The position numbers and the translations under genes are program-made. Positions 1-64,000 of a DNA stretch of 64,000 nucleotides are shown here, one piece after another. The first letter of the stretch is position 1; every line of letters starts with the position of its first letter. Source of the stretch: Streptomyces ferrugineus. GTDB lineage: Bacteria > Actinomycetota > Actinomycetes > Streptomycetales > Streptomycetaceae. The stretch spans positions 8,407,001 through 8,471,000 of the forward strand of contig NZ_CP063373.1 in assembly GCF_015160855.1 (NCBI RefSeq), in the 5' to 3' direction. Under the pieces are notes generated by a model. That model was not told the DNA's origin and did no database searches. It saw only the letters and a list, made by a program, of their open reading frames with translations.

Positions 1-135
1 GCGGCGGTCTGCCGGCATCACGGCTGGACGGAGCGGTCGGTGATCGGGCATCTGGAGTGGCAGCCGGGGAAGGTGGATCCGCGCGGGTTCACCATGGCCT
101 GGATGCGGGGGCGGATTCGGGAGCGGTTGCGGTAG
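1..135 (+). CDS. N-acetylmuramoyl-L-alanine amidase, C-terminal fragment
   Basis: Only the last 44 codons are present, read in frame 1 and ending in TAG at 133-135. The peptide contains HHGWTERSVIGHLEWQPGKV followed by DPRGF, which resembles the end of amidase_2/PGRP-type peptidoglycan amidases, where a late histidine beside an EWxPG motif helps bind the catalytic zinc. The enzyme would cut between N-acetylmuramic acid and L-alanine in the cell wall. The start, any signal peptide and the other zinc ligands lie outside the window, so the family call rests on this short tail alone. Confidence 0.6.
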   Translation, partial: AAVCRHHGWTERSVIGHLEWQPGKVDPRGFTMAWMRGRIRERLR

Positions 136-403
136 GGCGGAGGCCTCGGGTGGGTGGGGGTTCGCGTTGATGCCTGCGGCGCCTGTGCGGGTTCGGTGGG
201 GGTGCGCGTAGCGCCTGCGGGTGTTTTGTGGGTCGGGGCCGTGGCGGGGGTGTCCGTCCTCGGACCGGCGGCTGGGGTTGGGCAGGGTGCTGAGCGTTTC
301 TTGACGCCGGCCACTGCGGGCGGACACCCCCCGCCACGTCCCCTTCCCGCCGTACGCGGCTGCGGGTCCTTGGGGCCCCTGGTCACCGAGTGACAATGGC
401 CTT
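136..403. other. Intergenic region with a long-range inverted repeat
   Basis: No gene was seen in this 268-base stretch. It holds an imperfect inverted repeat: a 16-base arm at 241-256 and a 17-base arm at 321-337 that differ by one extra C, separated by 64 bases. A transcript reading through could form a long stem. Short G-rich direct repeats fill the part before it. The end of the amidase gene lies to the left and the deaminase start to the right, so it could be a terminator or leader structure. Confidence 0.4.
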
Positions 404-1306
404 GTGTCCAGCACCGATCTTTCCGCTCTCCGGCCCCGGCTTCCCTCGCCCTTGGAGGAGCTGGTGGACGAGCGGTTCGGGCGGTGTGGGGTTCGGGTGG
501 TGCTCAAGCGGGACGATCTGATCCATCCGGAGTTGGTCGGCAACAAGTGGCGCAAGCTGGCGCCGAATCTTGCGGCCGCGGATGGTCGTACCGTCGTCAC
601 CTTCGGGGGCGCCTACTCCAACCATCTGCGTGCCACGGCTGCTGCGGGGCGGCTGCTCGGGCTGTCCACGGTGGGGGTGGTGCGCGGGCAGGAGCTGGCC
701 GATCTGCCGCTCAACGCGTCGCTGGCGCGGTGTGTGGCCGACGGCATGCGGCTGCATTTCGTCGACAGGTCGACGTATCGGCGGAAGGGTGAGCCGGAGG
801 TGTTGGCGGGCATTCTGGGTGCGGCGGGGGCTGAAGGGGCCTATGTCGTGCCGGAGGGTGGGAGCAATGGCCTTGCCGTACGGGGGTGCCGGGCGCTCGG
901 TGGGGAGTTGCGTGGGCGGGCCGACGTGGTGGGGGTTGCCTGCGGTACGGGTGGGACGTTGGCGGGGCTCGCTGCCGGGCTGGGGGTCGGGCAGCGGGCG
1001 CTGGGGGTGCCCGTGCTCAAGGGGGGCTTTCTGGCCGATGAGGTGCGGGGCTTGCAGAGCGCGGCGTTCGGGGGGCCTCGGGGGGACTGGTGGCTGGACG
1101 AGCGGTTCCATTTCGGGGGGTACGCCCGTACCGCGCCCGAACTCGACGCCTTTGCCGCGGACTTCGAGGAGCGGCATGGGGTACGGGTCGAACGTCTCTA
1201 TGTCGCCAAGTTGCTGTATGGGCTTCTCGCACTGACGGAGGAAGGGGCCTTCCCGCGTGGGACGGTGCTCGCGGCGGTCGTCACCGGGGCTCCGTTCGAC
1301 GGCTGA
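404..1306 (+). CDS. PLP-dependent ACC deaminase / D-cysteine desulfhydrase family enzyme
   Basis: A 300-residue fold-type II PLP enzyme, the usual size for 1-aminocyclopropane-1-carboxylate deaminases and D-cysteine desulfhydrases. Residues 47-51 are NKWRK, the family motif whose first lysine (K48) should carry the PLP Schiff base. FGGAYSNH follows near residue 67 and a glycine-rich phosphate loop (ACGTGGTLAG) near 185. It would deaminate a small amino acid to a 2-oxo acid and ammonia, or release sulfide from D-cysteine; the substrate cannot be told from sequence. The GTG start gives the expected N-terminus, though no strong ribosome binding site precedes it. It ends 6 bases from the convergent antiporter gene. 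Confidence 0.8.
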   Translation: MSSTDLSALRPRLPSPLEELVDERFGRCGVRVVLKRDDLIHPELVGNKWRKLAPNLAAADGRTVVTFGGAYSNHLRATAAAGRLLGLSTVGVVRGQELADLPLNASLARCVADGMRLHFVDRSTYRRKGEPEVLAGILGAAGAEGAYVVPEGGSNGLAVRGCRALGGELRGRADVVGVACGTGGTLAGLAAGLGVGQRALGVPVLKGGFLADEVRGLQSAAFGGPRGDWWLDERFHFGGYARTAPELDAFAADFEERHGVRVERLYVAKLLYGLLALTEEGAFPRGTVLAAVVTGAPFDG

Positions 1307-1312
1307 GCGGCC

Positions 1313-2908
1313 TCAGTGCGCCTCCCGGTACGCCGCCGCCTCCTCCAGGTCCAGCCTGCGCAGCAGGGTGCGCAGCATCTCGTCGTCGATGTGGCGACCG
1401 TCCCGCAGCCGCACGAACACCGCGCGCTCGGCGCCGATGACCTGGCGGGACAGTCGGCGGTAGGTGTCGTCGACCGACTCGCCGGTGATGGGGTTGGCCT
1501 GGCCCAGGCGTTCCCAGACGGAGTTGCGGCGGCGCTCCAGGACGGCTCTCAGCCGGTCGGCCAGGGGGTCGGGGAGGGCGTTGCGTTCGTCGGAGAGGAG
1601 TTCCTCCAGACGTTGTTCGGCGGCGCGGGAGGCCTGGGCCTGGGCGTTCGCCTCGGCGAGGGTCACGGCATGGGCGTCGCGGCCGGGGAGTTTCAGGACG
1701 CGGATCAGCGGGGGCAGTGTGACGCCCTGGACGACCAGGGTGCCGATGACCGTGGTGAAGGTCAGGAAGAGGATGAGGTTGCGTTCGGGGAACTCCTCGC
1801 CGCCGTGCACGGTGAGCGGGATCGAGAAGGCGATGGCGAGTGAGACGACGCCTCTCATCGCGGCCCAGGAGACGACGAACGGCCCCTTCCAGGTCGGGTT
1901 CGGCTCGCGCTCCCGGATCCGCGCCGACATCATCCGCGGCAGGAACGTCGCCGGATACACCCACACGAACCGCGAGGCGACGACCACCAGGAAGACGGCG
2001 ATCGCGTACCAGGCGGCGCGGCCGCCCTCGTACTCGCCGAGGCCCTTGAGGACCACCGGCAGTTGCAGTCCGATCAGCGCGAACACCGCCGACTCCAGCA
2101 CGAACGCGACCATCTTCCACACGGCGTCCTCCTGGAGCCGGGTGGCGAAGTCGACCTCCCACGCGCGGTGGCCCAGATACAGCGCGACGACCACGACCGC
2201 CAGCACTCCGGAGGCGTGCACCTGCTCGGCGGCGGCGTACGCGACGAACGGGATCAGCAGGGAGAGCGTGTTCTGCAGCAGCGCCTCCTTCACGTGCGTG
2301 CGCAGCCAGTGGATCGGCACCATCAGCACCACCCCCACGCCGATGCCGCCGAACGCCGCGAGCAGGAACTCGCCGATGCCGCCGGCCCAGGTGGCGCCCT
2401 CCCCGACGGCGGCCGCGAGCGCCACGCGGTAGGCGGTGATCGCGGTGGCGTCGTTCACCAGGGACTCGCCCTGCAGGATCGTGGTGATCCGGGAGGGCAG
2501 CCCCACCCGGCGCGCGACCGCCGTCGCGGCGACCGCGTCCGGCGGCGCCACCACCGCGCCCAGCACCAGCGCCGCGGTCAGCGGCAGACCCGGTACGACG
2601 AGATAGGCGACCCAGCCGACGGCGATGGTCGCGAAGAGCACATAGCCGACGGACAGCAGCATCACGGGGCGCAGCTGCGCCCGCAGATCGAGATACGAGC
2701 TGTCCGTCGCCGCGCTGTGCAGCAGCGGGGGCAGCAGCAGCGGCAGGACGACATGCGGGTCGAGCGTGTAGTCGGGCACGCCCGGCAGGTACGACACCGC
2801 GAGCCCGACCGCGACGAGCAGCAGCGGCGCCGGCACGGGCGAGCGCCGCCCGGCCGCGGCCACGGCCGCGCTCCCCGCCACCAGCAACAGCAGCGGCATC
2901 ACATCCAT
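1313..2908 (-). CDS. Na+/H+ antiporter, CPA1 (NhaP-like) family
   Basis: A 531-residue membrane protein with about 12 hydrophobic segments in the first 400 residues and a charged cytoplasmic tail of roughly 120 residues. The central stretch VVAPPDAVAATAVARRVGLP, followed by ESLVNDATAI, matches the ion-binding core of CPA1 exchangers, with acidic residues in the PPDAV and ND positions. It should exchange cytoplasmic Na+ (or K+) for protons across the cell membrane, serving pH and salt homeostasis. The start chosen is the MDVMPLLLL methionine, which opens directly into the first membrane segment; an in-frame upstream ATG would add an unlikely arginine-rich leader. It is divergent from the UBP-finger gene. 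Confidence 0.9.
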   Translation of the reverse strand: MDVMPLLLLVAGSAAVAAAGRRSPVPAPLLLVAVGLAVSYLPGVPDYTLDPHVVLPLLLPPLLHSAATDSSYLDLRAQLRPVMLLSVGYVLFATIAVGWVAYLVVPGLPLTAALVLGAVVAPPDAVAATAVARRVGLPSRITTILQGESLVNDATAITAYRVALAAAVGEGATWAGGIGEFLLAAFGGIGVGVVLMVPIHWLRTHVKEALLQNTLSLLIPFVAYAAAEQVHASGVLAVVVVALYLGHRAWEVDFATRLQEDAVWKMVAFVLESAVFALIGLQLPVVLKGLGEYEGGRAAWYAIAVFLVVVASRFVWVYPATFLPRMMSARIREREPNPTWKGPFVVSWAAMRGVVSLAIAFSIPLTVHGGEEFPERNLILFLTFTTVIGTLVVQGVTLPPLIRVLKLPGRDAHAVTLAEANAQAQASRAAEQRLEELLSDERNALPDPLADRLRAVLERRRNSVWERLGQANPITGESVDDTYRRLSRQVIGAERAVFVRLRDGRHIDDEMLRTLLRRLDLEEAAAYREAH

Positions 2909-2990
2909 ACGCCTCGCCCACCCTCGCCCGTCGCCGTCGGCCCTCGGTTTTCCGCGCGAGTGTGCGCGTGGCCGTCGTAACCTGGCAATC

Positions 2991-3251
2991 ATGAAACAGT
3001 GCACGCACGCCGATGCGCTGCCGCACCCGGAACCAGGTCCGCTCAGCGAGACCTGTCCCGAGTGTCTGGCGGAGGGCCGGCACCCGGTACAGCTGCGGCT
3101 GTGCCTCAGCTGCGGTCACGTCGGCTGCTGCGACTCCTCGCCGGGACGGCACGCCACGGAGCACCACAAGGACTCCGGGCACCCGATCATGCGGACGTTC
3201 GAACCCGGCGAAGCGTGGCGCTGGTGCTTTGTCGACCACGTACTGGTGTGA
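2991..3251 (+). CDS. UBP-type zinc finger protein
   Basis: An 86-residue protein consisting almost wholly of a ZnF-UBP domain. Conserved ligands are visible as CTH near the N-terminus, CPEC at about 22-25, CLSCGHVGCCD at about 38-48, then HATEH and GHP histidines. In eukaryotes this fold binds the free C-terminus of ubiquitin; actinobacteria carry stand-alone copies of unknown role, perhaps binding a protein C-terminus. It is transcribed away from the antiporter gene across an 82-base gap and sits ahead of the sigH operon. Function beyond zinc binding is unknown. Confidence 0.85.
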   Translation: MKQCTHADALPHPEPGPLSETCPECLAEGRHPVQLRLCLSCGHVGCCDSSPGRHATEHHKDSGHPIMRTFEPGEAWRWCFVDHVLV

Positions 3252-3521
3252 CGGCGACGTACGCTGGACGACTGGGGATCCGGACGGTTCGACCGTCTGA
3301 CGTCTGGGTACGTCAAACCGGCGCGCGCTCTTCCCAATTGGGCCCGCAAACCCTCTAGCCACGGAGCGTATCCGTGTGTTTACTATGAGTGACAGCAAGG
3401 GGTTGGGGTCCTGGGGACAGGAAAGTTAAGAGCGCGATAGCGTCACCGCTGAACCACACATCGCGTTACCCCGGGGGGCAACCCTCGGCCCCGAAAAGCT
3501 TGTACCACCTTGGAGGTGAGG
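3252..3521. promoter_or_regulatory. Leader and promoter region of the anti-sigma/sigH operon
   Basis: This 270-base stretch contains no convincing gene. It should hold the promoters of the downstream anti-sigma factor and sigma factor genes. An AT-richer patch (gtgtttactatgag near 3374-3387) stands out against the G+C-rich background. I could not match a sigma-B-type promoter (GTTT plus GGGTAT at the usual spacing) with confidence. A strong GGAGG ribosome binding site at 3512-3516 precedes the GTG start at 3522. Confidence 0.4.
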
Positions 3522-3935
3522 GTGTCCCAGATCGCAGGCGAGCCCGCGACCCAGGACTTCGTGGAAGTCCGGCTGCCGGCCGCGGGTGCCTACCTGTCGG
3601 TGCTGCGTACGGCGACTGCCGGCCTCGCGGCCCGTTTGGACTTCACCCTCGACGAGATCGAGGACCTGCGCATCGCGGTGGACGAGGCCTGCGCGATCCT
3701 GCTCCAGCAGGCCGTGCCCGGCTCGGTGCTCAGCTGTGTCTTCCGACTCGTCGACGACTCGCTCGAGGTCACCGTCTCGGCGCCGACCACGGACGGCCAC
3801 GCCCCCTCCAGGGACACCTTCGCCTGGACCGTCCTGTCCGCCCTCGCGGGCAAGGTCTCCTCCGCCGTCGACGAGGACAAAACCGTTTCGATCAGCCTCT
3901 ACAAACAGCGCGGCGCGGGACCCGGGCCGGCGTGA
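3522..3935 (+). CDS. rsbH: Anti-sigma factor, RsbW-like serine kinase (partner of SigH)
   Basis: A 137-residue GHKL-type ATPase-fold protein. The segment DEIEDLRIAVDEACAILLQQ (about 45-64) resembles the N-box helix of RsbW/SpoIIAB anti-sigma factors. Such proteins bind and hold a SigB-family sigma factor and can phosphorylate an anti-anti-sigma factor. The GTG at 3522 is chosen because GGAGG lies 5 bases upstream. Its stop overlaps the sigma factor GTG start (GTGA at 3932-3935), so the two are translationally coupled, which fits the anti-sigma/sigma pairing known for S. coelicolor RsbH (PrsH) and SigH. No partner anti-anti-sigma gene lies beside it here. Confidence 0.85.
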   Translation: MSQIAGEPATQDFVEVRLPAAGAYLSVLRTATAGLAARLDFTLDEIEDLRIAVDEACAILLQQAVPGSVLSCVFRLVDDSLEVTVSAPTTDGHAPSRDTFAWTVLSALAGKVSSAVDEDKTVSISLYKQRGAGPGPA

Positions 3936-5104
3936 GGAACGGGGACGGGCCGGTGCGGGACGAAGAGCGCGGCACACGGGAGCTGCCGGACACTGCCCCC
4001 TGCTCGGGCGGAGCCGAGAGTCCGGGGGCGGGCCCGAGCGGTTCCCTACGCATGGTGGACGGCATCGACGCCATCCCCGAGCAGGCCCGGCCGCACCCGG
4101 AGGACGACTCCACGGAGGCCGGCTTCCCGGGCGACGGACGTCAGGACGAAGGTGCCGTGCAGGGCGCGCCTCTGGGCGGGCGGATCGGGGTCTCCCCAGT
4201 CCATGAGGGTCCCCCCGCTCGAGCGAAGCCGAGAGTGGGGGCGGAGGCGAGGGCTCGGGAGAGGGCGACGGGCGGGACGATGAGCGAGCACGAGCGATAC
4301 GCCGAAGAGGCGATGGGCGCGCACAGTGCGCAGGCCACTCAGCACGATCCGCAGGACCGCAGCGGGGCACGCGCCATGTTCCTCGAGCTGCGCACGCTGA
4401 AGGACGGCAGCCCGGAGTACGCGGAGCTGCGCAACCAGCTGGTCCGGATGCATCTGCCGCTCGTCGAGCATCTCGCGCGCCGCTTCCGCAACCGCGGTGA
4501 GCCGCTGGACGACCTGACCCAGGTCGCCACCATCGGCCTGATCAAGTCGGTCGACCGGTTCGACCCGGACCGCGGTGTGGAGTTCTCGACGTACGCCACC
4601 CCCACGGTCGTCGGCGAGATCAAGCGGCACTTCCGCGACAAGGGCTGGGCGGTGCGCGTCCCGCGCAGGCTCCAGGAACTGCGTCTCGCCCTGACCACGG
4701 CCACGGCGGAGCTGTCCCAGCAGCACGGCCGCTCCCCCACGGTCCATGAGCTCGCCGAGAAGCTGTCCATCTCGGAGGAGGAGGTCCTGGAGGGCCTGGA
4801 GTCCGCCAACGCGTACTCCACGCTGTCCCTGGACGTCCCCGACACCGACGACGAGTCCCCCGCGGTCGCGGACACCCTCGGAGCGGAGGACGAGGCGCTG
4901 GAGGGCGTCGAGTACCGCGAGTCCCTCAAGCCGCTCCTGGAGGATCTCCCTCCCCGTGAGAAGCGCATCCTCCTGCTGCGCTTCTTCGGCAACATGACCC
5001 AGTCGCAGATCGCGCAGGAGGTGGGCATCTCCCAGATGCACGTCTCCCGACTGCTGGCGCGCACGCTGGCGCAGCTCCGGGAGAAGCTGCTGGTGGAGGA
5101 GTGA
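3932..5104 (+). CDS. sigH: SigB-family stress sigma factor SigH, long form
   Basis: A 390-residue reading frame whose last 260 or so residues form a complete SigB/F/G-type sigma-70 factor: region 2 (DDLTQVATIGLIKSVDRFDP and EFSTYATPTVVGEIKRHFRD), region 3, and a region 4 helix-turn-helix (MTQSQIAQEVGISQMHVSRL). About 115 residues of acidic, low-complexity sequence precede it. The GTG at 3932 overlaps the anti-sigma stop codon, but further in-frame starts exist at GTG 3953, ATG 4052 and ATG 4280; the last gives a 274-residue core sigma factor. Several SigH products of different length are described in S. coelicolor, so more than one start may be used. A Streptomyces palindromic repeat (4202-4241) is embedded in the N-terminal extension without breaking the frame. 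Confidence 0.85.
   Translation: MRNGDGPVRDEERGTRELPDTAPCSGGAESPGAGPSGSLRMVDGIDAIPEQARPHPEDDSTEAGFPGDGRQDEGAVQGAPLGGRIGVSPVHEGPPARAKPRVGAEARARERATGGTMSEHERYAEEAMGAHSAQATQHDPQDRSGARAMFLELRTLKDGSPEYAELRNQLVRMHLPLVEHLARRFRNRGEPLDDLTQVATIGLIKSVDRFDPDRGVEFSTYATPTVVGEIKRHFRDKGWAVRVPRRLQELRLALTTATAELSQQHGRSPTVHELAEKLSISEEEVLEGLESANAYSTLSLDVPDTDDESPAVADTLGAEDEALEGVEYRESLKPLLEDLPPREKRILLLRFFGNMTQSQIAQEVGISQMHVSRLLARTLAQLREKLLVEE
4202..4241. repeat. Streptomyces palindromic repeat inside the sigH coding region
   Basis: The bases CCCCCGCTC at 4212-4220 and GAGTGGGGG at 4233-4241 form a stem (one G-T pair) around the loop gagcgaagccga. From memory, this motif (CCCCGCTCGAGCGAAGCCGAGAGTGGGG type) recurs in intergenic DNA of many Streptomyces. 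Here it lies within the long-form N-terminal extension of SigH, 38 bases upstream of the ATG 4280 internal start. Confidence 0.6.
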
Positions 5105-5141
5105 CGGCCCTTCGGCGCCGGGGACTACTGCCGGGGACTGC

Positions 5142-5591
5142 TTACTGCTGCTGATCCGACGCGTTGCCGGGCCCTCGGATTCCGAGGGCCCGGGTCGTCG
5201 CCGGGTTGATCAGGAGCACGAGCGTGGCGATCGAGACCGCGGCGATCGCGATCCCCGCCGGAATGGCCATGCTGTCCGCCTGCAACAGGCTGTAGGCCAC
5301 CGGCAGCGCCATGATCTGTGTGATGACGGACGGCCCCCGGCTCCAGCCGCGCCGGCCGAACAGTCCCCGCGCGGCGATCAACGGCAGCAGGGCGAGGGCG
5401 ACCAGGGTCACACCCAGGGTGACGGCCTGCTGCCGATCGTCCGGCTCCCCGGCCAGCCCCATCACGAGCACCCAGACTCCCCCGACGGCGAGCGCCACAC
5501 CTTCCAGAGCGGTCAACAACGCCGCATAGGTCAGCCGCCGCGGGCGCGGATCGGCGGTTTCCGGGGTGGCGGGGCTCTGCTCCTTGGTCAC
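5142..5591 (-). CDS. Small integral membrane protein
   Basis: A 149-residue protein with four hydrophobic segments: about 20-45 (LLTALEGVALAVGGVWVLVM), 58-80, 90-108 and 112-135. No catalytic motif is visible and I do not recognise a named family beyond conserved Streptomyces membrane proteins. The start is uncertain: the GTG at 5591 (VTKEQS) sits right after GGG with no clear ribosome binding site, while an upstream GTG at 5648 would add 19 residues. It converges on sigH, leaving 37 bases, and is divergent from the diacylglycerol kinase gene. Confidence 0.65.
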   Translation of the reverse strand: MTKEQSPATPETADPRPRRLTYAALLTALEGVALAVGGVWVLVMGLAGEPDDRQQAVTLGVTLVALALLPLIAARGLFGRRGWSRGPSVITQIMALPVAYSLLQADSMAIPAGIAIAAVSIATLVLLINPATTRALGIRGPGNASDQQQ

Positions 5592-5716
5592 CCCTGAAGG
5601 GTAGCCCTCCACGAAAAGCCGACGCGGTCGCCTCGTGCTGAGGCTCACGCCCCATCTCTTACTTGATCCCTACCTCGACCTGTGCCCGGTACCCCCCAGT
5701 AGGTACGCTGCAACTC

Positions 5717-6685
5717 ATGCGTGCACTTCTCGTGGTCAATCCGGCGGCAACCACCACAAGCGCACGTACGCGCGATGTCCTGATCCATGCGCTCGCCAGC
5801 GAGATGAAGCTGGAGGCCGTCACCACCGAATACCGGGGCCACGCTCGCGACCTCGGCCGGCAGGCGGCGGAGAGCGACGACATCGACCTGGTCGTGGCCC
5901 TCGGCGGCGACGGCACCGTGAACGAGGTCGTCAACGGCCTGCTGCACGCCGGCCCCGACCCGGGGCACCTCCCCGGTCTGGCCATGGTCCCCGGCGGCTC
6001 CACCAATGTCTTCGCCCGCGCCCTGGGCCTGCCGAACGACCCGGTGGAAGCCACCGGCGCCCTCCTGGACGCACTGCGCGACGGCAGTGAGCGCACGGTC
6101 GGGCTGGGCCTGACCTCCGGCACCCCGGGCACGGACGACGAGGCGGTCCCGCCCCGCTGGTTCCTCTTCAACGCGGGGCTCGGCTTCGACGCGGGTGTGG
6201 TGGGACGTGTGGAGCAGCAGCGCGAACGCGGCCGGAAATCCACACACGCCCTCTACCTCCGCCAGGCGGTGCGCCAGTTCCTGGGCGAGCCCAACCGCCG
6301 GCACGGCACGATCACCCTGGATCGGCCGGGCGAGGACCCGGTGACCGATTTGGTGCTGTCCATAGTCTGCAACACCGCTCCGTGGACGTATCTGGGCAAT
6401 CGTCCGGTGTACGCGGCGCCTAAGGCCTCGTTCGATACGGGCCTCGACGTACTCGGTCTCAGCCGTATGTCCACGGTCGCGGTTGCCCGGTATGCGACCC
6501 AGTTGCTCACTTCGTCCCCCGAGCGCGGGGCCCATGGCAAGCATGCGGTCACACTCCACGACCTTGACCAGTTCACCTTGCATTCGAAGGTCCCGTTGCC
6601 CCTTCAGATGGACGGCGACCACCTCGGGCTGCGTACGAGCGTGACGTTCACAGGCGTACGCCGTGCACTGCGTGTGATTGTGTGA
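5717..6685 (+). CDS. Diacylglycerol kinase family lipid kinase
   Basis: A 322-residue protein of the DAGK/sphingosine kinase family. It begins with the nucleotide-binding strand MRALLVVNPAA, has the signature ALGGDGTVNEVVNGL at about 71-85 and PGGSTNVFARALG at about 97-109, and ends with the beta-sandwich domain. These enzymes phosphorylate diacylglycerol or a related lipid with ATP at the inner face of the membrane, recycling lipid for phospholipid synthesis. The ATG at 5717 is preferred to an upstream one because the family N-terminus begins there. It precedes wblE in the same orientation but is separated by 319 bases. Confidence 0.88.
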   Translation: MRALLVVNPAATTTSARTRDVLIHALASEMKLEAVTTEYRGHARDLGRQAAESDDIDLVVALGGDGTVNEVVNGLLHAGPDPGHLPGLAMVPGGSTNVFARALGLPNDPVEATGALLDALRDGSERTVGLGLTSGTPGTDDEAVPPRWFLFNAGLGFDAGVVGRVEQQRERGRKSTHALYLRQAVRQFLGEPNRRHGTITLDRPGEDPVTDLVLSIVCNTAPWTYLGNRPVYAAPKASFDTGLDVLGLSRMSTVAVARYATQLLTSSPERGAHGKHAVTLHDLDQFTLHSKVPLPLQMDGDHLGLRTSVTFTGVRRALRVIV

Positions 6686-7004
6686 GCGGAACGGGCTAAA
6701 GTCCTTTCACTCGAACGTTTAGGCCAGGATCCACCCCATGGAAGTACGGCTGTGACCTAGTCGACACCGAGGAATCAAAAAAAACTTTCCGGAAGGGGTT
6801 GTATCCGTCGCTGAGGTTTGCGAGTCTCTACGTGGCGATCGGGACGGCCCGCAACACCGGCCTCCACTGATCACCGGAACCCCTCTTCAACTCACAGGAC
6901 CTCGTCAGGGAACCTGACGGTCGGCCCTTCACTTGTTGAGGGATTCGTGAAAGCGTTCACATTCACAAGCAATCAGCATGTAATACCAAGGAGAGGTAGC
7001 AGCC
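6686..7004 (+). promoter_or_regulatory. Long leader/promoter region of wblE
   Basis: No gene was seen in this 319-base gap. It is notably less G+C-rich than its surroundings and includes a run of A (about 6776-6784) after GGAAT at 6771-6775. A GTT follows at 6798-6800 but the 22-base spacing is too long for a standard sigma-R promoter (18). A strong AAGGAG lies upstream of the wblE ATG. A long untranslated leader with several promoters would be usual for a whiB-like gene. Confidence 0.5.
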
Positions 7005-7262
7005 ATGGACTGGCGTCACAACGCCGTTTGCCGCGAGGAAGACCCCGAGCTCTTCTTCCCCATCGGCAACACCGGTCCTGCGCTGCTGCAGATCGAGGAA
7101 GCCAAGGCCGTCTGCCGTCGCTGCCCGGTTATCGAGCAGTGCCTGCAGTGGGCGCTCGAGTCCGGTCAGGACTCCGGCGTCTGGGGTGGTCTCAGCGAGG
7201 ACGAGCGCCGCGCCATGAAGCGCCGCGCCGCCCGCAACCGGGCCCGTCAGGCCTCCGCCTGA
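7005..7262 (+). CDS. wblE: WhiB-like iron-sulfur transcription factor WblE
   Basis: An 85-residue WhiB-like protein. The four cluster-binding cysteines are C9, then CxxC (CRRC at 37-40) and C46 (EQC), the usual C-Xn-C-X2-C-X5-C pattern. The GVWGG turn follows at about 60-64, with a basic tail (KRRAARNRARQ) for DNA contact. WhiB-like proteins bind a 4Fe-4S cluster sensitive to oxygen or nitric oxide and contact the sigma-70 region 4 of RNA polymerase. Length and neighbours match WblE (the WhiB1-like group). It has a good AAGGAG ribosome binding site and a terminator hairpin at 7388-7412. Confidence 0.93.
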   Translation: MDWRHNAVCREEDPELFFPIGNTGPALLQIEEAKAVCRRCPVIEQCLQWALESGQDSGVWGGLSEDERRAMKRRAARNRARQASA

Positions 7263-7387
7263 CACACCCGCCCCGCTAAAACAGCCTGAGCTTGGCGGCG
7301 CGTACAGCGAGTACGCATCTCCCGCCCCCGAGCCGCAGCGCGCAGTACCCCCGATGCGCGGCAAATGCCGGCAACGAGCATGTTGGG

Positions 7388-7412
7388 CCCCAGCCCCCTG
7401 AACGGGCTGGGG
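7388..7412. terminator. Bidirectional hairpin between wblE and histidine kinase gene
   Basis: CCCCAGCCC at 7388-7396 pairs perfectly with GGGCTGGGG at 7404-7412 around a 7-base loop, and CTCTTT follows on the + strand. It lies between two convergent genes and can serve both. Confidence 0.7.
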
Positions 7413-7446
7413 CTCTTTGCTGTCCAGGGACCGCCCCGCGTCCGCC

Positions 7447-8913
7447 CTACTTGTGCGCCCGCACCGGGATGTCGAGGATCACCCGGGTCCCGCGCTCCGG
7501 CGCCGGCACCATGTCGAAGGTGCCGCCCAATTCGCCCTCCACCAGGGTCCGTACGATCTGCAGGCCGAGGTTGCCCGCGGTCTGCGGATCGAACCCCTCG
7601 GGCAGGCCCACCCCGTCGTCCTGCACCGTGACCAGGAGGCGGACCTGTTGGGTCGTGCCGCCGCGGACCGCCGTGACCTCGACCGTGCCGGTCTCGCCCT
7701 CGCGGAAGCCGTGCTCCAGGGCGTTCTGGAGGATCTCGGTCAGGACCATCGACAGCGGGGTGGCGACCTCGGCGTCCAGGATGCCGAAGCGGCCGGTGCG
7801 CCGGCCGCCCACCTTGCCGGGTGAGATCTCGGCGACCATGGCCAGCACCCGGTCGGCGATCTCGTCGAACTCCACGCGCTCGTCGAGGTTCTGGGAGAGC
7901 GTCTCGTGCACGATCGCGATCGAGCCGACTCGCCGTACCGCCTCTTCGAGGGCTTCCCGGCCGCGTTCGGACTCGATGCGCCGGGCCTGGAGGCGGAGCA
8001 GGGCCGCCACCGTCTGGAGGTTGTTCTTCACCCGGTGGTGGATCTCCCGGATGGTCGCGTCCTTGGTGATCAACTCCTGCTCGCGGCGGCGCAGTTCGGT
8101 GACGTCCCGGAGCAGGACCAGGGAACCGATGCGGGTGCCCTTGGGGCTGAGCGGGATCGCGCGGAACTGGATGACTCCCTCGCCCGACTCGATCTCGAAG
8201 TTGCGGGGCGCCCAGCCGCTGGCGACCTTGGCGAGCGCCTCGTCCACCGGGCCGCGGGTTGGGGCGAGTTCGGCGGTGGTCTTGCCCAGGTGATGGCCGA
8301 GGAGGTCGGCGGCGAGGCCGAGGCGGTGGTAGGCGGACAGCGCGTTCGGGGAGGCGTACTGGACGATGCCGTCGGCGTCGACGCGGATCAGGCCGTCGCC
8401 GACGCGCGGCGAGGCGTCCATGTCGACCTGCTGGTTGGCGAACGGGAACGCGCCGGCCGCGATCATCTGCGCGAGGTCCGAGGCGCTTTGGAGATACGTC
8501 AGCTCCAGACGGCTCGGGGTGCGGACGGTCAGCAGGTTGGTGTTGCGGGCGATGACGCCCAGGACGCGGCCCTCCCGTCGTACCGGGATCGACTCGACGC
8601 GGACCGGGACCTCCTCGCGCCACTCCGGGTCGCCCTCGCGCACGATCCGGCCCTCGTCGAGCGCGGCGTCCAGCATCGGGCGGCGGCCGCGCGGGACGAG
8701 ATGGCCGACCATGTCGTCCTGGTACGAGGTCGGGCCGGTGTTGGGCCGCATCTGCGCCACGGAGACATAGCGCGTGCCGTCGCTGGTGGGGACCCACAGG
8801 ACGAGGTCGGCGAAGGAGAGGTCGGAGAGCAGCTGCCACTCCGAGACCAGCAGGTGCAGCCACTCGAGGTCGGAGTCGTCGAGGGCCGTGTGCTGGCGTA
8901 CGAGTTCGTTCAT
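7447..8913 (-). CDS. PdtaS-like sensor histidine kinase (GAF-PAS-HisKA_2)
   Basis: A 488-residue soluble sensor kinase. It has an N-terminal GAF-like domain (about 10-130), a PAS domain (about 165-270), a HisKA_2 dimerisation box EIHHRVKNNLQTVAALLRLQ near 290-310 containing the phospho-accepting histidine, and a C-terminal HATPase (LTEILQNALEHGF, DDGVGLPEGF, GNLGLQIV). No membrane segments are present. Its layout matches mycobacterial PdtaS, which signals to the ANTAR-domain RNA-binding regulator PdtaR; no such partner is beside it here. The ATG giving MNELVRQHTALDD is preferred because PdtaS proteins begin in this way; longer GTG/ATG starts are possible up to 8952. Confidence 0.85.
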   Translation of the reverse strand: MNELVRQHTALDDSDLEWLHLLVSEWQLLSDLSFADLVLWVPTSDGTRYVSVAQMRPNTGPTSYQDDMVGHLVPRGRRPMLDAALDEGRIVREGDPEWREEVPVRVESIPVRREGRVLGVIARNTNLLTVRTPSRLELTYLQSASDLAQMIAAGAFPFANQQVDMDASPRVGDGLIRVDADGIVQYASPNALSAYHRLGLAADLLGHHLGKTTAELAPTRGPVDEALAKVASGWAPRNFEIESGEGVIQFRAIPLSPKGTRIGSLVLLRDVTELRRREQELITKDATIREIHHRVKNNLQTVAALLRLQARRIESERGREALEEAVRRVGSIAIVHETLSQNLDERVEFDEIADRVLAMVAEISPGKVGGRRTGRFGILDAEVATPLSMVLTEILQNALEHGFREGETGTVEVTAVRGGTTQQVRLLVTVQDDGVGLPEGFDPQTAGNLGLQIVRTLVEGELGGTFDMVPAPERGTRVILDIPVRAHK

Positions 8914-9335
8914 GGAGGGCACGTGGCCGAGCGTACCTGGCGGTACGGACATCGCTCGAAACCAGCCACCGGGGAGCGATCCGACCCCGGAAACACCCGC
9001 GGGCCGCGGCGCCTGAGAGGGACCCTCAACCCTCCCGGCACCGCAGCCCGGAGCAATATCGGCCGTGGGGTGTGCGGTCCCGGTCGGCCGAAGGATGAGG
9101 AGCCGGGGCAGTCAGGGCAGAGAGCTCCGGTTCCTCGGTCCGCCTTCCTGTGCGGGGAAGACGGAAGTCGGTGCGTTCTCGTGCGACGCACTCCTCCGCA
9201 TTGTGGACTAGACCACTCCCGTGTGTCCATGCGTTGGAGCGTGTTTGTTGTTGGCGCTTTCTTCAGGGGCTCCGAACCAGCAGGAGAACCAGTAGGACGC
9301 CCTCGCATACATCACGCAGCCTAACCCGTGTGGGT
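8914..9335. other. Gene-poor interval with a DasR-like site
   Basis: This 422-base interval has no convincing gene. It contains a dre-like palindrome at 9202-9217, a 31-codon ORF from ATG 9229 whose T- and A-rich third positions are not Streptomyces-like, and a small hairpin (AACCC/GGGTT, 9323-9336) that overlaps the stop codon of the TetR gene. The right third has lower G+C than its neighbours, which could point to an untranslated RNA. Confidence 0.4.
9202..9217. promoter_or_regulatory. DasR operator (dre-like site) without an obvious target gene
   Basis: The 16-mer TGTGGACTAGACCACT keeps the dre core TGGtCTAGACCA with one change (TGGACTAGACCA). It is about 290 bases upstream of the histidine kinase start and lies 3' of the TetR gene, so it is not placed like a usual promoter operator. 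Confidence 0.55.
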
Positions 9336-9977
9336 TCATGTGCGGGGCCAGATGGCCATGGCAATTTCAACGAGTGCCTCGAGTTCCTCCCGGCTCGCCC
9401 CGTCGCGTGCCTGTTGCGACATGCCCTGGATCATCGCGCCGGTGTGCCGGGCGAGGGCGGCGGCGTCGGTGCCGGCGGGGAGGACGCCGGTGGCGATGTC
9501 GTCTTTGATACGGCCCTCGAAGGCGGCGATGGTGGCGTTGCGGCGGTCACGCAGGGAGTCGGCGACCTCCGGGGTCGTGCAGTTGATGGCGGCGTGGGCG
9601 ATGAGGCAGCCGTGCGGACGGTCGGGGTCCGTGTAGGCGCCGACGGCGTCCCGCAAGGTCCGCTCGACGGCCGCTCGCGAGGTGGGCGCCTCCGCGAGGG
9701 CGCTGTCGGCGAACGAGGCATAGCGGGCGGTGTAGACGCGGACGACCTCCTCGAAGAGCGAACGCTTGTCACCGAAGGCGGCGTACAGACTCGGCGCGCC
9801 GATATCCATGGCGCGGGTGAGGTCGGCGACGGATGTCGCCTCGTAGCCGCGCTCCCAGAAGGCCAGGATCGCCTTCTCCAGGGCGGTCTCGCGGTCGAAG
9901 GATCGGGGGCGGCCGCGGGGCTTGGACGTGGGCGGGGCCGCAGCGTCCATCCGTACCGTCTCGTCGCTGCTCACCAT
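9336..9977 (-). CDS. TetR-family transcriptional repressor
   Basis: A TetR-type regulator of about 213 residues. The N-terminal helix-turn-helix is clear (ALEKAILAFWERGYEATSVA, then LTRAMDIGAPSLYAAFGDKR), and the C-terminal helices would bind a small ligand. It is divergent from a short-chain dehydrogenase gene and most likely represses both, releasing DNA when it binds its ligand; the palindrome TAGCGATCGCTA in the shared promoter is the probable operator. The start is uncertain: ATG 9986 and ATG 9977 are both in frame and neither has a clear ribosome binding site. Confidence 0.88.
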   Translation of the reverse strand: MVSSDETVRMDAAAPPTSKPRGRPRSFDRETALEKAILAFWERGYEATSVADLTRAMDIGAPSLYAAFGDKRSLFEEVVRVYTARYASFADSALAEAPTSRAAVERTLRDAVGAYTDPDRPHGCLIAHAAINCTTPEVADSLRDRRNATIAAFEGRIKDDIATGVLPAGTDAAALARHTGAMIQGMSQQARDGASREELEALVEIAMAIWPRT

Positions 9978-10037
9978 GGAGTGCATTCTATAAGGATCAC
10001 TAGAGAAACGTCGGTGGGGTGTTGTACGGTTCTTTTG

Positions 10038-10049
10038 TAGCGATCGCTA
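10038..10049. promoter_or_regulatory. Palindromic operator in the TetR/SDR divergent promoter
   Basis: TAGCGATCGCTA is a perfect 12-base palindrome in the 94-base gap between the divergent TetR and SDR genes, 23 bases before the SDR start. The surrounding bases (gatcactagagaaac and gttcttttgtag) are unusually A+T-rich. Position and symmetry fit a TetR-family operator. Confidence 0.6.
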
Positions 10050-10071
10050 AAGAATGCGAGGGGGCGTCGGC

Positions 10072-10824
10072 ATGGGCGTGCTTGCGGGTAGGACGGCACT
10101 GGTCACAGGGGCGAGCCGAGGGATCGGGCGGGCGGTCGCCGAGCGGCTGGCGCGCGACGGGGCGCGGGTCGCGGTGCATTACGGCAGCAATGAGGCGGCG
10201 GCGAAGGAGACGGTCACCGCGATCGAGGCCGAGGGCGGCAGCGCGTTCGCGATCCGCGCCGAGCTGGGCGTGCCCGGTGACGCGGAGACCTTGTGGCAGG
10301 CCTTCGACCGACAGGCGCAGGGCGTGGACATCCTGGTCAACAACGCCGGGATGGCGATCTTCGCGACCATCGGCGAGACGGACGAGGATGCCTACGACCG
10401 GGCACAAGCGGTCAACGCGAAGGCGCCGTTCTTCATCGTCAAGCACGGCCTGCGACGCCTGCGCGACGACGGCCGGATCATCAACGTCACGGCCGCCACG
10501 GACGCCGCCATCGCCCCCATCGCAGCCACCCACATGGCCAAGGGCGCGGTCACGACCCTGACCCGCTCGCTCGCGGCAGAGCTGGCGCCGCGCGGCATCA
10601 CGGCCAACTCCGTCGGGCCCGGCTTCATCGACACGGACCTGACGAGCGGCGCACTCGCCGACCCCGGCATACGCGCGCACGCGGAGGCCGTCTCGGTCTT
10701 CGGGCGCGTCGGCACCACGTCCGACGTCGCGGACGTGGTGGGCTTCCTGGCGTCACCGGACTCCCGCTGGATAACGGGGCAGCACATCGACGCGACCGGG
10801 GGCTCGCTGCTGAGCCTGCACTAG
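10072..10824 (+). CDS. Short-chain dehydrogenase/reductase with altered active site
   Basis: A 250-residue SDR with the Rossmann motif TGASRGIGRAV at about 13-23 and the NNAG motif at about 85-88. The expected catalytic YxxxK is replaced: the sequence reads AATHMAKGAV, so the lysine is kept but threonine stands at the tyrosine position, and the preceding serine region reads NVTAATD. Classical SDRs oxidise or reduce a carbonyl with NAD(P)H using Ser-Tyr-Lys, so activity here may be reduced or different. The ATG at 10072 is chosen for its GAGGGGG ribosome binding site; another in-frame ATG lies at 10054. Regulation by the divergent TetR gene is likely. Confidence 0.85.
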   Translation: MGVLAGRTALVTGASRGIGRAVAERLARDGARVAVHYGSNEAAAKETVTAIEAEGGSAFAIRAELGVPGDAETLWQAFDRQAQGVDILVNNAGMAIFATIGETDEDAYDRAQAVNAKAPFFIVKHGLRRLRDDGRIINVTAATDAAIAPIAATHMAKGAVTTLTRSLAAELAPRGITANSVGPGFIDTDLTSGALADPGIRAHAEAVSVFGRVGTTSDVADVVGFLASPDSRWITGQHIDATGGSLLSLH

Positions 10825-11024
10825 CGCCCCGACCACCGCGCCCTCCCCGACCCTCAGGGCCGACGTCCTGAGTCCGGTTGCGGCGCGCCGGAGCGGGGTG
10901 CGGGGCGAGCTCGAGCACGGCACAAGGCGAGTCGGATCCTGGTGTGCCGAGCGCGTCCGGAAGTTCGCGCCGGCGCCAGCCACAAGAGGCAGCGCGGGCC
11001 ACCGAAAAAAGTTCGCGGCCACCC

Positions 11025-12113
11025 TCAGCGGGTCTCCGTCACCTTGGCCAGAGCCCGCGGCGCGTCCGGGTCCTGGCCCCGGGCGATGGTGACCTCGTGG
11101 GCGAGGAGCTGGAGCGGAAGGATCTCCAGGATCGGCTGGATCTCCTCGGGCACGTCCTCGGTGGGCAGGACGAAGCCGGCCGAGGCCTGCTCGACCTGAC
11201 GCCGGGGGCCGATGACGACCAGGTCGGCGCCGCGGCCGCGGAGTCGGTCGAGGACGGGCCGGAGGGCCTCGCCGCCCTGGCCGTCGGTGACGACCGCGAT
11301 GACCGGGGAGACGTTGTCGACCATGGCGAGCGGGCCGTGCAGCAGGTCGGCGCCGGAGTAGGCGAGCGCCGGGATGTAGCTGGTCTCCATCAGCTTGAGG
11401 GCGGCTTCCTTGGCGGTGGGATAGCCGTAGCCGCGGGAGGTGATGACCATGCGTTCGGCGAAGCGGTAGCGGGCGGCCAGGGCGCGGACCTCGTCCTGCC
11501 GGGCGAGCAGGCGCTCGGCGTGGTCCGGGAGGCCCTCGGCCGCGGCGCCGTCGCCGCCGCGCAGGCCTTCGACGAAGAGGTACAGCGTGAGGAGGGAGGC
11601 CGTATAGGTCTTGGTCGCGGGGAGGGCACGCTCCGGTCCGGCCATCATGTCGAGGTGGTACTCGGAGACTCCGGCCAGTGGGGAGTCGGGGTTGTTGGTC
11701 ACCGCGAGGGTGATGGCGCCGGCCTCGCGGGCGGCCTTGGTGGAGGCGACCAGGTCCGGGGAGCCACCGGACTGGCTGACGGTGATGACGAGGACGTCGG
11801 TGAGGTCGGGGCGGGCGCCGTAGGCCGTGATCGTCGACATCGAGGTCAGGCCGCAGGGCAGACCGAGGCGGATCTCCAGGAGGTACTTGGCGTAGAGAGC
11901 GGCGTTGTCGGAGGTGCCGCGGGCGGTGAGCAGGACGAAGCGCGGTGCGCGGGCGGCGATCTCCTGGGCGACCCGGCGGATGGCGGGGGCGCCCCGGGTC
12001 AGGATCCGGCGCAGCACGGCGGGCTGTTCGGCCATCTCGCGGGCCATGATCCGGCCGGGTAGCTCGTTGTGGGGGGCCTGAGGGTCGGGAGGGTACGGGG
12101 TCGTGGTGGTCAT
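11025..12113 (-). CDS. SIS-domain sugar isomerase (GlmS-type isomerase half)
   Basis: A 362-residue protein with two SIS domains, lacking the glutaminase part of GlmS. The first domain has ARGTSDNAALYAKYLLE and the serine-rich sugar-phosphate loop VSQSGGSPDL (near 110-119); the second has TSRGYGYPTAKEAALKLMET and ends with the glutamate-rich IQPILEILPLQLLAHE typical of GlmS/AgaS. It probably acts on an amino-sugar phosphate, for example a deaminase/isomerase or a sugar-phosphate sensor. A GGAAGGG ribosome binding site precedes ATG 12113. It is divergent from nagB and shares the intergenic region that holds a DasR operator. Confidence 0.85.
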   Translation of the reverse strand: MTTTTPYPPDPQAPHNELPGRIMAREMAEQPAVLRRILTRGAPAIRRVAQEIAARAPRFVLLTARGTSDNAALYAKYLLEIRLGLPCGLTSMSTITAYGARPDLTDVLVITVSQSGGSPDLVASTKAAREAGAITLAVTNNPDSPLAGVSEYHLDMMAGPERALPATKTYTASLLTLYLFVEGLRGGDGAAAEGLPDHAERLLARQDEVRALAARYRFAERMVITSRGYGYPTAKEAALKLMETSYIPALAYSGADLLHGPLAMVDNVSPVIAVVTDGQGGEALRPVLDRLRGRGADLVVIGPRRQVEQASAGFVLPTEDVPEEIQPILEILPLQLLAHEVTIARGQDPDAPRALAKVTETR

Positions 12114-12277
12114 GGGCCCTTCCTGCTCTCGCGCTCGTCGTGCCGGGCGGGACGCCTGTCTCCTCGGACGGACAGTGTCCATTCCACTCCCCCATGGGCG
12201 ATGACGCCTGCCCTACCGGCTCTCGAAATGTTCATGAGGCCTTCCTCCACCTGGGCCGCCGGGCGCCGCTCTGTTAG

Positions 12278-12293
12278 ATTGGTCTAAACCACA
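12278..12293. promoter_or_regulatory. DasR operator (dre) upstream of nagB
   Basis: ATTGGTCTAAACCACA matches the dre consensus with core TGGTCTARACCA. It lies 50 bases upstream of the nagB start, in the region shared with the divergent SIS gene, so DasR should repress nagB until glucosamine-6-phosphate accumulates. Confidence 0.85.
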
Positions 12294-12343
12294 TGCCCCT
12301 TCAGGGTGCCCTTCGAGTCCCTCTTCAGATCGGCAGGCCCAGC

Positions 12344-13129
12344 GTGGAAGTTGTCATCGTTCCGGACGCCAAGGCGGGTGGCGAGCTGATAGCCGAGGCC
12401 ATGGCCCGGCTGCTCGGGCGCAAGCCCGACGCCCTGCTCGGCGTGGCCACCGGGTCGACCCCGCTGCCCATCTACACGGCGCTCTCGGCCAGGGTGCGTT
12501 CCGGTGCCGTGGACGCCTCGCGGGCGCGGATCGCCCAGCTCGACGAGTATGTGGGACTGCCCGCCGAGCACCCGGAGTCCTACCGCTCGGTGCTGCGGCG
12601 CGAGGTGCTGGAGCCGCTGGGGATCGGGATGGACGCGTTCATGGGGCCGGACGGTACGGCCGAGGACGTGCAGGGGGCGTGCGAGGCGTATGACGCGGCG
12701 CTGGCCGAGGCCGGCGGGGTGGACCTGCAGTTGCTCGGGATCGGGACCGACGGGCACATCGGGTTCAACGAGCCGTGCTCGTCGCTGGCGTCGCGGACCC
12801 GGATCAAGACGCTGACCGAGCAGACCCGGGTCGACAACGCGCGGTTCTTCGACGGGGACATCGAGCAGGTGCCGCATCACGTCATCACACAGGGGATCGG
12901 CACGATCCTGGAGGCGCGGCACCTGGTGCTGCTGGCCACCGGTGAGGGCAAGGCGGACGCGGTGGCCGCGACCGTCGAGGGGCCGGTCGCGGCCGTCTGC
13001 CCGGCCTCGGCGCTGCAACTGCATCCGCACGCCACGATCGTGGTCGACGAGGCCGCCGCGTCGAAGCTGAAGCTGGCCGACTACTTCCGGCACACCTACG
13101 TCAACAAGCCGCAGTGGCAGGGGATCTGA
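12344..13129 (+). CDS. nagB: Glucosamine-6-phosphate deaminase NagB
   Basis: A 261-residue enzyme that converts glucosamine 6-phosphate into fructose 6-phosphate and ammonia, the last step in feeding N-acetylglucosamine into glycolysis. Motifs are LGVATGSTPLPIY (about 33-45), the catalytic-loop segment LDEYVGLPAEHPESY (about 67-81) and LGIGTDGHIGFNEP (about 130-143), with the catalytic aspartate and histidine. The GTG at 12344 gives the standard N-terminus (VEVVIVPDA). The dre site 50 bases upstream ties it to DasR, whose effector is its own substrate. Confidence 0.95.
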   Translation: MEVVIVPDAKAGGELIAEAMARLLGRKPDALLGVATGSTPLPIYTALSARVRSGAVDASRARIAQLDEYVGLPAEHPESYRSVLRREVLEPLGIGMDAFMGPDGTAEDVQGACEAYDAALAEAGGVDLQLLGIGTDGHIGFNEPCSSLASRTRIKTLTEQTRVDNARFFDGDIEQVPHHVITQGIGTILEARHLVLLATGEGKADAVAATVEGPVAAVCPASALQLHPHATIVVDEAAASKLKLADYFRHTYVNKPQWQGI

Positions 13130-13195
13130 GCCGACCTCGCCTCGGCTCCCCGGCCGCCGCCGTGGCGCGGTGGCGCCCGGGTGGCTGAAGGTCCC

Positions 13196-14680
13196 TCACT
13201 CCCCCACGATGGCCTCTGCCGCCGCCCGGCCGCACACCCGGGCCGCGCCGTGGGTGGCGATGTGGAGGGCGCCTCGGGGGGACGCCTGGGGGACGCCCAT
13301 CTCGACGATGATCGTGTCGGGACGGGCGGACAGGAGGGTGTCCAGGGCCGTCGCCATCCAGGGGTGGCGGTGTTCGTCGCGGACCACGGCCACCACCCGG
13401 CGCTCACCGGCCGCTTCGAGGGCGACTCGGCCCGCGTCCTCACCCGTGTAGCTGCCGGTCCGCGTGCCGGGGAGCCGACGGGCCAGCTCCGCCGCCACGC
13501 CCCACGGGGTTTCGTCGCCCACCGCGATGTTCGCGACCGGGGTGAAGGCGGCGACGTACGGCGCCTCGGTGATCGGGGTGAAAGTCGAGGCGGCCGTCGT
13601 CCTCAGGGCACGGCGGGCGGCGACGAGGCCGATGTCCGTGCGCACCTCGCCCTCGGCCGCCGGTGCCCCCGTCGCGGTCCAGCGCGCCAGCTCCCGTACC
13701 CGTTCGGCCGCCTCGGCCAGCCGGGACTCGGCCAGTTCCCCGGAGCGCACCGCCCCCACCAGCGCGTCCCGCAGGCGCCGTACCGTCTCGTCGTCCGCGA
13801 GCCCGCCGCCCACGCAGATCGCGTCCGCGCCGGCCGCGATGGCGAGGACGCTGCCGCGTTCGATGCCGTAGGTCGCCGCGATGGCCTGCATCTCCATGCC
13901 GTCGGTGACGATCAGGCCGCCGTAGCCGAGTTCGCCGCGCAGGAGGTCGGTCAGGACCGGGCGGGAGAGGGTCGCCGGGTGGCCGGGGTCGAGGGCGGGG
14001 ACGAGGATGTGCGCGCTCATCACCGCTCGAGTGCCGGCGGCGATCGCCGCGCGGAACGGGGCGAGTTCGCGGTCCGACAACACGTCCAGGGCGGCGTCGA
14101 TGCGCGGCAGCGCGTGGTGGGAGTCGACGGCGGTGTCGCCGTGGCCCGGGAAGTGCTTGGTGCAGGCCGCGACGCCCGCCGACTGCAGGCCCGTGACATA
14201 GGCCGCGGTGTGGCGGGCGACCAGGGCCGTGTCGGCGCCGAAGGAGCGGACGCCGATCACCGGGTTCGCGGGGTTGGAGTTGACGTCCGCCGACGGGGCC
14301 CAGTTGAGGTTCACCCCGCAGGCGGCCAGGCGGCGTCCGAGTTCGGCGGCCACCTCCCGGGTCAGCTCGGTGTCGTCGACGGCGCCCAGGGCGTGGTTGC
14401 CGGGGAAGCTGGAGCCGGTGCGCACCTCCAGCCTGGTCACATCACCCCCCTCCTCGTCGATGGCGACCAGCACGTCGTCCCGCTCGGCACGCAACTGGGC
14501 CGTGAGGGCGGCCACTTGCTCGGGCGAGGCGATGTTGCGGCCGAACAGGCCGACGGAGGCGAGGCCCTCGCCGAGGCGGCGCAGCAGCCAGTCGGGGGCG
14601 GTGGTGCCGGTGAAACCGGGTTGGAGGACCGTCAGCGCGTCGCGCGTGAGCGTGTCGGTACCGCTGGCGAATGTCGTCAT
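13196..14680 (-). CDS. Glycoside hydrolase family 3 beta-N-acetylhexosaminidase
   Basis: A 494-residue GH3 enzyme with the NagZ-type motif TKHFPGHGDTAVDSHH (about 171-186), whose His-Asp dyad is the general acid/base specific to GH3 N-acetylglucosaminidases. The nucleophile aspartate lies in VTDGMEMQAIA near 257. A C-terminal domain of about 150 residues follows. It would release N-acetylglucosamine from chitobiose or cell-wall fragments. No signal peptide is apparent, so it probably acts inside the cell on sugars brought in by DasABC. It is the last gene of the leftward das operon, starting 9 bases after dasC, and converges with nagB. Confidence 0.9.
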   Translation of the reverse strand: MTTFASGTDTLTRDALTVLQPGFTGTTAPDWLLRRLGEGLASVGLFGRNIASPEQVAALTAQLRAERDDVLVAIDEEGGDVTRLEVRTGSSFPGNHALGAVDDTELTREVAAELGRRLAACGVNLNWAPSADVNSNPANPVIGVRSFGADTALVARHTAAYVTGLQSAGVAACTKHFPGHGDTAVDSHHALPRIDAALDVLSDRELAPFRAAIAAGTRAVMSAHILVPALDPGHPATLSRPVLTDLLRGELGYGGLIVTDGMEMQAIAATYGIERGSVLAIAAGADAICVGGGLADDETVRRLRDALVGAVRSGELAESRLAEAAERVRELARWTATGAPAAEGEVRTDIGLVAARRALRTTAASTFTPITEAPYVAAFTPVANIAVGDETPWGVAAELARRLPGTRTGSYTGEDAGRVALEAAGERRVVAVVRDEHRHPWMATALDTLLSARPDTIIVEMGVPQASPRGALHIATHGAARVCGRAAAEAIVGE

Positions 14681-14689
14681 CGGGTGGCG

Positions 14690-15520
14690 TTATCCCTTCA
14701 CGGCGCCGGCCGTCAGGCCGCTGACAGCCTTGCGCTGCAGGAAGACGAAGAGGATCAGGATCGGGATGGCGAAGAGGGAGGACGCCGCCATCGTGGCGCC
14801 CCAGTCGTTGCCGAAGGCGGTCTGGAAGCTGGACAGCCACAGTGGCAGGGTCTGCGACTCCGCCTCCTTGTTCAGCACCAGGACCAGGGGGAATTCATTC
14901 CATGCGGTGATGAAGCCGAAGAGGGACGTGGACATCAGGCCGGGCGCCAGCAGCGGCAGGATCACCTTGCGGAACGCCTGGGCGCGGGTGCAGCCGTCGA
15001 CCATCGCGGCCTCCTCCAGGTCGCGGGGCACCGCCGCGACGAAGCCGCGCAGGGTCAGGATGGTGAAGGGGAGGATCATCATCATGTAGAAGACCGTCAG
15101 CGGCACGAGGCTGTTCAGCAGCGAAGCGTCCCGCACGATCATGTACATCGCGATGATCATCACCTCCCAGGGTGCCATCTGCGCCAGCATGAAGCCGATG
15201 ACGAAGCCGCGCCGCCCCCTGAAGCGCATCCGGGCCAGGGCGAAGGAGCCCGCGAGCGCGACGACCAGGGCGAGGCCGACCGCGCACAGCGTGACGATCA
15301 GCGAGTTGGTGACGTACGTCCAGAAGTGGTCGACGCCGGTCGCCGTCCGGAAGTGCTCGAAGGTGATGTCGGTCGGGAACCAGACCGGGTCCTCGGAGAT
15401 GATGTCGCCGGTCGGTTTGAAGGCCGTGGCGAACATCCAGTACACGGGGAAGACGAAGCCGATGAACAGGACCACGGCCGTGACGTTGGGCCACAGGCGG
15501 CTGTAGAGCGAGCGGTTCAC
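14690..15520 (-). CDS. dasC: Sugar ABC transporter permease DasC
   Basis: A 276-residue permease with six membrane segments. The cytoplasmic EAA loop that contacts the ATPase is AAMVDGCTRAQAFRKVILPL (about 191-210), with the conserved glycine of the MalG/CUT1 group. It forms the channel with DasB for chitobiose (N,N'-diacetylchitobiose). Its GTG start overlaps the dasB stop codon (GTGA). No ATP-binding subunit is encoded nearby; in S. coelicolor the shared ATPase MsiK serves Das, and the same is likely here. Confidence 0.93.
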   Translation of the reverse strand: MNRSLYSRLWPNVTAVVLFIGFVFPVYWMFATAFKPTGDIISEDPVWFPTDITFEHFRTATGVDHFWTYVTNSLIVTLCAVGLALVVALAGSFALARMRFRGRRGFVIGFMLAQMAPWEVMIIAMYMIVRDASLLNSLVPLTVFYMMMILPFTILTLRGFVAAVPRDLEEAAMVDGCTRAQAFRKVILPLLAPGLMSTSLFGFITAWNEFPLVLVLNKEAESQTLPLWLSSFQTAFGNDWGATMAASSLFAIPILILFVFLQRKAVSGLTAGAVKG

Positions 15521-16503
15521 AGCTCGTCCTCCTCTTGCTTGAGCACGATCCTGAGGTAGTAGGCGGTCAGGCCGAGCAGGATCAGGATGGTCAGGACGGC
15601 GATCGCGGCGCCCATGCCGTAGTGCTGGTTGCCGACGCCCTCGATGTAGGCGTAGACGGGCAGGATCTCGGTGAGCCGGTCGGGACCGCCGCCGTTGATG
15701 ACGAAGACCTGCACGAACGCCTTGAAGACCCAGATGATCTCCAGGAAGGTCGTGGCGTAGAGGAAGGGCCGCAGGAAGGGCAGCGTCACCGTGGTGAAGC
15801 TCTTCCACAGGCCCGCCCCGTCCAGCGCGGCGGCCTCGTACAGCTCGTCCGGGATGGTGGTCGTGGCCGCGTACAGGTTGATCGCGACGAACGGGATCGA
15901 CATCCAGACGATCAGCACCGTGACCACGAAGAACGTCGACATCTGGCTGCTGGTCCAGCTGTAGTCGGCCATGGAGTGCCAGCCCAGCTTGTCCAGGACC
16001 CAGTTGACGACGCCGAAGCGCTGTGCGAACAGCCACTGGTAGACGGTGGTCGCGGCGACCACCGGCATCGCCCAGGCCAGCACGAGCCCGATCATCAGCA
16101 TGACCCGCATCCGCCGCCCGAGGCGGGCCAGCAGCAGGCCGACCAGGGCGCCGAGGATCATGGTCAGGGCGACGTTGACCGCCGTGAACAGGATCGAGCG
16201 CAGGGTGACGCGCCAGAAGTCCTCGCCGGTGAGGACCTGCTTGTAGTTGTCGATGCCGTTCCACTCGGTGACGTGCTGGATCAGCTGCGCCATGTTGAGG
16301 TTCTGGAACGACAGCAGGACGTCCTTCAGCAGCGGCCAGCCGAGCAGCAGCACGGTGGCCGCGCAGGCCGGCAGCAGCAGGAAGTACGGGGTGAGCGCGC
16401 CCGTGCGGGACGCGGCTCGGCGGCCCGGCCCGGCGGAGCCGCTCTCGGCTTTCTTCACCACGTCCACCGGGCCGGAGGGCGGCCGTTCGGTCTGCACGGT
16501 CAT
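15517..16503 (-). CDS. dasB: Sugar ABC transporter permease DasB
   Basis: A 328-residue permease of the MalF/CUT1 group with a charged N-terminal extension of about 35 residues, six membrane segments and an EAA loop ELYEAAALDGAGLWKSFTTV at about 221-240. It pairs with DasC to carry chitobiose into the cell. ATG 16503 lies about 100 bases after the dasA stop codon; overlap with dasC shows coupling. It is transcribed from the dasA promoter and so is under DasR control. Confidence 0.93.
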   Translation of the reverse strand: MTVQTERPPSGPVDVVKKAESGSAGPGRRAASRTGALTPYFLLLPACAATVLLLGWPLLKDVLLSFQNLNMAQLIQHVTEWNGIDNYKQVLTGEDFWRVTLRSILFTAVNVALTMILGALVGLLLARLGRRMRVMLMIGLVLAWAMPVVAATTVYQWLFAQRFGVVNWVLDKLGWHSMADYSWTSSQMSTFFVVTVLIVWMSIPFVAINLYAATTTIPDELYEAAALDGAGLWKSFTTVTLPFLRPFLYATTFLEIIWVFKAFVQVFVINGGGPDRLTEILPVYAYIEGVGNQHYGMGAAIAVLTILILLGLTAYYLRIVLKQEEDEL

Positions 16504-16605
16504 GCTCGCGATCTCTCTTCTCGACCTACGTACGTAGACCCGCGTACGGTCGCCGGGGCGGGGGGCGTCATGCGCATCCCCCGCCCCGGCGCGCGCACCG
16601 GCGCG

Positions 16606-17883
16606 TTACTGCTGCTGGGCCAGACGCTTGTTGAACTCGTCCTCGACCTGCGCCGCGGCCTCGGCCGGCGACTTGCCGTTCAGCACGGCGGTCATGTACG
16701 TCTTGATCGGGTTGGGCGCGTTCTCCACGGCCGCCCACTCCGGAATCAGCGGTGTGGTGCCACCGCCGGCGGCGGCCGGCGCGGCGGCCTCGGCGACGAC
16801 GTTGCCCTTGAGGTTGGTCTGCAGCGACTCCTTGTTGGGGATGACGCCGTTGAGCTTGGCCAGCTCGCCCTCGTACTCGTCGGACAGGGCGATCCTCAGG
16901 AACTCCTTGGCCAGCTCCTGCTTCTTGCTGCCCGCGGCCATGGCGAGGTTGGAGCCGCCGAGGAAGACGCCCTCGGGCTTGTCGGCCGTGGCACCGGGGA
17001 TGGTGAAGTAGCCGATCTCCTTCTCGATCTTCTTGTTGGCCTCGATCGCGATGCCGGCCTCCCAGCCCATCCCGATGAAGGCGCCGACATTGCCCTTGCC
17101 GAAGACCTCGCCCTGCTGCGGGGTGGCCTCGTCCTTGTCCTTGGGCGCCTTGGACAGCGCCTGGAACTTCTTGTACGTCTCCATGGCGGCGGCGACCTTC
17201 GGGTCGGCGAGGTTGGAGACGTACTTGTCGCCGTCCTTCTTCACCAGCTCGGCGCCCTCACCGATGGTCAGGCCGACGAAGTGGTACCAGTTCTGGCCGG
17301 GCAGGTAGATGGGCTCGGCGTCGGTCTTCTCGCCGATCTGCTTGAGGTCGGCGTAGAACTCGTCGCGGGTCTTGGGGGTGTCCTTGATGCCCGCCTCGGC
17401 CCAGATCTTCTTGTTGTAGAGGACGACGCGGTTGGCGAAGTACCAGGGCGCCGCGTACTGCTTGCCGTCGAAGACGGAGGACTCGTTGAGGGACTCGGTC
17501 CAGTCGGCGCCGATCTCGGTCTTGAGGTCGGCGAGGTCGGCGAGGCCGCCGGTCTTGGCGTAGGCCGGGGTCTGGGTGTTGCCGATCTCGAAGACGTCCG
17601 GCGGGTTCTCCTCGGACAGGGCGGTGGTCAGCTTCTGCTGGATGCCGTTCCACTGCTGGATCTCGAACTTGACCTTCGCCTTGGTCTTCTTCTCGAAGGC
17701 CGCGGCGACGTCCTTCTGCCACTGGTCCGGGGAGGAGCCGTCCATCACCCACACCGTGAGCGTCTCGCCGGCGTAGCCGTCCGCTCCGGCCTTGTCCCCG
17801 CCGTCGCCGTCGTCGCCCCCGCACGCCGCCAGCGAGATCATCATGCCCGCGACACCGATCGCGGATATCAGCTTGCGCTTCAC
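16606..17883 (-). CDS. dasA: Chitobiose-binding lipoprotein DasA
   Basis: A 425-residue extracytoplasmic solute-binding protein. Residues 1-21 form a lipoprotein signal (VKRKLISAIGV...SLAAC) with the lipidated cysteine at position 21, followed by an acidic linker and a family 1 sugar-binding domain. It captures N,N'-diacetylchitobiose outside the membrane and delivers it to DasBC. GTG 17883 is chosen for its GAGGAGG ribosome binding site. The upstream region carries two dre sites at 17938-17953 and 17962-17977, fitting strong DasR repression. Neighbours dasB, dasC, the GH3 enzyme and dasR confirm the identity. Confidence 0.93.
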   Translation of the reverse strand: MKRKLISAIGVAGMMISLAACGGDDGDGGDKAGADGYAGETLTVWVMDGSSPDQWQKDVAAAFEKKTKAKVKFEIQQWNGIQQKLTTALSEENPPDVFEIGNTQTPAYAKTGGLADLADLKTEIGADWTESLNESSVFDGKQYAAPWYFANRVVLYNKKIWAEAGIKDTPKTRDEFYADLKQIGEKTDAEPIYLPGQNWYHFVGLTIGEGAELVKKDGDKYVSNLADPKVAAAMETYKKFQALSKAPKDKDEATPQQGEVFGKGNVGAFIGMGWEAGIAIEANKKIEKEIGYFTIPGATADKPEGVFLGGSNLAMAAGSKKQELAKEFLRIALSDEYEGELAKLNGVIPNKESLQTNLKGNVVAEAAAPAAAGGGTTPLIPEWAAVENAPNPIKTYMTAVLNGKSPAEAAAQVEDEFNKRLAQQQ

Positions 17884-18954
<1,071 letters not shown>

Positions 18955-19157
18955 GGCCCGGACGCGAGCGAGACCGGCCGGGAGCCCGGGGGCCGCGCGG
19001 CCGTGGCCGCAGATCGGTACGGCCCCGGGACAATGCGGCGAGGCGCGGCTGAAGTGCCCGCAGGGTCAGGTGACTTGCGGTAGTGCACGCGGTGTAGCGC
19101 AACTGCCGCTGCTGTTCTACGTTCCTCCCGTCGCCGCATGGACGGGAGGACAGCCCG

Positions 19158-21296
19158 GTGCGTACCGCGAAGCCCCGAACCGTCGTCATCTGGACCCTTG
19201 TCGCGCTGGTCGGCGCCGCCGGCTGGAGTGTGCTCGCGCTCTCCCGGGGCGAGGAGGTCTCGGCCGCCTGGATGGTCGCCGCCGCACTCGGCTCGTACGC
19301 CATCGCCTATCGCTTCTACGCCAAGTTCATCGCGTACAAGGTCCTCAAGGTCGACAGGACCAGGGCCACCCCGGCCGAACGCCTCAACAACGGCATCGAC
19401 TTCCACCCCACCGACCGCCGTGTCCTGCTCGGCCACCACTTCGCGGCGATCGCCGGCGCCGGACCGCTGGTGGGGCCCGTGCTGGCCGCGCAGATGGGCT
19501 ATCTCCCGGGCACCATCTGGATCATCGCCGGCGTCATCTTCGCGGGCGCCGTCCAGGACATGGTGGTGCTGTTCTTCTCCACCCGCCGCGACGGGCGCTC
19601 GCTGGGGCAGATGGCGCGCGAGGAGATCGGCCCGTTCGGCGGCGCCGCCGCGCTGGTCGCCACCTTCACCATCATGATCATCCTGCTCGGGGTGCTCGCG
19701 CTGGTCATCGTCAACGCCCTCGCGCAGTCCCCCTGGGGCACCTTCTCCATCGCGATGACGATCCCGATCGCCCTGCTGATGGGCTTCTACCTGCGGGTGC
19801 TGCGCCCCGGCCGGGTCACCGAGGTCTCCGTCATCGGCGTGGCCCTGCTGCTGCTCGCCCTGGTCGCGGGCCGCTGGGTCGCCGAGTCGTCCTGGGCCGA
19901 CACCTTCACCCTCGCGCCCTCGACGCTGGTCATCTGGATGGTGGCGTACGGCTTCATCGCCTCGATCCTGCCGGTGTGGATGCTGCTGGCGCCGCGCGAC
20001 TACCTGTCGACGTTCATGAAGATCGGCACGATCTTCCTGCTCGCCCTGGGTGTGGTCATCGCCCTGCCGACGCTGAAGATGGACGCGGTCACGGACTTCG
20101 CCTCGCGCGGCGACGGCCCGGTCTTCGCGGGCTCCCTCTTCCCCTTCGTCTTCATCACCATCGCCTGCGGCGCCCTGTCCGGCTTCCACGCGCTCATCTC
20201 GTCGGGCACGACGCCGAAGATGATCCAGAAGGAGACACAGGTCCGCATGATCGGCTACGGCTCCATGCTGATGGAGTCGTCGGTCGCCGTGATGGCGCTG
20301 GTGGCGGCGAGCATCATCGACCCGGGCCTGTACTTCGCGATGAACGCGCCCGCCGGGGTCATCGGGGACACCGTGCAGAACGCCTCGCAGGTGGTGGGCA
20401 GTTGGGGCTACCAGATCTCCCCGGAGGCGCTGGCCCGGGCGGCGGAGAACGTCGAGGAGGCGTCCCTGCTCTCCCGCACCGGCGGCGCGCCCACCCTGGC
20501 CATCGGCATCTCGGACATCTTCTCCCAGATCACCGGGGACAGCCTGCGCGCCTTCTGGTACCACTTCGCGATCATGTTCGAGGCGCTGTTCATCCTGACC
20601 GCGCTGGACGCCGGCACCCGCGTGGGCCGGTTCATGCTCCAGGACATGCTGGGCAACGTCTACCGGCCCTTCAAGGACGTCAGCTGGAAGCCGGGCCTGG
20701 CCATCACCAGCGCCCTGGTGTGCGGCCTGTGGGGCTACTTCCTGTGGGTGGGCGTCCACGAGCCCCTCGGCGGCATCAACCAGCTCTTCCCGATCTTCGG
20801 CATCTCGAACCAGCTCCTCGCGGCGGTCGCCCTCGCGGTCTGCACCACGCTGCTGGTGAAGTCGGGGCGCCTGAAGTGGGCCTGGATCACCGGGGTTCCG
20901 CTGGCCTGGGACGCCACCGTGACGCTCACCGCGAGCTGGCAGAAGGTCTTCTCCGGCGACCCCAAGGTCGGCTTCTTCAAGCAGCGTCAGGTCTTCCAGG
21001 ACGCCATCGACCGCGGCGAGGTCCTGCCGCCCGCCAAGACCATGGACGACATGCACACCGTGGTCACCAACTCCACGGTGGACGGCGTCCTCTCGGCGCT
21101 CCTCGCGCTCCTCATCGTCGTCGTGGTCGTCGACGCCACCCGCGTCTGCGTCCGGCACATCCGCCGCCCGGCCCTGTCCACGCTCAGCGAGGCGCCGTAC
21201 GTCGAGTCGAAGATCACCGCACCGGCCGGGCTGATCCCGACCAAGGAGGAGAAGGAGGAGGAGCGCCGTGCCGTCGCTTCGGCGGGTACTCCGTAG
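19158..21296 (+). CDS. cstA: Carbon starvation protein CstA (pyruvate/peptide transporter)
   Basis: A 712-residue polytopic membrane protein of the CstA family, with about 16 hydrophobic segments. Family signatures are GAGPLVGPVLAAQMGYLPG near 95-113 and GFHALISSGTTPKM near 345-358. CstA members import pyruvate, and in some bacteria peptides, during carbon limitation. GTG 19158 is preceded by GGGAGGA. The 3' end overlaps a small YbdD-family gene by 29 bases, the usual partner arrangement (CstA-YbdD/BtsT-YjiX). The preceding 203-base gap after dasR holds its promoter; no gene was seen there. Confidence 0.93.
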   Translation: MRTAKPRTVVIWTLVALVGAAGWSVLALSRGEEVSAAWMVAAALGSYAIAYRFYAKFIAYKVLKVDRTRATPAERLNNGIDFHPTDRRVLLGHHFAAIAGAGPLVGPVLAAQMGYLPGTIWIIAGVIFAGAVQDMVVLFFSTRRDGRSLGQMAREEIGPFGGAAALVATFTIMIILLGVLALVIVNALAQSPWGTFSIAMTIPIALLMGFYLRVLRPGRVTEVSVIGVALLLLALVAGRWVAESSWADTFTLAPSTLVIWMVAYGFIASILPVWMLLAPRDYLSTFMKIGTIFLLALGVVIALPTLKMDAVTDFASRGDGPVFAGSLFPFVFITIACGALSGFHALISSGTTPKMIQKETQVRMIGYGSMLMESSVAVMALVAASIIDPGLYFAMNAPAGVIGDTVQNASQVVGSWGYQISPEALARAAENVEEASLLSRTGGAPTLAIGISDIFSQITGDSLRAFWYHFAIMFEALFILTALDAGTRVGRFMLQDMLGNVYRPFKDVSWKPGLAITSALVCGLWGYFLWVGVHEPLGGINQLFPIFGISNQLLAAVALAVCTTLLVKSGRLKWAWITGVPLAWDATVTLTASWQKVFSGDPKVGFFKQRQVFQDAIDRGEVLPPAKTMDDMHTVVTNSTVDGVLSALLALLIVVVVVDATRVCVRHIRRPALSTLSEAPYVESKITAPAGLIPTKEEKEEERRAVASAGTP

Positions 21297-21465
21297 TGTG
21301 CGCTGGTATCTGCGCGAGCTGACCGACGAGTCCGCGTACGACCGCTATGTCGCGCATGTCCGGAACGAGCACCCGGACGCGAGGGTGCCAACCCGGCGCG
21401 ACTTCGAGCGGATGCGGACCGACCGCCAGGAGACCGACCCGCGCCAGGGGTTCCGCTGCTGCTGA
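21268..21465 (+). CDS. YbdD/YjiX family small protein
   Basis: A 65-residue protein with the family pattern WYLRELTDESAYDRYVAHVR, then HP and PTRRDFERMR. YbdD/YjiX proteins are encoded directly after CstA or BtsT transporters and are needed for their function in E. coli. Here the GTG start lies inside the cstA 3' end (29-base overlap), which implies translational coupling. The C-terminus ends GFRCC. Confidence 0.88.
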   Translation: MPSLRRVLRSVRWYLRELTDESAYDRYVAHVRNEHPDARVPTRRDFERMRTDRQETDPRQGFRCC

Positions 21466-21602
21466 GCGTCCGGACCGCACGGCCGCCGCACACACCATTC
21501 CTCCACATCCGATATGCGGACAGGGTCTTCCGCTGTCGATGCACCGTCACCTACATTGCCTGCGCGTTTCTGTGGTGATCAGTGAGGGGACGGAGCCGTC
21601 AG

Positions 21603-21857
21603 ATGTCAGATACATCAGAAGTGAACAGAGGGCCGGTGGTGACTCCCGTGCGGGTCGTCATCGCGCTCTGCCTCGGCGCGCCCTTCGTGGCGATGCTGTG
21701 GGTCGGTTCGTACGCCAAGGCCGATCCGGAGTTCGCCGGCATCCCGTTCTTCTACTGGTACCAGATGCTGTGGGTGCTCATCTCCACCGTGCTGACGATG
21801 ATCGCGTACCAGCTGTGGCGGCGTGACCAGCGCGCCCGGCGTGGAGGTGGCAAGTGA
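21603..21857 (+). CDS. DUF3311 small membrane subunit of a monocarboxylate symporter
   Basis: An 84-residue protein with two membrane segments (VVIALCLGAPFVAMLWVGSY and FYWYQMLWVLISTVLTMIAY) and a basic cytoplasmic end, the DUF3311 pattern. Such proteins are encoded immediately before a sodium:solute symporter of the MctP type and are thought to be its accessory subunit. The symporter GTG start overlaps its stop codon. ATG 21603 is preferred; the gap of 137 bases upstream should hold the promoter. Confidence 0.85.
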   Translation: MSDTSEVNRGPVVTPVRVVIALCLGAPFVAMLWVGSYAKADPEFAGIPFFYWYQMLWVLISTVLTMIAYQLWRRDQRARRGGGK

Positions 21858-23464
21858 AGGACGGCGTGAACGGCGTCGCGCTCGCCGTCTTCATCTTCTT
21901 CTTCCTGGCCGTCACGGTCATGGGCTTCCTGGCCGCGCGCTGGCGCAAGGCCGCGAACGAGAACACCCTGGACGAGTGGGGCCTGGGCGGCCGGTCGTTC
22001 GGCACCTGGGTCACCTGGTTCCTGCTCGGCGGCGACCTGTACACGGCGTACACCTTCGTCGCCGTACCGGCGGCGATCTACGCGGCGGGCGCGGCCGGCT
22101 TCTTCGCGGTGCCGTACACCATCCTCATCTACCCGCTGATCTTCACGTTCCTGCCCCGCCTGTGGTCGGTGTCCCACAAGCACGGCTATGTGACGACCTC
22201 GGACTTCGTGCGCGGCCGCTTCGGCTCGAAGGGACTGTCGCTGGCGGTGGCCCTCACCGGCATCCTGGCGACGATGCCGTACATCGCGCTCCAGCTCGTC
22301 GGCATCCAGGCCGTCCTTGACGTGATGGGCGTCGGCGGCGGCGAGAACACCAACTGGTTCATCAAGGACCTGCCGCTGCTCATCGCCTTCGGTGTGCTGG
22401 CCGCGTACACGTACTCCTCCGGACTGCGCGCGCCCGCGCTGATCGCGTTCGTGAAGGACACGCTGATCTACATCGTCATCGCGGTGGCGATCATCTACAT
22501 CCCGATCAAGCTGGGCGGGTTCGACGACATCTTCGCCGCCGCCGACAAGAAGTACACGGAGGCCGGCGCGGGCGGGCTGATCCCGGCCGCCGGGGGGCAA
22601 TGGACGTACGCCACCCTGGCGTTCGGCTCGGCGCTCGCGCTGTTCATGTACCCGCACTCGATCACGGCGACCCTGTCCTCGAAGAGCCGTGAGGTGATCC
22701 GCCGCAACACCACGATCCTGCCGCTGTACTCCCTGATGCTGGGCCTGCTGGCGCTGCTGGGCTTCATGGCGATCGCGGCCGGCGTCAAGGTGCAGAACGG
22801 CCAGCTGGCGATTCCGCAGCTCTTCGAGAACATGTTCCCCGACTGGTTCGCGGGCGTGGCCTTCGCGGCGATCGGCATCGGCGCGCTGGTGCCGGCGGCC
22901 ATCATGTCCATCGCGGCGGCAAATCTCTTCACCCGCAACATCTACAAGGACTTCATCAAGCCGGACGCCACGGCCGAGCAGGAGACCAAGGTCTCCAAGG
23001 TGGTCTCCCTGCTGGTGAAGGTGGGCGCGCTGGTCTTCGTGCTGGCGATGGACAAGACGGTCGCCATCAACTTCCAGCTCCTGGGCGGCATCTGGATCCT
23101 GCAGACCTTCCCGGCCCTGGTCGGCGGCCTGTTCACCCGCTGGTTCCACCGCTGGGCGCTGCTGGGCGGCTGGGCGGTCGGCATGATCTACGGCACGGTC
23201 GCGGCGTACGGGGTCGCCTCCCCGACCCAGAAGCACTTCGGCGGCTCCTCGGCGGAGATCCCCGGCATCGGTGAGATCGGCTACATCGGTCTGACGGCGT
23301 TCGTGCTGAACGTGGTGGTGACGGTGGTCCTGACCTTCGTCCTGAGGGCGGCGAAGGCCCCCGAGGGCGTCGACGAGACCAGGCCGGAGGACTACACGGC
23401 GGACGCGGGCGACCCGGGAGTGCAGGTGGAACTGCCCGCGGCGACCGCGGGATCGTCCCACTGA
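21854..23464 (+). CDS. Sodium:solute symporter, monocarboxylate (MctP/MctC-like) type
   Basis: A 536-residue SSS-family transporter with about 13 membrane segments. Characteristic stretches are EWGLGGRSFGTWVTWFLLGGD near 34-54 and SGLRAPALIAFVKDTLIYIV near 196-215. Members carry acetate, pyruvate, propionate or lactate with sodium or protons. The partnership with the DUF3311 gene (GTGA overlap) supports monocarboxylate transport, as does the adjacent cstA. The substrate is inferred. Transcription ends at the hairpin 23478-23507. Confidence 0.88.
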   Translation: MKDGVNGVALAVFIFFFLAVTVMGFLAARWRKAANENTLDEWGLGGRSFGTWVTWFLLGGDLYTAYTFVAVPAAIYAAGAAGFFAVPYTILIYPLIFTFLPRLWSVSHKHGYVTTSDFVRGRFGSKGLSLAVALTGILATMPYIALQLVGIQAVLDVMGVGGGENTNWFIKDLPLLIAFGVLAAYTYSSGLRAPALIAFVKDTLIYIVIAVAIIYIPIKLGGFDDIFAAADKKYTEAGAGGLIPAAGGQWTYATLAFGSALALFMYPHSITATLSSKSREVIRRNTTILPLYSLMLGLLALLGFMAIAAGVKVQNGQLAIPQLFENMFPDWFAGVAFAAIGIGALVPAAIMSIAAANLFTRNIYKDFIKPDATAEQETKVSKVVSLLVKVGALVFVLAMDKTVAINFQLLGGIWILQTFPALVGGLFTRWFHRWALLGGWAVGMIYGTVAAYGVASPTQKHFGGSSAEIPGIGEIGYIGLTAFVLNVVVTVVLTFVLRAAKAPEGVDETRPEDYTADAGDPGVQVELPAATAGSSH

Positions 23465-23477
23465 ACACCTGACACCG

Positions 23478-23507
23478 ACGGGCCGCCGGAGCGATCCGGC
23501 GGCCCGT
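23478..23507 (+). terminator. Hairpin terminator after the symporter gene
   Basis: A perfect 13-base stem, ACGGGCCGCCGGA at 23478-23490 with TCCGGCGGCCCGT at 23495-23507, closes a GCGA loop 13 bases after the symporter stop. There is no strong U tract, as is common in Streptomyces. Confidence 0.75.
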
Positions 23508-23577
23508 CGTCGTGGGCGTCCGGCAGACGTCGACATCACTCTCCTCACCTACAAGTTGACGCTCTGAAACCGCCGCG

Positions 23578-23624
23578 ACACAACATCTGGGGGTGGCGTG
23601 GCGGGCGAGCACAAGATGTATGCT
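23578..23624 (+). promoter_or_regulatory. Paired NrdR-like boxes and promoter of nrdABS
   Basis: Two similar 16-mers, ACACAACATCTGGGGG (23578-23593) and GCACAAGATGTATGCT (23609-23624), start exactly 31 bases apart, about three helical turns, which is the arrangement of NrdR box pairs. A TTGACG at 23556-23561 is a good -35 element and places the -10 region on the first box. NrdR is the ATP/dATP-sensing repressor of ribonucleotide reductase genes. The match to the NrdR consensus is partial. Confidence 0.6.
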
Positions 23625-23630
23625 CGTGCT

Positions 23631-23749
23631 CGCTGTCGCCGCAGGGGAATCCGGTGCGAATCCGGAACTGTCCCGCAACGGTGTACTTGTGCATGTCCGT
23701 TCCCAGAAACGCCGTGCACAGGAGTCAGTCCGAGGACCTGCCGACAGCG
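23631..23749 (+). ncRNA. Cobalamin (vitamin B12) riboswitch controlling nrdABS
   Basis: The leader of nrdA carries a B12 riboswitch core: GGTGCGAATCCGGAACTGTC then CCGCAACGGTG near 23653-23682, a purine-rich joining stretch (CCCAGAAACGCC), and AGTCAGTCCGAGGACCTG near 23724-23741. The closing stem pairs CGCTGTCG (23631-23638) with CGACAGCG (23742-23749). In S. coelicolor a B12 riboswitch shuts off this class Ia reductase operon when coenzyme B12 is present, so that the B12-dependent NrdJ is used. It lies 134 bases before the nrdA start. The rest of the 419-base gap up to 23883 shows no gene. Confidence 0.92.
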
Positions 23750-23883
23750 CGCCCGGCCACCCGGTCGGTGCGCCCTGACGTCCGGGCCTCGTGGAATGGG
23801 CCGGTGGACGCGACGCCGTGTGCGCTCGTGTGCTGCCCCCTGCCCTCCGCAAGGCCCCGTGCCGAGCGAGGGAGAGCCCCCAC

Positions 23884-26241
23884 GTGACCATCGCGCCAGC
23901 CGATCCTGCTTCAGCAGCCCCCGTGGAAACCGACGGTCCCGGTGCCGCGCTGCTGCGGACCCTCACCGAGCTGACCGCCGACCTCCCCGACGCCGACGCC
24001 GGCCGGGTCGCCGCCGCCGCGCTGCGCGGCCGGTCCGCCCTCGCGGACGAGACGGAGCTGCGCGAGCTGGCCACCGAGGCGGCCGCCGGTCTCATCTCCG
24101 AGGACCCCGCCTACAGCAGGCTGGCCGCCCGGCTGCTGACCCTCTCCATCGCCGCCGAGGCCGCCTCGCAGGGCGTGACGTCCTTCACCGAGTCGGTCGC
24201 GGTCGGGCACCGGGAGGGCCTCATCGCCGACCGGACCGCCGAGTTCGCGCGCATCCACGCCGCCCGCCTCGACGCCCTCATCGACACGGCGGCCGACGAC
24301 CGCTTCGGCTACTTCGGCCTGCGCACCCTGCACAGCCGGTACCTGCTCCGGCACCCGATCACGCGTCGGGTGATCGAGACGCCCCAGCACTTCATGCTGC
24401 GTGTGGCCGCCGGGCTCGCCGAGGACGACACCACCAGGTCGGTGGACGAAGTCGCCGCGCTCTACGGGCTCATGAGCCGCCTCGACTACCTCCCCTCCTC
24501 CCCCACCCTCTTCAACTCCGGCACCCGGCACCCCCAGATGTCGTCCTGCTACCTCCTGGACTCCCCCAAGGACGAGCTGGACTCCATCTACGACCGCTAC
24601 CACCAGGTCGCCCGCCTGTCGAAGCACGCCGGCGGCATCGGCCTGTCGTACTCCCGCATCCGCTCCCGCGGTTCGCTGATCCGCGGCACCAACGGGCACT
24701 CCAACGGCATCGTCCCGTTCCTGAAGACCCTCGACGCCTCCGTCGCCGCCGTGAACCAGGGCGGCCGGCGCAAGGGCGCGGCCGCGGTCTACCTGGAGAC
24801 CTGGCACTCCGACATCGAGGAGTTCCTGGAGCTGCGCGACAACACCGGTGAGGACGCCCGCCGTACGCACAACCTGAACCTCGCGCACTGGATCCCGGAC
24901 GAGTTCATGCGCCGGGTCAACGCCGATGAGGTGTGGAGCCTGTTCTCCCCGTCCGACGTGCCCGAGCTGGTCGACCTGTGGGGCGAGGAGTTCGACGCGG
25001 CGTACCGCGAGGCGGAGGCCGCCGGGCTCGCGAAGAAGACCATCCCGGCCCGTGACCTCTACGGCCGCATGATGCGCACCCTCGCACAGACCGGCAACGG
25101 CTGGATGACGTTCAAGGACGCCGCCAACCGCACCGCCAACCAGACGGCCCTGCCGGGCCATGTCGTCCACTCCTCCAACCTCTGCACGGAGATCCTGGAG
25201 GTCACGGACGACGGGGAGACGGCGGTCTGCAACCTGGGGTCGGTCAACCTCGGCGCCTTCGTCGACATGGCGACCGGCGACATCGACTGGGAGCGGCTCG
25301 ACGCCACCGTGCGCACCGCCGTGACCTTCCTGGACCGCGTCGTCGACATCAACTTCTACCCGACCGAGCAGGCGGGCCGCTCCAACGCCAAGTGGCGGCC
25401 GGTGGGCCTGGGTGCGATGGGCCTGCAGGACGTGTTCTTCAAGCTGCGGCTGCCCTTCGACTCGCCGGAGGCCAAGGCCCTCTCCACGCGCATCGCCGAG
25501 CGCATCATGCTCGCCGCGTACGAGGCCTCCGCCGACCTCGCCGAGCGGGGCGGCCCGCTGCCGGCCTGGCAGAAGACCCGTACGGCCAAGGGGGTGCTGC
25601 ACCCCGACCACTACGGCGTCGAACTCACCTGGCCGGAGCGCTGGGCCGCGCTGCGCAGCCGTATCGCCACGACCGGCCTGCGCAACTCCCTCCTGCTCGC
25701 CATCGCGCCCACCGCCACCATCGCGTCCATCGCCGGCGTGTACGAGTGCATCGAGCCGCAGGTCTCCAACCTGTTCAAGCGCGAGACGCTCTCCGGTGAG
25801 TTCCTCCAGGTCAACTCCTACCTGGTCGACGAGCTGAAGCGGCTCGGCGTCTGGGACGCCCGCACCCGCGAGGCGCTGCGCGACTCCAACGGCTCGGTGC
25901 AGGACTTCGCCTGGATCCCGGCGGACGTACGGGCGCTGTACCGCACGGCGTGGGAGATCCCGCAGCGCGGGCTCATCGACATGGCGGCGGCGCGGACCCC
26001 GTTCCTGGACCAGTCCCAGTCGCTGAACCTCTTCATGGAGACGCCGACCATCGGCAAGCTCTCCTCGATGTACGCGTACGCCTGGAAGTCGGGCCTGAAG
26101 ACGACGTACTACCTGCGCTCGCGCCCGGCGACCCGCATCGCCCGCGCGGCACAAGCGACCGTCCCCGCCCAGCAGACGGCTCCCGAAGACGCCGTCGCCT
26201 GCTCCCTGGAAAACCCCGAGTCCTGCGAGGCCTGCCAGTAA
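23884..26241 (+). CDS. nrdA: Class Ia ribonucleotide reductase large subunit NrdA
   Basis: A 785-residue alpha subunit that reduces ribonucleoside diphosphates. Visible parts are SSCYLLDSPKDEL (about 219-231) with an active-site cysteine, SNLCTEIL and CNLGSVNLGAF (about 434-461) containing the thiyl-radical cysteine and its neighbours, APTATIASIAGVYECIEP (about 610-627), and the C-terminal redox pair CEAC four residues before the stop. The N-terminus has a short region before the catalytic barrel but no clear ATP-cone was identified. GTG 23884 is the start. Its TAA stop overlaps the nrdB ATG. B12 riboswitch control makes this the oxygen-dependent, B12-independent enzyme. Confidence 0.93.
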   Translation: MTIAPADPASAAPVETDGPGAALLRTLTELTADLPDADAGRVAAAALRGRSALADETELRELATEAAAGLISEDPAYSRLAARLLTLSIAAEAASQGVTSFTESVAVGHREGLIADRTAEFARIHAARLDALIDTAADDRFGYFGLRTLHSRYLLRHPITRRVIETPQHFMLRVAAGLAEDDTTRSVDEVAALYGLMSRLDYLPSSPTLFNSGTRHPQMSSCYLLDSPKDELDSIYDRYHQVARLSKHAGGIGLSYSRIRSRGSLIRGTNGHSNGIVPFLKTLDASVAAVNQGGRRKGAAAVYLETWHSDIEEFLELRDNTGEDARRTHNLNLAHWIPDEFMRRVNADEVWSLFSPSDVPELVDLWGEEFDAAYREAEAAGLAKKTIPARDLYGRMMRTLAQTGNGWMTFKDAANRTANQTALPGHVVHSSNLCTEILEVTDDGETAVCNLGSVNLGAFVDMATGDIDWERLDATVRTAVTFLDRVVDINFYPTEQAGRSNAKWRPVGLGAMGLQDVFFKLRLPFDSPEAKALSTRIAERIMLAAYEASADLAERGGPLPAWQKTRTAKGVLHPDHYGVELTWPERWAALRSRIATTGLRNSLLLAIAPTATIASIAGVYECIEPQVSNLFKRETLSGEFLQVNSYLVDELKRLGVWDARTREALRDSNGSVQDFAWIPADVRALYRTAWEIPQRGLIDMAAARTPFLDQSQSLNLFMETPTIGKLSSMYAYAWKSGLKTTYYLRSRPATRIARAAQATVPAQQTAPEDAVACSLENPESCEACQ

Positions 26242-27254
26242 TGACCACCCGTAACCAGAATCTCCTCGACCCGGGCTTCGAGTTGACCCTGCGCCCCATG
26301 CGCTACCCCGACTTCTACGAGCGCTACCGGGACGCCATCAAGAACACCTGGACGGTGGAGGAGGTCGACCTCCACTCGGACGTCGCCGACCTCGCCAAGC
26401 TCAGCCCCGCCGAGCAGCACCTCATCGGCCGGCTGGTGGCCTTCTTCGCGACGGGCGACTCGATCGTCGCGAACAACCTGGTGCTGACGCTGTACAAGCA
26501 CATCAACTCCCCCGAGGCACGGCTGTACTTGTCGCGCCAGCTCTTCGAGGAGGCCGTGCACGTCCAGTTCTACCTGACGCTGCTGGACACCTACCTCCCC
26601 GACCCGGAGGACCGCGCCGCCGCCTTCGCGGCCGTGGAGAACATCCCCTCCATCCGCGAGAAGGCCGGGTTCTGCTTCAAGTGGATCAACGAGGTCGAGA
26701 AGCTGGAGCGCCTGGAGACCCAGGCCGACCGGCGTCGCTTCCTGCTCAACCTGATCTGCTTCGCGGCGTGCATCGAGGGCCTGTTCTTCTACGGTGCCTT
26801 CGCGTACGTCTACTGGTTCCGCAGCCGGGGCCTGCTGCACGGTCTGGCCACCGGCACCAACTGGGTGTTCCGCGACGAGACGATGCACATGTCCTTCGCG
26901 TTCGACGTGGTCGACACCGTCCGCAAGGAGGAGCCGGAACTCTTCGACGACCGGCTCCAGCAGCAGGTCACCGACATGCTGAGGGAGGCCGTCGAGGCCG
27001 AGCTGCAGTTCGCACGCGACCTGTGCGGTGACGGCCTCCCGGGCATGAACACCGAGTCGATGCGGCAGTACCTGGAGTGTGTCGCCGACCAGCGTCTGAC
27101 GCGGCTCGGCTTCGCTCCGGTGTACGGCTCCGAGAACCCCTTCAGCTTCATGGAGCTGCAGGGCGTTCAGGAGCTGACCAACTTCTTCGAGCGGCGTCCG
27201 TCGGCGTACCAGGTGGCGGTGGAGGGCACCGTCGACCTGGACGAGGACTTCTGA
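26241..27254 (+). CDS. nrdB: Class Ia ribonucleotide reductase small subunit NrdB
   Basis: A 337-residue ferritin-like beta subunit that holds the di-iron centre and tyrosyl radical used by NrdA. Metal ligands are visible as FEEAVHVQFY (E-x2-H near 101-107), FFYGAFAYVYWFRSRG, and FRDETMHMSFAFD (E-x2-H near 213-218). ATG 26241 overlaps the nrdA stop (TAATG), so the subunits are translated together. The C-terminus (VDLDEDF) is acidic with a terminal aromatic residue, as needed to dock on NrdA. Confidence 0.94.
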   Translation: MTTRNQNLLDPGFELTLRPMRYPDFYERYRDAIKNTWTVEEVDLHSDVADLAKLSPAEQHLIGRLVAFFATGDSIVANNLVLTLYKHINSPEARLYLSRQLFEEAVHVQFYLTLLDTYLPDPEDRAAAFAAVENIPSIREKAGFCFKWINEVEKLERLETQADRRRFLLNLICFAACIEGLFFYGAFAYVYWFRSRGLLHGLATGTNWVFRDETMHMSFAFDVVDTVRKEEPELFDDRLQQQVTDMLREAVEAELQFARDLCGDGLPGMNTESMRQYLECVADQRLTRLGFAPVYGSENPFSFMELQGVQELTNFFERRPSAYQVAVEGTVDLDEDF

Positions 27255-27373
27255 TCCTCGGCCTCCCTCAGCTGGCGGTCGATCCGGCGCTCGTGAAGGT
27301 GTCCCACGAGCGCCGGACCCGCGACGAGGACGAAGAGAACCACTACGGCCATGTATTCGAGGAGTGCGTCCAT
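27167..27373 (-). CDS. Small membrane protein antisense to the nrdB end
   Basis: A possible 68-residue protein beginning MDALLEYMAVVVLFVLVAGP, with one strong membrane segment followed by HERRIDRQLREAED and a Ser/Thr-rich tail. Its first 40 codons lie outside nrdB and show the G/C third-position bias of a real gene; the last 29 codons run antisense to nrdB. There is no good ribosome binding site. It could be a genuine small membrane protein or a chance frame. Confidence 0.4.
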   Translation of the reverse strand: MDALLEYMAVVVLFVLVAGPALVGHLHERRIDRQLREAEDQKSSSRSTVPSTATWYADGRRSKKLVSS

Positions 27374-27465
27374 GCCGTAAGTCTCATACGGGCAAGACAC
27401 TCCTGACAGTGGCAGGACTGCCGTACACCCTCGATTTACTGCCACTTCCGAGGCACACTGGCAGC

Positions 27466-28434
27466 ATGCTGAAGAACGTGGCGGCCGTCCTGCTCGACGG
27501 CGTGCACCCCTTCGAACTCGGCGTGGTGTGCGAGGTGTTCGGCCTCGACCGCAGCGACGAGGGCCTGCCCACCTACGATTTCGCCGTCGCCTCGGCCGAG
27601 GGGCCGGTACTGGGCACGCACGTCGGAGGGCTCACCGTCGCCACGCCGCACGGCCTGGAGCGGCTGGAGGAAGCCGACCTGATCGCCGTGCCGGCGGGGG
27701 ACGACTACATCACCCGCGACTATCCGCCCGAGCTGCTGGACGCCCTGGTCAGGGCCGTGGACCGGGGTGCCCGGGTGCTCAGCGTGTGCTCCGGCGTGTT
27801 CGTGCTGGGCGCGGCCGGGCTGCTCGACGGGCGGCGCTGCACTGTGCACTGGCGGCACGCCGGGGAACTGTCGCGACGGCACCCGAGGGCGATCATCGAG
27901 CCGGACGTGCTCTACGTCGACGAGGGGCCGGTGGTCACCAGCGCCGGCACCGCCGCCGGCATCGACGCCTGTCTGCACATCGTGCGCCAGGAGCAGGGGC
28001 CCGAGGTCGCCAACAAGATCGCCCGGCGCATGGTGGTGCCGCCGCACCGGGACGGCGGGCAGGCCCAGTACATCGAGCGCCCGCTGCCCCGCTCCCAGTG
28101 CGACACGGTCGGCGAGGTGCTGGCCTGGATGGAGCGTCACCTCGACGAGGACGTCACCGTCGAGCAGCTCGCCGAGCGCGCCCTCATGTCGCCGCGCACC
28201 TTCGCCCGCCGCTTCCAGCAGGAGACCGGCACCACGCCCTACCGCTGGATCCTGCGCCAACGGGTACTGCTGGCACAGCAGTTGCTGGAGGCGACGGACG
28301 AGACGGTGGACGCGATCGCGGGCCGAACGGGATTCGGCACCGCGGCCGCGCTGCGCCATCAGTTCGTACGGTCGCTGGGGACGACGCCGAACGCCTACCG
28401 GCGGACGTTCCAGGGCCCCGGGGCGGCCGCCTGA
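27466..28434 (+). CDS. nrdS: AraC-family regulator NrdS (DJ-1/PfpI plus AraC HTH)
   Basis: A 322-residue GlxA-type regulator: an N-terminal DJ-1/PfpI-like domain (LSVCSGVFVLGAAGLLDGRR near 105-124 includes the nucleophile-elbow cysteine) and a C-terminal pair of AraC helix-turn-helix motifs (VEQLAERALMSPRTFARRFQ near 229-248; VDAIAGRTGFGTAAALRHQF near 281-300). In S. coelicolor the third gene of the B12-controlled nrdABS operon is an AraC-like gene, nrdS, of unclear role; this gene is in the same place, 211 bases after nrdB. ATG 27466 is chosen. It ends 1 base from the convergent P450 gene. Confidence 0.88.
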   Translation: MLKNVAAVLLDGVHPFELGVVCEVFGLDRSDEGLPTYDFAVASAEGPVLGTHVGGLTVATPHGLERLEEADLIAVPAGDDYITRDYPPELLDALVRAVDRGARVLSVCSGVFVLGAAGLLDGRRCTVHWRHAGELSRRHPRAIIEPDVLYVDEGPVVTSAGTAAGIDACLHIVRQEQGPEVANKIARRMVVPPHRDGGQAQYIERPLPRSQCDTVGEVLAWMERHLDEDVTVEQLAERALMSPRTFARRFQQETGTTPYRWILRQRVLLAQQLLEATDETVDAIAGRTGFGTAAALRHQFVRSLGTTPNAYRRTFQGPGAAA

Positions 28435-28435
28435 G

Positions 28436-29815
28436 CTACTGCCTGGCCACCGGCCTGAGCAGCAGCGTGTGCGGGTGCAGGGTGATGCCCACCCGGGTGG
28501 CGTCGTTCGAGCCGGGCACCTGCTCGAAGCGGTACTCGGCGGACAGCGCCGCCGTGATCAGCGTCAGCATCGCCATGGAGAAGTGGTCGCTCGGACACTT
28601 GCGGTTGCCGACGCCGAACGGGCTCATGGCGTATTTCGGCACCTCCTTGGCGCGTTCGGGAAGCCAGCGATCGGGGTCGAACTCGAGGTGGTGGCCGTAC
28701 GACTTCGCATCGCGCTGGATGGCGTAGGGGCTGTAGACGATGTCGGCCCCGGCCGGAATGCGATAGCCACCGAGTGATGTGTCGGTCACCGCCCGTCGTG
28801 TCAGAATCCAGATCGCGGGGCGCAGCCGTATCGCCTCCACGACGACATTGTTGGTGTGCCGCAGGCCGCGGACGTCCTCGAATGCCACGGGCCGGCCGCC
28901 GGTGACGGATTCGACCTCCGTGCGCACCTTGTCGGCGTGTTCCGGGTGTTCCGCGAGCACTTGGAGCAGCCACAAGATCGTGGACGCCACGGTTTCGGTG
29001 CCGGCGGTGAATATCGCGACGACCTGGTCGTGGATCTCCTGCTCCCCGATGGGGTCGCCATTCTCGTCCTTCGCCTCCAGCAATGCCGTCAGCAAATCGT
29101 CCGGCTTTTGACCGGATGCGCGGCGTTCGGCGACGACCTCGTCGACCAGGAGATGAAAATCGGCCAGGGCGCCGTTGAACGCGCGGTTGGCGGGGAGCGG
29201 CAGGTTGTAAAGCGGCCCGAGCGGGATCACCATCCGCCGGTACATGCCGCGGAAGAGGGTGTCGAGCGCGGCGCACAGCCGGTCGGCCCGCTCGTCCATG
29301 TAGGCGCCGCGCAGCAGACAGCGGGCGACGATCCGCACGGCGATCCGGAAGGACTCGGCGGTGCAGTCGACGGTCTCGCCGGGCTTCCAGCGCTCGGTCA
29401 GCGCATGCGCCTCCTCCGCCATGATCGGCCCGTAGGCGGGGATCGCGTCGAGCCGGAAGGCCGGCTGGAGGGTGCGCCGCTGACGCCGGTGCCGGGGGCC
29501 GTTGGCGGTGGCCACGCCCTCCTTGCCGAGCAGGCTCTCCAGGGACTCCCACAGCGGCCCGGCGATCTCGAAGTCGGTGCTCAGCGCCAGCGCGCCGGTC
29601 AGGTCCGGCGTGGTGACGGCGTACACCGTCTTCGGTCCGAGCTTGATCCGCACGACGTCGCCGTGGTCGCGGAGCGCCGCCATGAAGGCCAGCGGATCGC
29701 GGACCAGCTTCCAGCCGTGGCCGAGAAGCGGAACCGCACCGCCGGCGAGCGGCGGTTCGCGCAGCTCCGGCGGCGCGGGGGGCCGGGCCTCGGGGCGGAC
29801 GGACTCGATGGTCAT
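28436..29815 (-). CDS. cyp170A1: Cytochrome P450 CYP170A1-type, albaflavenone synthase
   Basis: A 459-residue P450. The I-helix is [18 protein letters not shown] (AGTET near 250-254), the ExxR is within EAIRLRP near 309-315, and the haem loop is [13 protein letters not shown] near 402-414 with its cysteine ligand. CYP170A1 oxidises epi-isozizaene in two steps to albaflavenone, an earthy sesquiterpene antibiotic. Its ATG overlaps the stop codon of the terpene synthase gene (ATGA), the same two-gene operon known from S. coelicolor. The identity is inferred from that pairing as well as from the P450 motifs. Confidence 0.9.
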
Positions 29816-30897
29816 AGCTCACCTGCCGCTTCGTTGTCGACGTACGGGGGCGTGGACCGGTCGTCCCAGCTTTCGACCCGGTAGCGACCGGACTCGTGGT
29901 GGAACCAGTAGACCGAGCTGAACCAGTTGCGCATATTGCCGACGCAGACGCGCACGGTGGCGCCGAGTTCCTTTCCGTACAGCGTGCCGTCGGCCAGGGA
30001 GTCGGCGAATTCGAGGGCCTCGCACTCGGCGACGAGAAAATCGGAGACGCAGTCCTCGACGCGCCGTCTGACTTCCGTCACCGTCTCTTCGAGAGTCAGC
30101 CCCTTGTGGGTGATGAGACTGATTCCGAGATTATGGACCTCGTCGCCCGCTATTTCCTTCGGGAAGGAGCACAGGTCGTTGTACCAGGCGGCGAAATCCT
30201 GACTCAGCAGGGCCGCCCGCCGATATGCCGGATGGTTGCGCACGGGGTCCGGGAGTTCCCTTCCGGCGCTCGGCTCCAGCAGGTCGGTCCAGATCGCGTG
30301 CGCGAAGGTGAGCCGACGCAGTTCGAGGTATTCCTCGACCGTGGGAATTCTTCCCTCGACACGGTTGCGGAACTCCTGGTCGTACGCCTCTATCACGGCG
30401 TGGAAGTGCCGGGCGAACCGGGCGTTCCAGGTGCCGGGAAGAAAGGAGTACAGCCGCCCCACGCTGTCCGCGAGCCCCGCGACCAGCGGGTCCTCGTGGT
30501 GCAGATGGTCCCCGGGGGACTCCAGCGCCGCGTGCAGACGGGACTCCAGCCGCCGCCACGCCGCCGGGCGGTGATGGACGATGTCGCGGTCGTGCCGGTC
30601 GTCCCACACGAAGAACCACGCGCTGTAGTCCGCGATCGTCTGGAGGACATCGTCCGGGGCGCCCATGTAGTACCCCGCCATGAGATCGGTGTAGCAAAGG
30701 CCGTCGGCATGGTCCTCGACCTTGTCGGGCGGCATCAGCCGCTTCTCCAGCAGCCAGGTGCGGGTCTTCTCCTGGAGCCGGGGCCAATAGGGATGCAGTC
30801 GCCTGGGAAACGCCGCTTCGATCACCGGCAGGGAGAGCGACGGTGGAACCGGGACCGCCGCCGGTGTCGCTGTGGTGCTGTCTGAGAAAGCATGCAC
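29812..30897 (-). CDS. cyc1: Epi-isozizaene synthase (sesquiterpene cyclase)
   Basis: A 361-residue class I terpene synthase, exactly the length of the S. coelicolor enzyme. The first magnesium motif is DDRHD at residues 99-103 and the second is NDLCSFPKE near 240-248, both identical in place to the known enzyme; RY near the C-terminus is also present. It converts farnesyl diphosphate into epi-isozizaene, which the downstream P450 oxidises. GTG 30897 gives the right length; the bases before it (CTCCCC complement, GGGGAG) provide a ribosome binding site. The 167-base gap to the deformylase gene holds the promoter and a terminator. Confidence 0.95.
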
Positions 30898-31014
30898 GAA
30901 CAAACTCCCCTCAGCCGCCTGTCCCCGCACTTCCATTCAGCACCACAACTGACCGTTTTGGGAACGGATTTGCTTCTTTCCTGCATGACATCGAACGGGT
31001 GACGGGCATGCGAA

Positions 31015-31052
31015 CGGCGCCCGGCCGGAAGGGGAAACCTGACCGGGCGCCG
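31015..31052 (-). terminator. Hairpin terminator after peptide deformylase gene
   Basis: CGGCGCCCGG (31015-31024) pairs perfectly with CCGGGCGCCG (31043-31052) across an 18-base A-rich loop, 12 bases past the deformylase stop on the minus strand. Confidence 0.7.
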
Positions 31053-31064
31053 TGCGGAGGGGTC

Positions 31065-31715
31065 TCAGTCGTTGGCGACCACGGCGTAGCGGGGCTCGTT
31101 CTCGGCCATCTGCCGCAGCGCGTCCTTGCGCTCCCGCTTGGAGAGACGGTCGATGTAGAGGTAGCCGTACAGGTGGTCGGTCTCGTGCTGCAGACACCGG
31201 GCGAAGTAGCCGGTGCCGCGCACCTTGATCGGGTTGCCCTTCTCGTCCTGCCCGGTCACCTCGGCGTAGTCGGGGCGGGCGAGCGGCGCGTACGCGGTCG
31301 GCACGGACAGGCAGCCCTCGTTGCTGTCGTCCAGGCGGCGCCGGTCGGCGGGCAGCTCCACGAGCTCGGGGTTGCAGACGACGCCGACGTGCCGTGCGCC
31401 CTGGTCGTCCAGGCAGTCGTAGACGAAGACCTTCAGATCGACGCCGATCTGGTTGGCGGCCAGGCCCACGCCCTCGGCGGTGCGCTGCGAGGCGAACATG
31501 TCCGCGACCAACTGGTCCAGCTCGGCGCCGAACTCGGTGACGTCCTTGCACTCCCTGTGCAGGACCGGGTTCCCCACGACGGTGATCGGCCGCGAGGTGC
31601 CGCGCTCACGCCAGGCGTTCTCGCGCTCCTCCGTGTCCTCGGTGTCGACGACGAATCCCTCGTCGTCCACGGGGAGCACGCCCGCGTGCTGCTGCTCGGT
31701 GTCCTGCTGGGCCAT
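31065..31715 (-). CDS. def: Peptide deformylase
   Basis: A 216-residue deformylase that removes the formyl group from the first methionine of new proteins. All three motifs are present: [10 protein letters not shown] (near 82-91), EGCLSVP (near 131-137) with the metal-binding cysteine, and QHETDHLYG (near 173-181) with two metal histidines and the catalytic glutamate. About 40 extra acidic residues precede the domain, as in other actinobacterial paralogues. It lies between the terpene genes and a TPR protein gene. Confidence 0.95.
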
Positions 31716-31788
31716 GGCCTACGGATGCCTTCCTGCACAAACAATGAAGCGAAGAGGGTGTGACGCTGATACAGGGTACGGGGAATCC

Positions 31789-32769
31789 TCAGCAGACCTC
31801 TTCGAGATCCCGCCAGTCCCTGGAGTCCGGGCTGTCCGCGACCCATCCGTCCAGCAGCCCCCGGACCAGCGAGGCCGGCGCCGCCACCCCGCACTCCCGC
31901 TCCGGCACCCACAGCTGTCCGTCGGTCCGGTGCCCCAGCGGCCCGGGGTGACCCGGTTCACTGTGGTCATGCGGGTCCAGGTGCTCCCCGTCGCCCTCGT
32001 CCGAGGGCATCCGTGACTCGGAACACATCCGGCACAGCAGCCGCACCGACGACGACCAGTCCTCGGCGGCGAATCCGGCGTCGGCCGCCAGCTGCTCCAG
32101 CGCGTCCCGGTCGGCCTCCGTGGCGGCCTCCAGCAGCACCACCCACGTCGGCACCGGCGACGGCGCCCACAGCTCGATCTCGTCGAAGACGGGGTAGGCG
32201 TGCCCGGACGCCGTGGTCCGCTCGCCGTGCGGGACCCCGTCGTGCAGCACGACCTCGCCCCAGCGCCGCCCGGACGACGGCAGCGGAATCGACAGCACCT
32301 CGATCCGGGCGGGGTCGAGGCGCCGCCCCCACACGACCTCGGCCTCCCCCTCCGGGGACAGCCGTACGGCCGCGCTGCCCAGGTCCATGCCGACCGGCTC
32401 ACCGGAGTCGGTCGCGCCGCCCGGCACCCGCAGCCCGTACGCCTGCCAGGACCGGCGGGCCAGCGGCCAGTCCTGCAGCGCGGTGGCCGCGATGCCGACG
32501 TTCCACCAGTCGGGCGCCCCGGTCTCCCGGTCGAGGAGCGCCACGGCACGCAGTCCGGCCGCCCGGGCCTGTTCCCAGTCGTGCCGGAACTTGTGCAGCA
32601 GCGCGAGGTTGAACCAGGACTCCGAAAGCCAGGGCTCCAGATCGGCGGCCCGCGTCAGCAGCGCGCCCGCGTCCTCGTACCGGCCGTCGCCGATGAGCGT
32701 GAACGCCCGGTCGGTGGCCTGCCGCCAGGAGGCGGAGGGCCGGTGCCGTCCCTTGCCGAAGATCCTCAC
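31789..32769 (-). CDS. Tetratricopeptide-repeat protein
   Basis: A 326-residue protein with two or three TPR-like helical repeats in the first 115 residues (FTLIGDGRYEDAGALLTRAA; ESWFNLALLHKFRHDWEQAR; WWNVGIAATALQDWPLARRS). The remaining 200 residues have acidic and tryptophan-rich stretches with a CRMC pair near 247-250 but no motif I recognise. Conserved Streptomyces proteins of this kind have no assigned function. GTG 32769 is chosen because the sequence before it (arginine-rich) does not look coding. It is separated from the deformylase by 73 bases. Confidence 0.7.
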   Translation of the reverse strand: MRIFGKGRHRPSASWRQATDRAFTLIGDGRYEDAGALLTRAADLEPWLSESWFNLALLHKFRHDWEQARAAGLRAVALLDRETGAPDWWNVGIAATALQDWPLARRSWQAYGLRVPGGATDSGEPVGMDLGSAAVRLSPEGEAEVVWGRRLDPARIEVLSIPLPSSGRRWGEVVLHDGVPHGERTTASGHAYPVFDEIELWAPSPVPTWVVLLEAATEADRDALEQLAADAGFAAEDWSSSVRLLCRMCSESRMPSDEGDGEHLDPHDHSEPGHPGPLGHRTDGQLWVPERECGVAAPASLVRGLLDGWVADSPDSRDWRDLEEVC

Positions 32770-32878
32770 GATTCCCGCCTGCCAGTTCCGTGGAGATGGG
32801 CTGGCTAGTGCTGCCCCCGGACACCCTCTCATTCGCATCCAACCACGTACGGCTGGAAGGGCGCTCATTACCCATGGG

Positions 32879-34120
32879 TTACCCAGCCAAGGGCATCATC
32901 AGACAGTCCCTGGACAGCACCCGTGCGAGCGATTCGACGACCTCGGGCGAGTACTCCCCCGCCGTCCCCAGCCGCAGCTCCTCCAGCGCCTTCAGCGGTC
33001 CGCCGGGACCGGCGTCCCGCGCCTTCTCCTCGTAGGCGTTGACCGCCCGCACGATCCGTGCCGCGAGCGGCTGCTCCGGGCAGGGGTCGGCGAGTCGCTC
33101 CACGACCATCGCGACCTGCGGATTCACCCCCGTCTGCCGTACGACGGCCCCGCCGAGCAGCGCGATCCGCCGCTGCTGCGCGACGGGCAGCGCGGCGGTG
33201 GCCCCGGCCGGCACCGGGTCGACCAGGCTGAGCTGCCCGATGTCGTGCATGAGGGCGGCGTACTCCAGCACGGTGAGCTCGGCCTCGGACAGACCCAGGT
33301 CCCGGCCGACCTCCCGGCTGAGCGCGGCGACCCGCCGGGCGTGTCCGGCCGGGGTGTACCCGGCGATCTCGGTGGCGCGGGCGAGGGAGGCGATGGTCTG
33401 CCGGTAGGTGGTCCGCACGGCGGCGTAGCGGCGGAAGGACATCTGGGTGAGCAGCAGGGGCAGCGAGAAGACGGGCAGCGCCCACAGCCCGGCCACGGCG
33501 ACCGCGAGCGCCATCACCGCGCCCGTCGCGCAGACGGCCGACCCGATGCCGAGGGTCGCCCGCAGCTCGTCCCGCAGCAGCGGCCCGAACGGCCACCGGG
33601 TGCGCGAGTGGGCCAGCGCGGCGGCGAGCAGGGCGTCGCACAGGGACGTGAGGGTGAGGATGCCGAGCAGCAGCAGCGCGTAGGTGGTGCCCCAGCCGTG
33701 GAACGCGCCCTGGTCGAACAGGGGTTGGAAGCAGACGGCGGCGAAGCCGACGGTGAGCACGCGCCGGGCGAGGTGGTCGAGGACGGGGCGGCCGCGCGCG
33801 ATGTGCGGCACGCTGCCGAGCAGCGAGGCGACCACGACGACGCCGATGACCTGCGCGACACCGTGCCGGGTGGGCTCCGAGCCGATCTCCCCCAGCAGGG
33901 CGTACGACAGCGCTGCGGCGGCGCCGAGCGGTGCGGCCTCCCTGCCCTCGGCCCCGGTCCACCGGGTGAGTTCGCCGAGGGTGATGAGGGCGCCGAAGGC
34001 GAGGGCCGTGCCGCGTTCGTCGAGGCCGCCGGGCAGGACGCCGAGCAGGCAGCCCGTGGCGAGGAGGGCGGCGCAGGCGTGGACGAGGGCGAGCAGGACG
34101 GGTGGTCGTGGGCCGCTCAT
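32879..34120 (-). CDS. Membrane HD-domain protein with degenerate GYP region
   Basis: A 413-residue protein with six to seven membrane segments (about 5-220) followed by an HD domain (HARRVAALSREVGRDLGLSE and LEYAALMHDIGQLSLVDP, with the HD pair near 299-300). The later histidines and the GYP loop of an HD-GYP phosphodiesterase are missing: the corresponding stretch reads VVERLADPCPEQPL. It may be a regulator or a weak hydrolase. Its ATG overlaps the stop codon of the upstream HD-GYP gene (ATGA), so the pair is co-translated and may act together. Confidence 0.75.
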   Translation of the reverse strand: MSGPRPPVLLALVHACAALLATGCLLGVLPGGLDERGTALAFGALITLGELTRWTGAEGREAAPLGAAAALSYALLGEIGSEPTRHGVAQVIGVVVVASLLGSVPHIARGRPVLDHLARRVLTVGFAAVCFQPLFDQGAFHGWGTTYALLLLGILTLTSLCDALLAAALAHSRTRWPFGPLLRDELRATLGIGSAVCATGAVMALAVAVAGLWALPVFSLPLLLTQMSFRRYAAVRTTYRQTIASLARATEIAGYTPAGHARRVAALSREVGRDLGLSEAELTVLEYAALMHDIGQLSLVDPVPAGATAALPVAQQRRIALLGGAVVRQTGVNPQVAMVVERLADPCPEQPLAARIVRAVNAYEEKARDAGPGGPLKALEELRLGTAGEYSPEVVESLARVLSRDCLMMPLAG

Positions 34121-35466
34121 CGGTGCGCTCCGGGGACGTCGGCGACCGGCGGCCGGACAGCGGGCGCGGCCGGCTCGTCGGCGGTCACGGCGGGATGCCA
34201 TCCGTACTGGTCGACGGCGCGGACGAGGGCCGTGACCATACGCGGGTCGAACTGCGAGCCCGCGCACTTCTCGAGTTCCCGCAGCGCCACGGGCACCGGC
34301 CGGGCCCGCGAGTAGGAGCGGGTCGACGTCATCGCGTCGAAGGCGTCCGCGACCGCCACCACCCGGGCCGACTCCGGGATCTGAGCTCCGCTCAGCCCGT
34401 AGGGGTACCCGCTGCCGTCCAGCCGTTCGTGGTGGTGCAGCACGGCGGCCCGGGCCTCGCCGAGGAAGGAGATCCCGCGGACCATCTCGTGCCCGTACTC
34501 GGGGTGCAGCTCGATCACCCGGCGCTCCTCGGGCGTCAGCGGCCCGTTCTTGCGCAGCAGCCGGGTGGGCACGCCCAGCTTGCCGACGTCGTGCAGGATC
34601 CCGGCGAAGCGCAGCACCTCGACGCGCTCGTCGGCCAGGCCCAGCTCGCGCGCGATCATCAAGGAGGCCTGCCCGACGCGCTCGCTGTGCCCGCGGGTGT
34701 AGCCGTCCTTGATGTCGACGGCCTGGACGAGCGCCCGGATGGTCGCCTGATGGGCCGCGCGCTCCCGGTGGTACTGGGCGAACGCCCACCACGACACGCA
34801 CATCGGCAGCAGCACGAGCAGCGCGGCGAACGGACCGAAGGGGCTGCGCCACAGCACGGCCATCATCAGCCCGGCCAGCCCGTGCACGGCGATCGGCGCG
34901 AGGGACCGCAGGAACTGCCCCCGCCAGGCACGCCGTACCGGCACTCGCTCGGCCAGCGCCAGGATCCCGCCGTCCAGCACGGTCAGGGTCAGGCAGAACG
35001 CCAGCACGGCGGCGCCGGCGGGCAGCAGCGCGTAGGGGAAGTCGGCGGCCACCACGGCGTCCCGCTCGCCGAGCGCCCAGTGCACCCGGGCGGCCGCCCA
35101 CACCGCGACCATGAGCCGCGCGGCCCGCCACACCCGGCGCAGCGGGCGCGGGTGCCCGGCGACCGGGGCTAGGGCCTGTGTCGGAAGTGGCGCCGTCCGC
35201 CCGGCAGGCGCCACTTCCGACACAGGCCCTAGCAGCGCACCCGGCACCGCGACCAGCGCGGCGGCGGACGGCGGCAGCAGGAAGGCCCCGGCGAGGAGCA
35301 CGGGATAGAACGAGCCGGACAGCCGCTCGCCCCCGGCGTAGAGGGCGGCGAGCAGGGCCACCGCCCACCAGGGGACGGGTGCCGTCGGCACCGCGTGGAC
35401 GCAGTACAGGGCGGCGAGGACCACGCAGAGGACGTAGCCACGTGCCCGTGCGGGTGTCGCCTCCAT
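34117..35466 (-). CDS. Membrane HD-GYP phosphohydrolase, carrying an in-frame element
   Basis: A 449-residue protein with several N-terminal membrane segments and a cytoplasmic HD-GYP domain: DGYTRGHSERV, ILHDVGKLGVP, HPEYGHEM, HHERLDGSGYPYGL and ADAFDAMTS are all intact. Complete HD-GYP domains usually cleave cyclic di-GMP. Between the second and third membrane segments, about residues 79-99 are encoded by a 27-base perfect inverted repeat (35168-35233) that looks like an inserted mobile element; the reading frame is kept. ATG 35466 is chosen for the GGGAGGGG ribosome binding site; a longer start at 35499 is possible. Confidence 0.8.
   Translation of the reverse strand: MEATPARARGYVLCVVLAALYCVHAVPTAPVPWWAVALLAALYAGGERLSGSFYPVLLAGAFLLPPSAAALVAVPGALLGPVSEVAPAGRTAPLPTQALAPVAGHPRPLRRVWRAARLMVAVWAAARVHWALGERDAVVAADFPYALLPAGAAVLAFCLTLTVLDGGILALAERVPVRRAWRGQFLRSLAPIAVHGLAGLMMAVLWRSPFGPFAALLVLLPMCVSWWAFAQYHRERAAHQATIRALVQAVDIKDGYTRGHSERVGQASLMIARELGLADERVEVLRFAGILHDVGKLGVPTRLLRKNGPLTPEERRVIELHPEYGHEMVRGISFLGEARAAVLHHHERLDGSGYPYGLSGAQIPESARVVAVADAFDAMTSTRSYSRARPVPVALRELEKCAGSQFDPRMVTALVRAVDQYGWHPAVTADEPAAPAVRPPVADVPGAHR
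35168..35233. mobile_element. MITE-like palindrome inserted in the HD-GYP gene
   Basis: A perfect 27-base inverted repeat (35168-35194 and 35207-35233) flanks a 12-base centre. Both outer ends contain CTAG (35169-35172 and 35229-35232), with the rest of each arm reading AGGGCCTGTGTCGGAAGTGG outward to inward. Removing one CTAG copy plus the insert takes out 60 bases, exactly 20 codons. Ends at CTAG/TA are typical of IS630/mariner-type elements. No transposase is encoded. Confidence 0.65.
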
Positions 35467-35576
35467 ACGCCCCTCCCAGGCCACGCGCGCTTCAAGCAAC
35501 GGAGCCTAGGGCGGCCGGGGGGAGGTCCGCGGTCTTATGACCGGGGGATTAGCACGTTCGAGTGACGGCCGTGCGT

Positions 35577-35875
35577 TCAGGATTCCTGCGGGGTGGCCGT
35601 GACGTCGTGGTCGGGCACGGCCTGCCCGGAGCGGATCAGGTCGAGCCGCCCCAGCACCTTGGCGCGCAGGTCGGTGGGCACGTCGTCATGGCCGCAGCAC
35701 CGCTTGACCAGCTTCTTCACGGCCTGCTCAAGCCCGTACTTCTCCAGGCACGGCGAGCACTCCTCGAAGTGCTGCTTGAACTTGTCGCGGTCGACATCCG
35801 GCATCTCGCGGTCGAGGAACTCGTAGAGATGATCGAGTACCTCAGAGCAGTCCGTCTCGTGCGGCTCTCCGCAGC

Positions 35876-35879
<4 letters not shown>
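35577..35879 (-). CDS. rsrA: Zinc-containing redox anti-sigma factor RsrA
   Basis: A 100-residue ZAS-family anti-sigma factor. The key residues fall at the same positions as in S. coelicolor RsrA: C11, H37, C41 and C44 (HFEECSPC), with two more cysteines at about 61-62 (RCC). Reduced, zinc-bound RsrA holds SigR; disulfide stress oxidises the cysteines, releases zinc and frees SigR. ATG 35879 overlaps the sigR stop (ATGA). The 85 bases between it and the HD-GYP gene show nothing notable. Confidence 0.95.
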
Positions 35880-36571
<692 letters not shown>

Positions 36572-36795
36572 CTCCTCAAGATTGCGGGCAGGACCGAATC
36601 CGGTCCCACTCGAATCGGAGGATAGACGACGATCCGTCCCCGCCGCCCCTCGAATAGGAGCGGTCCTGGCCGCGTGCAGCACCGTCCAGTCCAGGTCAGT
36701 GCGGCTGCTGCGGGCCGGGCAGAAGGTCGAACCCATGCGGCGGACTTCCTCTCCTACGACGTCTGCGCTGCTCGTTCAGCACCGCTGTCCGCCAC

Positions 36796-36821
36796 AACAG
36801 AGGGCGGGGCCACAACATTCC
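36796..36821 (-). promoter_or_regulatory. Sigma-R-dependent promoter of sigR
   Basis: On the minus strand GGAAT (36821-36817) is followed by exactly 18 bases and GTT (36798-36796), a perfect match to the sigma-R consensus GGAAT-N18-GTT. It lies about 60 bases upstream of the ATG 36736 start for the long SigR' form, giving positive autoregulation. Confidence 0.9.
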
Positions 36822-36828
36822 CCAAGCT

Positions 36829-37476
36829 TTACCCGAGTGACCCGACCCACTTCACGACGGCGTCCGTGACGATCGCCACTGCCTCGTCCTGATCGAGCGG
36901 CGCCCGCTTGGGCACGGCGAACCCGTGATCGCCGTACGGCACCTCGACCAGTTCGTGGTCGCCGTCGGGGAACTCCTCGGGTCTGCCGAACGGATCGTTG
37001 CCGCCCTGGACGACGAGGGTGGGCACCCCGGCGCCGAGCAGCTCGTCGGCGCGGGACTTCTCGGGCCGGCCCGGCGGGTGGAGGGGGAAGCCGAGCGCGA
37101 GCACGGCGTGCGCGCCGAGCTCGACGGCGGTACGGCAGGCGACGCGGGCGCCCGCGCTGCGGCCGCCGGAGATCACCGGCAGCCCGGGCGCGGTGAGCGC
37201 GGGCCACAGGCCCCGCCAGCCGGCGTCCAGCGTCTTCGGCGCGGGCGCCACCTTCTTGCCGGCCACCCGCCAGGGCTGTTCCACGAGGGCGACGGTCACG
37301 CCGTGCGCCGGGAGGACCGCGGCGAGCGCCACCAGGTCCCGCGCCCCGATGCCGCCTCCGGCGCCGTGGCTCACGGCCAGGACCAGCCGTGCCCGGGTCG
37401 CCGGGTGCCAGGTGATGCGGGCGTCCCCCGCGTCCGTGCCAATGATCTCGGTCGTCACGTCAGACTCGGTCGTCAC
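36829..37476 (-). CDS. Alpha/beta hydrolase (KANL3/Tex30-like)
   Basis: A 215-residue alpha/beta hydrolase. The nucleophile elbow is GGRSAGARVA near 103-112, the acid is in QGGNDPFG near 159-166, and the histidine is in YGDHGFAVP near 186-194; an oxyanion-type AVSHGAGGG lies near 34-42. Proteins of this type are small cytoplasmic esterases or acyl hydrolases of unknown substrate. It starts 1 base from the stop codon of the SRAP gene, so the two probably form one unit. Confidence 0.8.
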   Translation of the reverse strand: MTTESDVTTEIIGTDAGDARITWHPATRARLVLAVSHGAGGGIGARDLVALAAVLPAHGVTVALVEQPWRVAGKKVAPAPKTLDAGWRGLWPALTAPGLPVISGGRSAGARVACRTAVELGAHAVLALGFPLHPPGRPEKSRADELLGAGVPTLVVQGGNDPFGRPEEFPDGDHELVEVPYGDHGFAVPKRAPLDQDEAVAIVTDAVVKWVGSLG

Positions 37477-37477
37477 A

Positions 37478-38293
37478 TCAGAAGAGTGTGCCCTCTTCGG
37501 GCCCGTCCAGCTCCTTCAGCAGCTCCGGACCGTTGTTGCGGACGTTGCTGACCAGGGTGGAGACGGGGTAGGCGCGCATCAGTCCGGGCGGTGGCGGGTC
37601 GAGCAGCGTACGCAGGTCGTGGGGGTCCGTGCGGGCCGGGTCGAGCCAGTCGTCCCAGCGGTCCGGGGTCAGCATCAGCGGCATGCGGGGGTGGATCTCG
37701 GCGAGCGTGTGCGGGCCGTCCTCGGGCGCCACGGCCAGCGGGGTCGTCTCGGCCTCCGTGGTGATGACGGAGCAGGTCACCCACCAGGCCTGCGGGTGCT
37801 CGTCCGGCAGCGTCCTGTCCCGCCAGAACTCGTACAGCCCGGCCATCGCGAAGACCGAGCCGTCGGCGGGCAGCACGAAGTAGGGCTGCTTGCGCGGCCG
37901 CTTCCGCTTCCCCTCGACCTCCAGGTCGCGCTCCTGCTTTCCGGTGACCCACTCGTAGTAGCCGTCGGCGGGGATGACGCAGCGCCGGGAGGAGAAGGCC
38001 CGGCGGTACGACGGCCTCTCGTGCACCGTCTCCGCGCGCGCGTTGATCATCTTGAAGGCGCTCTCGGGGGTCTTGGACCAGCTCGGCACCAGCCCCCACT
38101 TCAGCTTGCGCAGCTGCCGGACCGGCTGCGGGTCGTCCGCGTCCTTCAGGGGACGGTCGAGGACGACGTGGACCTCCTTCGTCGGGGCCACGTTGTAGTC
38201 CGGTTCGAGGGTCTCCTCGGGCTCCCACTTCTCTATCTCGAAGATTCCCGCGAGGTCCTCGGGCCCGCGACTGGCCGCATACCGTCCGCACAT
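37478..38293 (-). CDS. SRAP-family abasic-site protein (YedK/HMCES-like)
   Basis: A 271-residue SRAP protein. The catalytic Cys2 (MCGRYA after removal of Met), the asparagine of YNVAPT (near 34-38), YYEWV (near 111-115) with the active-site glutamate, and IHPRMP (near 199-204) with the histidine are all present. These proteins form a thiazolidine crosslink with abasic sites in single-stranded DNA and shield them during replication. It is 1 base upstream of the hydrolase gene. It marks the last recognisable core gene before the biosynthetic cluster. Confidence 0.93.
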   Translation of the reverse strand: MCGRYAASRGPEDLAGIFEIEKWEPEETLEPDYNVAPTKEVHVVLDRPLKDADDPQPVRQLRKLKWGLVPSWSKTPESAFKMINARAETVHERPSYRRAFSSRRCVIPADGYYEWVTGKQERDLEVEGKRKRPRKQPYFVLPADGSVFAMAGLYEFWRDRTLPDEHPQAWWVTCSVITTEAETTPLAVAPEDGPHTLAEIHPRMPLMLTPDRWDDWLDPARTDPHDLRTLLDPPPPGLMRAYPVSTLVSNVRNNGPELLKELDGPEEGTLF

Positions 38294-38386
38294 CTGAAGC
38301 CATCCCTCCCGCCTGCTGTCGTGGCGAACCAGTGTCGCAGGTCGTGCGGCGCCCCCTGGTGGACCCGGGCGCCGTCCGGCCCGGCC

Positions 38387-38893
38387 TCAGCCCGCCGTCT
38401 GTGCCGACGCCGGGGGCTCGACGGGGGTGTCGCGGTGGATGACCCGCGACCGGGTCAGCAGCCGGCCGTCGCGTCGTACCAGGACGTCCTCCACGGTGAA
38501 GGTGGGCTGGAAGGACACCTTGCCGTCGCGGTCCGTCTGGGTGACCAGGGTGTAGTACGAGACCCGCAGGGTGTCCTCGTCCGCGGGGTCGGTCTCGATC
38601 AGCAGGTGGTCGAACCAGTGCCGTACGGCGATGTCGCGGTAGCGCGGCAGGTTGGCCCGCATCCCGGCGATCATCTCCGCACGCCCCCGCTGCCGTTGGC
38701 CCCCGGCGTGGACGACCTCGCCGTCCTCGGTGAACGTGTCGGCGAACCCGGCGATGTCCAGGGCGTCGACCCGGCGCATCTGCCGTGCGTAGAACGTCTG
38801 CACCTCGGCGTAGAGGTCCCCGGACACGGGCTGCGGCAGCGTCCGGACCCCTCCGGCCACCGCGGCGCTGTCCGTACCGACCGACTCCGACAT
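38387..38893 (-). CDS. SnoaL-like (NTF2-fold) protein of the polyketide cluster
   Basis: A 168-residue protein of the NTF2/SnoaL fold, with an N-terminal helix pair (EVQTFYARQMRRVDALDIAG), FADTFTEDGEVVHAGG and a C-terminal sheet ending in a basic strand (LLTRSRVIHRD). In type II polyketide clusters such proteins act as ring cyclases, hydroxylase partners or hydratases; the exact role is not clear from sequence. ATG 38893 has a GAAGGGAG ribosome binding site. It is the last gene of the leftward PKS operon, 97 bases after the acyltransferase gene, and I take it as the left border of the cluster. Confidence 0.7.
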   Translation of the reverse strand: MSESVGTDSAAVAGGVRTLPQPVSGDLYAEVQTFYARQMRRVDALDIAGFADTFTEDGEVVHAGGQRQRGRAEMIAGMRANLPRYRDIAVRHWFDHLLIETDPADEDTLRVSYYTLVTQTDRDGKVSFQPTFTVEDVLVRRDGRLLTRSRVIHRDTPVEPPASAQTAG

Positions 38894-38990
38894 GGCAACT
38901 CCCTTCACGAGGACCGCTCCTGTGGGTCCCTCTCGGCGGTTCACACTGCCGTGCACCGGTGCAGCACCACTGGTGGACGGCTCGACCGGG

Positions 38991-40784
38991 TCATGAGGAC
39001 GTGCTCGCCAAGGCGCGGGCCAAGGGCGCGCCCGCGGTGGGCCGTGCCGGGACGGCGGACCAGGTCCAGAGGCGGGAGACGGCCTCGGCGTTCGGGGCGT
39101 GACCCTCCGTCCAGAGGCGGGCCACCGCGTTCAGGGTGGACTGGCGGTCCGCCACCGGCGTGCCCGGGCGGGCCGGGAGGAGGGCCAGCGCGGCGCTGGC
39201 GCCCAGCCGGACCGCGCGGTGGCGGCGGGCGAACGCCGTCAGGGTCTGGCGCGGTCCCGCCTCCACCAGCAGGACGTCCTCGGCCGCGAGCAGTTCGTCC
39301 AGCGCGGGCAGGAAGTGGACGGTGTCCGTGACCTGCCGGGCCCAGAACCGGGGGCTGCGCGCGTCCTCCGGGCTCATCAGGCCGCCCGTGTAGCCCGAGT
39401 ACAGCGCGAGGGACGGCTCGCGGAACGGGATGCCCGCGTACCGCGCCTCCAGCGCGTCGGAGGCCGGTGCCATCGCCGGTGAGTGGAACGGGCTGGTCGC
39501 CGGGACGGTGACCACGGTGAAGCCGTCCGCCCGCAGCCGGGCCTCGACGTCGGCCAGGGGCCGCGCCGAACCGGCCAGCATGACCTGCTGGTTGGCGTTG
39601 ACCGCGGCGATCGCCACGTCGGCTCCGAGGTACGGACGCAGCCGTTCCTCGCTCGCCGCGACCGCCAGCATGCCGCCGGGCGGGATCTTCACGGCCTCGC
39701 GCACACGGGCCATGACCATCCGGACGGCGTCCGGCAGGGGCATCACCCCGGCGAGGGTCGCCGCGACCAGCTCGCCGGCGCTGTGGCCGAGCAGGGCCAC
39801 CGGACGTACGCCCCAGCTGAGGACCATCCGGCCGAGGGCGTAGTCGACCGCGAACAGCAGCGGCTGTGCCCGGCGGACGTCGTCGATGTCGATCGCGGGG
39901 GCCGTGTCGGTCAGCCAGTCGGCGACGATCGCGGGCCCCTCGGGGCCCATGTGCGAGACCACCGCGTCGACGGCCGCCGTGAAGACCGGTTCGCGCCCGT
40001 ACAGACCGGCCGCCATGGCGTGGTGCTGCGAGCCCTGGCCGGGGAAGAGCAGGGCCACCGGGCGGGGCCGGGAGGCGGTGACGGCCGTGGCCTTGCGCAC
40101 GGCGCCGTCGGCCAGCCGCGCGACCGCGACGGCCGCGCCCCGCACCGGGCCGGGGGCCGTACCGCACGGAACCGCCGTCGGCAGGGACGGGAACGCCTCG
40201 CAGTGCAGGCTGCCGATCAGGGGCAGGAGTTCGCCGCGCACCCGGGTCTCGTCGGCCTCGTCCCGGCCCGACCACAGCAGCAGCCGGTGCCGGTCGGGGC
40301 CGGTGTCGCGCCGGCCGTGCCGCAGGGGGCGCAGCGGAGGTGTCGCGTCCTGGTCGCCGGCGTCCGCGAGGTCGACGACGCCGAGGACGGGATCGCCGTC
40401 CGCGACCGCCTCGGCGGCGCGCTTGACCGCGTACACGCTGATGGTGTCCGGGGCGGGTTCGCCGAACCCGGCGACCAGCGCGAAGTCGACCGTTCCGGCG
40501 AGGAGCTCGCGGTGGGCCAGGCGCAGGGCGCGGCCGGGTGTGGCGGCCGAGCGGACCGGGAAGGACTCGTGCTCCGCCGGGAGCGGCGGGTCCTGGACGG
40601 CGGCGCCGATGTAGACGACGGTGCGGACGGGCAGTTCGTGCGGCGGGCGCCCGAAGGCGCGCAGCACCGCCGAGACCGCGGCGGGCGAGGCGGCGGTCTG
40701 CGGGCCCTGCGGGCGGTCCGGGACCGCGGGGCCGGGACTGACGACCAGCCTGCGGACCACCGCGCTGTGTTCGGTCAGCGGCAT
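38991..40784 (-). CDS. Acyltransferase with a ketosynthase-remnant N-terminus
   Basis: A 597-residue protein. Residues 240-560 are a complete malonyl-CoA:ACP-type acyltransferase domain (LFPGQGSQHHAMAAGLYGRE near 246-265; catalytic GHSAGE at 333-338 with S335; TSPFHSPAM near 430). The first 230 residues resemble the middle of a ketosynthase with a KS-AT linker (FALVAGFGE, RAAEAVADGDPVLGVV, RHRLLLWSGRDEAD) but lack the active-site Cys and His motifs. It probably loads an acyl group on the cluster ACP, as free acyltransferases do in propionyl- or alkylacyl-primed type II systems. It follows the ACP gene by 98 bases. Confidence 0.82.
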   Translation of the reverse strand: MPLTEHSAVVRRLVVSPGPAVPDRPQGPQTAASPAAVSAVLRAFGRPPHELPVRTVVYIGAAVQDPPLPAEHESFPVRSAATPGRALRLAHRELLAGTVDFALVAGFGEPAPDTISVYAVKRAAEAVADGDPVLGVVDLADAGDQDATPPLRPLRHGRRDTGPDRHRLLLWSGRDEADETRVRGELLPLIGSLHCEAFPSLPTAVPCGTAPGPVRGAAVAVARLADGAVRKATAVTASRPRPVALLFPGQGSQHHAMAAGLYGREPVFTAAVDAVVSHMGPEGPAIVADWLTDTAPAIDIDDVRRAQPLLFAVDYALGRMVLSWGVRPVALLGHSAGELVAATLAGVMPLPDAVRMVMARVREAVKIPPGGMLAVAASEERLRPYLGADVAIAAVNANQQVMLAGSARPLADVEARLRADGFTVVTVPATSPFHSPAMAPASDALEARYAGIPFREPSLALYSGYTGGLMSPEDARSPRFWARQVTDTVHFLPALDELLAAEDVLLVEAGPRQTLTAFARRHRAVRLGASAALALLPARPGTPVADRQSTLNAVARLWTEGHAPNAEAVSRLWTWSAVPARPTAGAPLARALASTSS

Positions 40785-40882
40785 GGTTCCCTCCTCAGCG
40801 GTACGGATGGGTCGGGGTGGGGGGAACGGACGCCCCGTCCGACGGGGGATGGGAGACGGGGCGTCCGCGTCGGGGGGCCGGC

Positions 40883-41161
40883 TCAGGCGGCTGCCGGGGT
40901 GTCGCCGGCGTTGATGAGCGCGAGCAGCATGCCCGGGGTCTCGGCGTCGACGACGGCGTCGTCCGGGATCACGATCCCGTACTCGCGCTGTATCTGGCCG
41001 ATGACCTGCAAGAGGGCGAGCGAGTCGTAGCCGAGCTCGATGAAGGGGGTGTCGATGACGTCGCCGTCCAGGTCGACGCCCTCCTCCTCGCCCGCGCTCT
41101 CGCGCAGCATGCGGGTCAGGTCGGCGAGGGTGACGGTGATGGTCTCGGTGGTGGCGGTCAT
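40883..41161 (-). CDS. Type II polyketide acyl carrier protein
   Basis: A 92-residue ACP with the phosphopantetheine attachment motif LGYDSLAL (S47), acidic helices and the usual length for type II polyketide ACPs. It holds the growing chain for the ketosynthase/chain-length factor pair encoded just upstream. ATG 41161 is preceded by GAGAGGA. The downstream genes are the acyltransferase and the SnoaL-like protein. The phosphopantetheinyl transferase at 51535-52374 could activate it. Confidence 0.92.
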   Translation of the reverse strand: MTATTETITVTLADLTRMLRESAGEEEGVDLDGDVIDTPFIELGYDSLALLQVIGQIQREYGIVIPDDAVVDAETPGMLLALINAGDTPAAA

Positions 41162-41265
41162 GGTGGATGGCGTCCTCTCGTTCGGGTCGTGTTCTCGGTG
41201 GATGTCGGGGTCGGACGGTGCGAAGGCGCCGGGCCGCCCGTGGCTCCGGGGCGGCTGCCGGTCCG

Positions 41266-42525
41266 TCAGGAAGGGCGGCGCACGACCAGGGCCGCGTTGA
41301 AGCCGCCGTGTCCGCAGGCCAGCACCAGGGCGTTGCGCAGCGGTGCCTGCCGGGCCTCGGTGACCAGGTCGATCGCGTAACCGGGGTCCGCCGCGCCGAC
41401 GTTGACGGTCGGCGGGACGACGCCGTCGCGCAGCGACAGCAGGGCGGTGGCCACGTCCAGGGCCGCTCCGCCGGCCAGCAGCCGGCCGGTCATGGTCTTG
41501 GGCGCGGTCACGGGCACCGCGCGCGGGCCGAAGACCGCGGCCAGGGCCTCGGCTTCGGCGCGGTCCGCGGCGGGCACGCCGGCGGCGTCGGCGAAGACGA
41601 CGTCGATGTCGCCCGGCACGAGCCCCGCGTCCGCGAGGGCGTTGTCGACGGCCCTGCGCAGGGCCGTGGGCCGGCCGCCGCCGGGCGCGGGGTCCAAGGT
41701 GGCCGCGTAGCCCGCGATCTCCCCGTAGACGTGGGCGACTCCCCGCTTGCGCGCGGCGTCCGCGTCCTCGGTGACCAGGATCGCGCCCCCCTCGCCGGGC
41801 ACGTAGCCGCCCGCCTGCGTCGAGAACGGCAGAAACGCGCGGGCCGGGTCGTCGCTCGTGCTCATCAGGCCGGAGGCGATCTGCGGCACCCAGCCCCAGG
41901 GGCAGACGGCCGCGTCGACACCGCCGGTGATGACGACGGGGAAGCCCTTGCGGATGTGCCGGCGCGCCTGGCCGACGGCGTCGATGCCGCCCGCCTGTTC
42001 GGTGAGCAGGACCCCGCTGGGGCCGCGCAGCTTGTGCCGGATGGAGATCTGGCCGGTGTTGACGGCGTAGAACCAGGCGAAGGACTGGTACGCGCTGACG
42101 TACTCCTTGCCCTTGCTCCACAGGTTCTGCAGCTCGCGCTGGCCGAACTCGACGGCGCCGCCGGACGCGGAGGTGACCACGCCGACCCCGTACTCCGGGA
42201 GTTCGCGGGGGTCCATCCCGGCGTCCCGCAGCGCCCAGTCGGCCGCGGTGAGGGCGAGCCGGGTCATGTGGTCGGTCTGGGGCATCAGTCGGCTGGGGAT
42301 GTGCTCCTCGGCGACGTAGTCCGTGACCTCCCCGGCGAGCCGCGACGGGTACGCGGAGGCGTCGAAGCGGGTCACCGGGCCGATCCCCGACTCGCCTGCC
42401 AGGGTGGCCCTCCAGTACTCCTGAGTGCCCAGGCCGTTGGGCGCGGTGATGCCCAGGCCGGTCACGACGGTGGTGGCGGTGCGCGTCCCGTCGGCCGGGC
42501 GGGCGAGTACGGCGGTGCTGCTCAT
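41266..42525 (-). CDS. Ketosynthase chain-length factor (KS-beta)
   Basis: A 419-residue KAS-fold protein in which the active-site cysteine is replaced by glutamine (LLTEQAGGID, Q177), the hallmark of chain-length factors. It pairs with KS-alpha to prime and set chain length. The N-terminus carries about 18 extra residues (MSSTAVLARPADGTRTAT) before VVTGLG. ATG 42525 overlaps the KS-alpha stop (ATGA), ensuring equal amounts of both subunits. Which chain length it sets cannot be told by eye. Confidence 0.93.
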   Translation of the reverse strand: MSSTAVLARPADGTRTATTVVTGLGITAPNGLGTQEYWRATLAGESGIGPVTRFDASAYPSRLAGEVTDYVAEEHIPSRLMPQTDHMTRLALTAADWALRDAGMDPRELPEYGVGVVTSASGGAVEFGQRELQNLWSKGKEYVSAYQSFAWFYAVNTGQISIRHKLRGPSGVLLTEQAGGIDAVGQARRHIRKGFPVVITGGVDAAVCPWGWVPQIASGLMSTSDDPARAFLPFSTQAGGYVPGEGGAILVTEDADAARKRGVAHVYGEIAGYAATLDPAPGGGRPTALRRAVDNALADAGLVPGDIDVVFADAAGVPAADRAEAEALAAVFGPRAVPVTAPKTMTGRLLAGGAALDVATALLSLRDGVVPPTVNVGAADPGYAIDLVTEARQAPLRNALVLACGHGGFNAALVVRRPS

Positions 42526-43790
42526 GCGGCGGGGCTCCTCTCCGGTCGGGCGAGCACCATGGCGCTCTGGAAGCCGCCGAAGCCGCTGCCGACGCTCAGG
42601 ACCACGTCGGTCTCCTTCTCGCGGGCGGTCAGCGGGATGTAGTCGAGGTCGAGCTCCGGGTCGGGCTCGTGGAGGTTGGCGGTGGGCGGCAGCACACCGT
42701 GCTCCATGGCGAGGGCGCACGCCGCTATCTCCAGCGAGCCGATCGCGCCGAGCGAGTGCCCGATCATCGACTTGATGGAGCTGACCGGGGTCCGGTACGC
42801 GTGCTCTCCGAGGCTCCGCTTGAAGGCGCCCGTCTCGTGGCGGTCGTTCATCTTGGTGCCCGAGCCGTGGGCGTTGACGTAGTCGACGGTGTCCGGGGCG
42901 AGGCGGGCCTCGTCCAGGGCCGCGTCGATCGCCTCGGCCATCTCGCGCCCGTCGGGCTTGAGCCCAGTCATGTGGAAGGCGTTGCAGCGGGAGGCGAATC
43001 CGGCGATCTCGGCGTAGATGTGCGCGCCGCGCCGGCGGGCGCTCTGCAGCTCCTCCAGGACCAGGATCGCCGCGCCCTCCCCGAGGACCAGGCCGCTGCG
43101 GGTCCGGTCGAAGGGGCGGCAGGCGCTCTCCGGGGTGTCGTTGCGCGGGGTGGTGGCGTGGATGGCGTCGAAGCAGGCCGAGGTGATCGGCGAGATCGGG
43201 GCCTCGGTGGCGCCGGCGATCATCACGTCGGCGGTGCCCTCGCGGATCAGGTCCACGGCGTGGCCGAGGGAGTCGAGGCCGGAGGTGCAGCCGGTGGAGA
43301 CCACCGCGGCGGGGCCCTCGGCGCCCGCCGCCCGGCCCACCTCGGCGGCCATCGAGCTGGGCACGAAGTGCCGGTAGAGCTCGGGGACCGCGTAGGTGTG
43401 GTCGACGTTCCACAGGCGTCCGCCGTCGCTGACGACGGCGTACTCGCGCTCCAGGCTCGTGGTGCAGCCGACGGCGCTGCCGAGCGAGGTGCCGATGCGG
43501 CCCGGGTCGATGGCGCAGACGTCGAGCCCGCTGTCGGCGAGGGCCTCGCGGGTGGAGACCACGGCGAACTGGGCGGCCCGGTCGAGGCGGCGGATCTCGT
43601 GCGGTGTCAGGCCCGCGCCGACCGGGTCGAAGTCGCACTCGGCGGCGACCCGGGACCGGAAGGGCGAGGGGTCGTAGAAGCTGATCGTGCGGGTGGCGGT
43701 CCGGCCCGCGGTGAGCAGGTCCCAGTACTCCTTGACACCGACCCCGCCGGGGGCCACGACGCCCAGTCCGGTGATGGCGACTCTGCGCAT
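42522..43790 (-). CDS. Type II polyketide ketosynthase KS-alpha
   Basis: A 422-residue ketosynthase with the catalytic triad C168 (STGCTSGLDSLG), H308 (VNAHGSGTKMND) and H345 (SMIGHSLGAIGS). The CTSGLDS sequence is typical of aromatic-polyketide KS-alpha subunits rather than FabF. With the chain-length factor it condenses malonyl units into a poly-beta-ketone chain. It is the first gene after a 302-base gap containing tandem TGACGTGTCA repeats, so it probably heads the KS-CLF-ACP-acyltransferase-SnoaL operon. Confidence 0.95.
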   Translation of the reverse strand: MRRVAITGLGVVAPGGVGVKEYWDLLTAGRTATRTISFYDPSPFRSRVAAECDFDPVGAGLTPHEIRRLDRAAQFAVVSTREALADSGLDVCAIDPGRIGTSLGSAVGCTTSLEREYAVVSDGGRLWNVDHTYAVPELYRHFVPSSMAAEVGRAAGAEGPAAVVSTGCTSGLDSLGHAVDLIREGTADVMIAGATEAPISPITSACFDAIHATTPRNDTPESACRPFDRTRSGLVLGEGAAILVLEELQSARRRGAHIYAEIAGFASRCNAFHMTGLKPDGREMAEAIDAALDEARLAPDTVDYVNAHGSGTKMNDRHETGAFKRSLGEHAYRTPVSSIKSMIGHSLGAIGSLEIAACALAMEHGVLPPTANLHEPDPELDLDYIPLTAREKETDVVLSVGSGFGGFQSAMVLARPERSPAA

Positions 43791-44092
43791 GGCCTACCTG
43801 ACCTTCGACGCGGCCGGGTGCCGCGAGGTGCACCAGCCGGATGGAACTGTGGGGGTCACTGTCGATCCCTTCGTCCGTGTCACTGATGACGTGTCAATGA
43901 CGTGTCACTGATGACGTGTCACTGCTGAATCGGTGCGGCGGCCGGGGCGGTTCAGGGTCGAATCCTCCGCGCCCCGGCCGGCCGGACCGGTCGGCCGCCC
44001 GCTCGTGGCGTGCCGCCGTTTCCGGTTCCGCCATGGAACGTCCGAGCCCTCGACCGGCACTCGCGTGGCCGTGGACCTGCCGCGACGCGGCG
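43791..44092. promoter_or_regulatory. Promoter gap upstream of KS-alpha
   Basis: This 302-base gap holds no supported gene. It carries the tandem repeat cluster at 43876-43921 and otherwise G+C-rich sequence. It separates the carboxylase gene from the ketosynthase operon, both leftward, so it should contain the KS-alpha promoter. Confidence 0.6.
43876..43921. repeat. Tandem repeats (putative activator site) before KS-alpha
   Basis: Four copies of CGTGTCA start at 43876, 43890, 43901 and 43915, with spacings of 14, 11 and 14 bases; three of them sit in the pseudo-palindrome TGACGTGTCA. The whole is a 25-base unit occurring twice. It lies 86-131 bases upstream of the KS-alpha start. Repeats at 11-base spacing are typical of SARP sites, but the 14-base steps are not. 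Confidence 0.65.
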
Positions 44093-45709
44093 TCACGTGG
44101 GCAGGTTGCCGTGCTTGCGGGCGGGCACCACGGCGCGCTTGGTGCGCAGTACGGCCAGCGACTCGCACAGCACGCGGCGGGTGTCCGCGGGGTCGATGAC
44201 GTCGTCCACCAGGCCGCGTTCGGCCGCGTAGTACGGATGCATCAGCTCCGTGCGGTACTCCTCGATCCGCTGCCGGCGCAGGGCCTCGGGGTCGTCGGAG
44301 GCGGCGATCTCGCGCCGGAAGATGACGTTCGCCGCGCCCTCCGCGCCCATGACGGCGATCTCGTTCGTGGGCCAGGCGAAGGACAGGTCGGCGCCGATGG
44401 AACGGGAGTCCATGACGATGTACGCGCCGCCGTACGCCTTGCGCAGCACGAGGGAGATGCGGGGCACGGTGGCGTTGCAGTACGCGTACAGCAGCTTGGC
44501 GCCGTGCCGGATGATGCCGTCGTGCTCCTGGTCGACGCCGGGCAGGAAGCCGGGGACGTCGACGAGGGTGACCAGCGGGATGTTGAAGGCGTCGCAGGTG
44601 GAGACGTGCCGGGCGGCCTTCTCGGACGCCTGGATGTCGAGGACGCCGGCGAGGGCGGCCGGCTGGTTGGCGACGATGCCCACGGTGTGGCCGTCGAGCC
44701 GGGCGAACGCGCAGACCACGTTGGGGGCCCAGCCCTCGTGGATCTCGAACACCTCGCCGTCGTCGACGATCTCCTCTATGACGGCGCGGATGTCGTAGGA
44801 GCGGCCCGGCTCGGCGGGGACCAGGTCCAGCAGGGCGTCGGTGCCGCGGTCCGGGGGGTCGTCGGTGGGGGCGGCCGGCGGCATCTCCCGGTTGTTGGAC
44901 GGCAGCAGCGCCAGCAGGTACCGCACGTCGTCCAGGCACGCCTCCTCGTCGTCGTGGGCGAAGTGGCAGACACCGGAGGCGGTGGCGTGGACGTCGGCCC
45001 CGCCGAGCCCGTTGTGGGTGATCCGCTCGCCGGTGACCGCCTGCACGACGTCGGGCCCGGTGATGAACATCTGCGCGGTGTCGCGGACCATGAACACGTA
45101 GTCGGTGAGGGCCGGCGAGTAGGCCGCGCCGCCCGCACAGGGTCCGAGCATCACGCTGATCTGCGGGATCACCCCGGAGGCGGCCACGTTGCGGCGGAAG
45201 ATGCCGCCGTAGCCGGCGAGCGCGGTGACGCCCTCCTGGATGCGCGCGCCCGCGCCGTCGTTGAGGCTGACGAGCGGGGCTCCGGCCGATTCCGCCAGGT
45301 CCATGACCTTGTGCACCTTGGCGGCGTGGGCCTCGCCGAGGGCGCCCGCGAAGACGCGGAAGTCGTGGGCGTAGGCGAACACGGTCCGGCCGTGGACCAG
45401 GCCCCAGCCGATGACCACGCCGTCGCCGTGCGGCTTGCGGTCCTCAAGGCCGAAGCCGGTGGCGCGGTGCCGGCGCAGCGGTTCGATCTCGGTGAACGTG
45501 CCCTCGTCGAACAGGAGCTGGAGCCGCTCGTGCGCGGTGAGCTTGTTCTTCTCGTGCTGGCGCCGGGTGGCGGCGGGGTCGGGGCCGCGGCCCACCTCCT
45601 CCTTCAGCCGGCGCAGTTCCCCGGTGGCCTGGCGCAGGTCGGGCGGTGGCGGCGCGGTGGCGGCGGGCGGGGCCTGAGGGGTGACCGTGAGGTCGTCGAG
45701 GATCGTCAT
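44093..45709 (-). CDS. Acyl-CoA carboxylase beta subunit (acetyl-CoA type)
   Basis: A 538-residue carboxyltransferase of the AccB/PccB family. Conserved parts include GGAAYSPALTDYVFMV, the second half VDVPGFLPGVDQEHDGIIRH and AYGGAYIVMDSRSIGADL. The last contains Ile where propionyl-CoA-selective PccB has Asp (AYDVM); Ile at that point is the AccB form, which accepts acetyl-CoA. It should supply malonyl-CoA for the polyketide. The biotin-carrying alpha subunit is not in the window; an epsilon subunit is encoded at 57201-57413. It follows the SARP gene by 69 bases. Confidence 0.9.
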   Translation of the reverse strand: MTILDDLTVTPQAPPAATAPPPPDLRQATGELRRLKEEVGRGPDPAATRRQHEKNKLTAHERLQLLFDEGTFTEIEPLRRHRATGFGLEDRKPHGDGVVIGWGLVHGRTVFAYAHDFRVFAGALGEAHAAKVHKVMDLAESAGAPLVSLNDGAGARIQEGVTALAGYGGIFRRNVAASGVIPQISVMLGPCAGGAAYSPALTDYVFMVRDTAQMFITGPDVVQAVTGERITHNGLGGADVHATASGVCHFAHDDEEACLDDVRYLLALLPSNNREMPPAAPTDDPPDRGTDALLDLVPAEPGRSYDIRAVIEEIVDDGEVFEIHEGWAPNVVCAFARLDGHTVGIVANQPAALAGVLDIQASEKAARHVSTCDAFNIPLVTLVDVPGFLPGVDQEHDGIIRHGAKLLYAYCNATVPRISLVLRKAYGGAYIVMDSRSIGADLSFAWPTNEIAVMGAEGAANVIFRREIAASDDPEALRRQRIEEYRTELMHPYYAAERGLVDDVIDPADTRRVLCESLAVLRTKRAVVPARKHGNLPT

Positions 45710-45778
45710 CGGCCGAACGTAGGAACGCCGGCTCGAGACGCGCTGGACTTCCGGCGGCCCTGGTGCGGTGCCGGGCCG

Positions 45779-46585
45779 TCAGCCCAGGGCCCGTACCTCG
45801 CGGTCGTCGGCCAGGTCCAGTTCGGGATCGGCGTTGAGCACGCCCTGGTGCAGCCGCTGGAGCCGCGGTGACGGTTCGAGGCCGAGTTCCTCGATGAGGG
45901 TGGTGCGCAGCCGCTGGTACGCCTCCAGGGCGCGCCACGCGCTGCCCGACCGGTGCAGGGCTGTCATGAGCTGTGCGCAGAAGTTCTCGTGCATCGGATG
46001 CTTGGCGACCAGGACCCGCAGCTCGGGCACGATCTCGGAGTGCCGGCCCAGCTTCAGGTCGGCGCCGATGCGCCGCTCCAGCGTGGCCATCCGGTCCTCC
46101 TCCAGCCGCAGCACCTCCAGTTCCAGCACCCCGCCGACGCGTACGTCCACCAGGGCGGGGCCGCGCCAGATGCCGAGGGCGCGGCCGAGGAGGTCGGAGG
46201 CGGCGCGGTGGTCGCCGGCCTCGTGGGCGGCGCGCCCGGCGGCGGCGATGCGGTCGAACTCCTGCACGTCGACCTGCCCGGGACGGATCTGGAGCAGATA
46301 GCCGCCGTGCTGGGTGACGAGGACGTCCTTGGCCTCCTGGAGCGGGTCGCCGTCGAGCGCGGCGGCGATCTTGCGCCGGAGTTGGAGGATGTACGTCTGG
46401 AGGGTCGTCGCGGCGCTGCGCGGGATGTCCTCCCCCCAGATCTCCTCCATCAGCGTCGGCACGGTCACGACCCGGTCGGCCTGCAGTGCGAGCAGAGCGA
46501 GGATCTGGCGCGGCTTCGCCGCCGTGGGCACGACGCAGACGCCGTGCTTCCGGGCGGTGAGTGGGCCCAGCACTTGGATGTCCAT
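45779..46585 (-). CDS. SARP-family pathway activator
   Basis: A 268-residue Streptomyces antibiotic regulatory protein. An OmpR-like winged helix spans about 1-100 (AAKPRQILALLALQADRVVT, TTLQTYILQLRRKI, GGYLLQI) and a bacterial transcriptional activation domain follows (DRIAAAGRAAHEAGDHRAAS and the helical repeats to 250). SARPs bind direct repeats at 11-base spacing overlapping the -35 region and recruit RNA polymerase to biosynthetic genes. Candidate sites are seen at 59142-59158 and 61970-62002. It is divergent from the small precursor-like gene. Confidence 0.93.
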   Translation of the reverse strand: MDIQVLGPLTARKHGVCVVPTAAKPRQILALLALQADRVVTVPTLMEEIWGEDIPRSAATTLQTYILQLRRKIAAALDGDPLQEAKDVLVTQHGGYLLQIRPGQVDVQEFDRIAAAGRAAHEAGDHRAASDLLGRALGIWRGPALVDVRVGGVLELEVLRLEEDRMATLERRIGADLKLGRHSEIVPELRVLVAKHPMHENFCAQLMTALHRSGSAWRALEAYQRLRTTLIEELGLEPSPRLQRLHQGVLNADPELDLADDREVRALG

Positions 46586-46829
46586 GGTGTTCGCTCTCCC
46601 TTTCCCACGTTCCCCGTCCCAGGTCCGCCGGTCGGCGAACCTGCGCAGGGTCCGAGCCTGGCACCGGTGGGTGCCCGTTCCCCAGTGAGCGGGTCATGAA
46701 GGCGGACGTGAAAATGTCATGGTGCGTTGATGAGGCCAGCACTGTGCGTCTTCGCGGGAGCCACGCAAAATCCTCACCACAAGGACGTCGGACGCGACCT
46801 CGTCCGACCGCCTCAGAAGGGGGAACACC
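46586..46829. promoter_or_regulatory. Divergent promoter between SARP and the peptide/YcaO genes
   Basis: The 244-base gap includes an 8-base inverted repeat, GTCGGACG (46787-46794) and CGTCCGAC (46801-46808), with a 6-base centre, ending just before the AGAAGGGGG ribosome binding site of the small gene. An A+T-richer patch (gtgaaaatgtcatgg, 46709-46723) may be promoter DNA. No gene was seen. Confidence 0.5.
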
Positions 46830-47147
46830 ATGATGAGCTCGACCGTGACGAGAAGCGGCACGACCCCGGCCATCTCCGCGGAGGACCACCGCTTCGCCCT
46901 GCTGACCGCCCGCGCCGGCCTGGAACCCGACCTGGCACAGCGTTATCTGAACGACCCCGTGTCCGTGCTCGCCGAGTTCGGGCTGCTCGCGGCCGAGAAC
47001 GTCTATCTGTTCGGGGAGCCGTCCGGCCCGTCGCACGGCATCGCCCGTGAGGACCTGGACGCCGTGGACGCCCCGGTGACCCGCGGCTGCTTCTCCAACT
47101 TCACCCATGTCCCCGGCGTTCCGGCCGTGTCGGCCGACGTGCGGTGA
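46830..47147 (+). CDS. Putative RiPP (azole/azoline) precursor peptide
   Basis: A 105-residue protein coupled to the YcaO gene by a GTGA overlap, with a strong ribosome binding site (AGAAGGGGG, 6-base spacing). Residues about 20-52 (HRFALLTARAGLEPDLAQRY, then LNDPVSVLAEFGL) resemble nitrile-hydratase-type leader helices, in which a short amphipathic helix with DPxxxLxEFGL precedes the core. The tail ends RGCFSNFTHVPGVPAVSADV-R and contains one Cys, two Ser and one or two Thr that a cyclodehydratase could modify. This is inference: it could instead be an accessory protein. If the tail is the core, the leader is unusually long at about 85 residues. Confidence 0.6.
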   Translation: MMSSTVTRSGTTPAISAEDHRFALLTARAGLEPDLAQRYLNDPVSVLAEFGLLAAENVYLFGEPSGPSHGIAREDLDAVDAPVTRGCFSNFTHVPGVPAVSADVR

Positions 47148-49405
47148 CGGTAACGGAACCGACGCCGGCCGGGCTTCCCGTCGGGTTCAAGCGGCACCTG
47201 AGGGTGGAGACGGTGGCCGGCGAGGCCGTCTACCTTCTGTCGGAGCGCGGCACCACGGTGCTCCAGGGCGAGCACGTACAGGCCCTCGCGCCGCTGCTGG
47301 ACGGCACCCGCACCCTGGACGCGCTGCTGGCGGAGGCCACGCCGACGCTGCCGGCGACGGAGGCGGGCCGGGTGATCGCCGAGCTCGCCCGGGCGGATCT
47401 GGTCGGCTACTGCGATCCGGAGGCGGACGCGGCGGCGGAGGCGTACTGGGAACTCGCCGGGGTGCGCGGCCCGGGGGTGCAGTCCGCGCTGCGCGCCGCC
47501 CCGGTGGACGTGGTCGCGCTCGGCCGGACGGACGGCGCGGCGGGCCGGGCGGAGTGCCGGGCCGCCGGCCTGACCCTGGCCGGGCCCGGCGCTCCCGCCG
47601 CGCTGTCGCTGGTGCTGTGCGACGACTACCTCGACCCGGAGCTGGCCCGGGTGGACGCCGAGCACCGGGCGGCCGGGCGGCCGTGGCTGCCGGCCCGGCC
47701 CGGGGGCGCCACGGTGTGGGTGGGGCCGGTGTTCGGCCCGGACGGGGCGTGCTGGTCGTGCCTGGCGCACCGGCTGCGCGGCCACCGCTCCTCGCAGTCG
47801 CCGGTGCGCCAGGCCCTGGGTCTGGCGGGCCCGGTGGCGCTGCCCGAGGCGTCGCTGGCGGCCGGGCGGCTGCTGGGCCTGCACACGACGGTGCTGGAGG
47901 CCCTCAAGTGGCTGGCCGGGATGCGGTATCCGGGCCAGCGCGCCGTGTGCACCCTCGACACCCGGACGCTCTCCACCCGCCACCACCCGGTGACCCGGCG
48001 GCCGCAGTGCCCGCGGTGCGGGGACCCGGGCCTGGTCGGCTCGCTGGTGCGGGCGCCGTACACGCCGGTGTCCCGGCCGAAGGCGGAGGGGACGGGGAGC
48101 AACCACCGGGCGATGCCCCCCGGCGCCGTACTGGCCCGTTACCGGCATCTGATCGACCCGGTGACCGGCATCGTGGCGGAGGTCCGCCGGGCCGAGGGGA
48201 CGCCGGACGGGCTCAACCGCTATGTGTCCGGTCGCAATCTGGCGCTGCGGAGCAGTTCGCTGCACGGGCTGCGCAGCCACAGCGGCGGCAAGGGGGTCAC
48301 TCCCGAGGAGGCCGAGGCCGGGGCGCTCTGTGAGGCGGTGGAACGTTACTGCGGTACGCGCCAGGGGGACGAGCCCGTCGTCCGGGACACCCTGAACGGG
48401 CTCGGCCCGGCGGCGCTGCATCCCAACGACTGCCAGCTCTTCGCGGACCGGCAGTTCGACGACCGGGAGGCGTGGAACGCCAGGCACCAGGGGATGCAGT
48501 GGGTGCCCCCGCGCTTCGACCCGGACGCGCCCACCGAGTGGACGCCGGTCTGGTCGCTGACGGCCCGCGAGCACCGCCTGCTGCCCACCTCCATGCTGTA
48601 CTTCGGCCCGGGTCCGGACGGGGTGGAACGCGCGCCGGCGGCGGACTCCAACGGGAACGCGGCGGGCAGCAGCACCGAGGACGCGGTCGTCCAGGGGTTC
48701 CTGGAGGTCGTCGAGCGGGACGCGGTGGCGCTGTGGTGGTACAACCGGCTGCGCCGGCCGGCCGTGGACCTGGACGCCTTCGACGAGCCGTGGCTGGCCC
48801 GGACGCGCGCCGCCTACGCGGGGGCGGGGCGCCGGGTGTGGGTCCTGGACCTGACGACGGACTTCGGCATCCCGGTGATGGCGGCCGTGTCCCGCCGTAC
48901 CGAGGACGCCGGGCAGGGCATCTCGTTCGGCTTCGGCGCCCACTTCGACCCGCGCCTGGCCCTGCGGCGGGCCCTCACCGAGATGTGCCAGCTCCTGCCT
49001 CCGCGGGGCTACTTCGACGGGGCACCGGAACAGGCCCTGCTCGGTTGTCCGGATCTCAACCATTGGTGGTCCACCGCGACCACCGAGGAACTGGCCTATC
49101 TCTCACCGGATTCCGGCCAATCACCGTGTACGCCGGGCAGGTACGACTACGCACCACGGGCCGATCTGCGGGCCGATGTGGAGGCCGCGGAGGCCGCGGT
49201 GCGGGCCCGGGGCATGGAGCTGCTGGTGCTCCGGCAGACCCGCCCCGACGTGGAACTACCCGTGGTCAAGGTGATTGTGCCCGGTATGCGGCACTTCTGG
49301 GCGCGCTACGCCCCTGGGCGACTGTTCGACGTGCCGGTGGAACTGGGCTGGCGCGACCAGCCCTTGGAGTACGACGCGATCAACCCGGTACCACTGTTCG
49401 TGTGA
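47144..49405 (+). CDS. Fused ThiF-like/YcaO cyclodehydratase (SagC-SagD type)
   Basis: A 753-residue protein. The first 320 residues are the partner (ocin-ThiF-like) half, with a winged leader-binding region near 1-90 and a zinc site formed by CWSC (203-206) and CPRC (289-292). The rest is a YcaO domain with the ATP/Mg site SGGKGVTPEEAEAGALCEAV then ERY (380-402), EDAVVQGFLEVVERDAVALW, and RRALTEMCQ. YcaO enzymes use ATP to cyclise Cys, Ser or Thr of a peptide to thiazoline or oxazoline rings, guided by the leader. The C-terminus ends NPVPLFV, close to the proline-rich end of active azoline-forming YcaOs. No flavin dehydrogenase for azole formation is seen in the window. Confidence 0.88.
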   Translation: MTVTEPTPAGLPVGFKRHLRVETVAGEAVYLLSERGTTVLQGEHVQALAPLLDGTRTLDALLAEATPTLPATEAGRVIAELARADLVGYCDPEADAAAEAYWELAGVRGPGVQSALRAAPVDVVALGRTDGAAGRAECRAAGLTLAGPGAPAALSLVLCDDYLDPELARVDAEHRAAGRPWLPARPGGATVWVGPVFGPDGACWSCLAHRLRGHRSSQSPVRQALGLAGPVALPEASLAAGRLLGLHTTVLEALKWLAGMRYPGQRAVCTLDTRTLSTRHHPVTRRPQCPRCGDPGLVGSLVRAPYTPVSRPKAEGTGSNHRAMPPGAVLARYRHLIDPVTGIVAEVRRAEGTPDGLNRYVSGRNLALRSSSLHGLRSHSGGKGVTPEEAEAGALCEAVERYCGTRQGDEPVVRDTLNGLGPAALHPNDCQLFADRQFDDREAWNARHQGMQWVPPRFDPDAPTEWTPVWSLTAREHRLLPTSMLYFGPGPDGVERAPAADSNGNAAGSSTEDAVVQGFLEVVERDAVALWWYNRLRRPAVDLDAFDEPWLARTRAAYAGAGRRVWVLDLTTDFGIPVMAAVSRRTEDAGQGISFGFGAHFDPRLALRRALTEMCQLLPPRGYFDGAPEQALLGCPDLNHWWSTATTEELAYLSPDSGQSPCTPGRYDYAPRADLRADVEAAEAAVRARGMELLVLRQTRPDVELPVVKVIVPGMRHFWARYAPGRLFDVPVELGWRDQPLEYDAINPVPLFV

Positions 49406-49494
49406 TGCGCACCTATTGATCGGCTTGAGTAGCCTTTACCAAATGCTGGTCATTAGCATGCGGTTCTGCCACAGTCCCTGCCGAGGAGGCTGCG

Positions 49495-50799
49495 ATGCCG
49501 AGCCGTTTACGTCATGCCCCTGTTGACAAACCGTCGGGCGCGGGTCGTGACGAGGACACCAGCATCCACGGTTCGACACCGGAATCCGGCCATCCTCTTC
49601 AGGGGATGGCCGGCCGGCTTCCCTCGTACCCCGAACTGCCCGCACCGCGTCTGGCCCGTGCCATCACGGTGGTCGCCCTGTGCTGCTACGCGAGCGTCAC
49701 CGTCCTCAACGTGCTCCGGGCGGAGGATCCGCAACCGGTGCGGCTCATGGTCTGCCTGGCCCTGGTGCTGCTGGTGTTCGGCGTGCAGTTCGTGGTCTCC
49801 GCGCCGCGGGCGCGCACCTGGAGCCTGGGGCGCAAGCTCTCGGTGCTCGGCTTCCAGGTCATGCTGACCTATCTGCCCATGGCCTGGTTCGGCCTGTCCT
49901 GGGGCAGCATGGAGGGCCCGCTCGCCGCGACCGTGCTGCTCAGCCTCCCGGCCCGGTTCGCCTGGCCGCTGTACGGCGTGGTCGTCAGCAGCATTCCGGT
50001 GTACTCGGCGATCATCGGCGTGCCGCTCGCGGAGGTGGGCTACTTCCTGATCGCCGGCCTGCTGGCGGGACTGGTCATCTACGGACTGAGCCGGCTGACC
50101 GACCTGGTGCACGAGGTCCACGCGGCCCGGGAGGAGCTCGCGCGAATGGCGGTCAACCAGGAACGCCTGCGCTTCGCCCGCGACCTGCACGACCTCCTCG
50201 GCTACAGCCTGTCCGCGGTGACGCTCAAGGGGGAGCTGATCCACCGGCTGATCGCGGCCCGCCCCGAGCAGGCCCGCGCGGAGACCACCGAACTGCTCGA
50301 GGTCGCGCGCCAGGCACTGGCGGACGTCCGCCTGGTGTCCAGCGGCTACCGCGACATGTGCCTGCGGGACGAGGCCGCCTCCGCCGCGTCGATCCTGGCC
50401 GCCGCGGACATCGAGGCCGTGGTCGACATCGACTGCGGGCCGCTGCACCCGGTCGCCGACACCGTGCTGGCGACGGCCCTGCGGGAGGGCGTCACCAACA
50501 TCCTTCGCCACAGCAAGGTGCAGAACTGCACGATAAGGGCCGCACGAAAGGGCGAAACGGTCCTGCTGACGCTGGTGAACGACGGCGCGCACACCTCGGG
50601 GAAGGGGTCCGGCGGGCCGTCCGGCAGCGGGCTCGGCAATCTGCGGGAGCGGCTCCGCGCCATCGGCGGCAACCTGACCGCGGGGATCCGGGACGACGGA
50701 CGCTTCCATCTGGAGGCCCTGGCACCGGCCACGCCGTCCGGCACCCTCGGTCACGGGAAGGAGGCGGTGCGCGGCACACCCGCGGTGTCGCCCTCCTGA
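49495..50799 (+). CDS. NarL-type sensor histidine kinase
   Basis: A 434-residue membrane kinase with about five hydrophobic segments (residues 53-210), a HisKA_3 box ERLRFARDLHDLLGYSLSAV with phospho-accepting H232, and a HATPase end (EGVTNILRHSKV near 331, GSGLGNLRERL near 379). A Ser/Thr-rich cytoplasmic N-terminus of about 45 residues precedes it. It forms a two-component system with the response regulator 94 bases downstream. Its signal is unknown, but its place in the cluster suggests pathway control. ATG 49495 has a GAGGAGG ribosome binding site; the 89-base gap before it holds a short inverted repeat (ATGCT/AGCAT, 49443-49459). Confidence 0.9.
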   Translation: MPSRLRHAPVDKPSGAGRDEDTSIHGSTPESGHPLQGMAGRLPSYPELPAPRLARAITVVALCCYASVTVLNVLRAEDPQPVRLMVCLALVLLVFGVQFVVSAPRARTWSLGRKLSVLGFQVMLTYLPMAWFGLSWGSMEGPLAATVLLSLPARFAWPLYGVVVSSIPVYSAIIGVPLAEVGYFLIAGLLAGLVIYGLSRLTDLVHEVHAAREELARMAVNQERLRFARDLHDLLGYSLSAVTLKGELIHRLIAARPEQARAETTELLEVARQALADVRLVSSGYRDMCLRDEAASAASILAAADIEAVVDIDCGPLHPVADTVLATALREGVTNILRHSKVQNCTIRAARKGETVLLTLVNDGAHTSGKGSGGPSGSGLGNLRERLRAIGGNLTAGIRDDGRFHLEALAPATPSGTLGHGKEAVRGTPAVSPS

Positions 50800-50893
50800 C
50801 CCGAACCCGCGGCCGACAGCCGGCCTGGCCGCACCAGCCACCCGACCACAAAGCCGGCCACCATCACGACGACATCGACCGACGGGGGGACCG

Positions 50894-51508
50894 ATGCTGT
50901 CCTTGAAGATTCTGCTTGCTGAGGACATGCACATGATCCGCGGAGCGCTGGTCGCGCTACTCGAACTCGAACCGGATTTGGAGGTGGTCGCCTCCGTCGA
51001 ACGGGGCGACACCATAGTGAAGGCCGCCCTGGAGACCCGCCCCGACGTCGCGATCATCGACATCGACCTGCCGGGCACCGACGGGCTCACCGCGGCGGCC
51101 GAACTCCATGAGCAACTGCCGAACTGCCGCACGCTGATCCTCACCAACCTGGGCAGACCCGGCACCCTGCGGCGGGCCCTGAGCGCGCATGTCGCCGGCT
51201 TCCTGCTGAAGGACTCCCCGCCGGACAAGCTCGCCCAGGCGGTGCGGGCGGTGGCGGCCGGCCGCCGGGTCGTCGACCCGCAACTCGCCCTCACCGCCTG
51301 GGACTCCGTCGACAACCCGCTCTCCCCGAGGGAGCTGGAGGTGCTGCGCCTCGCCGCGCAGGGGGCGGACACGGCCGAGATCGCCGGCTGCCTCTATCTG
51401 TCCAAGGGCACCGTCCGCAACTACCTGACGGCGATCGTCAGCAAGCTCGGCGCCCGCAACCGCATCGACGCGGTCCGGATCGCCGAGGAGGCCGGCTGGA
51501 TCCCCTGA
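50894..51508 (+). CDS. NarL/LuxR-family response regulator
   Basis: A 204-residue regulator: receiver domain with D56 as the phospho-acceptor (VAIIDIDLPGTDG), the acidic pair E10-D11 and a late LKD lysine, then a LuxR helix-turn-helix (LSPRELEVLRLAAQGADTAE and LYLSKGTVRNYLTAIVSKLG). It should bind DNA after phosphorylation by the neighbouring kinase. Target sites are unknown. It converges with the phosphopantetheinyl transferase gene, leaving 26 bases. Confidence 0.93.
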   Translation: MLSLKILLAEDMHMIRGALVALLELEPDLEVVASVERGDTIVKAALETRPDVAIIDIDLPGTDGLTAAAELHEQLPNCRTLILTNLGRPGTLRRALSAHVAGFLLKDSPPDKLAQAVRAVAAGRRVVDPQLALTAWDSVDNPLSPRELEVLRLAAQGADTAEIAGCLYLSKGTVRNYLTAIVSKLGARNRIDAVRIAEEAGWIP

Positions 51509-51534
51509 GACGGCCCCGCACGCCGAGGGCCCCG

Positions 51535-52374
51535 TCAGCCGGGGCCCTCCGGGCCCTCCCCCGGGGAGCCGCCGAACAGCGCGTCCAGCAGACCCTGGTC
51601 CAGGGCGGTGCCGACGGACACGTCGGCCGCCTCCCCGAACCCCTCGTCGTGCACCGCGACGCTCACCACGTACCGCTCCCCCGCCCGGAACGTCGCGAAC
51701 GCCCACTCGGGGCCGCCGGCCGCGGACCCGTCCGGGCGCACCAGCCGGGCGTCGGGCGTGCTCAGGTCGAAGCCGAACTCGGTGAACCGGAAGCGCAGCC
51801 CCTGCCCCAGGGCCTTGCTGTACGCCTCCTTGAGCGTCCACAGCCGGACCATGCTGTCGTTGCGCTCCGGCTCCCCACCGGCGTCCAGTTGCTCCTTCTC
51901 GAACGGCGTGCAGGCGTGCAGCTCCGAGCCCGTGCCGGCCAGCCGGCGGTCGGCCCGCTCGACGTCGACCCCGATGCGGCCGCACCGGGTGATGCCGACG
52001 ACGAGCATGTCCTCGGTGTGGCTGAGGCTGACGTCGATCTGGTCGCAGCCGCGCACATACGGCCGCCCGCCCGGCTGGTAGGCCAGGTCCACCAGGTGGG
52101 GCTCGGTCTCCAGGGCGGCCGCGGCGGCACAGCGCAGCAGCAGCCGGGAGGCGACGAACCGCTCCCGCAGACGCGGCTGCGGGAGGCTCTCGTAGCGCCG
52201 CCAGTCGCGGCCGAGTATCCGGCGCGCACCGTCCATGGCCTCGGGGCCGGGGAGCCAGTCACCGGCGCTGCCGTGCACGACGACGCTGCCGGTGTCCGCC
52301 AGCACCGAGCGCAGCGGCTCCCACGGGCCGTGCGTCCCGTGGCTGGTGAGCGGGTGCGCGATGCGCGCGGGCAC
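51535..52374 (-). CDS. Sfp-type 4'-phosphopantetheinyl transferase
   Basis: A 279-residue PPTase with the three family motifs: IDVSLSHTEDMLVVGI (near 113-128), RIGVDVERADRRL (near 133-145, Mg-binding DVE) and WTLKEAYSKALGQGL (near 178-192). It converts apo carrier proteins to the holo form by adding phosphopantetheine from CoA, and would serve the ACP at 40883 and the ACP domain encoded just upstream. Its GTG 52374 touches the stop codon of that gene with no gap. It is the last gene of the long leftward operon. Confidence 0.92.
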   Translation of the reverse strand: MPARIAHPLTSHGTHGPWEPLRSVLADTGSVVVHGSAGDWLPGPEAMDGARRILGRDWRRYESLPQPRLRERFVASRLLLRCAAAAALETEPHLVDLAYQPGGRPYVRGCDQIDVSLSHTEDMLVVGITRCGRIGVDVERADRRLAGTGSELHACTPFEKEQLDAGGEPERNDSMVRLWTLKEAYSKALGQGLRFRFTEFGFDLSTPDARLVRPDGSAAGGPEWAFATFRAGERYVVSVAVHDEGFGEAADVSVGTALDQGLLDALFGGSPGEGPEGPG

Positions 52375-53604
52375 TCAGGCACCCGCCAGTTCGGCCGCGA
52401 GCGGACCGGCGTCCAGAGCGGAGATCACCCCTGCCAGATCGACCGCGTCACTGTCGGGGCCCTGGCAGACGGGGATGCAGACGGGGCCGCCCATGCGGCG
52501 CAGATAGGGGATGAGGACGGCCCGCGGGCCGATCTCGACGATGTGGGTGGGGGCCTGCTGGGCCAGCATGCCGCGGGCCGCGTCGGCGAACCGCACCGGC
52601 GAGGTGAGCTGTTCGGCCCAGTACGGGGCGTAGAGCGGCCCGGTCTCCAGCCGGCCGTACACCGTCGAGTAGAAGGGCAGCCGGGCGATCCCGCCGGACA
52701 GGCGCCGGGCGGCCGCGGTGAACTCGGCCGCCATCGGCTTCATCAGCGGTGAGTGGAAGGCGTGCGCGACGGCGAGACGGCGGCAGCGGACGCCGCGGGA
52801 GGCGAGGCGGGCCTCGACGCGCTCCAGGGCGGCGATCTGACCGGACAGGACCGTGGACTTGGCCGCGTTCACGGCGCCGATGCCCACGCGGGGTTCGTCG
52901 GCGACGAGTTCGGCCGCCTCGCGCGCGGTGATGCAGGCGGCCGTCATCCCGCCGCCGGGCGGCAGCCGCTGGGTGAACGCCCCGCGCAGGGCGACGAGTT
53001 GCGCGGCGTCGGCGAGTCCGACGGCCCCGGCGACGGCGGCCGCGGCGAACTCCCCGATGCCGTGGCCGAGCACGGCGGCGGGCGTCACCCCCGCGTCCTG
53101 GAGGGTGCGGGCCAAGGCGTACTCGACGGCGAAGAGGGCGGGTTGGGCGCAGGACGCGAGATGGAGGCGCGGGTCCTTGTCGAGGATCAGGTCGACGACG
53201 GACAGCCCCGTGTGGGGCAGCAGGGCCGCGGCGGCGGCGTCGAGGTGGCGTCGGTAGGAGGCCGAGTTCAGGTACAGGCCGGCCGTCATCCCCGGGTGCT
53301 GGCATCCCTGCCCGGTGAAGACGAACACGGACCGGACCCGGTGGCCGCCCCGCCGGGCGTCGCGGGAGGCCATGTACCGGGCGAAGTCGCGCACGGTCTC
53401 ATGGGCCCAGATGTCGTCGGGCCCGACCAGCGGGCCGAACTCCGCCTCGATGTCGCCGTAGAGGCTGAGGGCGAGGACCGAGTCCAGTCCGTACTCGCTC
53501 AGCGGGACCGTCTCCTCGACGGGTCGGCCCAGATAGTGGGCGAGCCGCTCCAGCAGCCACTCGCAGTGGGCCGTTCGGGAGTGATCGGGCTCCGGGACGG
53601 GCAT
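52375..53604 (-). CDS. ACP fused to an acyltransferase-like domain lacking the catalytic serine
   Basis: A 409-residue two-domain protein. Residues 10-85 are an acyl carrier domain with EYGLDSVLAL (S42). Residues 92-400 are an acyltransferase fold (VFVFTGQGCQHPGMTAGLYL near 94-113; VAHAFHSPLM near 260) in which the serine of GHSxGE is glycine: GHGIGE at 180-185 (G182). Without the nucleophile, ordinary transacylation should fail, so this half may be a scaffold or docking partner. Neighbours are an acyl-CoA dehydrogenase and a fatty acyl-AMP ligase, so the ACP half probably carries the acyl chain they make. ATG 53604 has an AAGGAG site. Confidence 0.85.
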   Translation of the reverse strand: MPVPEPDHSRTAHCEWLLERLAHYLGRPVEETVPLSEYGLDSVLALSLYGDIEAEFGPLVGPDDIWAHETVRDFARYMASRDARRGGHRVRSVFVFTGQGCQHPGMTAGLYLNSASYRRHLDAAAAALLPHTGLSVVDLILDKDPRLHLASCAQPALFAVEYALARTLQDAGVTPAAVLGHGIGEFAAAAVAGAVGLADAAQLVALRGAFTQRLPPGGGMTAACITAREAAELVADEPRVGIGAVNAAKSTVLSGQIAALERVEARLASRGVRCRRLAVAHAFHSPLMKPMAAEFTAAARRLSGGIARLPFYSTVYGRLETGPLYAPYWAEQLTSPVRFADAARGMLAQQAPTHIVEIGPRAVLIPYLRRMGGPVCIPVCQGPDSDAVDLAGVISALDAGPLAAELAGA

Positions 53605-53683
53605 GGGTTGCTCCTTCAGGGCAGGGATGAGGGGGGTTGCGCACCGCACCACGGCGACCCCGGGACAGCGGCACGGCGCGGTC

Positions 53684-55435
53684 TCAGGCCAGTGGGGAAC
53701 CGTAGAGGTCGTAGCTGCGACGCCCGCGCAGCCGGGCGAGCGCCTCGCCGAGCACCCGCCGCTCCGCCGCGACCGGCCGGTCCGGCAGGGGCAGACCGAG
53801 CCGCCGGCCCAGCCGGTACAGCGCGGCCGAGGGCCAGGCGGGGTCGGCCAGGAACGGGTCGCCGTCCCCGGCGGACCGCTGCTCGCGCCACACCCCCAGA
53901 CAGGCCGCCGCCGCCAGCACCAGCGTGTAGCGGTCGGCGAGGCCCAGGCTGTACGGACTCGACAGCGCCTTGCGGTCGTTCTGCGGCATCTCCGCGAACG
54001 ACCCGCGCAGATCGCCGAGTTCGGCGGTGAAGGTCCGGGCGAGGAAGCGCAGCACCCCGCCGTCCGCGTCCGGTGTCTCCTCCAGCAGGTCGCTGCTGGC
54101 CACCAGGGTCGCGGCCAGCCGGTCGCCGTCGCCGAGGAGCGCGGGCGCGGACAGGTCCAGCGGCGGTAGGTCCTCGTGCGGCCGGAACAGGCCCGGAGGA
54201 GCCTCCGGGTCCCTGAACCAGGCGTGCCGGGCGAAGAACGGAAGCTGCGGCAGGATGCTGACCTGGCGGCCCGCGCTGCCGGCGTGCCCCAGGGAGGTCA
54301 CCGGCAGGTCCCGAAGCTGCTTCTGGAACACCCCGTACGCGCCCTCCTTCGCGAAGGTCAGCTCGCCCAGCACCGTGGACATCTCGTCCATGCTCTCGGC
54401 GACCAGCTTGGGCGCGAGGTAGGCGGCCGCGGCCGCGTACGCGCTGAGCTGCTTGGGCAGCAGATGCAGCGCCCGGGTGCCCACCAGGGCCAGGCAGTCG
54501 ATCAGCAGCAGGTCGAGGAAGGCCCCGGTGAGCACGTCCCGGACGTGCCGGCCGTCGAGCGGGGAGCGTCCGTCGGCGCGGCGCCGGTCGGCGAACGCGG
54601 CCACCGTGCGCAGCGCCGTGTCCGCCCCGGCCAGCACGATCGACGGGATCACCCCGCGGATCACCAGTGAGGCGCGCAGCGAGAGCTCGTAGCCGTCGCC
54701 GACCCGCCCGAGGACGGCGGCCGCCGGGACCGGGCAGTCGTGGAGCCGCAGCCCGCCGAACTCGGCGCTGCGCATGCCGGTGGTGGCGCGGCGGCCCAGG
54801 TCCTCGACGCTGCTCGGGGGCAGTTCCGCCCGGTCCAGCAGGAGGACGGTGTGGCTGCGGCCGCCGCCCTTCGCCCCGGTGCGGGCGAAGACGACCAGGC
54901 CGCGGGCGCGGGAGGCGTTGGCGATGCCGGTCTTGCTGCCGTTGACGACGAGCGAGCCGTCGGAGCGCACGGTCGCCGTGAACTCGTCGCGTACGAAGTC
55001 GTTCCCGTGGGTGACCTCGTGCCGGGCGACCGCGATGCGGTGGCCGCCCAGGAGCAGCCGGGCCGCCTTGGCGCGCTGTTCGTCGGTGCCGGCCGTCCAC
55101 ACCGGGGTCGCGGCGAAGAAGCAGTTGAGGCCGTAGGCGAAGCCGAGGGAGGCGTCCCGCCGGAAGACGGGGCGCAGCAGCCGCCCGAGGACGTCCAAGC
55201 GGCGCAGCCTGCCGCCGAGCGGCGCGGGGACGAACTCGGCGTTGAGCCGGTGCTCGTCGAGGACGCGTTCGGCCGCCGGCAGGATCTCGCCCGCCGCGTC
55301 GGCGGCGAGCAGGGCCTTGCCGCCGAGCGGGTTGGCGTCGTCGTCGAGGGGCCCGAAGGAGCGCTCCAGCGCGTCGATCCGGTCCTGTGCCGCGTCGTCG
55401 CGCCCGCCGCGCACCGGCCCCTGCACCGTGCTCAT
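53684..55435 (-). CDS. Acyl-CoA/acyl-ACP dehydrogenase family protein
   Basis: A 583-residue flavoprotein of the acyl-CoA dehydrogenase family. The helical N-terminal domain, the beta domain (VARHEVTHGNDFVRDEFTAT, SLVVNGSKTGIANASRARGL near 160-179) and the C-terminal helices are recognisable; the length exceeds the usual 380 residues because of an added C-terminal region of about 150 residues. It probably desaturates the acyl chain held on the ACP, but the catalytic base was not identified by eye. ATG 55435 overlaps the stop of the acyl-AMP ligase gene (ATGA), indicating a functional pair. Confidence 0.8.
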   Translation of the reverse strand: MSTVQGPVRGGRDDAAQDRIDALERSFGPLDDDANPLGGKALLAADAAGEILPAAERVLDEHRLNAEFVPAPLGGRLRRLDVLGRLLRPVFRRDASLGFAYGLNCFFAATPVWTAGTDEQRAKAARLLLGGHRIAVARHEVTHGNDFVRDEFTATVRSDGSLVVNGSKTGIANASRARGLVVFARTGAKGGGRSHTVLLLDRAELPPSSVEDLGRRATTGMRSAEFGGLRLHDCPVPAAAVLGRVGDGYELSLRASLVIRGVIPSIVLAGADTALRTVAAFADRRRADGRSPLDGRHVRDVLTGAFLDLLLIDCLALVGTRALHLLPKQLSAYAAAAAYLAPKLVAESMDEMSTVLGELTFAKEGAYGVFQKQLRDLPVTSLGHAGSAGRQVSILPQLPFFARHAWFRDPEAPPGLFRPHEDLPPLDLSAPALLGDGDRLAATLVASSDLLEETPDADGGVLRFLARTFTAELGDLRGSFAEMPQNDRKALSSPYSLGLADRYTLVLAAAACLGVWREQRSAGDGDPFLADPAWPSAALYRLGRRLGLPLPDRPVAAERRVLGEALARLRGRRSYDLYGSPLA

Positions 55436-57204
55436 GCCCGGGCTCCCGAGGTGAGCAGCGTTTCCACGCCCGGGTCGAGCCGGGCGTGCAGCGGGGTGAT
55501 CTCCCCGCGCAGGAACATCAGGCGCATCGCCGCGCGTTCGACCTTGCCGCTCGAGGTCCGCCGGACGGTGCCCGAACGCACCAGCAGGATGCCTCCGGCG
55601 CGGATCTCGTACTCCTCGCCGATCCTGGTCTCGACGGCCCTCGCGAGGGCGTCCAGGTCGATGTCGTAGTGGCCCCGGTCCCGCAGTTCCTGCACCACGA
55701 CGACCCGCTCGCGTCCCTCGCCGCCGTCCGGCACGGCGAACACGGTCGCGCCGCCGAACAGCGGGTCGATCTGCTGGACGGTGCGCTCCAGGTCCTGGGG
55801 ATAGAGGTTGCGGCCCGCGACCACGATCATGTCCTTGATCCGGCCGGTGAGGTGGAGCAGCCCGTCCGCCATGGCTCCGAGGTCTCCGGTGCGCAGATAG
55901 CCGCCCTGTCCGCCGAGCCGGGCGTCGAAGGTCTCGGCCGTCTCGGCCGGACGGCGCCAGTAGCCGGGGGCGACGCCGTCGCCGCGCACCCAGATCTCCC
56001 CTATGCGGCCGTCGGGCAGTTCGGTGCCGGTGTCCGGGTCGACGATCCTGATGTCGGTGTCCGCGGCCGCCGGTCCGCAGGCCACGACCGGGCGGTGCGG
56101 TGCGCCGGCGGCCGCGTCCCGGAGCCGGTGCTCCTCCAGGGCGGCCGCGTCGGCCGTGCGGGGTCGCGCCGGCTCGGGTGCCGCGGCGCCGGACACCAGG
56201 AGGGTGGCTTCGGCGAGCCCGTAGCAGCAGGTGAGCGCCTCGGGGCGCAGTCCGGCGGCGGCGAAGCGCTCGGCGAAGGCGCGCAGGGTCTCGGCGCGCA
56301 CCGGTTCGCCGCCGTTGACGGCGGTGCGCCAGCCGGACAGGTCGAGGCCGGCGAGCTGGAGGTCGTTGACCCGGCGCACGCACAGGTCGTAGGCGAAGTC
56401 CGAGCCGCCGCTGACGGTCAGCCGGTAGCGGGAGACCGTCTCCAGCCAGTGCGCCGGCTTCTTCACGAAGGTCGCGGGCGTCAGCAGCACCGCGGTGGTG
56501 CCGAGCCACAGCGGGTGCAGCAACTGCCCTACCAGGCCCATGTCGTGGTGGAACGGCAGCCAGCCGCCGATCCGGGACTCCGGTCCGGTGCCCAGGGCCA
56601 GGCGGATGGCCTCCTGGTTGGCCAGCAGGTTCCGGTGGGTGATCATCACTCCGCGCGGCTCGCGGGTGGACCCGGAGGTGTACTGGAGGTAGGCGACGTC
56701 CTCGGGGGACGCGCGGTGCGGCTCGGCGTCCGGGGTGGCCGGCCGGCCGTCCCCCGCCGGGTGCGGCAGGTCGGCCGGGGCGCAGACGACATCGCCGAAG
56801 CCGGTGCGGGCCAGCAGCTGCGAGACCTCCGCCGCGTGGCGGGCCTCGGTCAGGACGCAGCCGGCCGCGGCGTCCTTGACGATCCCGGCGATCCGCTCGT
56901 CGTGGTGGCCCCGGCCGCCGGGCGGGGCCACCGGCACGGCGACCGCCCCGGCGTACAGGCACGCCAGGAAGCTCGCGGTGAACAGCCGCCGGGACGACTG
57001 CAGGATCAGCACCCGGTCGCCGGGCACGGTGTGCCGGCGCAGCCGGTCCGCGAGGATGCGCGCGTGCCGGTCGAGGGCGCCGTAGCCGATCTCCTCGGGC
57101 ACGAGCCGCCCTTCCCGCTCGGTCAGCAGGACGAGGGCGGTCCGCTCGGGCCGGGCGCCGGCGGTGGCCCGGAAGACGTCGGTGAACGTCCGGGGGGCGC
57201 TCAT
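55432..57204 (-). CDS. Fatty acyl-AMP ligase (FAAL)
   Basis: A 590-residue adenylate-forming enzyme. The ATP loop is YLQYTSGSTREPRGVMITHR (near 163-182), with GWLPFHHDMGLVGQLLHPLW near 213-232 and YLRTGDLGAMADGLLHLTGR near 432-451. Sequence style matches FAALs, which activate a fatty acid with ATP and transfer it to an ACP instead of CoA. The ACP-AT protein two genes downstream is the likely acceptor. ATG 57204 overlaps the carboxylase epsilon gene stop. It may supply an acyl side chain or starter for the pathway. Confidence 0.9.
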   Translation of the reverse strand: MSAPRTFTDVFRATAGARPERTALVLLTEREGRLVPEEIGYGALDRHARILADRLRRHTVPGDRVLILQSSRRLFTASFLACLYAGAVAVPVAPPGGRGHHDERIAGIVKDAAAGCVLTEARHAAEVSQLLARTGFGDVVCAPADLPHPAGDGRPATPDAEPHRASPEDVAYLQYTSGSTREPRGVMITHRNLLANQEAIRLALGTGPESRIGGWLPFHHDMGLVGQLLHPLWLGTTAVLLTPATFVKKPAHWLETVSRYRLTVSGGSDFAYDLCVRRVNDLQLAGLDLSGWRTAVNGGEPVRAETLRAFAERFAAAGLRPEALTCCYGLAEATLLVSGAAAPEPARPRTADAAALEEHRLRDAAAGAPHRPVVACGPAAADTDIRIVDPDTGTELPDGRIGEIWVRGDGVAPGYWRRPAETAETFDARLGGQGGYLRTGDLGAMADGLLHLTGRIKDMIVVAGRNLYPQDLERTVQQIDPLFGGATVFAVPDGGEGRERVVVVQELRDRGHYDIDLDALARAVETRIGEEYEIRAGGILLVRSGTVRRTSSGKVERAAMRLMFLRGEITPLHARLDPGVETLLTSGARA

Positions 57205-57413
57205 CGCCGGCCCCGCGGCGACCGCGCCGTCCAGGAGGTCGCGGCCGGCCGGCCGTCGCCCCGGACGGTCCACTCGGCGCGGGGTGCGGCCGCGGTCGCG
57301 GGTACGTCGGCGGAGAGCGCCCGCAGCCGCGCGAGCAGCACGGCCGTCACGGCAGCGAGTTCCGCCGCGTCCGGCTTCCCGTGGAGCACGGTGATTCCTG
57401 TCCCATCTGCCAT
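57201..57413 (-). CDS. Acyl-CoA carboxylase epsilon subunit
   Basis: A 70-residue protein with the epsilon-subunit pattern: ITVLHGKPDAAELAAVTAVL at 7-26, a proline/alanine-rich middle, and a basic end (TSWTARSPRGRR). Epsilon subunits are peculiar to actinobacteria and bind the alpha-beta complex of acyl-CoA carboxylase, raising its activity. The beta subunit of this cluster is 12 kb away (44093-45709) and no alpha subunit is present, so it would use the housekeeping alpha subunit. It overlaps the FAAL start by ATGA and lies 58 bases after the ABM-type gene. Confidence 0.85.
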   Translation of the reverse strand: MADGTGITVLHGKPDAAELAAVTAVLLARLRALSADVPATAAAPRAEWTVRGDGRPAATSWTARSPRGRR

Positions 57414-57471
57414 GACAGCAGGGTGCCCCGGGGCGCTCGAGCTGGGCTCGCGCGGCGAACGCGCGGGTCGC

Positions 57472-58107
57472 TCAGGAGCGCTCGTGCGCGCGTTCGTAGG
57501 CGACGTGGCGGCTGTGCTCGACGGTGACGTCGGCGATCTCGCGCAGCGCTTGAAGGGCCTGCCGCCAGCTCTCGCCCGCCCTGGTGCGTGCACAGTGCTC
57601 GGCGTCGCGCCACCACAGGACGCCGGTGTACGACCGCGGCCGCACGATCGAGCGCAGCAGGTCGCTGCCGCCGAAGCCGCCCGCCGCGTGGCAGCGGTCG
57701 TTGAGCACGGCGAAGCGCTTCTCCAGCTCGGCGCACTCGCCGTGCACCCGTGCCCCGAACAGGACGACGCCGGCCGAGCCCACCGCGGCGGCCTCGTGCA
57801 GCGTCCGTTGGACGCTGACGGCCTGGTCCGCCGCGGTGTGCACCTTCGCTCCCAGCCGCCGTACCTGCGCGGTGAAGGTGTCGTCGCGCACGGTGTCCTG
57901 GAAGCCCCGCAGGCTCCGCCAGTGCCCCAGGTGCACGTACACCCGGGGGTCGTCCACCAGGCCGACCGTCACCAGGAAGTCGAAGTCGGCGCGCCCGCGC
58001 AGGAATTCGGAGTGCGCGCGGAACTCGCGCTCGAACTCCTTCACGTCGTCCTTGACCTCGAACCGGTTGATGACCGTCACCGGGCTGTTGAGATCACGTT
58101 CGGGCAC
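57472..58107 (-). CDS. Two-domain antibiotic biosynthesis monooxygenase (ABM)-like protein
   Basis: A 211-residue protein made of two ferredoxin-like halves. The first (VTVINRFEVKDDVKEFEREF, then DFDFLVTVGLVDDPRVYVHL and HWRSLRGFQ) fits the ABM dimeric alpha-beta barrel pattern; the second (GECAELEKRFAVLNDRCHAA and YTGVLWWRDAEHCART) looks like a diverged repeat. ABM enzymes such as ActVA-Orf6 oxidise aromatic polyketide rings to quinones without cofactors. GTG 58107 overlaps the aromatase gene by 14 bases. The oxygenase role is inference. Confidence 0.68.
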   Translation of the reverse strand: MPERDLNSPVTVINRFEVKDDVKEFEREFRAHSEFLRGRADFDFLVTVGLVDDPRVYVHLGHWRSLRGFQDTVRDDTFTAQVRRLGAKVHTAADQAVSVQRTLHEAAAVGSAGVVLFGARVHGECAELEKRFAVLNDRCHAAGGFGGSDLLRSIVRPRSYTGVLWWRDAEHCARTRAGESWRQALQALREIADVTVEHSRHVAYERAHERS

Positions 58108-59080
58108 GTGCTTCCTCCGCGAATCGACGGGCGTGGCGCAGGGTGGTCGAGCTGTTGCCGCCCAGTGCCCCGCGCACCAGGTCGCGAGCCTCCCCGACGG
58201 TGGCGTCGGGGCCGAGGGCGCTGCGGATGCCCTCCGGGTCCAGGGTCACCGTGTGCCAGGAGGTGGCCCGCACGGTGCCGTCGCCGAGTGTCTCGATCTC
58301 CCAGCGTCCGGTGTGCCCGCTCATCGCGACCGGCACCCGCAGCTGTTTGTAGACGATCTCCCGGCGGTCCTCGAACAGGACCCTGATCGAGGTGGTGTTG
58401 TGCAGGGAGCCGTCCGGGCTGCGGGTGTCCATGTCCATGCGCTGGACGCCGCCCTCCTCCTCGGCGAGGTCGAGGCGGGCGACGTGCGGCAGCCGCTCGG
58501 GCCACAGCTCGGCGCGCGCGAGGAAGGCGTAGACGTCGGCCGCGTCGCCGTGGACGGTCTCCGAGTCGGAGAAGGTCATGCGCAGTTCGTCGCCGTTCGC
58601 GCCGAGTTCGGCGGCGTTCTTCAGGGCGGCCAGCTCGGCGTTGCTGTTGCGGTCCACGGCACGGGCGATCAGGGCCTCGGCCTCCGGGTCGTCGCCGACG
58701 GCACGGTAGTCGTGCAGCAGGACGACGCGGGTGGTGCCGTCGCTCTGCTCCTCGACGCGCCACTCGCCGCCCATGGAGGCGACCGGCGGGGCGGAGACGA
58801 CCTGGCGGAAGACGACGGTGCGGGCGGCGGGGTCGAGGACGCGGCGCGAGGTCCACGCCTTGACCCGGCCCTCGGCCGTGGCCCAGATCCGCAGCGTCTG
58901 CTCGCCGCCGCGCTCGGGGTCGGCCTCCTGGAGGACCTCGACATGCACGGTCGGCCCGAAGACCTGCGGCCACGCGGAGACGTCCGCGACGAGCCGGTAG
59001 ACGTCGGCCGGCGGCGCGGCGACGCTGACGGAGTGTTCCGTGACCTTGGTCGCCGATGTGTCGGACACTGCGGTAGCCAC
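58094..59080 (-). CDS. Aromatase/cyclase, didomain START-fold
   Basis: A 328-residue protein with two SRPBCC/START domains: residues about 12-155 (HSVSVAAPPADVYRLVADVS, WPQVFGP, FRQVVSAPPVASMGGEWRVE) and about 165-310 (FSDSETVHGDAADVYAFLAR, WPERLPHVARLDL, GHTGRWEIETLGDGTVRATS). Didomain aromatase/cyclases fold and dehydrate the first ring of polyketides, usually when the chain has been reduced at C9. No ketoreductase gene is seen in the window. GTG 59080 has a GGAAGG site. A SARP-type repeat lies 62 bases upstream. Confidence 0.92.
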   Translation of the reverse strand: MATAVSDTSATKVTEHSVSVAAPPADVYRLVADVSAWPQVFGPTVHVEVLQEADPERGGEQTLRIWATAEGRVKAWTSRRVLDPAARTVVFRQVVSAPPVASMGGEWRVEEQSDGTTRVVLLHDYRAVGDDPEAEALIARAVDRNSNAELAALKNAAELGANGDELRMTFSDSETVHGDAADVYAFLARAELWPERLPHVARLDLAEEEGGVQRMDMDTRSPDGSLHNTTSIRVLFEDRREIVYKQLRVPVAMSGHTGRWEIETLGDGTVRATSWHTVTLDPEGIRSALGPDATVGEARDLVRGALGGNSSTTLRHARRFAEEARART

Positions 59081-59141
59081 GGCGTACCTTCCCTTCGGTG
59101 CGGCCGTGTGAACGGCGGATTCAACAGTGGCAGAGGTGCGC

Positions 59142-59158
59142 TCGAGCGCTGCTCGAGC
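59142..59158. promoter_or_regulatory. SARP-type direct repeats upstream of the aromatase gene
   Basis: TCGAGCG at 59142-59148 and TCGAGCC at 59153-59159 are heptamers repeated at exactly 11 bases, and TCGAGCG is the motif bound by several SARPs (for example ActII-ORF4 and DnrI types). The site is 62 bases before the aromatase GTG, within the 107-base gap after the KSIII gene. Confidence 0.6.
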
Positions 59159-59187
59159 CGGGCTGGACCGGGTGGACCGGCCTTCGT

Positions 59188-60231
59188 TCAGCGGGCGGGG
59201 TCCGCGAAGCCGGGGACGTCGGTGATCTCCACGACGGCGCAGCCCCAGCTGTAGCCCGCCCCGACGCTGACGAGCACCACGAGGTCGCCCGGCGCGGCGC
59301 GGCCGGCGGTGACGAGGTGGTCGAGGCCGGCGAACTGGTCGCCCGCGCCGAGGTGTCCCACGGTGCGGCTGAACTCCCAGGTGGTGCGCTCCGGGTCGAT
59401 CCCGAACGGCGTGTAGTAGATGGCCTGGAGCCTGCGCCGGCCGAAGTGCGGCAGCAGCACCCACCGGGCGTCGGCCAGTTCGATGCCGGCGTCGGCGAGG
59501 GCCTGCTTGACGGCCGTCCGCTGGCCCTGGTGGGCGCGGCTGACGGCGTACGACATGCCGGTGCGGCCGATGAAGGCGCGCTTGGCCTCCGCGAAGTCCA
59601 CCGGCATACGGTGGCTGAACGGCGCCCGCGTGAACGGGTCGTCGCCCCGGTGCATGGGTTCCAGCTGGGGGTCGGCGAACAGCGCGAGGGAGAGCAGCCG
59701 GGCGTATCCGCCGCGGCGGGAGAGGACGAGGGCGGTGGCACCGTCCGCGTAGGGCGTGCCGGGGTCGGTGCTCCAGCGGTCGATGCCGGGGGCGCAGAAG
59801 CGGTCGGCGGTGGTCAGCAGGGCGTCGGGGGCGGCGTGGTGGCCGGCCGTCAGGTAGGCGGCGGCGAGGTCCATGGCGGCGAGTCCGCCGTTGGACATCT
59901 GCCGGATCTCCAGGGCGGGGCAGCTGTTCGCGGTCGACTCGCGCTGGATGTAGGAGGCGACGGGCCACAGGTCCTGGCCCTGGTGGTAGGTGTCGGCGTG
60001 CAGGATGAGCCCGACGTCCCCGGGACCGGAGTCCGCGCGCGTCAGGGCGTCGCGGGCGGCGACCGCCGCCATCTCGGCGGCCGACTCTTCGGGCGAGTAC
60101 GCCACCGACTCCATCCCGGTGGCGGCGGCGACCCGAGCGGGGCACGCGCCGGAGGCGACGGCGTCGGCGACCGGGAGCGAGGACGGCAGTCGGACCGCGC
60201 TCCCGCGGATCCAGATGTCTTCCACACGCAC
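59188..60231 (-). CDS. KSIII-like priming ketosynthase with a serine active site (DpsC type)
   Basis: A 347-residue KASIII-fold protein. The position of the usual catalytic cysteine is serine: ALEIRQMSNGGLAAMDLA, S113. The normal HQAN and NxGN motifs are replaced by LLPHFGRR (H262) and TVGHLGAGDQF (H293, D298). The spacing of S113, H293 and D298 closely follows the Ser-His-Asp site of the daunorubicin priming enzyme DpsC, which uses propionyl-CoA. It therefore probably selects the starter unit. GTG 60231 is chosen for GAAAGG upstream. It follows the citramalate synthase gene by 38 bases. Confidence 0.88.
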   Translation of the reverse strand: MRVEDIWIRGSAVRLPSSLPVADAVASGACPARVAAATGMESVAYSPEESAAEMAAVAARDALTRADSGPGDVGLILHADTYHQGQDLWPVASYIQRESTANSCPALEIRQMSNGGLAAMDLAAAYLTAGHHAAPDALLTTADRFCAPGIDRWSTDPGTPYADGATALVLSRRGGYARLLSLALFADPQLEPMHRGDDPFTRAPFSHRMPVDFAEAKRAFIGRTGMSYAVSRAHQGQRTAVKQALADAGIELADARWVLLPHFGRRRLQAIYYTPFGIDPERTTWEFSRTVGHLGAGDQFAGLDHLVTAGRAAPGDLVVLVSVGAGYSWGCAVVEITDVPGFADPAR

Positions 60232-60269
60232 TGCTGGGGCCTTTCGTAGGGGGAGATCCCGGACGCCGG

Positions 60270-61892
60270 TCAGCCGGCCCAGGCGGTGGCGAGCGGCACG
60301 GCGCCGCGGCCCGGTCGCACGTCGTCCAGCAGGACGTAGCGGACGGCGTCGAGGAGGGCGCGCCAGCTCGCGGTGACGGTGTTCTCGTCCACCCCGACCG
60401 TCCCCCAGCGGCGTTCGCCGTCCCTGAACTGGACGAGCACCCGGGCGGCGGCACCGCTGCCGGTCTCGCCGTTGAGCACCCGGACCCGGTAGTCGACCAG
60501 CTCCAGCCGGGCCAGTTGCGGGAAGAACGGGTCGAGCGCCCGGTGCAGCGCGGTGTCGAGGGCGTTGACGGGTCCGTTGCCCTGCCCCGTCGCGGCGAGC
60601 GGGACGTCGTCGACGCGCAGCCGTACGGAGGCGTCGGTGCCCACCTCGCCGTTCGACCGGCAGGCGACGGACACCTGCCAGGAGTCGACCTCGAAGGGCG
60701 GTTCGGGCGGGCTGCCCGCCAGCTCCTCGCGCAACAGCAGTTCGAAGGACGCGTCGGCGCTCTCGAAGCTGTAGCCCCGGCTCTCCAGCTCCTTGACCCG
60801 GGCCGCGGCGCGCGCGCTCTCCTCGGACCCGGCGTCCACGGTGTAGCCCAGTTCCCGCGCCTTGAGCTCGACGGAGGACCGGCCGCCCATGTCGGAGACG
60901 AGGGTGCGCATGGTGTTGCCGACCCGCTCGGGGTCGATGTGCTGGTACAGGTCCGGGTCGATCCGCAGCGCGGAGGCGTGCAGCCCGGCCTTGTGGGTGA
61001 ACGCCGACGCGCCGACGTAGGGCGCGGACGGGTCGGAGGGGACCCCGGTCAGCTCGGTGATCATCCGGCTGGTCGCGGCGAGGGAGCCGAGCAGGCCGGG
61101 GTCGGCCGCCGCCAGGCCCCGCTTGAGGGCGAGGTTGCCGAGGACGGTGAAGAGGTTGGCGTTGCCGCAGCGCTCGCCGTAGCCGTGCGCCGTGCCCTGG
61201 GCGTGGATCGCCCCGGCGTCGACGGCGGCCATGGTGTTGGCGACGGCGCAGCCGGTGTCGTCGTGGCAGTGGATGCCGAGGGACGCGCCGGTCGCGGCGA
61301 TGGTGTCGGCGACGACCGCGCCGATCTCGTCGGGCAGGCAGCCGCCGTTGGTGTCGCACAGCACGATCGTCTCGGCGCCGGCCTCGGCCGCGATCAGGAC
61401 GACTTCGAGGGCGTACGCGCGGTTGCGGCGGTAGCCGTCGAAGTAGTGCTCGGCGTCGAGGAAGACCCGGCGGCCGGCGTGCACGAGGTGGCGCACGGTG
61501 CTGCCGATCATCGCGAGGTTCTCGGCGAGGGTGGTGCGCAGGGCGCTCTCGACATGCCCGGTGTGGCTCTTGGCGACGAGCGTGATGACCGGGGTGTCGG
61601 CGGCCAGCAGCGCCCGCACCTGCGGGTCCCGGGAGACGGCCACGCCGGGCCTGCGCGTGGCGCCGAAGGCGGCCAGTTCGGCGTGGGCCAGGGTGAGTTC
61701 GGTGCGGGCGCGGCGGAAGAACTCCGTGTCCCGGGGCACCGCTCCGGGCCAGCCGCCCTCGATGAAGCCCACCCCGAGCGCGTCCAGGTGGCGGGCGACC
61801 GCCAGTTTGTCGTCGACGGTCAGAACCATGCCCTCCTGCTGGCTGCCGTCGCGCAAGGTCGTGTCGTAGAGCTGGAAACTCCGCTCGCTCAT
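60270..61892 (-). CDS. cimA: (R)-citramalate synthase, CimA family
   Basis: A 540-residue DRE-TIM metallolyase. It begins with LYDTTLRDGSQQEGMVLTVD (8-27), shows the metal-binding GIHCHDDTGCAVANTM, GTAHGYGERCGNANL and AFTHKAGLHASAL, and carries a C-terminal LeuA-dimer regulatory domain with GQGNGPVNALDTALHRAL, as in CimA. It joins acetyl-CoA and pyruvate to give citramalate, the entry to 2-oxobutyrate and so to propionyl-CoA or isoleucine-type acyl units. In a polyketide cluster it most likely supplies the starter chosen by the DpsC-like enzyme. ATG 61892 has an AGGGAGGG site and heads the operon. Confidence 0.92.
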   Translation of the reverse strand: MSERSFQLYDTTLRDGSQQEGMVLTVDDKLAVARHLDALGVGFIEGGWPGAVPRDTEFFRRARTELTLAHAELAAFGATRRPGVAVSRDPQVRALLAADTPVITLVAKSHTGHVESALRTTLAENLAMIGSTVRHLVHAGRRVFLDAEHYFDGYRRNRAYALEVVLIAAEAGAETIVLCDTNGGCLPDEIGAVVADTIAATGASLGIHCHDDTGCAVANTMAAVDAGAIHAQGTAHGYGERCGNANLFTVLGNLALKRGLAAADPGLLGSLAATSRMITELTGVPSDPSAPYVGASAFTHKAGLHASALRIDPDLYQHIDPERVGNTMRTLVSDMGGRSSVELKARELGYTVDAGSEESARAAARVKELESRGYSFESADASFELLLREELAGSPPEPPFEVDSWQVSVACRSNGEVGTDASVRLRVDDVPLAATGQGNGPVNALDTALHRALDPFFPQLARLELVDYRVRVLNGETGSGAAARVLVQFRDGERRWGTVGVDENTVTASWRALLDAVRYVLLDDVRPGRGAVPLATAWAG

Positions 61893-62114
61893 CCGGTCGC
61901 CCTCCCTCTGTGTCAGCGGTGGCCGGCGGGCCCCCGCCGCCGCGGCTCGAACGGTCCAGCGAGGGCCCTGAGCACGGCTGGAGAGGTGCTGGAGCGGCCG
62001 GGGCGCGCGTGGGCCCGCGGGTCGACCCGGATTCGAGGGCCGCCCGTAATGCTGGGGCCGTTGGGGCGCGTCCTTCCGAGGGCGGGCCCCGGACCACACG
62101 ACCAGGAGGGCCCC
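61893..62114. promoter_or_regulatory. Divergent promoter between cimA and the oxidoreductase gene
   Basis: The 222-base gap contains three 11-base units in a row, GAGCACGGCTG (61970-61980), GAGAGGTGCTG (61981-61991) and GAGCGGCCGGG (61992-62002). Their period and GAGCxxG-like heptamers separated by GCTG fit a SARP operator serving one or both directions. An AGGAGGG site precedes the oxidoreductase ATG. Confidence 0.55.
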
Positions 62115-63137
62115 ATGACCACCGAAGAGATTCCCGCGAAGGCCAAGGAAGTGCGACTGGCCGCACATCTGGAGGGCGCGCTGGCTCTCTCGCACTTCGA
62201 GCTGGCCGAGGCCGAGGTCTGCGAGCCCGGCGACGGCGAGGTGCTGGTGCGCTACCGGTACCTGCAGCTCGCCGCCGTGATGCAGGACCTGATGAAGCCG
62301 GAACCGAACCTGCCGATGCCCGGCTACCAGCCCGGCGCCCCGATGTGGGGCGCCGCGGTCGGCGTGGTGGTGAAGTCCAACAGCCCCGACCTGGCCGTGG
62401 GCGATCTCGTCGAGGGCATGGACGGTTTCAAGGAGTACTCGGCGGGACCGGCCGGCGACTACTTCAAGCTGGACGCGGACGCGTTCCCGAGCCCGGTGCA
62501 CTACCTGACGCAGGGCCCGACCGCCTACCACGGCATGGTGGACATCGCGGAGGTCGGCGAGGGCGACACGGTGTTCGTGTCCGGCGCGGCCGGCGGCGTC
62601 GGCTCGCTCGCCGGCCAGATCGCCAAGTGCCGGGGCGCCAAGCGGGTCATCGGCGCCGCGGGCAGCAAGGCGAAGGTCGACTACCTGGTGAACGAGCTCG
62701 GCTACGACGCCGCGTTCGACTACCACGACGGCCCGGTCCTGGACCGGCTGCGGGAGCTGGCCCCCGACGGCATCGACGTCTTCTTCGACACGGTCGGCGG
62801 CGAGCAGTTCGAGGCGGCCGTCCAGGCCGCGGCGCCGGGCGCCCGCTTCGCGCTCTGCGGCGCGCTGTCGGGTCAGGTCGGCGACGCCGAGGGGGCGTTC
62901 CCGCGTCTCGACGTGATGACCGCCATCGTCAAGCAGCTCGTCATCCGCCCGTTCGCGACATACCACACGCCCGAGCAGATCTGGGCGTGGAACTCGCACT
63001 TCGCGCAGTGGCTCGGCGAGGGCCGGTTCGTGCTGCCGCAGACCCTGGTGGAAGGCGGCCTGGAGGCGGCGCCGCAGGCCCTGATCGACCTGCTCAAGGG
63101 CAAGTACACCGGAAACGTCGTGGTGAAGCTGTCGTGA
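62115..63137 (+). CDS. NADP-dependent MDR-family oxidoreductase (enoyl/alkenal reductase type)
   Basis: A 340-residue zinc-free medium-chain dehydrogenase of the curcumin reductase/leukotriene B4 dehydrogenase group. The nucleotide-binding motif is VFVSGAAGGVGSLAGQIAKC (near 155-174), followed by VIGAAGSKAKVDYLVNELGYDAAFDY, which suits NADPH, and FFDTVGGEQFEAAV. Such enzymes reduce the double bond of an enone. In this cluster it may reduce a polyketide intermediate or a dehydrogenase-made double bond. Its stop overlaps the glycosyltransferase GTG (GTGA). Confidence 0.88.
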   Translation: MTTEEIPAKAKEVRLAAHLEGALALSHFELAEAEVCEPGDGEVLVRYRYLQLAAVMQDLMKPEPNLPMPGYQPGAPMWGAAVGVVVKSNSPDLAVGDLVEGMDGFKEYSAGPAGDYFKLDADAFPSPVHYLTQGPTAYHGMVDIAEVGEGDTVFVSGAAGGVGSLAGQIAKCRGAKRVIGAAGSKAKVDYLVNELGYDAAFDYHDGPVLDRLRELAPDGIDVFFDTVGGEQFEAAVQAAAPGARFALCGALSGQVGDAEGAFPRLDVMTAIVKQLVIRPFATYHTPEQIWAWNSHFAQWLGEGRFVLPQTLVEGGLEAAPQALIDLLKGKYTGNVVVKLS

Positions 63138-64000
63138 GCGGGTCCGGCAGGCACTTCGCGTTCTTCAACATCCCGGCGACCGGTCACCTCGTCCCCACGC
63201 TCGGCGTGGTGGAGGAGCTGGTCCGCCGGGGCCACCGGGTGACGTACGCGGCGACCGAGGCGTACGCGGACCTGGTCGCCTCCACGGGGGCGACCGTGCT
63301 GCCGTACACCTCCTCCATCGACCCGCAGACGATCGTGCCCGCGGGCGCCGAGGACTGGCTCGCCCGGGTGCTGCTCGGCAATGTGCGCGAGGGGGCCGCG
63401 ACGGCCCCGGTGTTCGAGGAGCACTTCCGCGGCGACCTGCCGGACCTGCTGGCGTACGACATCTCGGTGCAGTTCCTCGGCGGGGTGCTGACCCGCAAGT
63501 GGGACCGCCCCGGGGTGAAGTTCTACTCCGTGTCGCCGACGAACCGGAGCATCCCCCGGGAGGCCGTCGGGCCGGCGTACGACCGGATCGAGGCCGAGCT
63601 GCGCGAGTTCGCGTCGGCGCACGGTGTGCCGGACGTGTCCTTCGACGAACTGGTCGACGACCCGCGGGCGTTGAACCTGGTGTCCGTGCCGCGCGCCTTC
63701 CAGTACCGGCAGGAGACCTTCGAGGCGGACCGGTTCGCCTTCGTCGGGCCGTGTCTGCGCGAGGGCGATCTGGCGGGCGGCTGGGAGCCGCCGGCCAGCG
63801 GCCGTCCCGTGGTGCTGATCTCGCTGGGCACGAGTTTCAACGCCCAGCCGGAGTTCTTCCGGATGTGCGTGGCGGCGTTCGAGGGCCTGCCGTGGCACAC
63901 GGTCCTGATCACCGGTCCCGGGGTGGACCGGGCGGCGCTCGGCCCGCTCCCGGAGCACGTCGAGGTGCACCCGTGGCTGCCGTTGCAGGCGGTCCTCGCG
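63134..64000 (+). CDS. Macrolide-type (GT1) glycosyltransferase, cut by window end
   Basis: The first 289 codons of a glycosyltransferase of the OleD/MGT group: HFAFFNIPATGHLVPTLGVV at 7-26 with the catalytic histidine H19, EELVRRGHRVTYAA, then PVVLISLGTSFNAQPEFFRM near 235 opening the second domain. The nucleotide-sugar motif lies beyond the window. It should transfer a sugar from a nucleotide donor to the polyketide, either as a final decoration or as self-resistance. GTG 63134 overlaps the oxidoreductase stop. No deoxysugar genes are seen up to the edge, so the donor may be UDP-glucose or be made further right. Confidence 0.88.
   Translation, partial: MSGSGRHFAFFNIPATGHLVPTLGVVEELVRRGHRVTYAATEAYADLVASTGATVLPYTSSIDPQTIVPAGAEDWLARVLLGNVREGAATAPVFEEHFRGDLPDLLAYDISVQFLGGVLTRKWDRPGVKFYSVSPTNRSIPREAVGPAYDRIEAELREFASAHGVPDVSFDELVDDPRALNLVSVPRAFQYRQETFEADRFAFVGPCLREGDLAGGWEPPASGRPVVLISLGTSFNAQPEFFRMCVAAFEGLPWHTVLITGPGVDRAALGPLPEHVEVHPWLPLQAVLA

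Follow-up and report, generated by a model that had tools for sequence, protein, structure and literature searches.

The window, a 64,000-nucleotide stretch of Streptomyces ferrugineus DNA, carries a type II polyketide synthase (PKS) cluster flanking four genes of a different kind on both sides (Table 1). The KSalpha has an active-site Cys (STGCTSG), the CLF has Gln in place of the active Cys (TEQAGG) and the ACP is encoded separately, as in type II (aromatic) systems. The nearest PDB match to the KSalpha and CLF is the actinorhodin pair (1tqy_A, 1tqy_B). A preliminary description of this DNA had named a KSalpha, CLF, ACP, acyltransferase, cyclase, KSIII and glycosyltransferase around a small gene and a YcaO gene, and profile or PDB matches identify all of them. 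The polyketide cluster extends beyond the window end. Viral contigs scanned with KSalpha returned nothing.

Table 1. Features of the locus, in positions of the window, with supporting matches
Feature	Position	Strand	Evidence or remark
SnoaL-like protein	38387..38893	-	Pfam SnoaL_4, 71 bits
Stand-alone acyltransferase, 597 aa	38991..40784	-	Acyl_transf_1, 142 bits
Acyl carrier protein (ACP)	40883..41161	-	PP-binding, 50 bits
Chain length factor (CLF, KSbeta)	41266..42525	-	PDB 1tqy_B, 516 bits
Ketosynthase alpha (KSalpha)	42522..43790	-	PDB 1tqy_A, 610 bits
Region upstream of KSalpha	43791..44092	-	CAGTGA copies at 43856, 43880, 43905, 43919
Acyl-CoA carboxylase carboxyltransferase	44093..45709	-	Carboxyl_trans, 634 bits
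SARP transcriptional activator	45779..46585	-	BTAD 162 bits, Trans_reg_C 41 bits
13-bp palindromic box GTGAAAATGTCAT	46708..46720	.	in the spacer separating the divergently oriented SARP and precursor genes
Predicted RiPP precursor, 105 aa	46830..47147	+	TIGR04351 putative TOMM peptide, 44.1 bits, sub-cut-off
Fused leader-binding/YcaO cyclodehydratase, 753 aa	47144..49405	+	YcaO 330 bits, TIGR03604 267 bits, TIGR03882 141 bits
Sensor histidine kinase, DesK type	49495..50799	+	HisKA_3, 54 bits
LuxR/NarL-type response regulator	50894..51508	+	Response_reg 70 bits, GerE 61 bits
Phosphopantetheinyl transferase (PPTase)	51535..52374	-	ACPS, 53 bits
ACP-acyltransferase fusion	52375..53604	-	Acyl_transf_1 193 bits, PP-binding 47 bits
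Acyl-CoA dehydrogenase-like protein	53684..55435	-	Acyl-CoA_dh_M, 34 bits
Fatty-acyl-AMP ligase	55432..57273	-	AMP-binding 235 bits; FAAL models
ABM-like protein	57472..58107	-	weak ABM, 27 bits
Didomain cyclase/aromatase	58094..59068	-	Polyketide_cyc2, two stretches
KSIII-like priming ketosynthase	59188..60225	-	ACP_syn_III_C, 69 bits
Citramalate synthase (CimA type)	60270..61892	-	TIGR00977 600 bits, cut-off 450
NADPH-dependent oxidoreductase	62115..63137	+	ADH_zinc_N, 81 bits
Glycosyltransferase, continues beyond window end	63134..64000	+	EryCIII-like_C 62 bits, full gene

An AlkZ-like glycosylase gene lies 1.3 kb beyond the window end (PF06224, 215 bits), and the citramalate synthase is predicted to supply a starter unit. 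Because of these two and the KSIII, the product may be trioxacarcin-like. Passages on trioxacarcin and LL-D49194 (PMC9570651, PMC8934636, PMC9040887) describe a type II PKS, a KSIII, an isoleucine-derived starter and AlkZ-like glycosylases, and the S. ferrugineus cluster likewise joins a KSIII to an AlkZ-like self-protection glycosylase within a type II PKS cluster. According to those passages txn and lld each have two AlkZ paralogues, versus one match at E <= 1e-70 in the S. ferrugineus genome. Among the 15 genomes sharing this CLF (defined below), the best AlkZ match is no more than 50 kb away from the CLF in six and not in the others.

The small gene and its homologues, 24 in number, look like RiPP precursors. 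The leader of the S. ferrugineus protein spans about residues 1–77 and its predicted core residues 78–105, the boundary being set by the LD motif, with Cys87 in the core sequence GCFSNFTH. Its TIGR04351 (TOMM_nitrile_2) scores of 44.1 and 45 bits fall under the curated 65-bit cut-off, and the precursor profile weakly resembles nitrile hydratase alpha (E 0.0012). Across the small genes, the leader is conserved and carries an LVIE-LD motif, while the core is hypervariable and mostly Cys-bearing. In 84 of the 107 compared loci, a motif pattern set after inspection of the sequences recovers such an ORF immediately before YcaO; in the other 23 it does not. The tails of the 84 contain Cys in 69 cases and S/T/C in 83. 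Motif and core are tandemly duplicated in P0003, L079 and L081. An adjacent precursor with a conserved leader and a variable C/S/T core is the arrangement of TOMM/LAP-type RiPPs.

The start of the YcaO gene overlaps the stop of the small gene by four bases, and the encoded enzyme has the fused architecture of LynD, TruD and MusD of the cyanobactin and muscoride pathways. LynD (4v1t) matches residues 15–751 with 546 bits and TruD scores 526 bits, both over nearly the whole length; MusD scores 487 bits with its best stretch at 241–750. The Cys pairs and the Glu/Arg motifs to which roles are ascribed in this family are kept, the key motifs are invariant across 18 aligned sequences, and the fused leader-binding/YcaO protein has intact ATP-binding motifs, as expected of a TOMM/LAP enzyme. 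It is the single YcaO match in the whole genome (E <= 0.001). LynD cyclises Cys of its own substrates to thiazoline, and a SagB-type dehydrogenase is dispensable for azolines. Since none was found among profile matches to the genes of this locus, including those past the window end, an azoline is expected here rather than an azole. Among the 107 loci, a SagB family occurs in 19 (two members profiled) and an N-terminal SagB domain alone in 23. The latter family, labelled 'NADH oxidase', proved instead to consist of the N-terminal domain of ThcOx/SagB and to lack the flavin domain. The idea that the ABM-like protein of the window is a displaced SagB-derived domain was rejected (hhalign E 0.45).

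Downstream of YcaO, the kinase has membrane helices at about residues 49–206, and its AlphaFold2 model (pLDDT 82.8, pTM 0.60) lacks an extracytoplasmic domain. DesK is the best PDB match to the kinase part, covering the cytoplasmic portion only with a TM-score of 0.27 by query length. As modelled, a DesK-like kinase part with an all-helical membrane sensor is consistent with the DesK/DesR type. The spacer from which the SARP and precursor genes diverge holds a palindromic box, predicted to be the site of the response regulator. Its 11-bp core has its sole exact match in the 9.96-Mb genome at this place. Its consensus was built on 29 of the intergenic regions that were later scored. When up to two mismatches are allowed in the 900 bp before YcaO, 48 of 107 loci have the box and 59 do not, against 0 in shuffled controls (one mononucleotide shuffle per region) and seven matches elsewhere within the same loci. 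The SARP, encoded within five genes of the cassette in 69 of 107 loci, is the predicted target of the cassette's regulator. An AfsA-type family gene (two members tested) lies beside the cassette in seven loci.

The preliminary description had proposed looking for the same KS/CLF and YcaO pairing in other genomes. In a genus sample of 295 genomes, 15 have a CLF at least 74% identical. The YcaO gene lies within 10 kb of it in 13, and in one more (G145) it is at the end of another contig with the same neighbours alongside, so that 14 of the 15 keep the pairing, G148 without YcaO being the exception. Recurrence in 13 or 14 of 15 genomes rules out a chance neighbourhood. For a wider view we compared 107 loci, that is, 124 oriented loci minus 14 duplicates and three without a called YcaO gene. 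They were drawn from the best 80 of 452 confirmed loci plus 40 of 80 other YcaO genomes that were fetched, and the counts thus describe close relatives; in 15 of the 107, one flank is shorter than 8 kb. In 101 of the 107, both a histidine kinase gene and a response regulator gene occur no more than 8 kb from YcaO. Gene calling missed the regulator in many loci (86 of 107), whereas tblastn gave 103. Seen from the kinase, a YcaO match lies within 9 kb of 79 of the best 99 kinase matches in the genus, one of these matches lies that close to YcaO in 76 of the 81 YcaO genomes, and for the other 20 kinase matches there is no YcaO match in that range. Precursor, maturation enzyme, kinase and regulator form one conserved block. 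The kinase can nevertheless exist without the peptide, because of those 20 and because G148 keeps the SARP, kinase and regulator with precursor and YcaO missing. That genome also retains the box, with two mismatches, some 90 bp ahead of the SARP gene.

The block, mostly with a precursor-like ORF, is also found in other kinds of cluster without visible type II PKS genes, so it has no fixed polyketide partner; type II-like ketosynthase genes lie within about 10 kb in only 34 of the compared loci. This bears directly on one half of the earlier interpretation, that the peptide is joined to the aromatic polyketide or chemically acts on it. Tight linkage to PKS genes of this class, and joint inheritance with them (14/15), would suit such a hybrid, as would the correlation of YcaO similarity with that of KSalpha (0.54) and CLF (0.56, n = 30). 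However, a hybrid would bind the RiPP and PKS genes in one pathway, and unlike clusters host the cassette: it occurs without visible type II PKS and beside type II PKS of other classes, a distant cassette accompanies a similar KSalpha in L140 and L149, and G148 with its close PKS does without the peptide. We therefore reject a hybrid product, which we regard as highly improbable. Independent movement of the block had been put forward as the observation that would undo the hybrid idea; it does occur without the PKS elsewhere, even though co-inheritance is usual in this class of PKS. The other half of the interpretation, co-regulation, holds and becomes more specific, with the kinase and regulator as constant partners, the SARP often nearby and the box in the SARP/precursor region. 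Lipolanthine and goadvionin loci also place polyketide or fatty-acid genes beside RiPP genes. Unlike those systems, the cassette has no constant PKS partner, and no shared hybrid chemistry is therefore indicated.

The favoured account is that the genes at 46830–51508 are a cassette making a modified peptide signal, sensed by its own kinase and activating the surrounding PKS genes; on balance we think it probable. It predicts that signal and sensor vary together beyond the rest of the block, and over all loci they do. With YcaO, kinase-domain and regulator similarity controlled, the core covaries with the membrane sensor of the kinase (partial r 0.30, p 0.001, n = 67, the significance here and below coming from permutation rather than a full phylogenetic model), versus 0.05 (p 0.20) for the kinase domain and -0.10 (p 0.98) for the response regulator; for leader and sensor it is -0.13 (p 0.99). 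Core and YcaO covary as well (0.27, p 0.001). The core–sensor signal persists when the controls are made quadratic (0.25), when ranks are used (0.16) and after dereplication (0.27, n = 46). With YcaO and kinase controls (n = 80), it is 0.20 for pairs with YcaO similarity below 0.6, and within-clade permutation gives p 0.003–0.004. It is weak in the SARP-linked subset closest to the window (r 0.09, p 0.027, n = 48), and with the SARP as an extra control it is 0.03 (p 0.30, n = 37).

These values weigh on two further explanations. The kinase might sense the polyketide, an intermediate or membrane stress, with the YcaO product staying inside the cell, for example as a kinase modulator. A model without extracytoplasmic domain and with a DesK-like kinase part would fit, as would the persistence of kinase and regulator without peptide in G148, the dedicated exporter that was not found and the weak covariation in the SARP-linked subset. 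Sensor–core covariation over all loci, across different host clusters, is hard to reconcile with it, and we consider this explanation rather unlikely. Alternatively, the peptide may not be the signal but a second product in its own right, a small RiPP with an azoline such as a synergistic antibiotic, with the two-component system regulating both. Peptides made by YcaO enzymes frequently serve as toxins or antibiotics, the precursor is similar to a family of putative TOMM peptides and the cassette is embedded within biosynthetic clusters. Against this, the cassette is constantly accompanied by its kinase and regulator rather than by tailoring enzymes, the sensor is the part that covaries with the core, in contrast to the kinase domain and regulator, and any exporter or protease family is limited to at most 15 of the 107 loci. 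Among 24 gene families present in at least 10 loci, transporters are represented by one MFS family (15) and one of ABC ATPases (12), no protease is seen among profiled members, and no exporter or protease travelling with the cassette was found. A dedicated exporter or processing protease would also be expected of an autoinducer. A second end product seems to us a minority possibility.

Beyond the anatomy of the cassette, its recurrence and the box, which are observed, we infer for the signalling account a mechanism in five steps. The YcaO enzyme would bind the precursor leader and probably close the core Cys to a thiazoline. The core would then be cleaved and exported by proteins encoded outside the cassette, and the membrane helices of the DesK-type kinase would perceive it. 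The kinase would phosphorylate the LuxR-type regulator, which would bind the box and drive both the precursor operon, as positive feedback, and the divergent SARP gene. Finally, the SARP would activate the PKS operons. A 2015 trioxacarcin study reportedly concluded that SARP and response regulator form no cascade, which would count against the last two steps if the genes are homologous. The title of a paper cited in the trioxacarcin literature names the SARP Txn9 and the two-component regulator Txn11 as key activators.

Agr, ComX and lantibiotic autoinduction resemble the cassette in that a single block encodes the precursor, the enzyme that matures it, a membrane kinase and a regulator, with a variable signal and sensor and a box at the precursor's promoter region. 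The cassette differs in its YcaO maturation, DesK-type kinase, LuxR-type regulator and missing transporter, and in its predicted output, which is the host biosynthetic cluster, often via a SARP. From the LynD, TruD and MusD pathways it differs in having no protease or exporter, usually one short core, and a constant kinase and regulator. Its leader is similar to TIGR04351 and nitrile-hydratase-leader (NHLP) precursors, and the export genes found in NHLP systems beside a Nostoc relative were not found at the window locus. Goadsporin, as described in a passage of PMC4603692, is a Streptomyces peptide made with a YcaO enzyme, and low concentrations of it promote morphogenesis and secondary metabolism; unlike the cassette, it has a cluster of its own, which includes a B protein and a dehydratase, and does not come from inside other clusters.

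The locus is thus best read not as a polyketide–peptide hybrid but as a case of antibiotic clusters into which a peptide-autoinducer cassette is plugged, and genome-mining pipelines should be cautious about calling such loci RiPP–polyketide hybrids. Whether actinobacteria share plug-in thiazoline-peptide pheromones, with the four-gene cassette moving among unrelated antibiotic clusters and placing each under its own fast-diversifying peptide, is to us an evenly balanced proposition. Most of the small-molecule signals known to act on antibiotic clusters in Streptomyces are butyrolactone-like. Here the YcaO-modified signal would be genetically encoded, tied to a single cluster, and readable directly from the genome. 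YcaO at E <= 1e-60 is carried by 81 of the 295 genomes, so that many clusters could be addressable by a predictable peptide, and a synthetic predicted core could wake the matching silent cluster. No description of the cassette appeared in the titles and abstract beginnings of the top-ranked open-licence literature, nor an account of it in the matching passages of papers on foxicin, fibrostatin, a type II PKS catalogue and regulator classification.

The hexamer CAGTGA, present in four copies before the window KSalpha, was considered as a shared promoter element. It is enriched, with a mean of 0.63 per region versus 0.05 in shuffles, yet it occurs in 12 of 27 KSalpha upstream regions and is absent from 15, so it is not universal.

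The type II PKS genes, the small gene and the YcaO gene named in the preliminary description were all recovered in the window by gene calls and profile matches. KSalpha and CLF retain the Cys/Gln signature, and their best match among solved structures is the actinorhodin pair. The stop of the small gene overlaps the YcaO start in a GTGA, which suggests, from sequence, that the two are translationally coupled. The genome is a single contig of 9.96 Mb, in which a whole-genome search at E <= 0.001 matched no other YcaO, and the closest named relatives of this protein, among the matches listed, are from Streptomyces. Past the window end lie glycosyltransferase, methyltransferase, AlkZ-like DNA glycosylase and sugar genes, a second KSIII, an adenylation-PCP protein, a P450 and an MFS transporter.

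Features of the window locus and of compared loci (L, compared locus; G, sampled genome, G000 being the window's; C, contig; unprefixed positions are those of the window)
Feature	Position	Direction	Remarks
Acyltransferase	38991-40784	leftward	part of type II PKS core
ACP, CLF, KSalpha	40883-43790	leftward	type II PKS core
Carboxyltransferase and SARP	44093-46585	leftward	
Small gene	46830-47147	rightward	predicted precursor, 105 aa
Fused YcaO gene	47144-49405	rightward	
Histidine kinase	49495-50799	rightward	
LuxR-type regulator	50894-51508	rightward	
PPTase, ACP-AT, acyl-CoA dehydrogenase-like, fatty-acyl-AMP ligase, ABM-like, cyclase, KSIII, citramalate synthase	to 61892	leftward	
AlkZ-like DNA glycosylase	L002:6323-7513 = G000:C1:8472323-8473510		just beyond window end; PF06224, 215 bits
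c16 family examples	L095:14405-15031; L106:14356-14985		beside cassette
G148 sister PKS cluster	L163 (G148:C4:42000-61999), about 10072-13230		no precursor/YcaO

The pairing of KS/CLF with YcaO that had been remarked on here does recur, but it is not exclusive. We surveyed it in 295 genomes sampled from the genus, where YcaO at E <= 1e-60 occurs in 81 (the window's genome counted) and CLF of at least 74% identity in 15. YcaO lies within 10 kb of CLF in 13 of these 15; in genome G145, it is at the end of another contig with the same neighbours beside it, and G148, one of the 15, has no YcaO. For the cassette of precursor, YcaO, kinase and regulator, 124 loci were compared: the window, regions from 40 of the other 80 genomes with YcaO, three plasmid regions and 80 named loci, the best 80 of 452 confirmed. 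These reduce to 110 distinct loci, 107 of them with a called YcaO gene. A same-family kinase is found within 8 kb of YcaO in 102 of the 107, the regulator in 103 and both in 101; a SARP is at most five genes away in 69. KSalpha/CLF family genes appear in 34, inside flanks of about 10 kb. The host clusters in annotated plasmid records are of phenylalanine-aminomutase type (L075, L160) or VlmB type (L077), carry pabB plus KS/CLF genes (L076), encode an adenylation protein, tryptophan halogenase and tryptophan dioxygenase (L158) or are rich in deoxysugar genes (L159); L158-L160 lie outside the 107-locus set. Further type II PKS classes have the cassette nearby (L168, L173, L174) or about 23 kb off (genome G261, L171/L172), and it extends to Kibdelosporangium, Actinosynnema, Micromonospora and one locus labelled Rhodococcus. 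Since the cassette also sits in clusters of other kinds, the hybrid, one of two readings offered in the preliminary description, with a peptide attached to or acting on the polyketide, is unlikely despite the recurrent pairing.

Host type tracks the YcaO tree (25 label changes versus at least 59 in shuffles, on crude labels), so cassette and host are often co-inherited. In the 30 loci that have both YcaO and KSalpha, the correlation of their similarities is 0.54, versus 0.87 for KSalpha and CLF; in L140 and L149 a distant cassette accompanies a similar KSalpha. Ten loci (L046, L066, L092, L107, L116, L121, L122, L126, L129, L132) have the SARP, the cassette and window-like priming families (fatty-acyl-AMP ligase, ACP-AT, acyl-CoA dehydrogenase) with no KSalpha/CLF within about 10 kb, and the priming module thus seems to move independently of the ketosynthases. 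Two non-actinobacterial relatives were examined: the YcaO of Thalassospira is partnered by LanM, P450 and peptidase genes, and that of Nostoc by SagB and NHLP export.

Residues 15-751 of the window YcaO align with LynD at 546 bits; TruD scores 526 bits and MusD 487 bits (best stretch 241-750). Its Cys pairs and Glu/Arg motifs, which we take to bind Zn and ATP, are unchanged across 18 aligned relatives. In 19 of the 107 loci a SagB/ThcOx family gene is near YcaO, in most cases between it and the kinase; the two members that were profiled score 167 and 145 bits. The c16 family, an N-terminal ThcOx domain of about 210 aa that lacks the flavin domain (hhalign E 1e-44, plus a fold match to ThcOx), is present in 23; plasmid records label its members 'NADH oxidase' or hypothetical. 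The search of the window locus turned up neither of them, and the predicted product is therefore an azoline rather than an azole.

The 105-aa small-gene product has 24 homologues in the protein database at E <= 0.001. Their leader is highly conserved (ALLTARxGLEPxLAxRYxxxPxxVLxEFG), resembles TIGR04351 at 44 bits, under the cut-off of 65, and shows a weak similarity to nitrile hydratase alpha (profile E 0.0012). It ends in an LVIE-LD type motif followed by hypervariable sequence. An ORF with this motif lies directly upstream of YcaO in 84 of the 107 loci by a pattern derived from the same data, an alternative version giving 80; its tail contains Cys in 69 of the 84 and Cys, Ser or Thr in 83. 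The window shares the core GC[FY]SNFTH with homologues P0003, P0004, P0009, P0015 and P0016. Many loci with other host types have shorter leaders, the same motif and cores such as ALFTVCAVTQ. Motif and core are doubled in tandem in P0003, L079 and L081, as in precursors with repeated cores. The enzyme and leader families are already known, and similar peptides are in NCBIfam as putative TOMMs.

The kinase part best matches DesK, and its catalytic boxes are retained. In an AlphaFold2 model (pLDDT 82.8, pTM 0.60; poor over residues 1-41), the membrane part is all-helical without an extracytoplasmic domain. Similarity of this part covaries with that of the peptide core (partial r 0.30, p 0.001, n 67, controlling for YcaO, kinase-domain and regulator similarity). 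No covariation was seen for core and kinase (0.05, p 0.20), core and regulator (-0.10) or leader and sensor (-0.13). The core-sensor signal is kept when quadratic controls are used (0.25), when ranks replace values (0.16) and after dereplication (0.27, n 46) and, controlling for YcaO and kinase (n 80), in distant pairs (0.20) and within-clade permutation (p 0.003-0.004). Among SARP-linked loci, by contrast, it is 0.09 (p 0.027, n 48), or 0.03 (p 0.30, n 37) once SARP similarity is controlled for too; the remaining 32 loci give 0.34. Core and YcaO also covary (0.27, p 0.001), as expected of an enzyme-substrate pair.

The components that travel together are a peptide resembling a signal, the enzyme that matures it, a membrane kinase and a regulator, often joined by a SARP. 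The most economical reading, to which we give somewhat better than even chances, is that they form a peptide-autoinducer cassette serving biosynthetic clusters, and we rate it a variant of peptide-autoinducer two-component systems. A precedent is goadsporin, whose synthesis involves a YcaO and which stimulates secondary metabolism (PMC4603692); ranked lists of open-licence literature gave nothing linking these YcaO or leader families to a two-component system or antibiotic-cluster control. In the main rival reading, the peptide would be a RiPP made alongside the polyketide and subject to the same regulation. Confidence in the autoinducer reading is limited because no exporter or protease recurs with the cassette: among profiled members of the 24 families found in at least 10 of the 107 loci there is no protease, and the transporter families are MFS (15 loci) and ABC (12). 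It is limited also because the kinase occurs without a nearby YcaO in G148 and in 20 of its 99 best matches, and because core and sensor covary weakly among SARP-linked loci.

The LuxR-type regulator is predicted to bind a 13-bp palindromic box (46708-46720) between the divergent SARP and precursor genes. In 21 aligned loci, the window among them, the block ATGAAAATGTCAT is prominent in this intergenic region, flanked by CCCAGTGAG and GCACTGTGC. With at most 2 mismatches allowed, 48 of the 107 loci have the box in the 900 bp upstream of YcaO and it was not found there in 59; it occurs 7 times elsewhere in the same loci and not at all in one mononucleotide shuffle per locus. The window's whole genome has one exact copy of TGAAAATGTCA, at 46709-46719, and ten more sites with one mismatch. 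The box is also present in loci without a divergent SARP, e.g. L141, L142 and L145. The G148 cluster keeps SARP, kinase and regulator, lacks precursor and YcaO, and has a 2-mismatch box about 90 bp upstream of SARP; it is either a natural knock-out or a listener. CAGTGA is repeated both in the SARP/precursor region and upstream of KSalpha, where window 43856-43950 holds near-tandem CAGTGACACGTCAT repeats with four CAGTGA copies, possibly SARP sites.

A polyketide that resembles trioxacarcin or LL-D49194 and has a branched starter is suggested by four kinds of gene: KSIII, citramalate synthase, fatty-acyl-AMP ligase and the AlkZ-like gene, the last of which, lying inside the cluster, hints at a DNA-alkylating product. 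According to PMC9570651, PMC8934636 and PMC9040887, the trioxacarcin starter is isoleucine-derived 2-methylbutyryl, entering through KSIII, and the trioxacarcin and LL-D49194 clusters both have AlkZ-type glycosylases; the window cluster likewise has glycosylase and KSIII. In 6 of the 15 CLF genomes the best AlkZ match lies no more than 50 kb from CLF, and in the other 9 it does not, so this reading is valid for part of the class at most. Key trioxacarcin activators, by the title of a 2015 paper, are the SARP Txn9 and the two-component regulator Txn11; a review table also lists Txn9. If txn carries a precursor and YcaO, part of the proposed circuit is already genetically supported. In that study, Txn9 and Txn11 reportedly did not form one cascade, which under the same proviso would argue against the regulator acting via the SARP.

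Some compared loci have further neighbours. An AfsA-type (A-factor-like) synthase family, assigned from two profiled members, adjoins SagB-bearing cassettes in seven loci (L061, L108, L109, L111, L112, L118 and L125, the last from S. scabiei 87.22), with FAD-binding and HAD-hydrolase families nearby; two signal systems may there stand side by side. The locus labelled Rhodococcus rhodnii nearly matches the gene order of that of Kibdelosporangium aridum (L142/L145), through either transfer or a mislabelled assembly. A few kb from its cassette, L076 has a second YcaO that differs from the first and is accompanied by a TfuA-like protein and a further two-component pair (L076:17306-21559). Several cassettes adjoin an ORF of the type called at L110:15206-16831, with pyruvate:ferredoxin oxidoreductase domains and a C-terminal sigma-70 region 4, which may be a gene-calling fusion.
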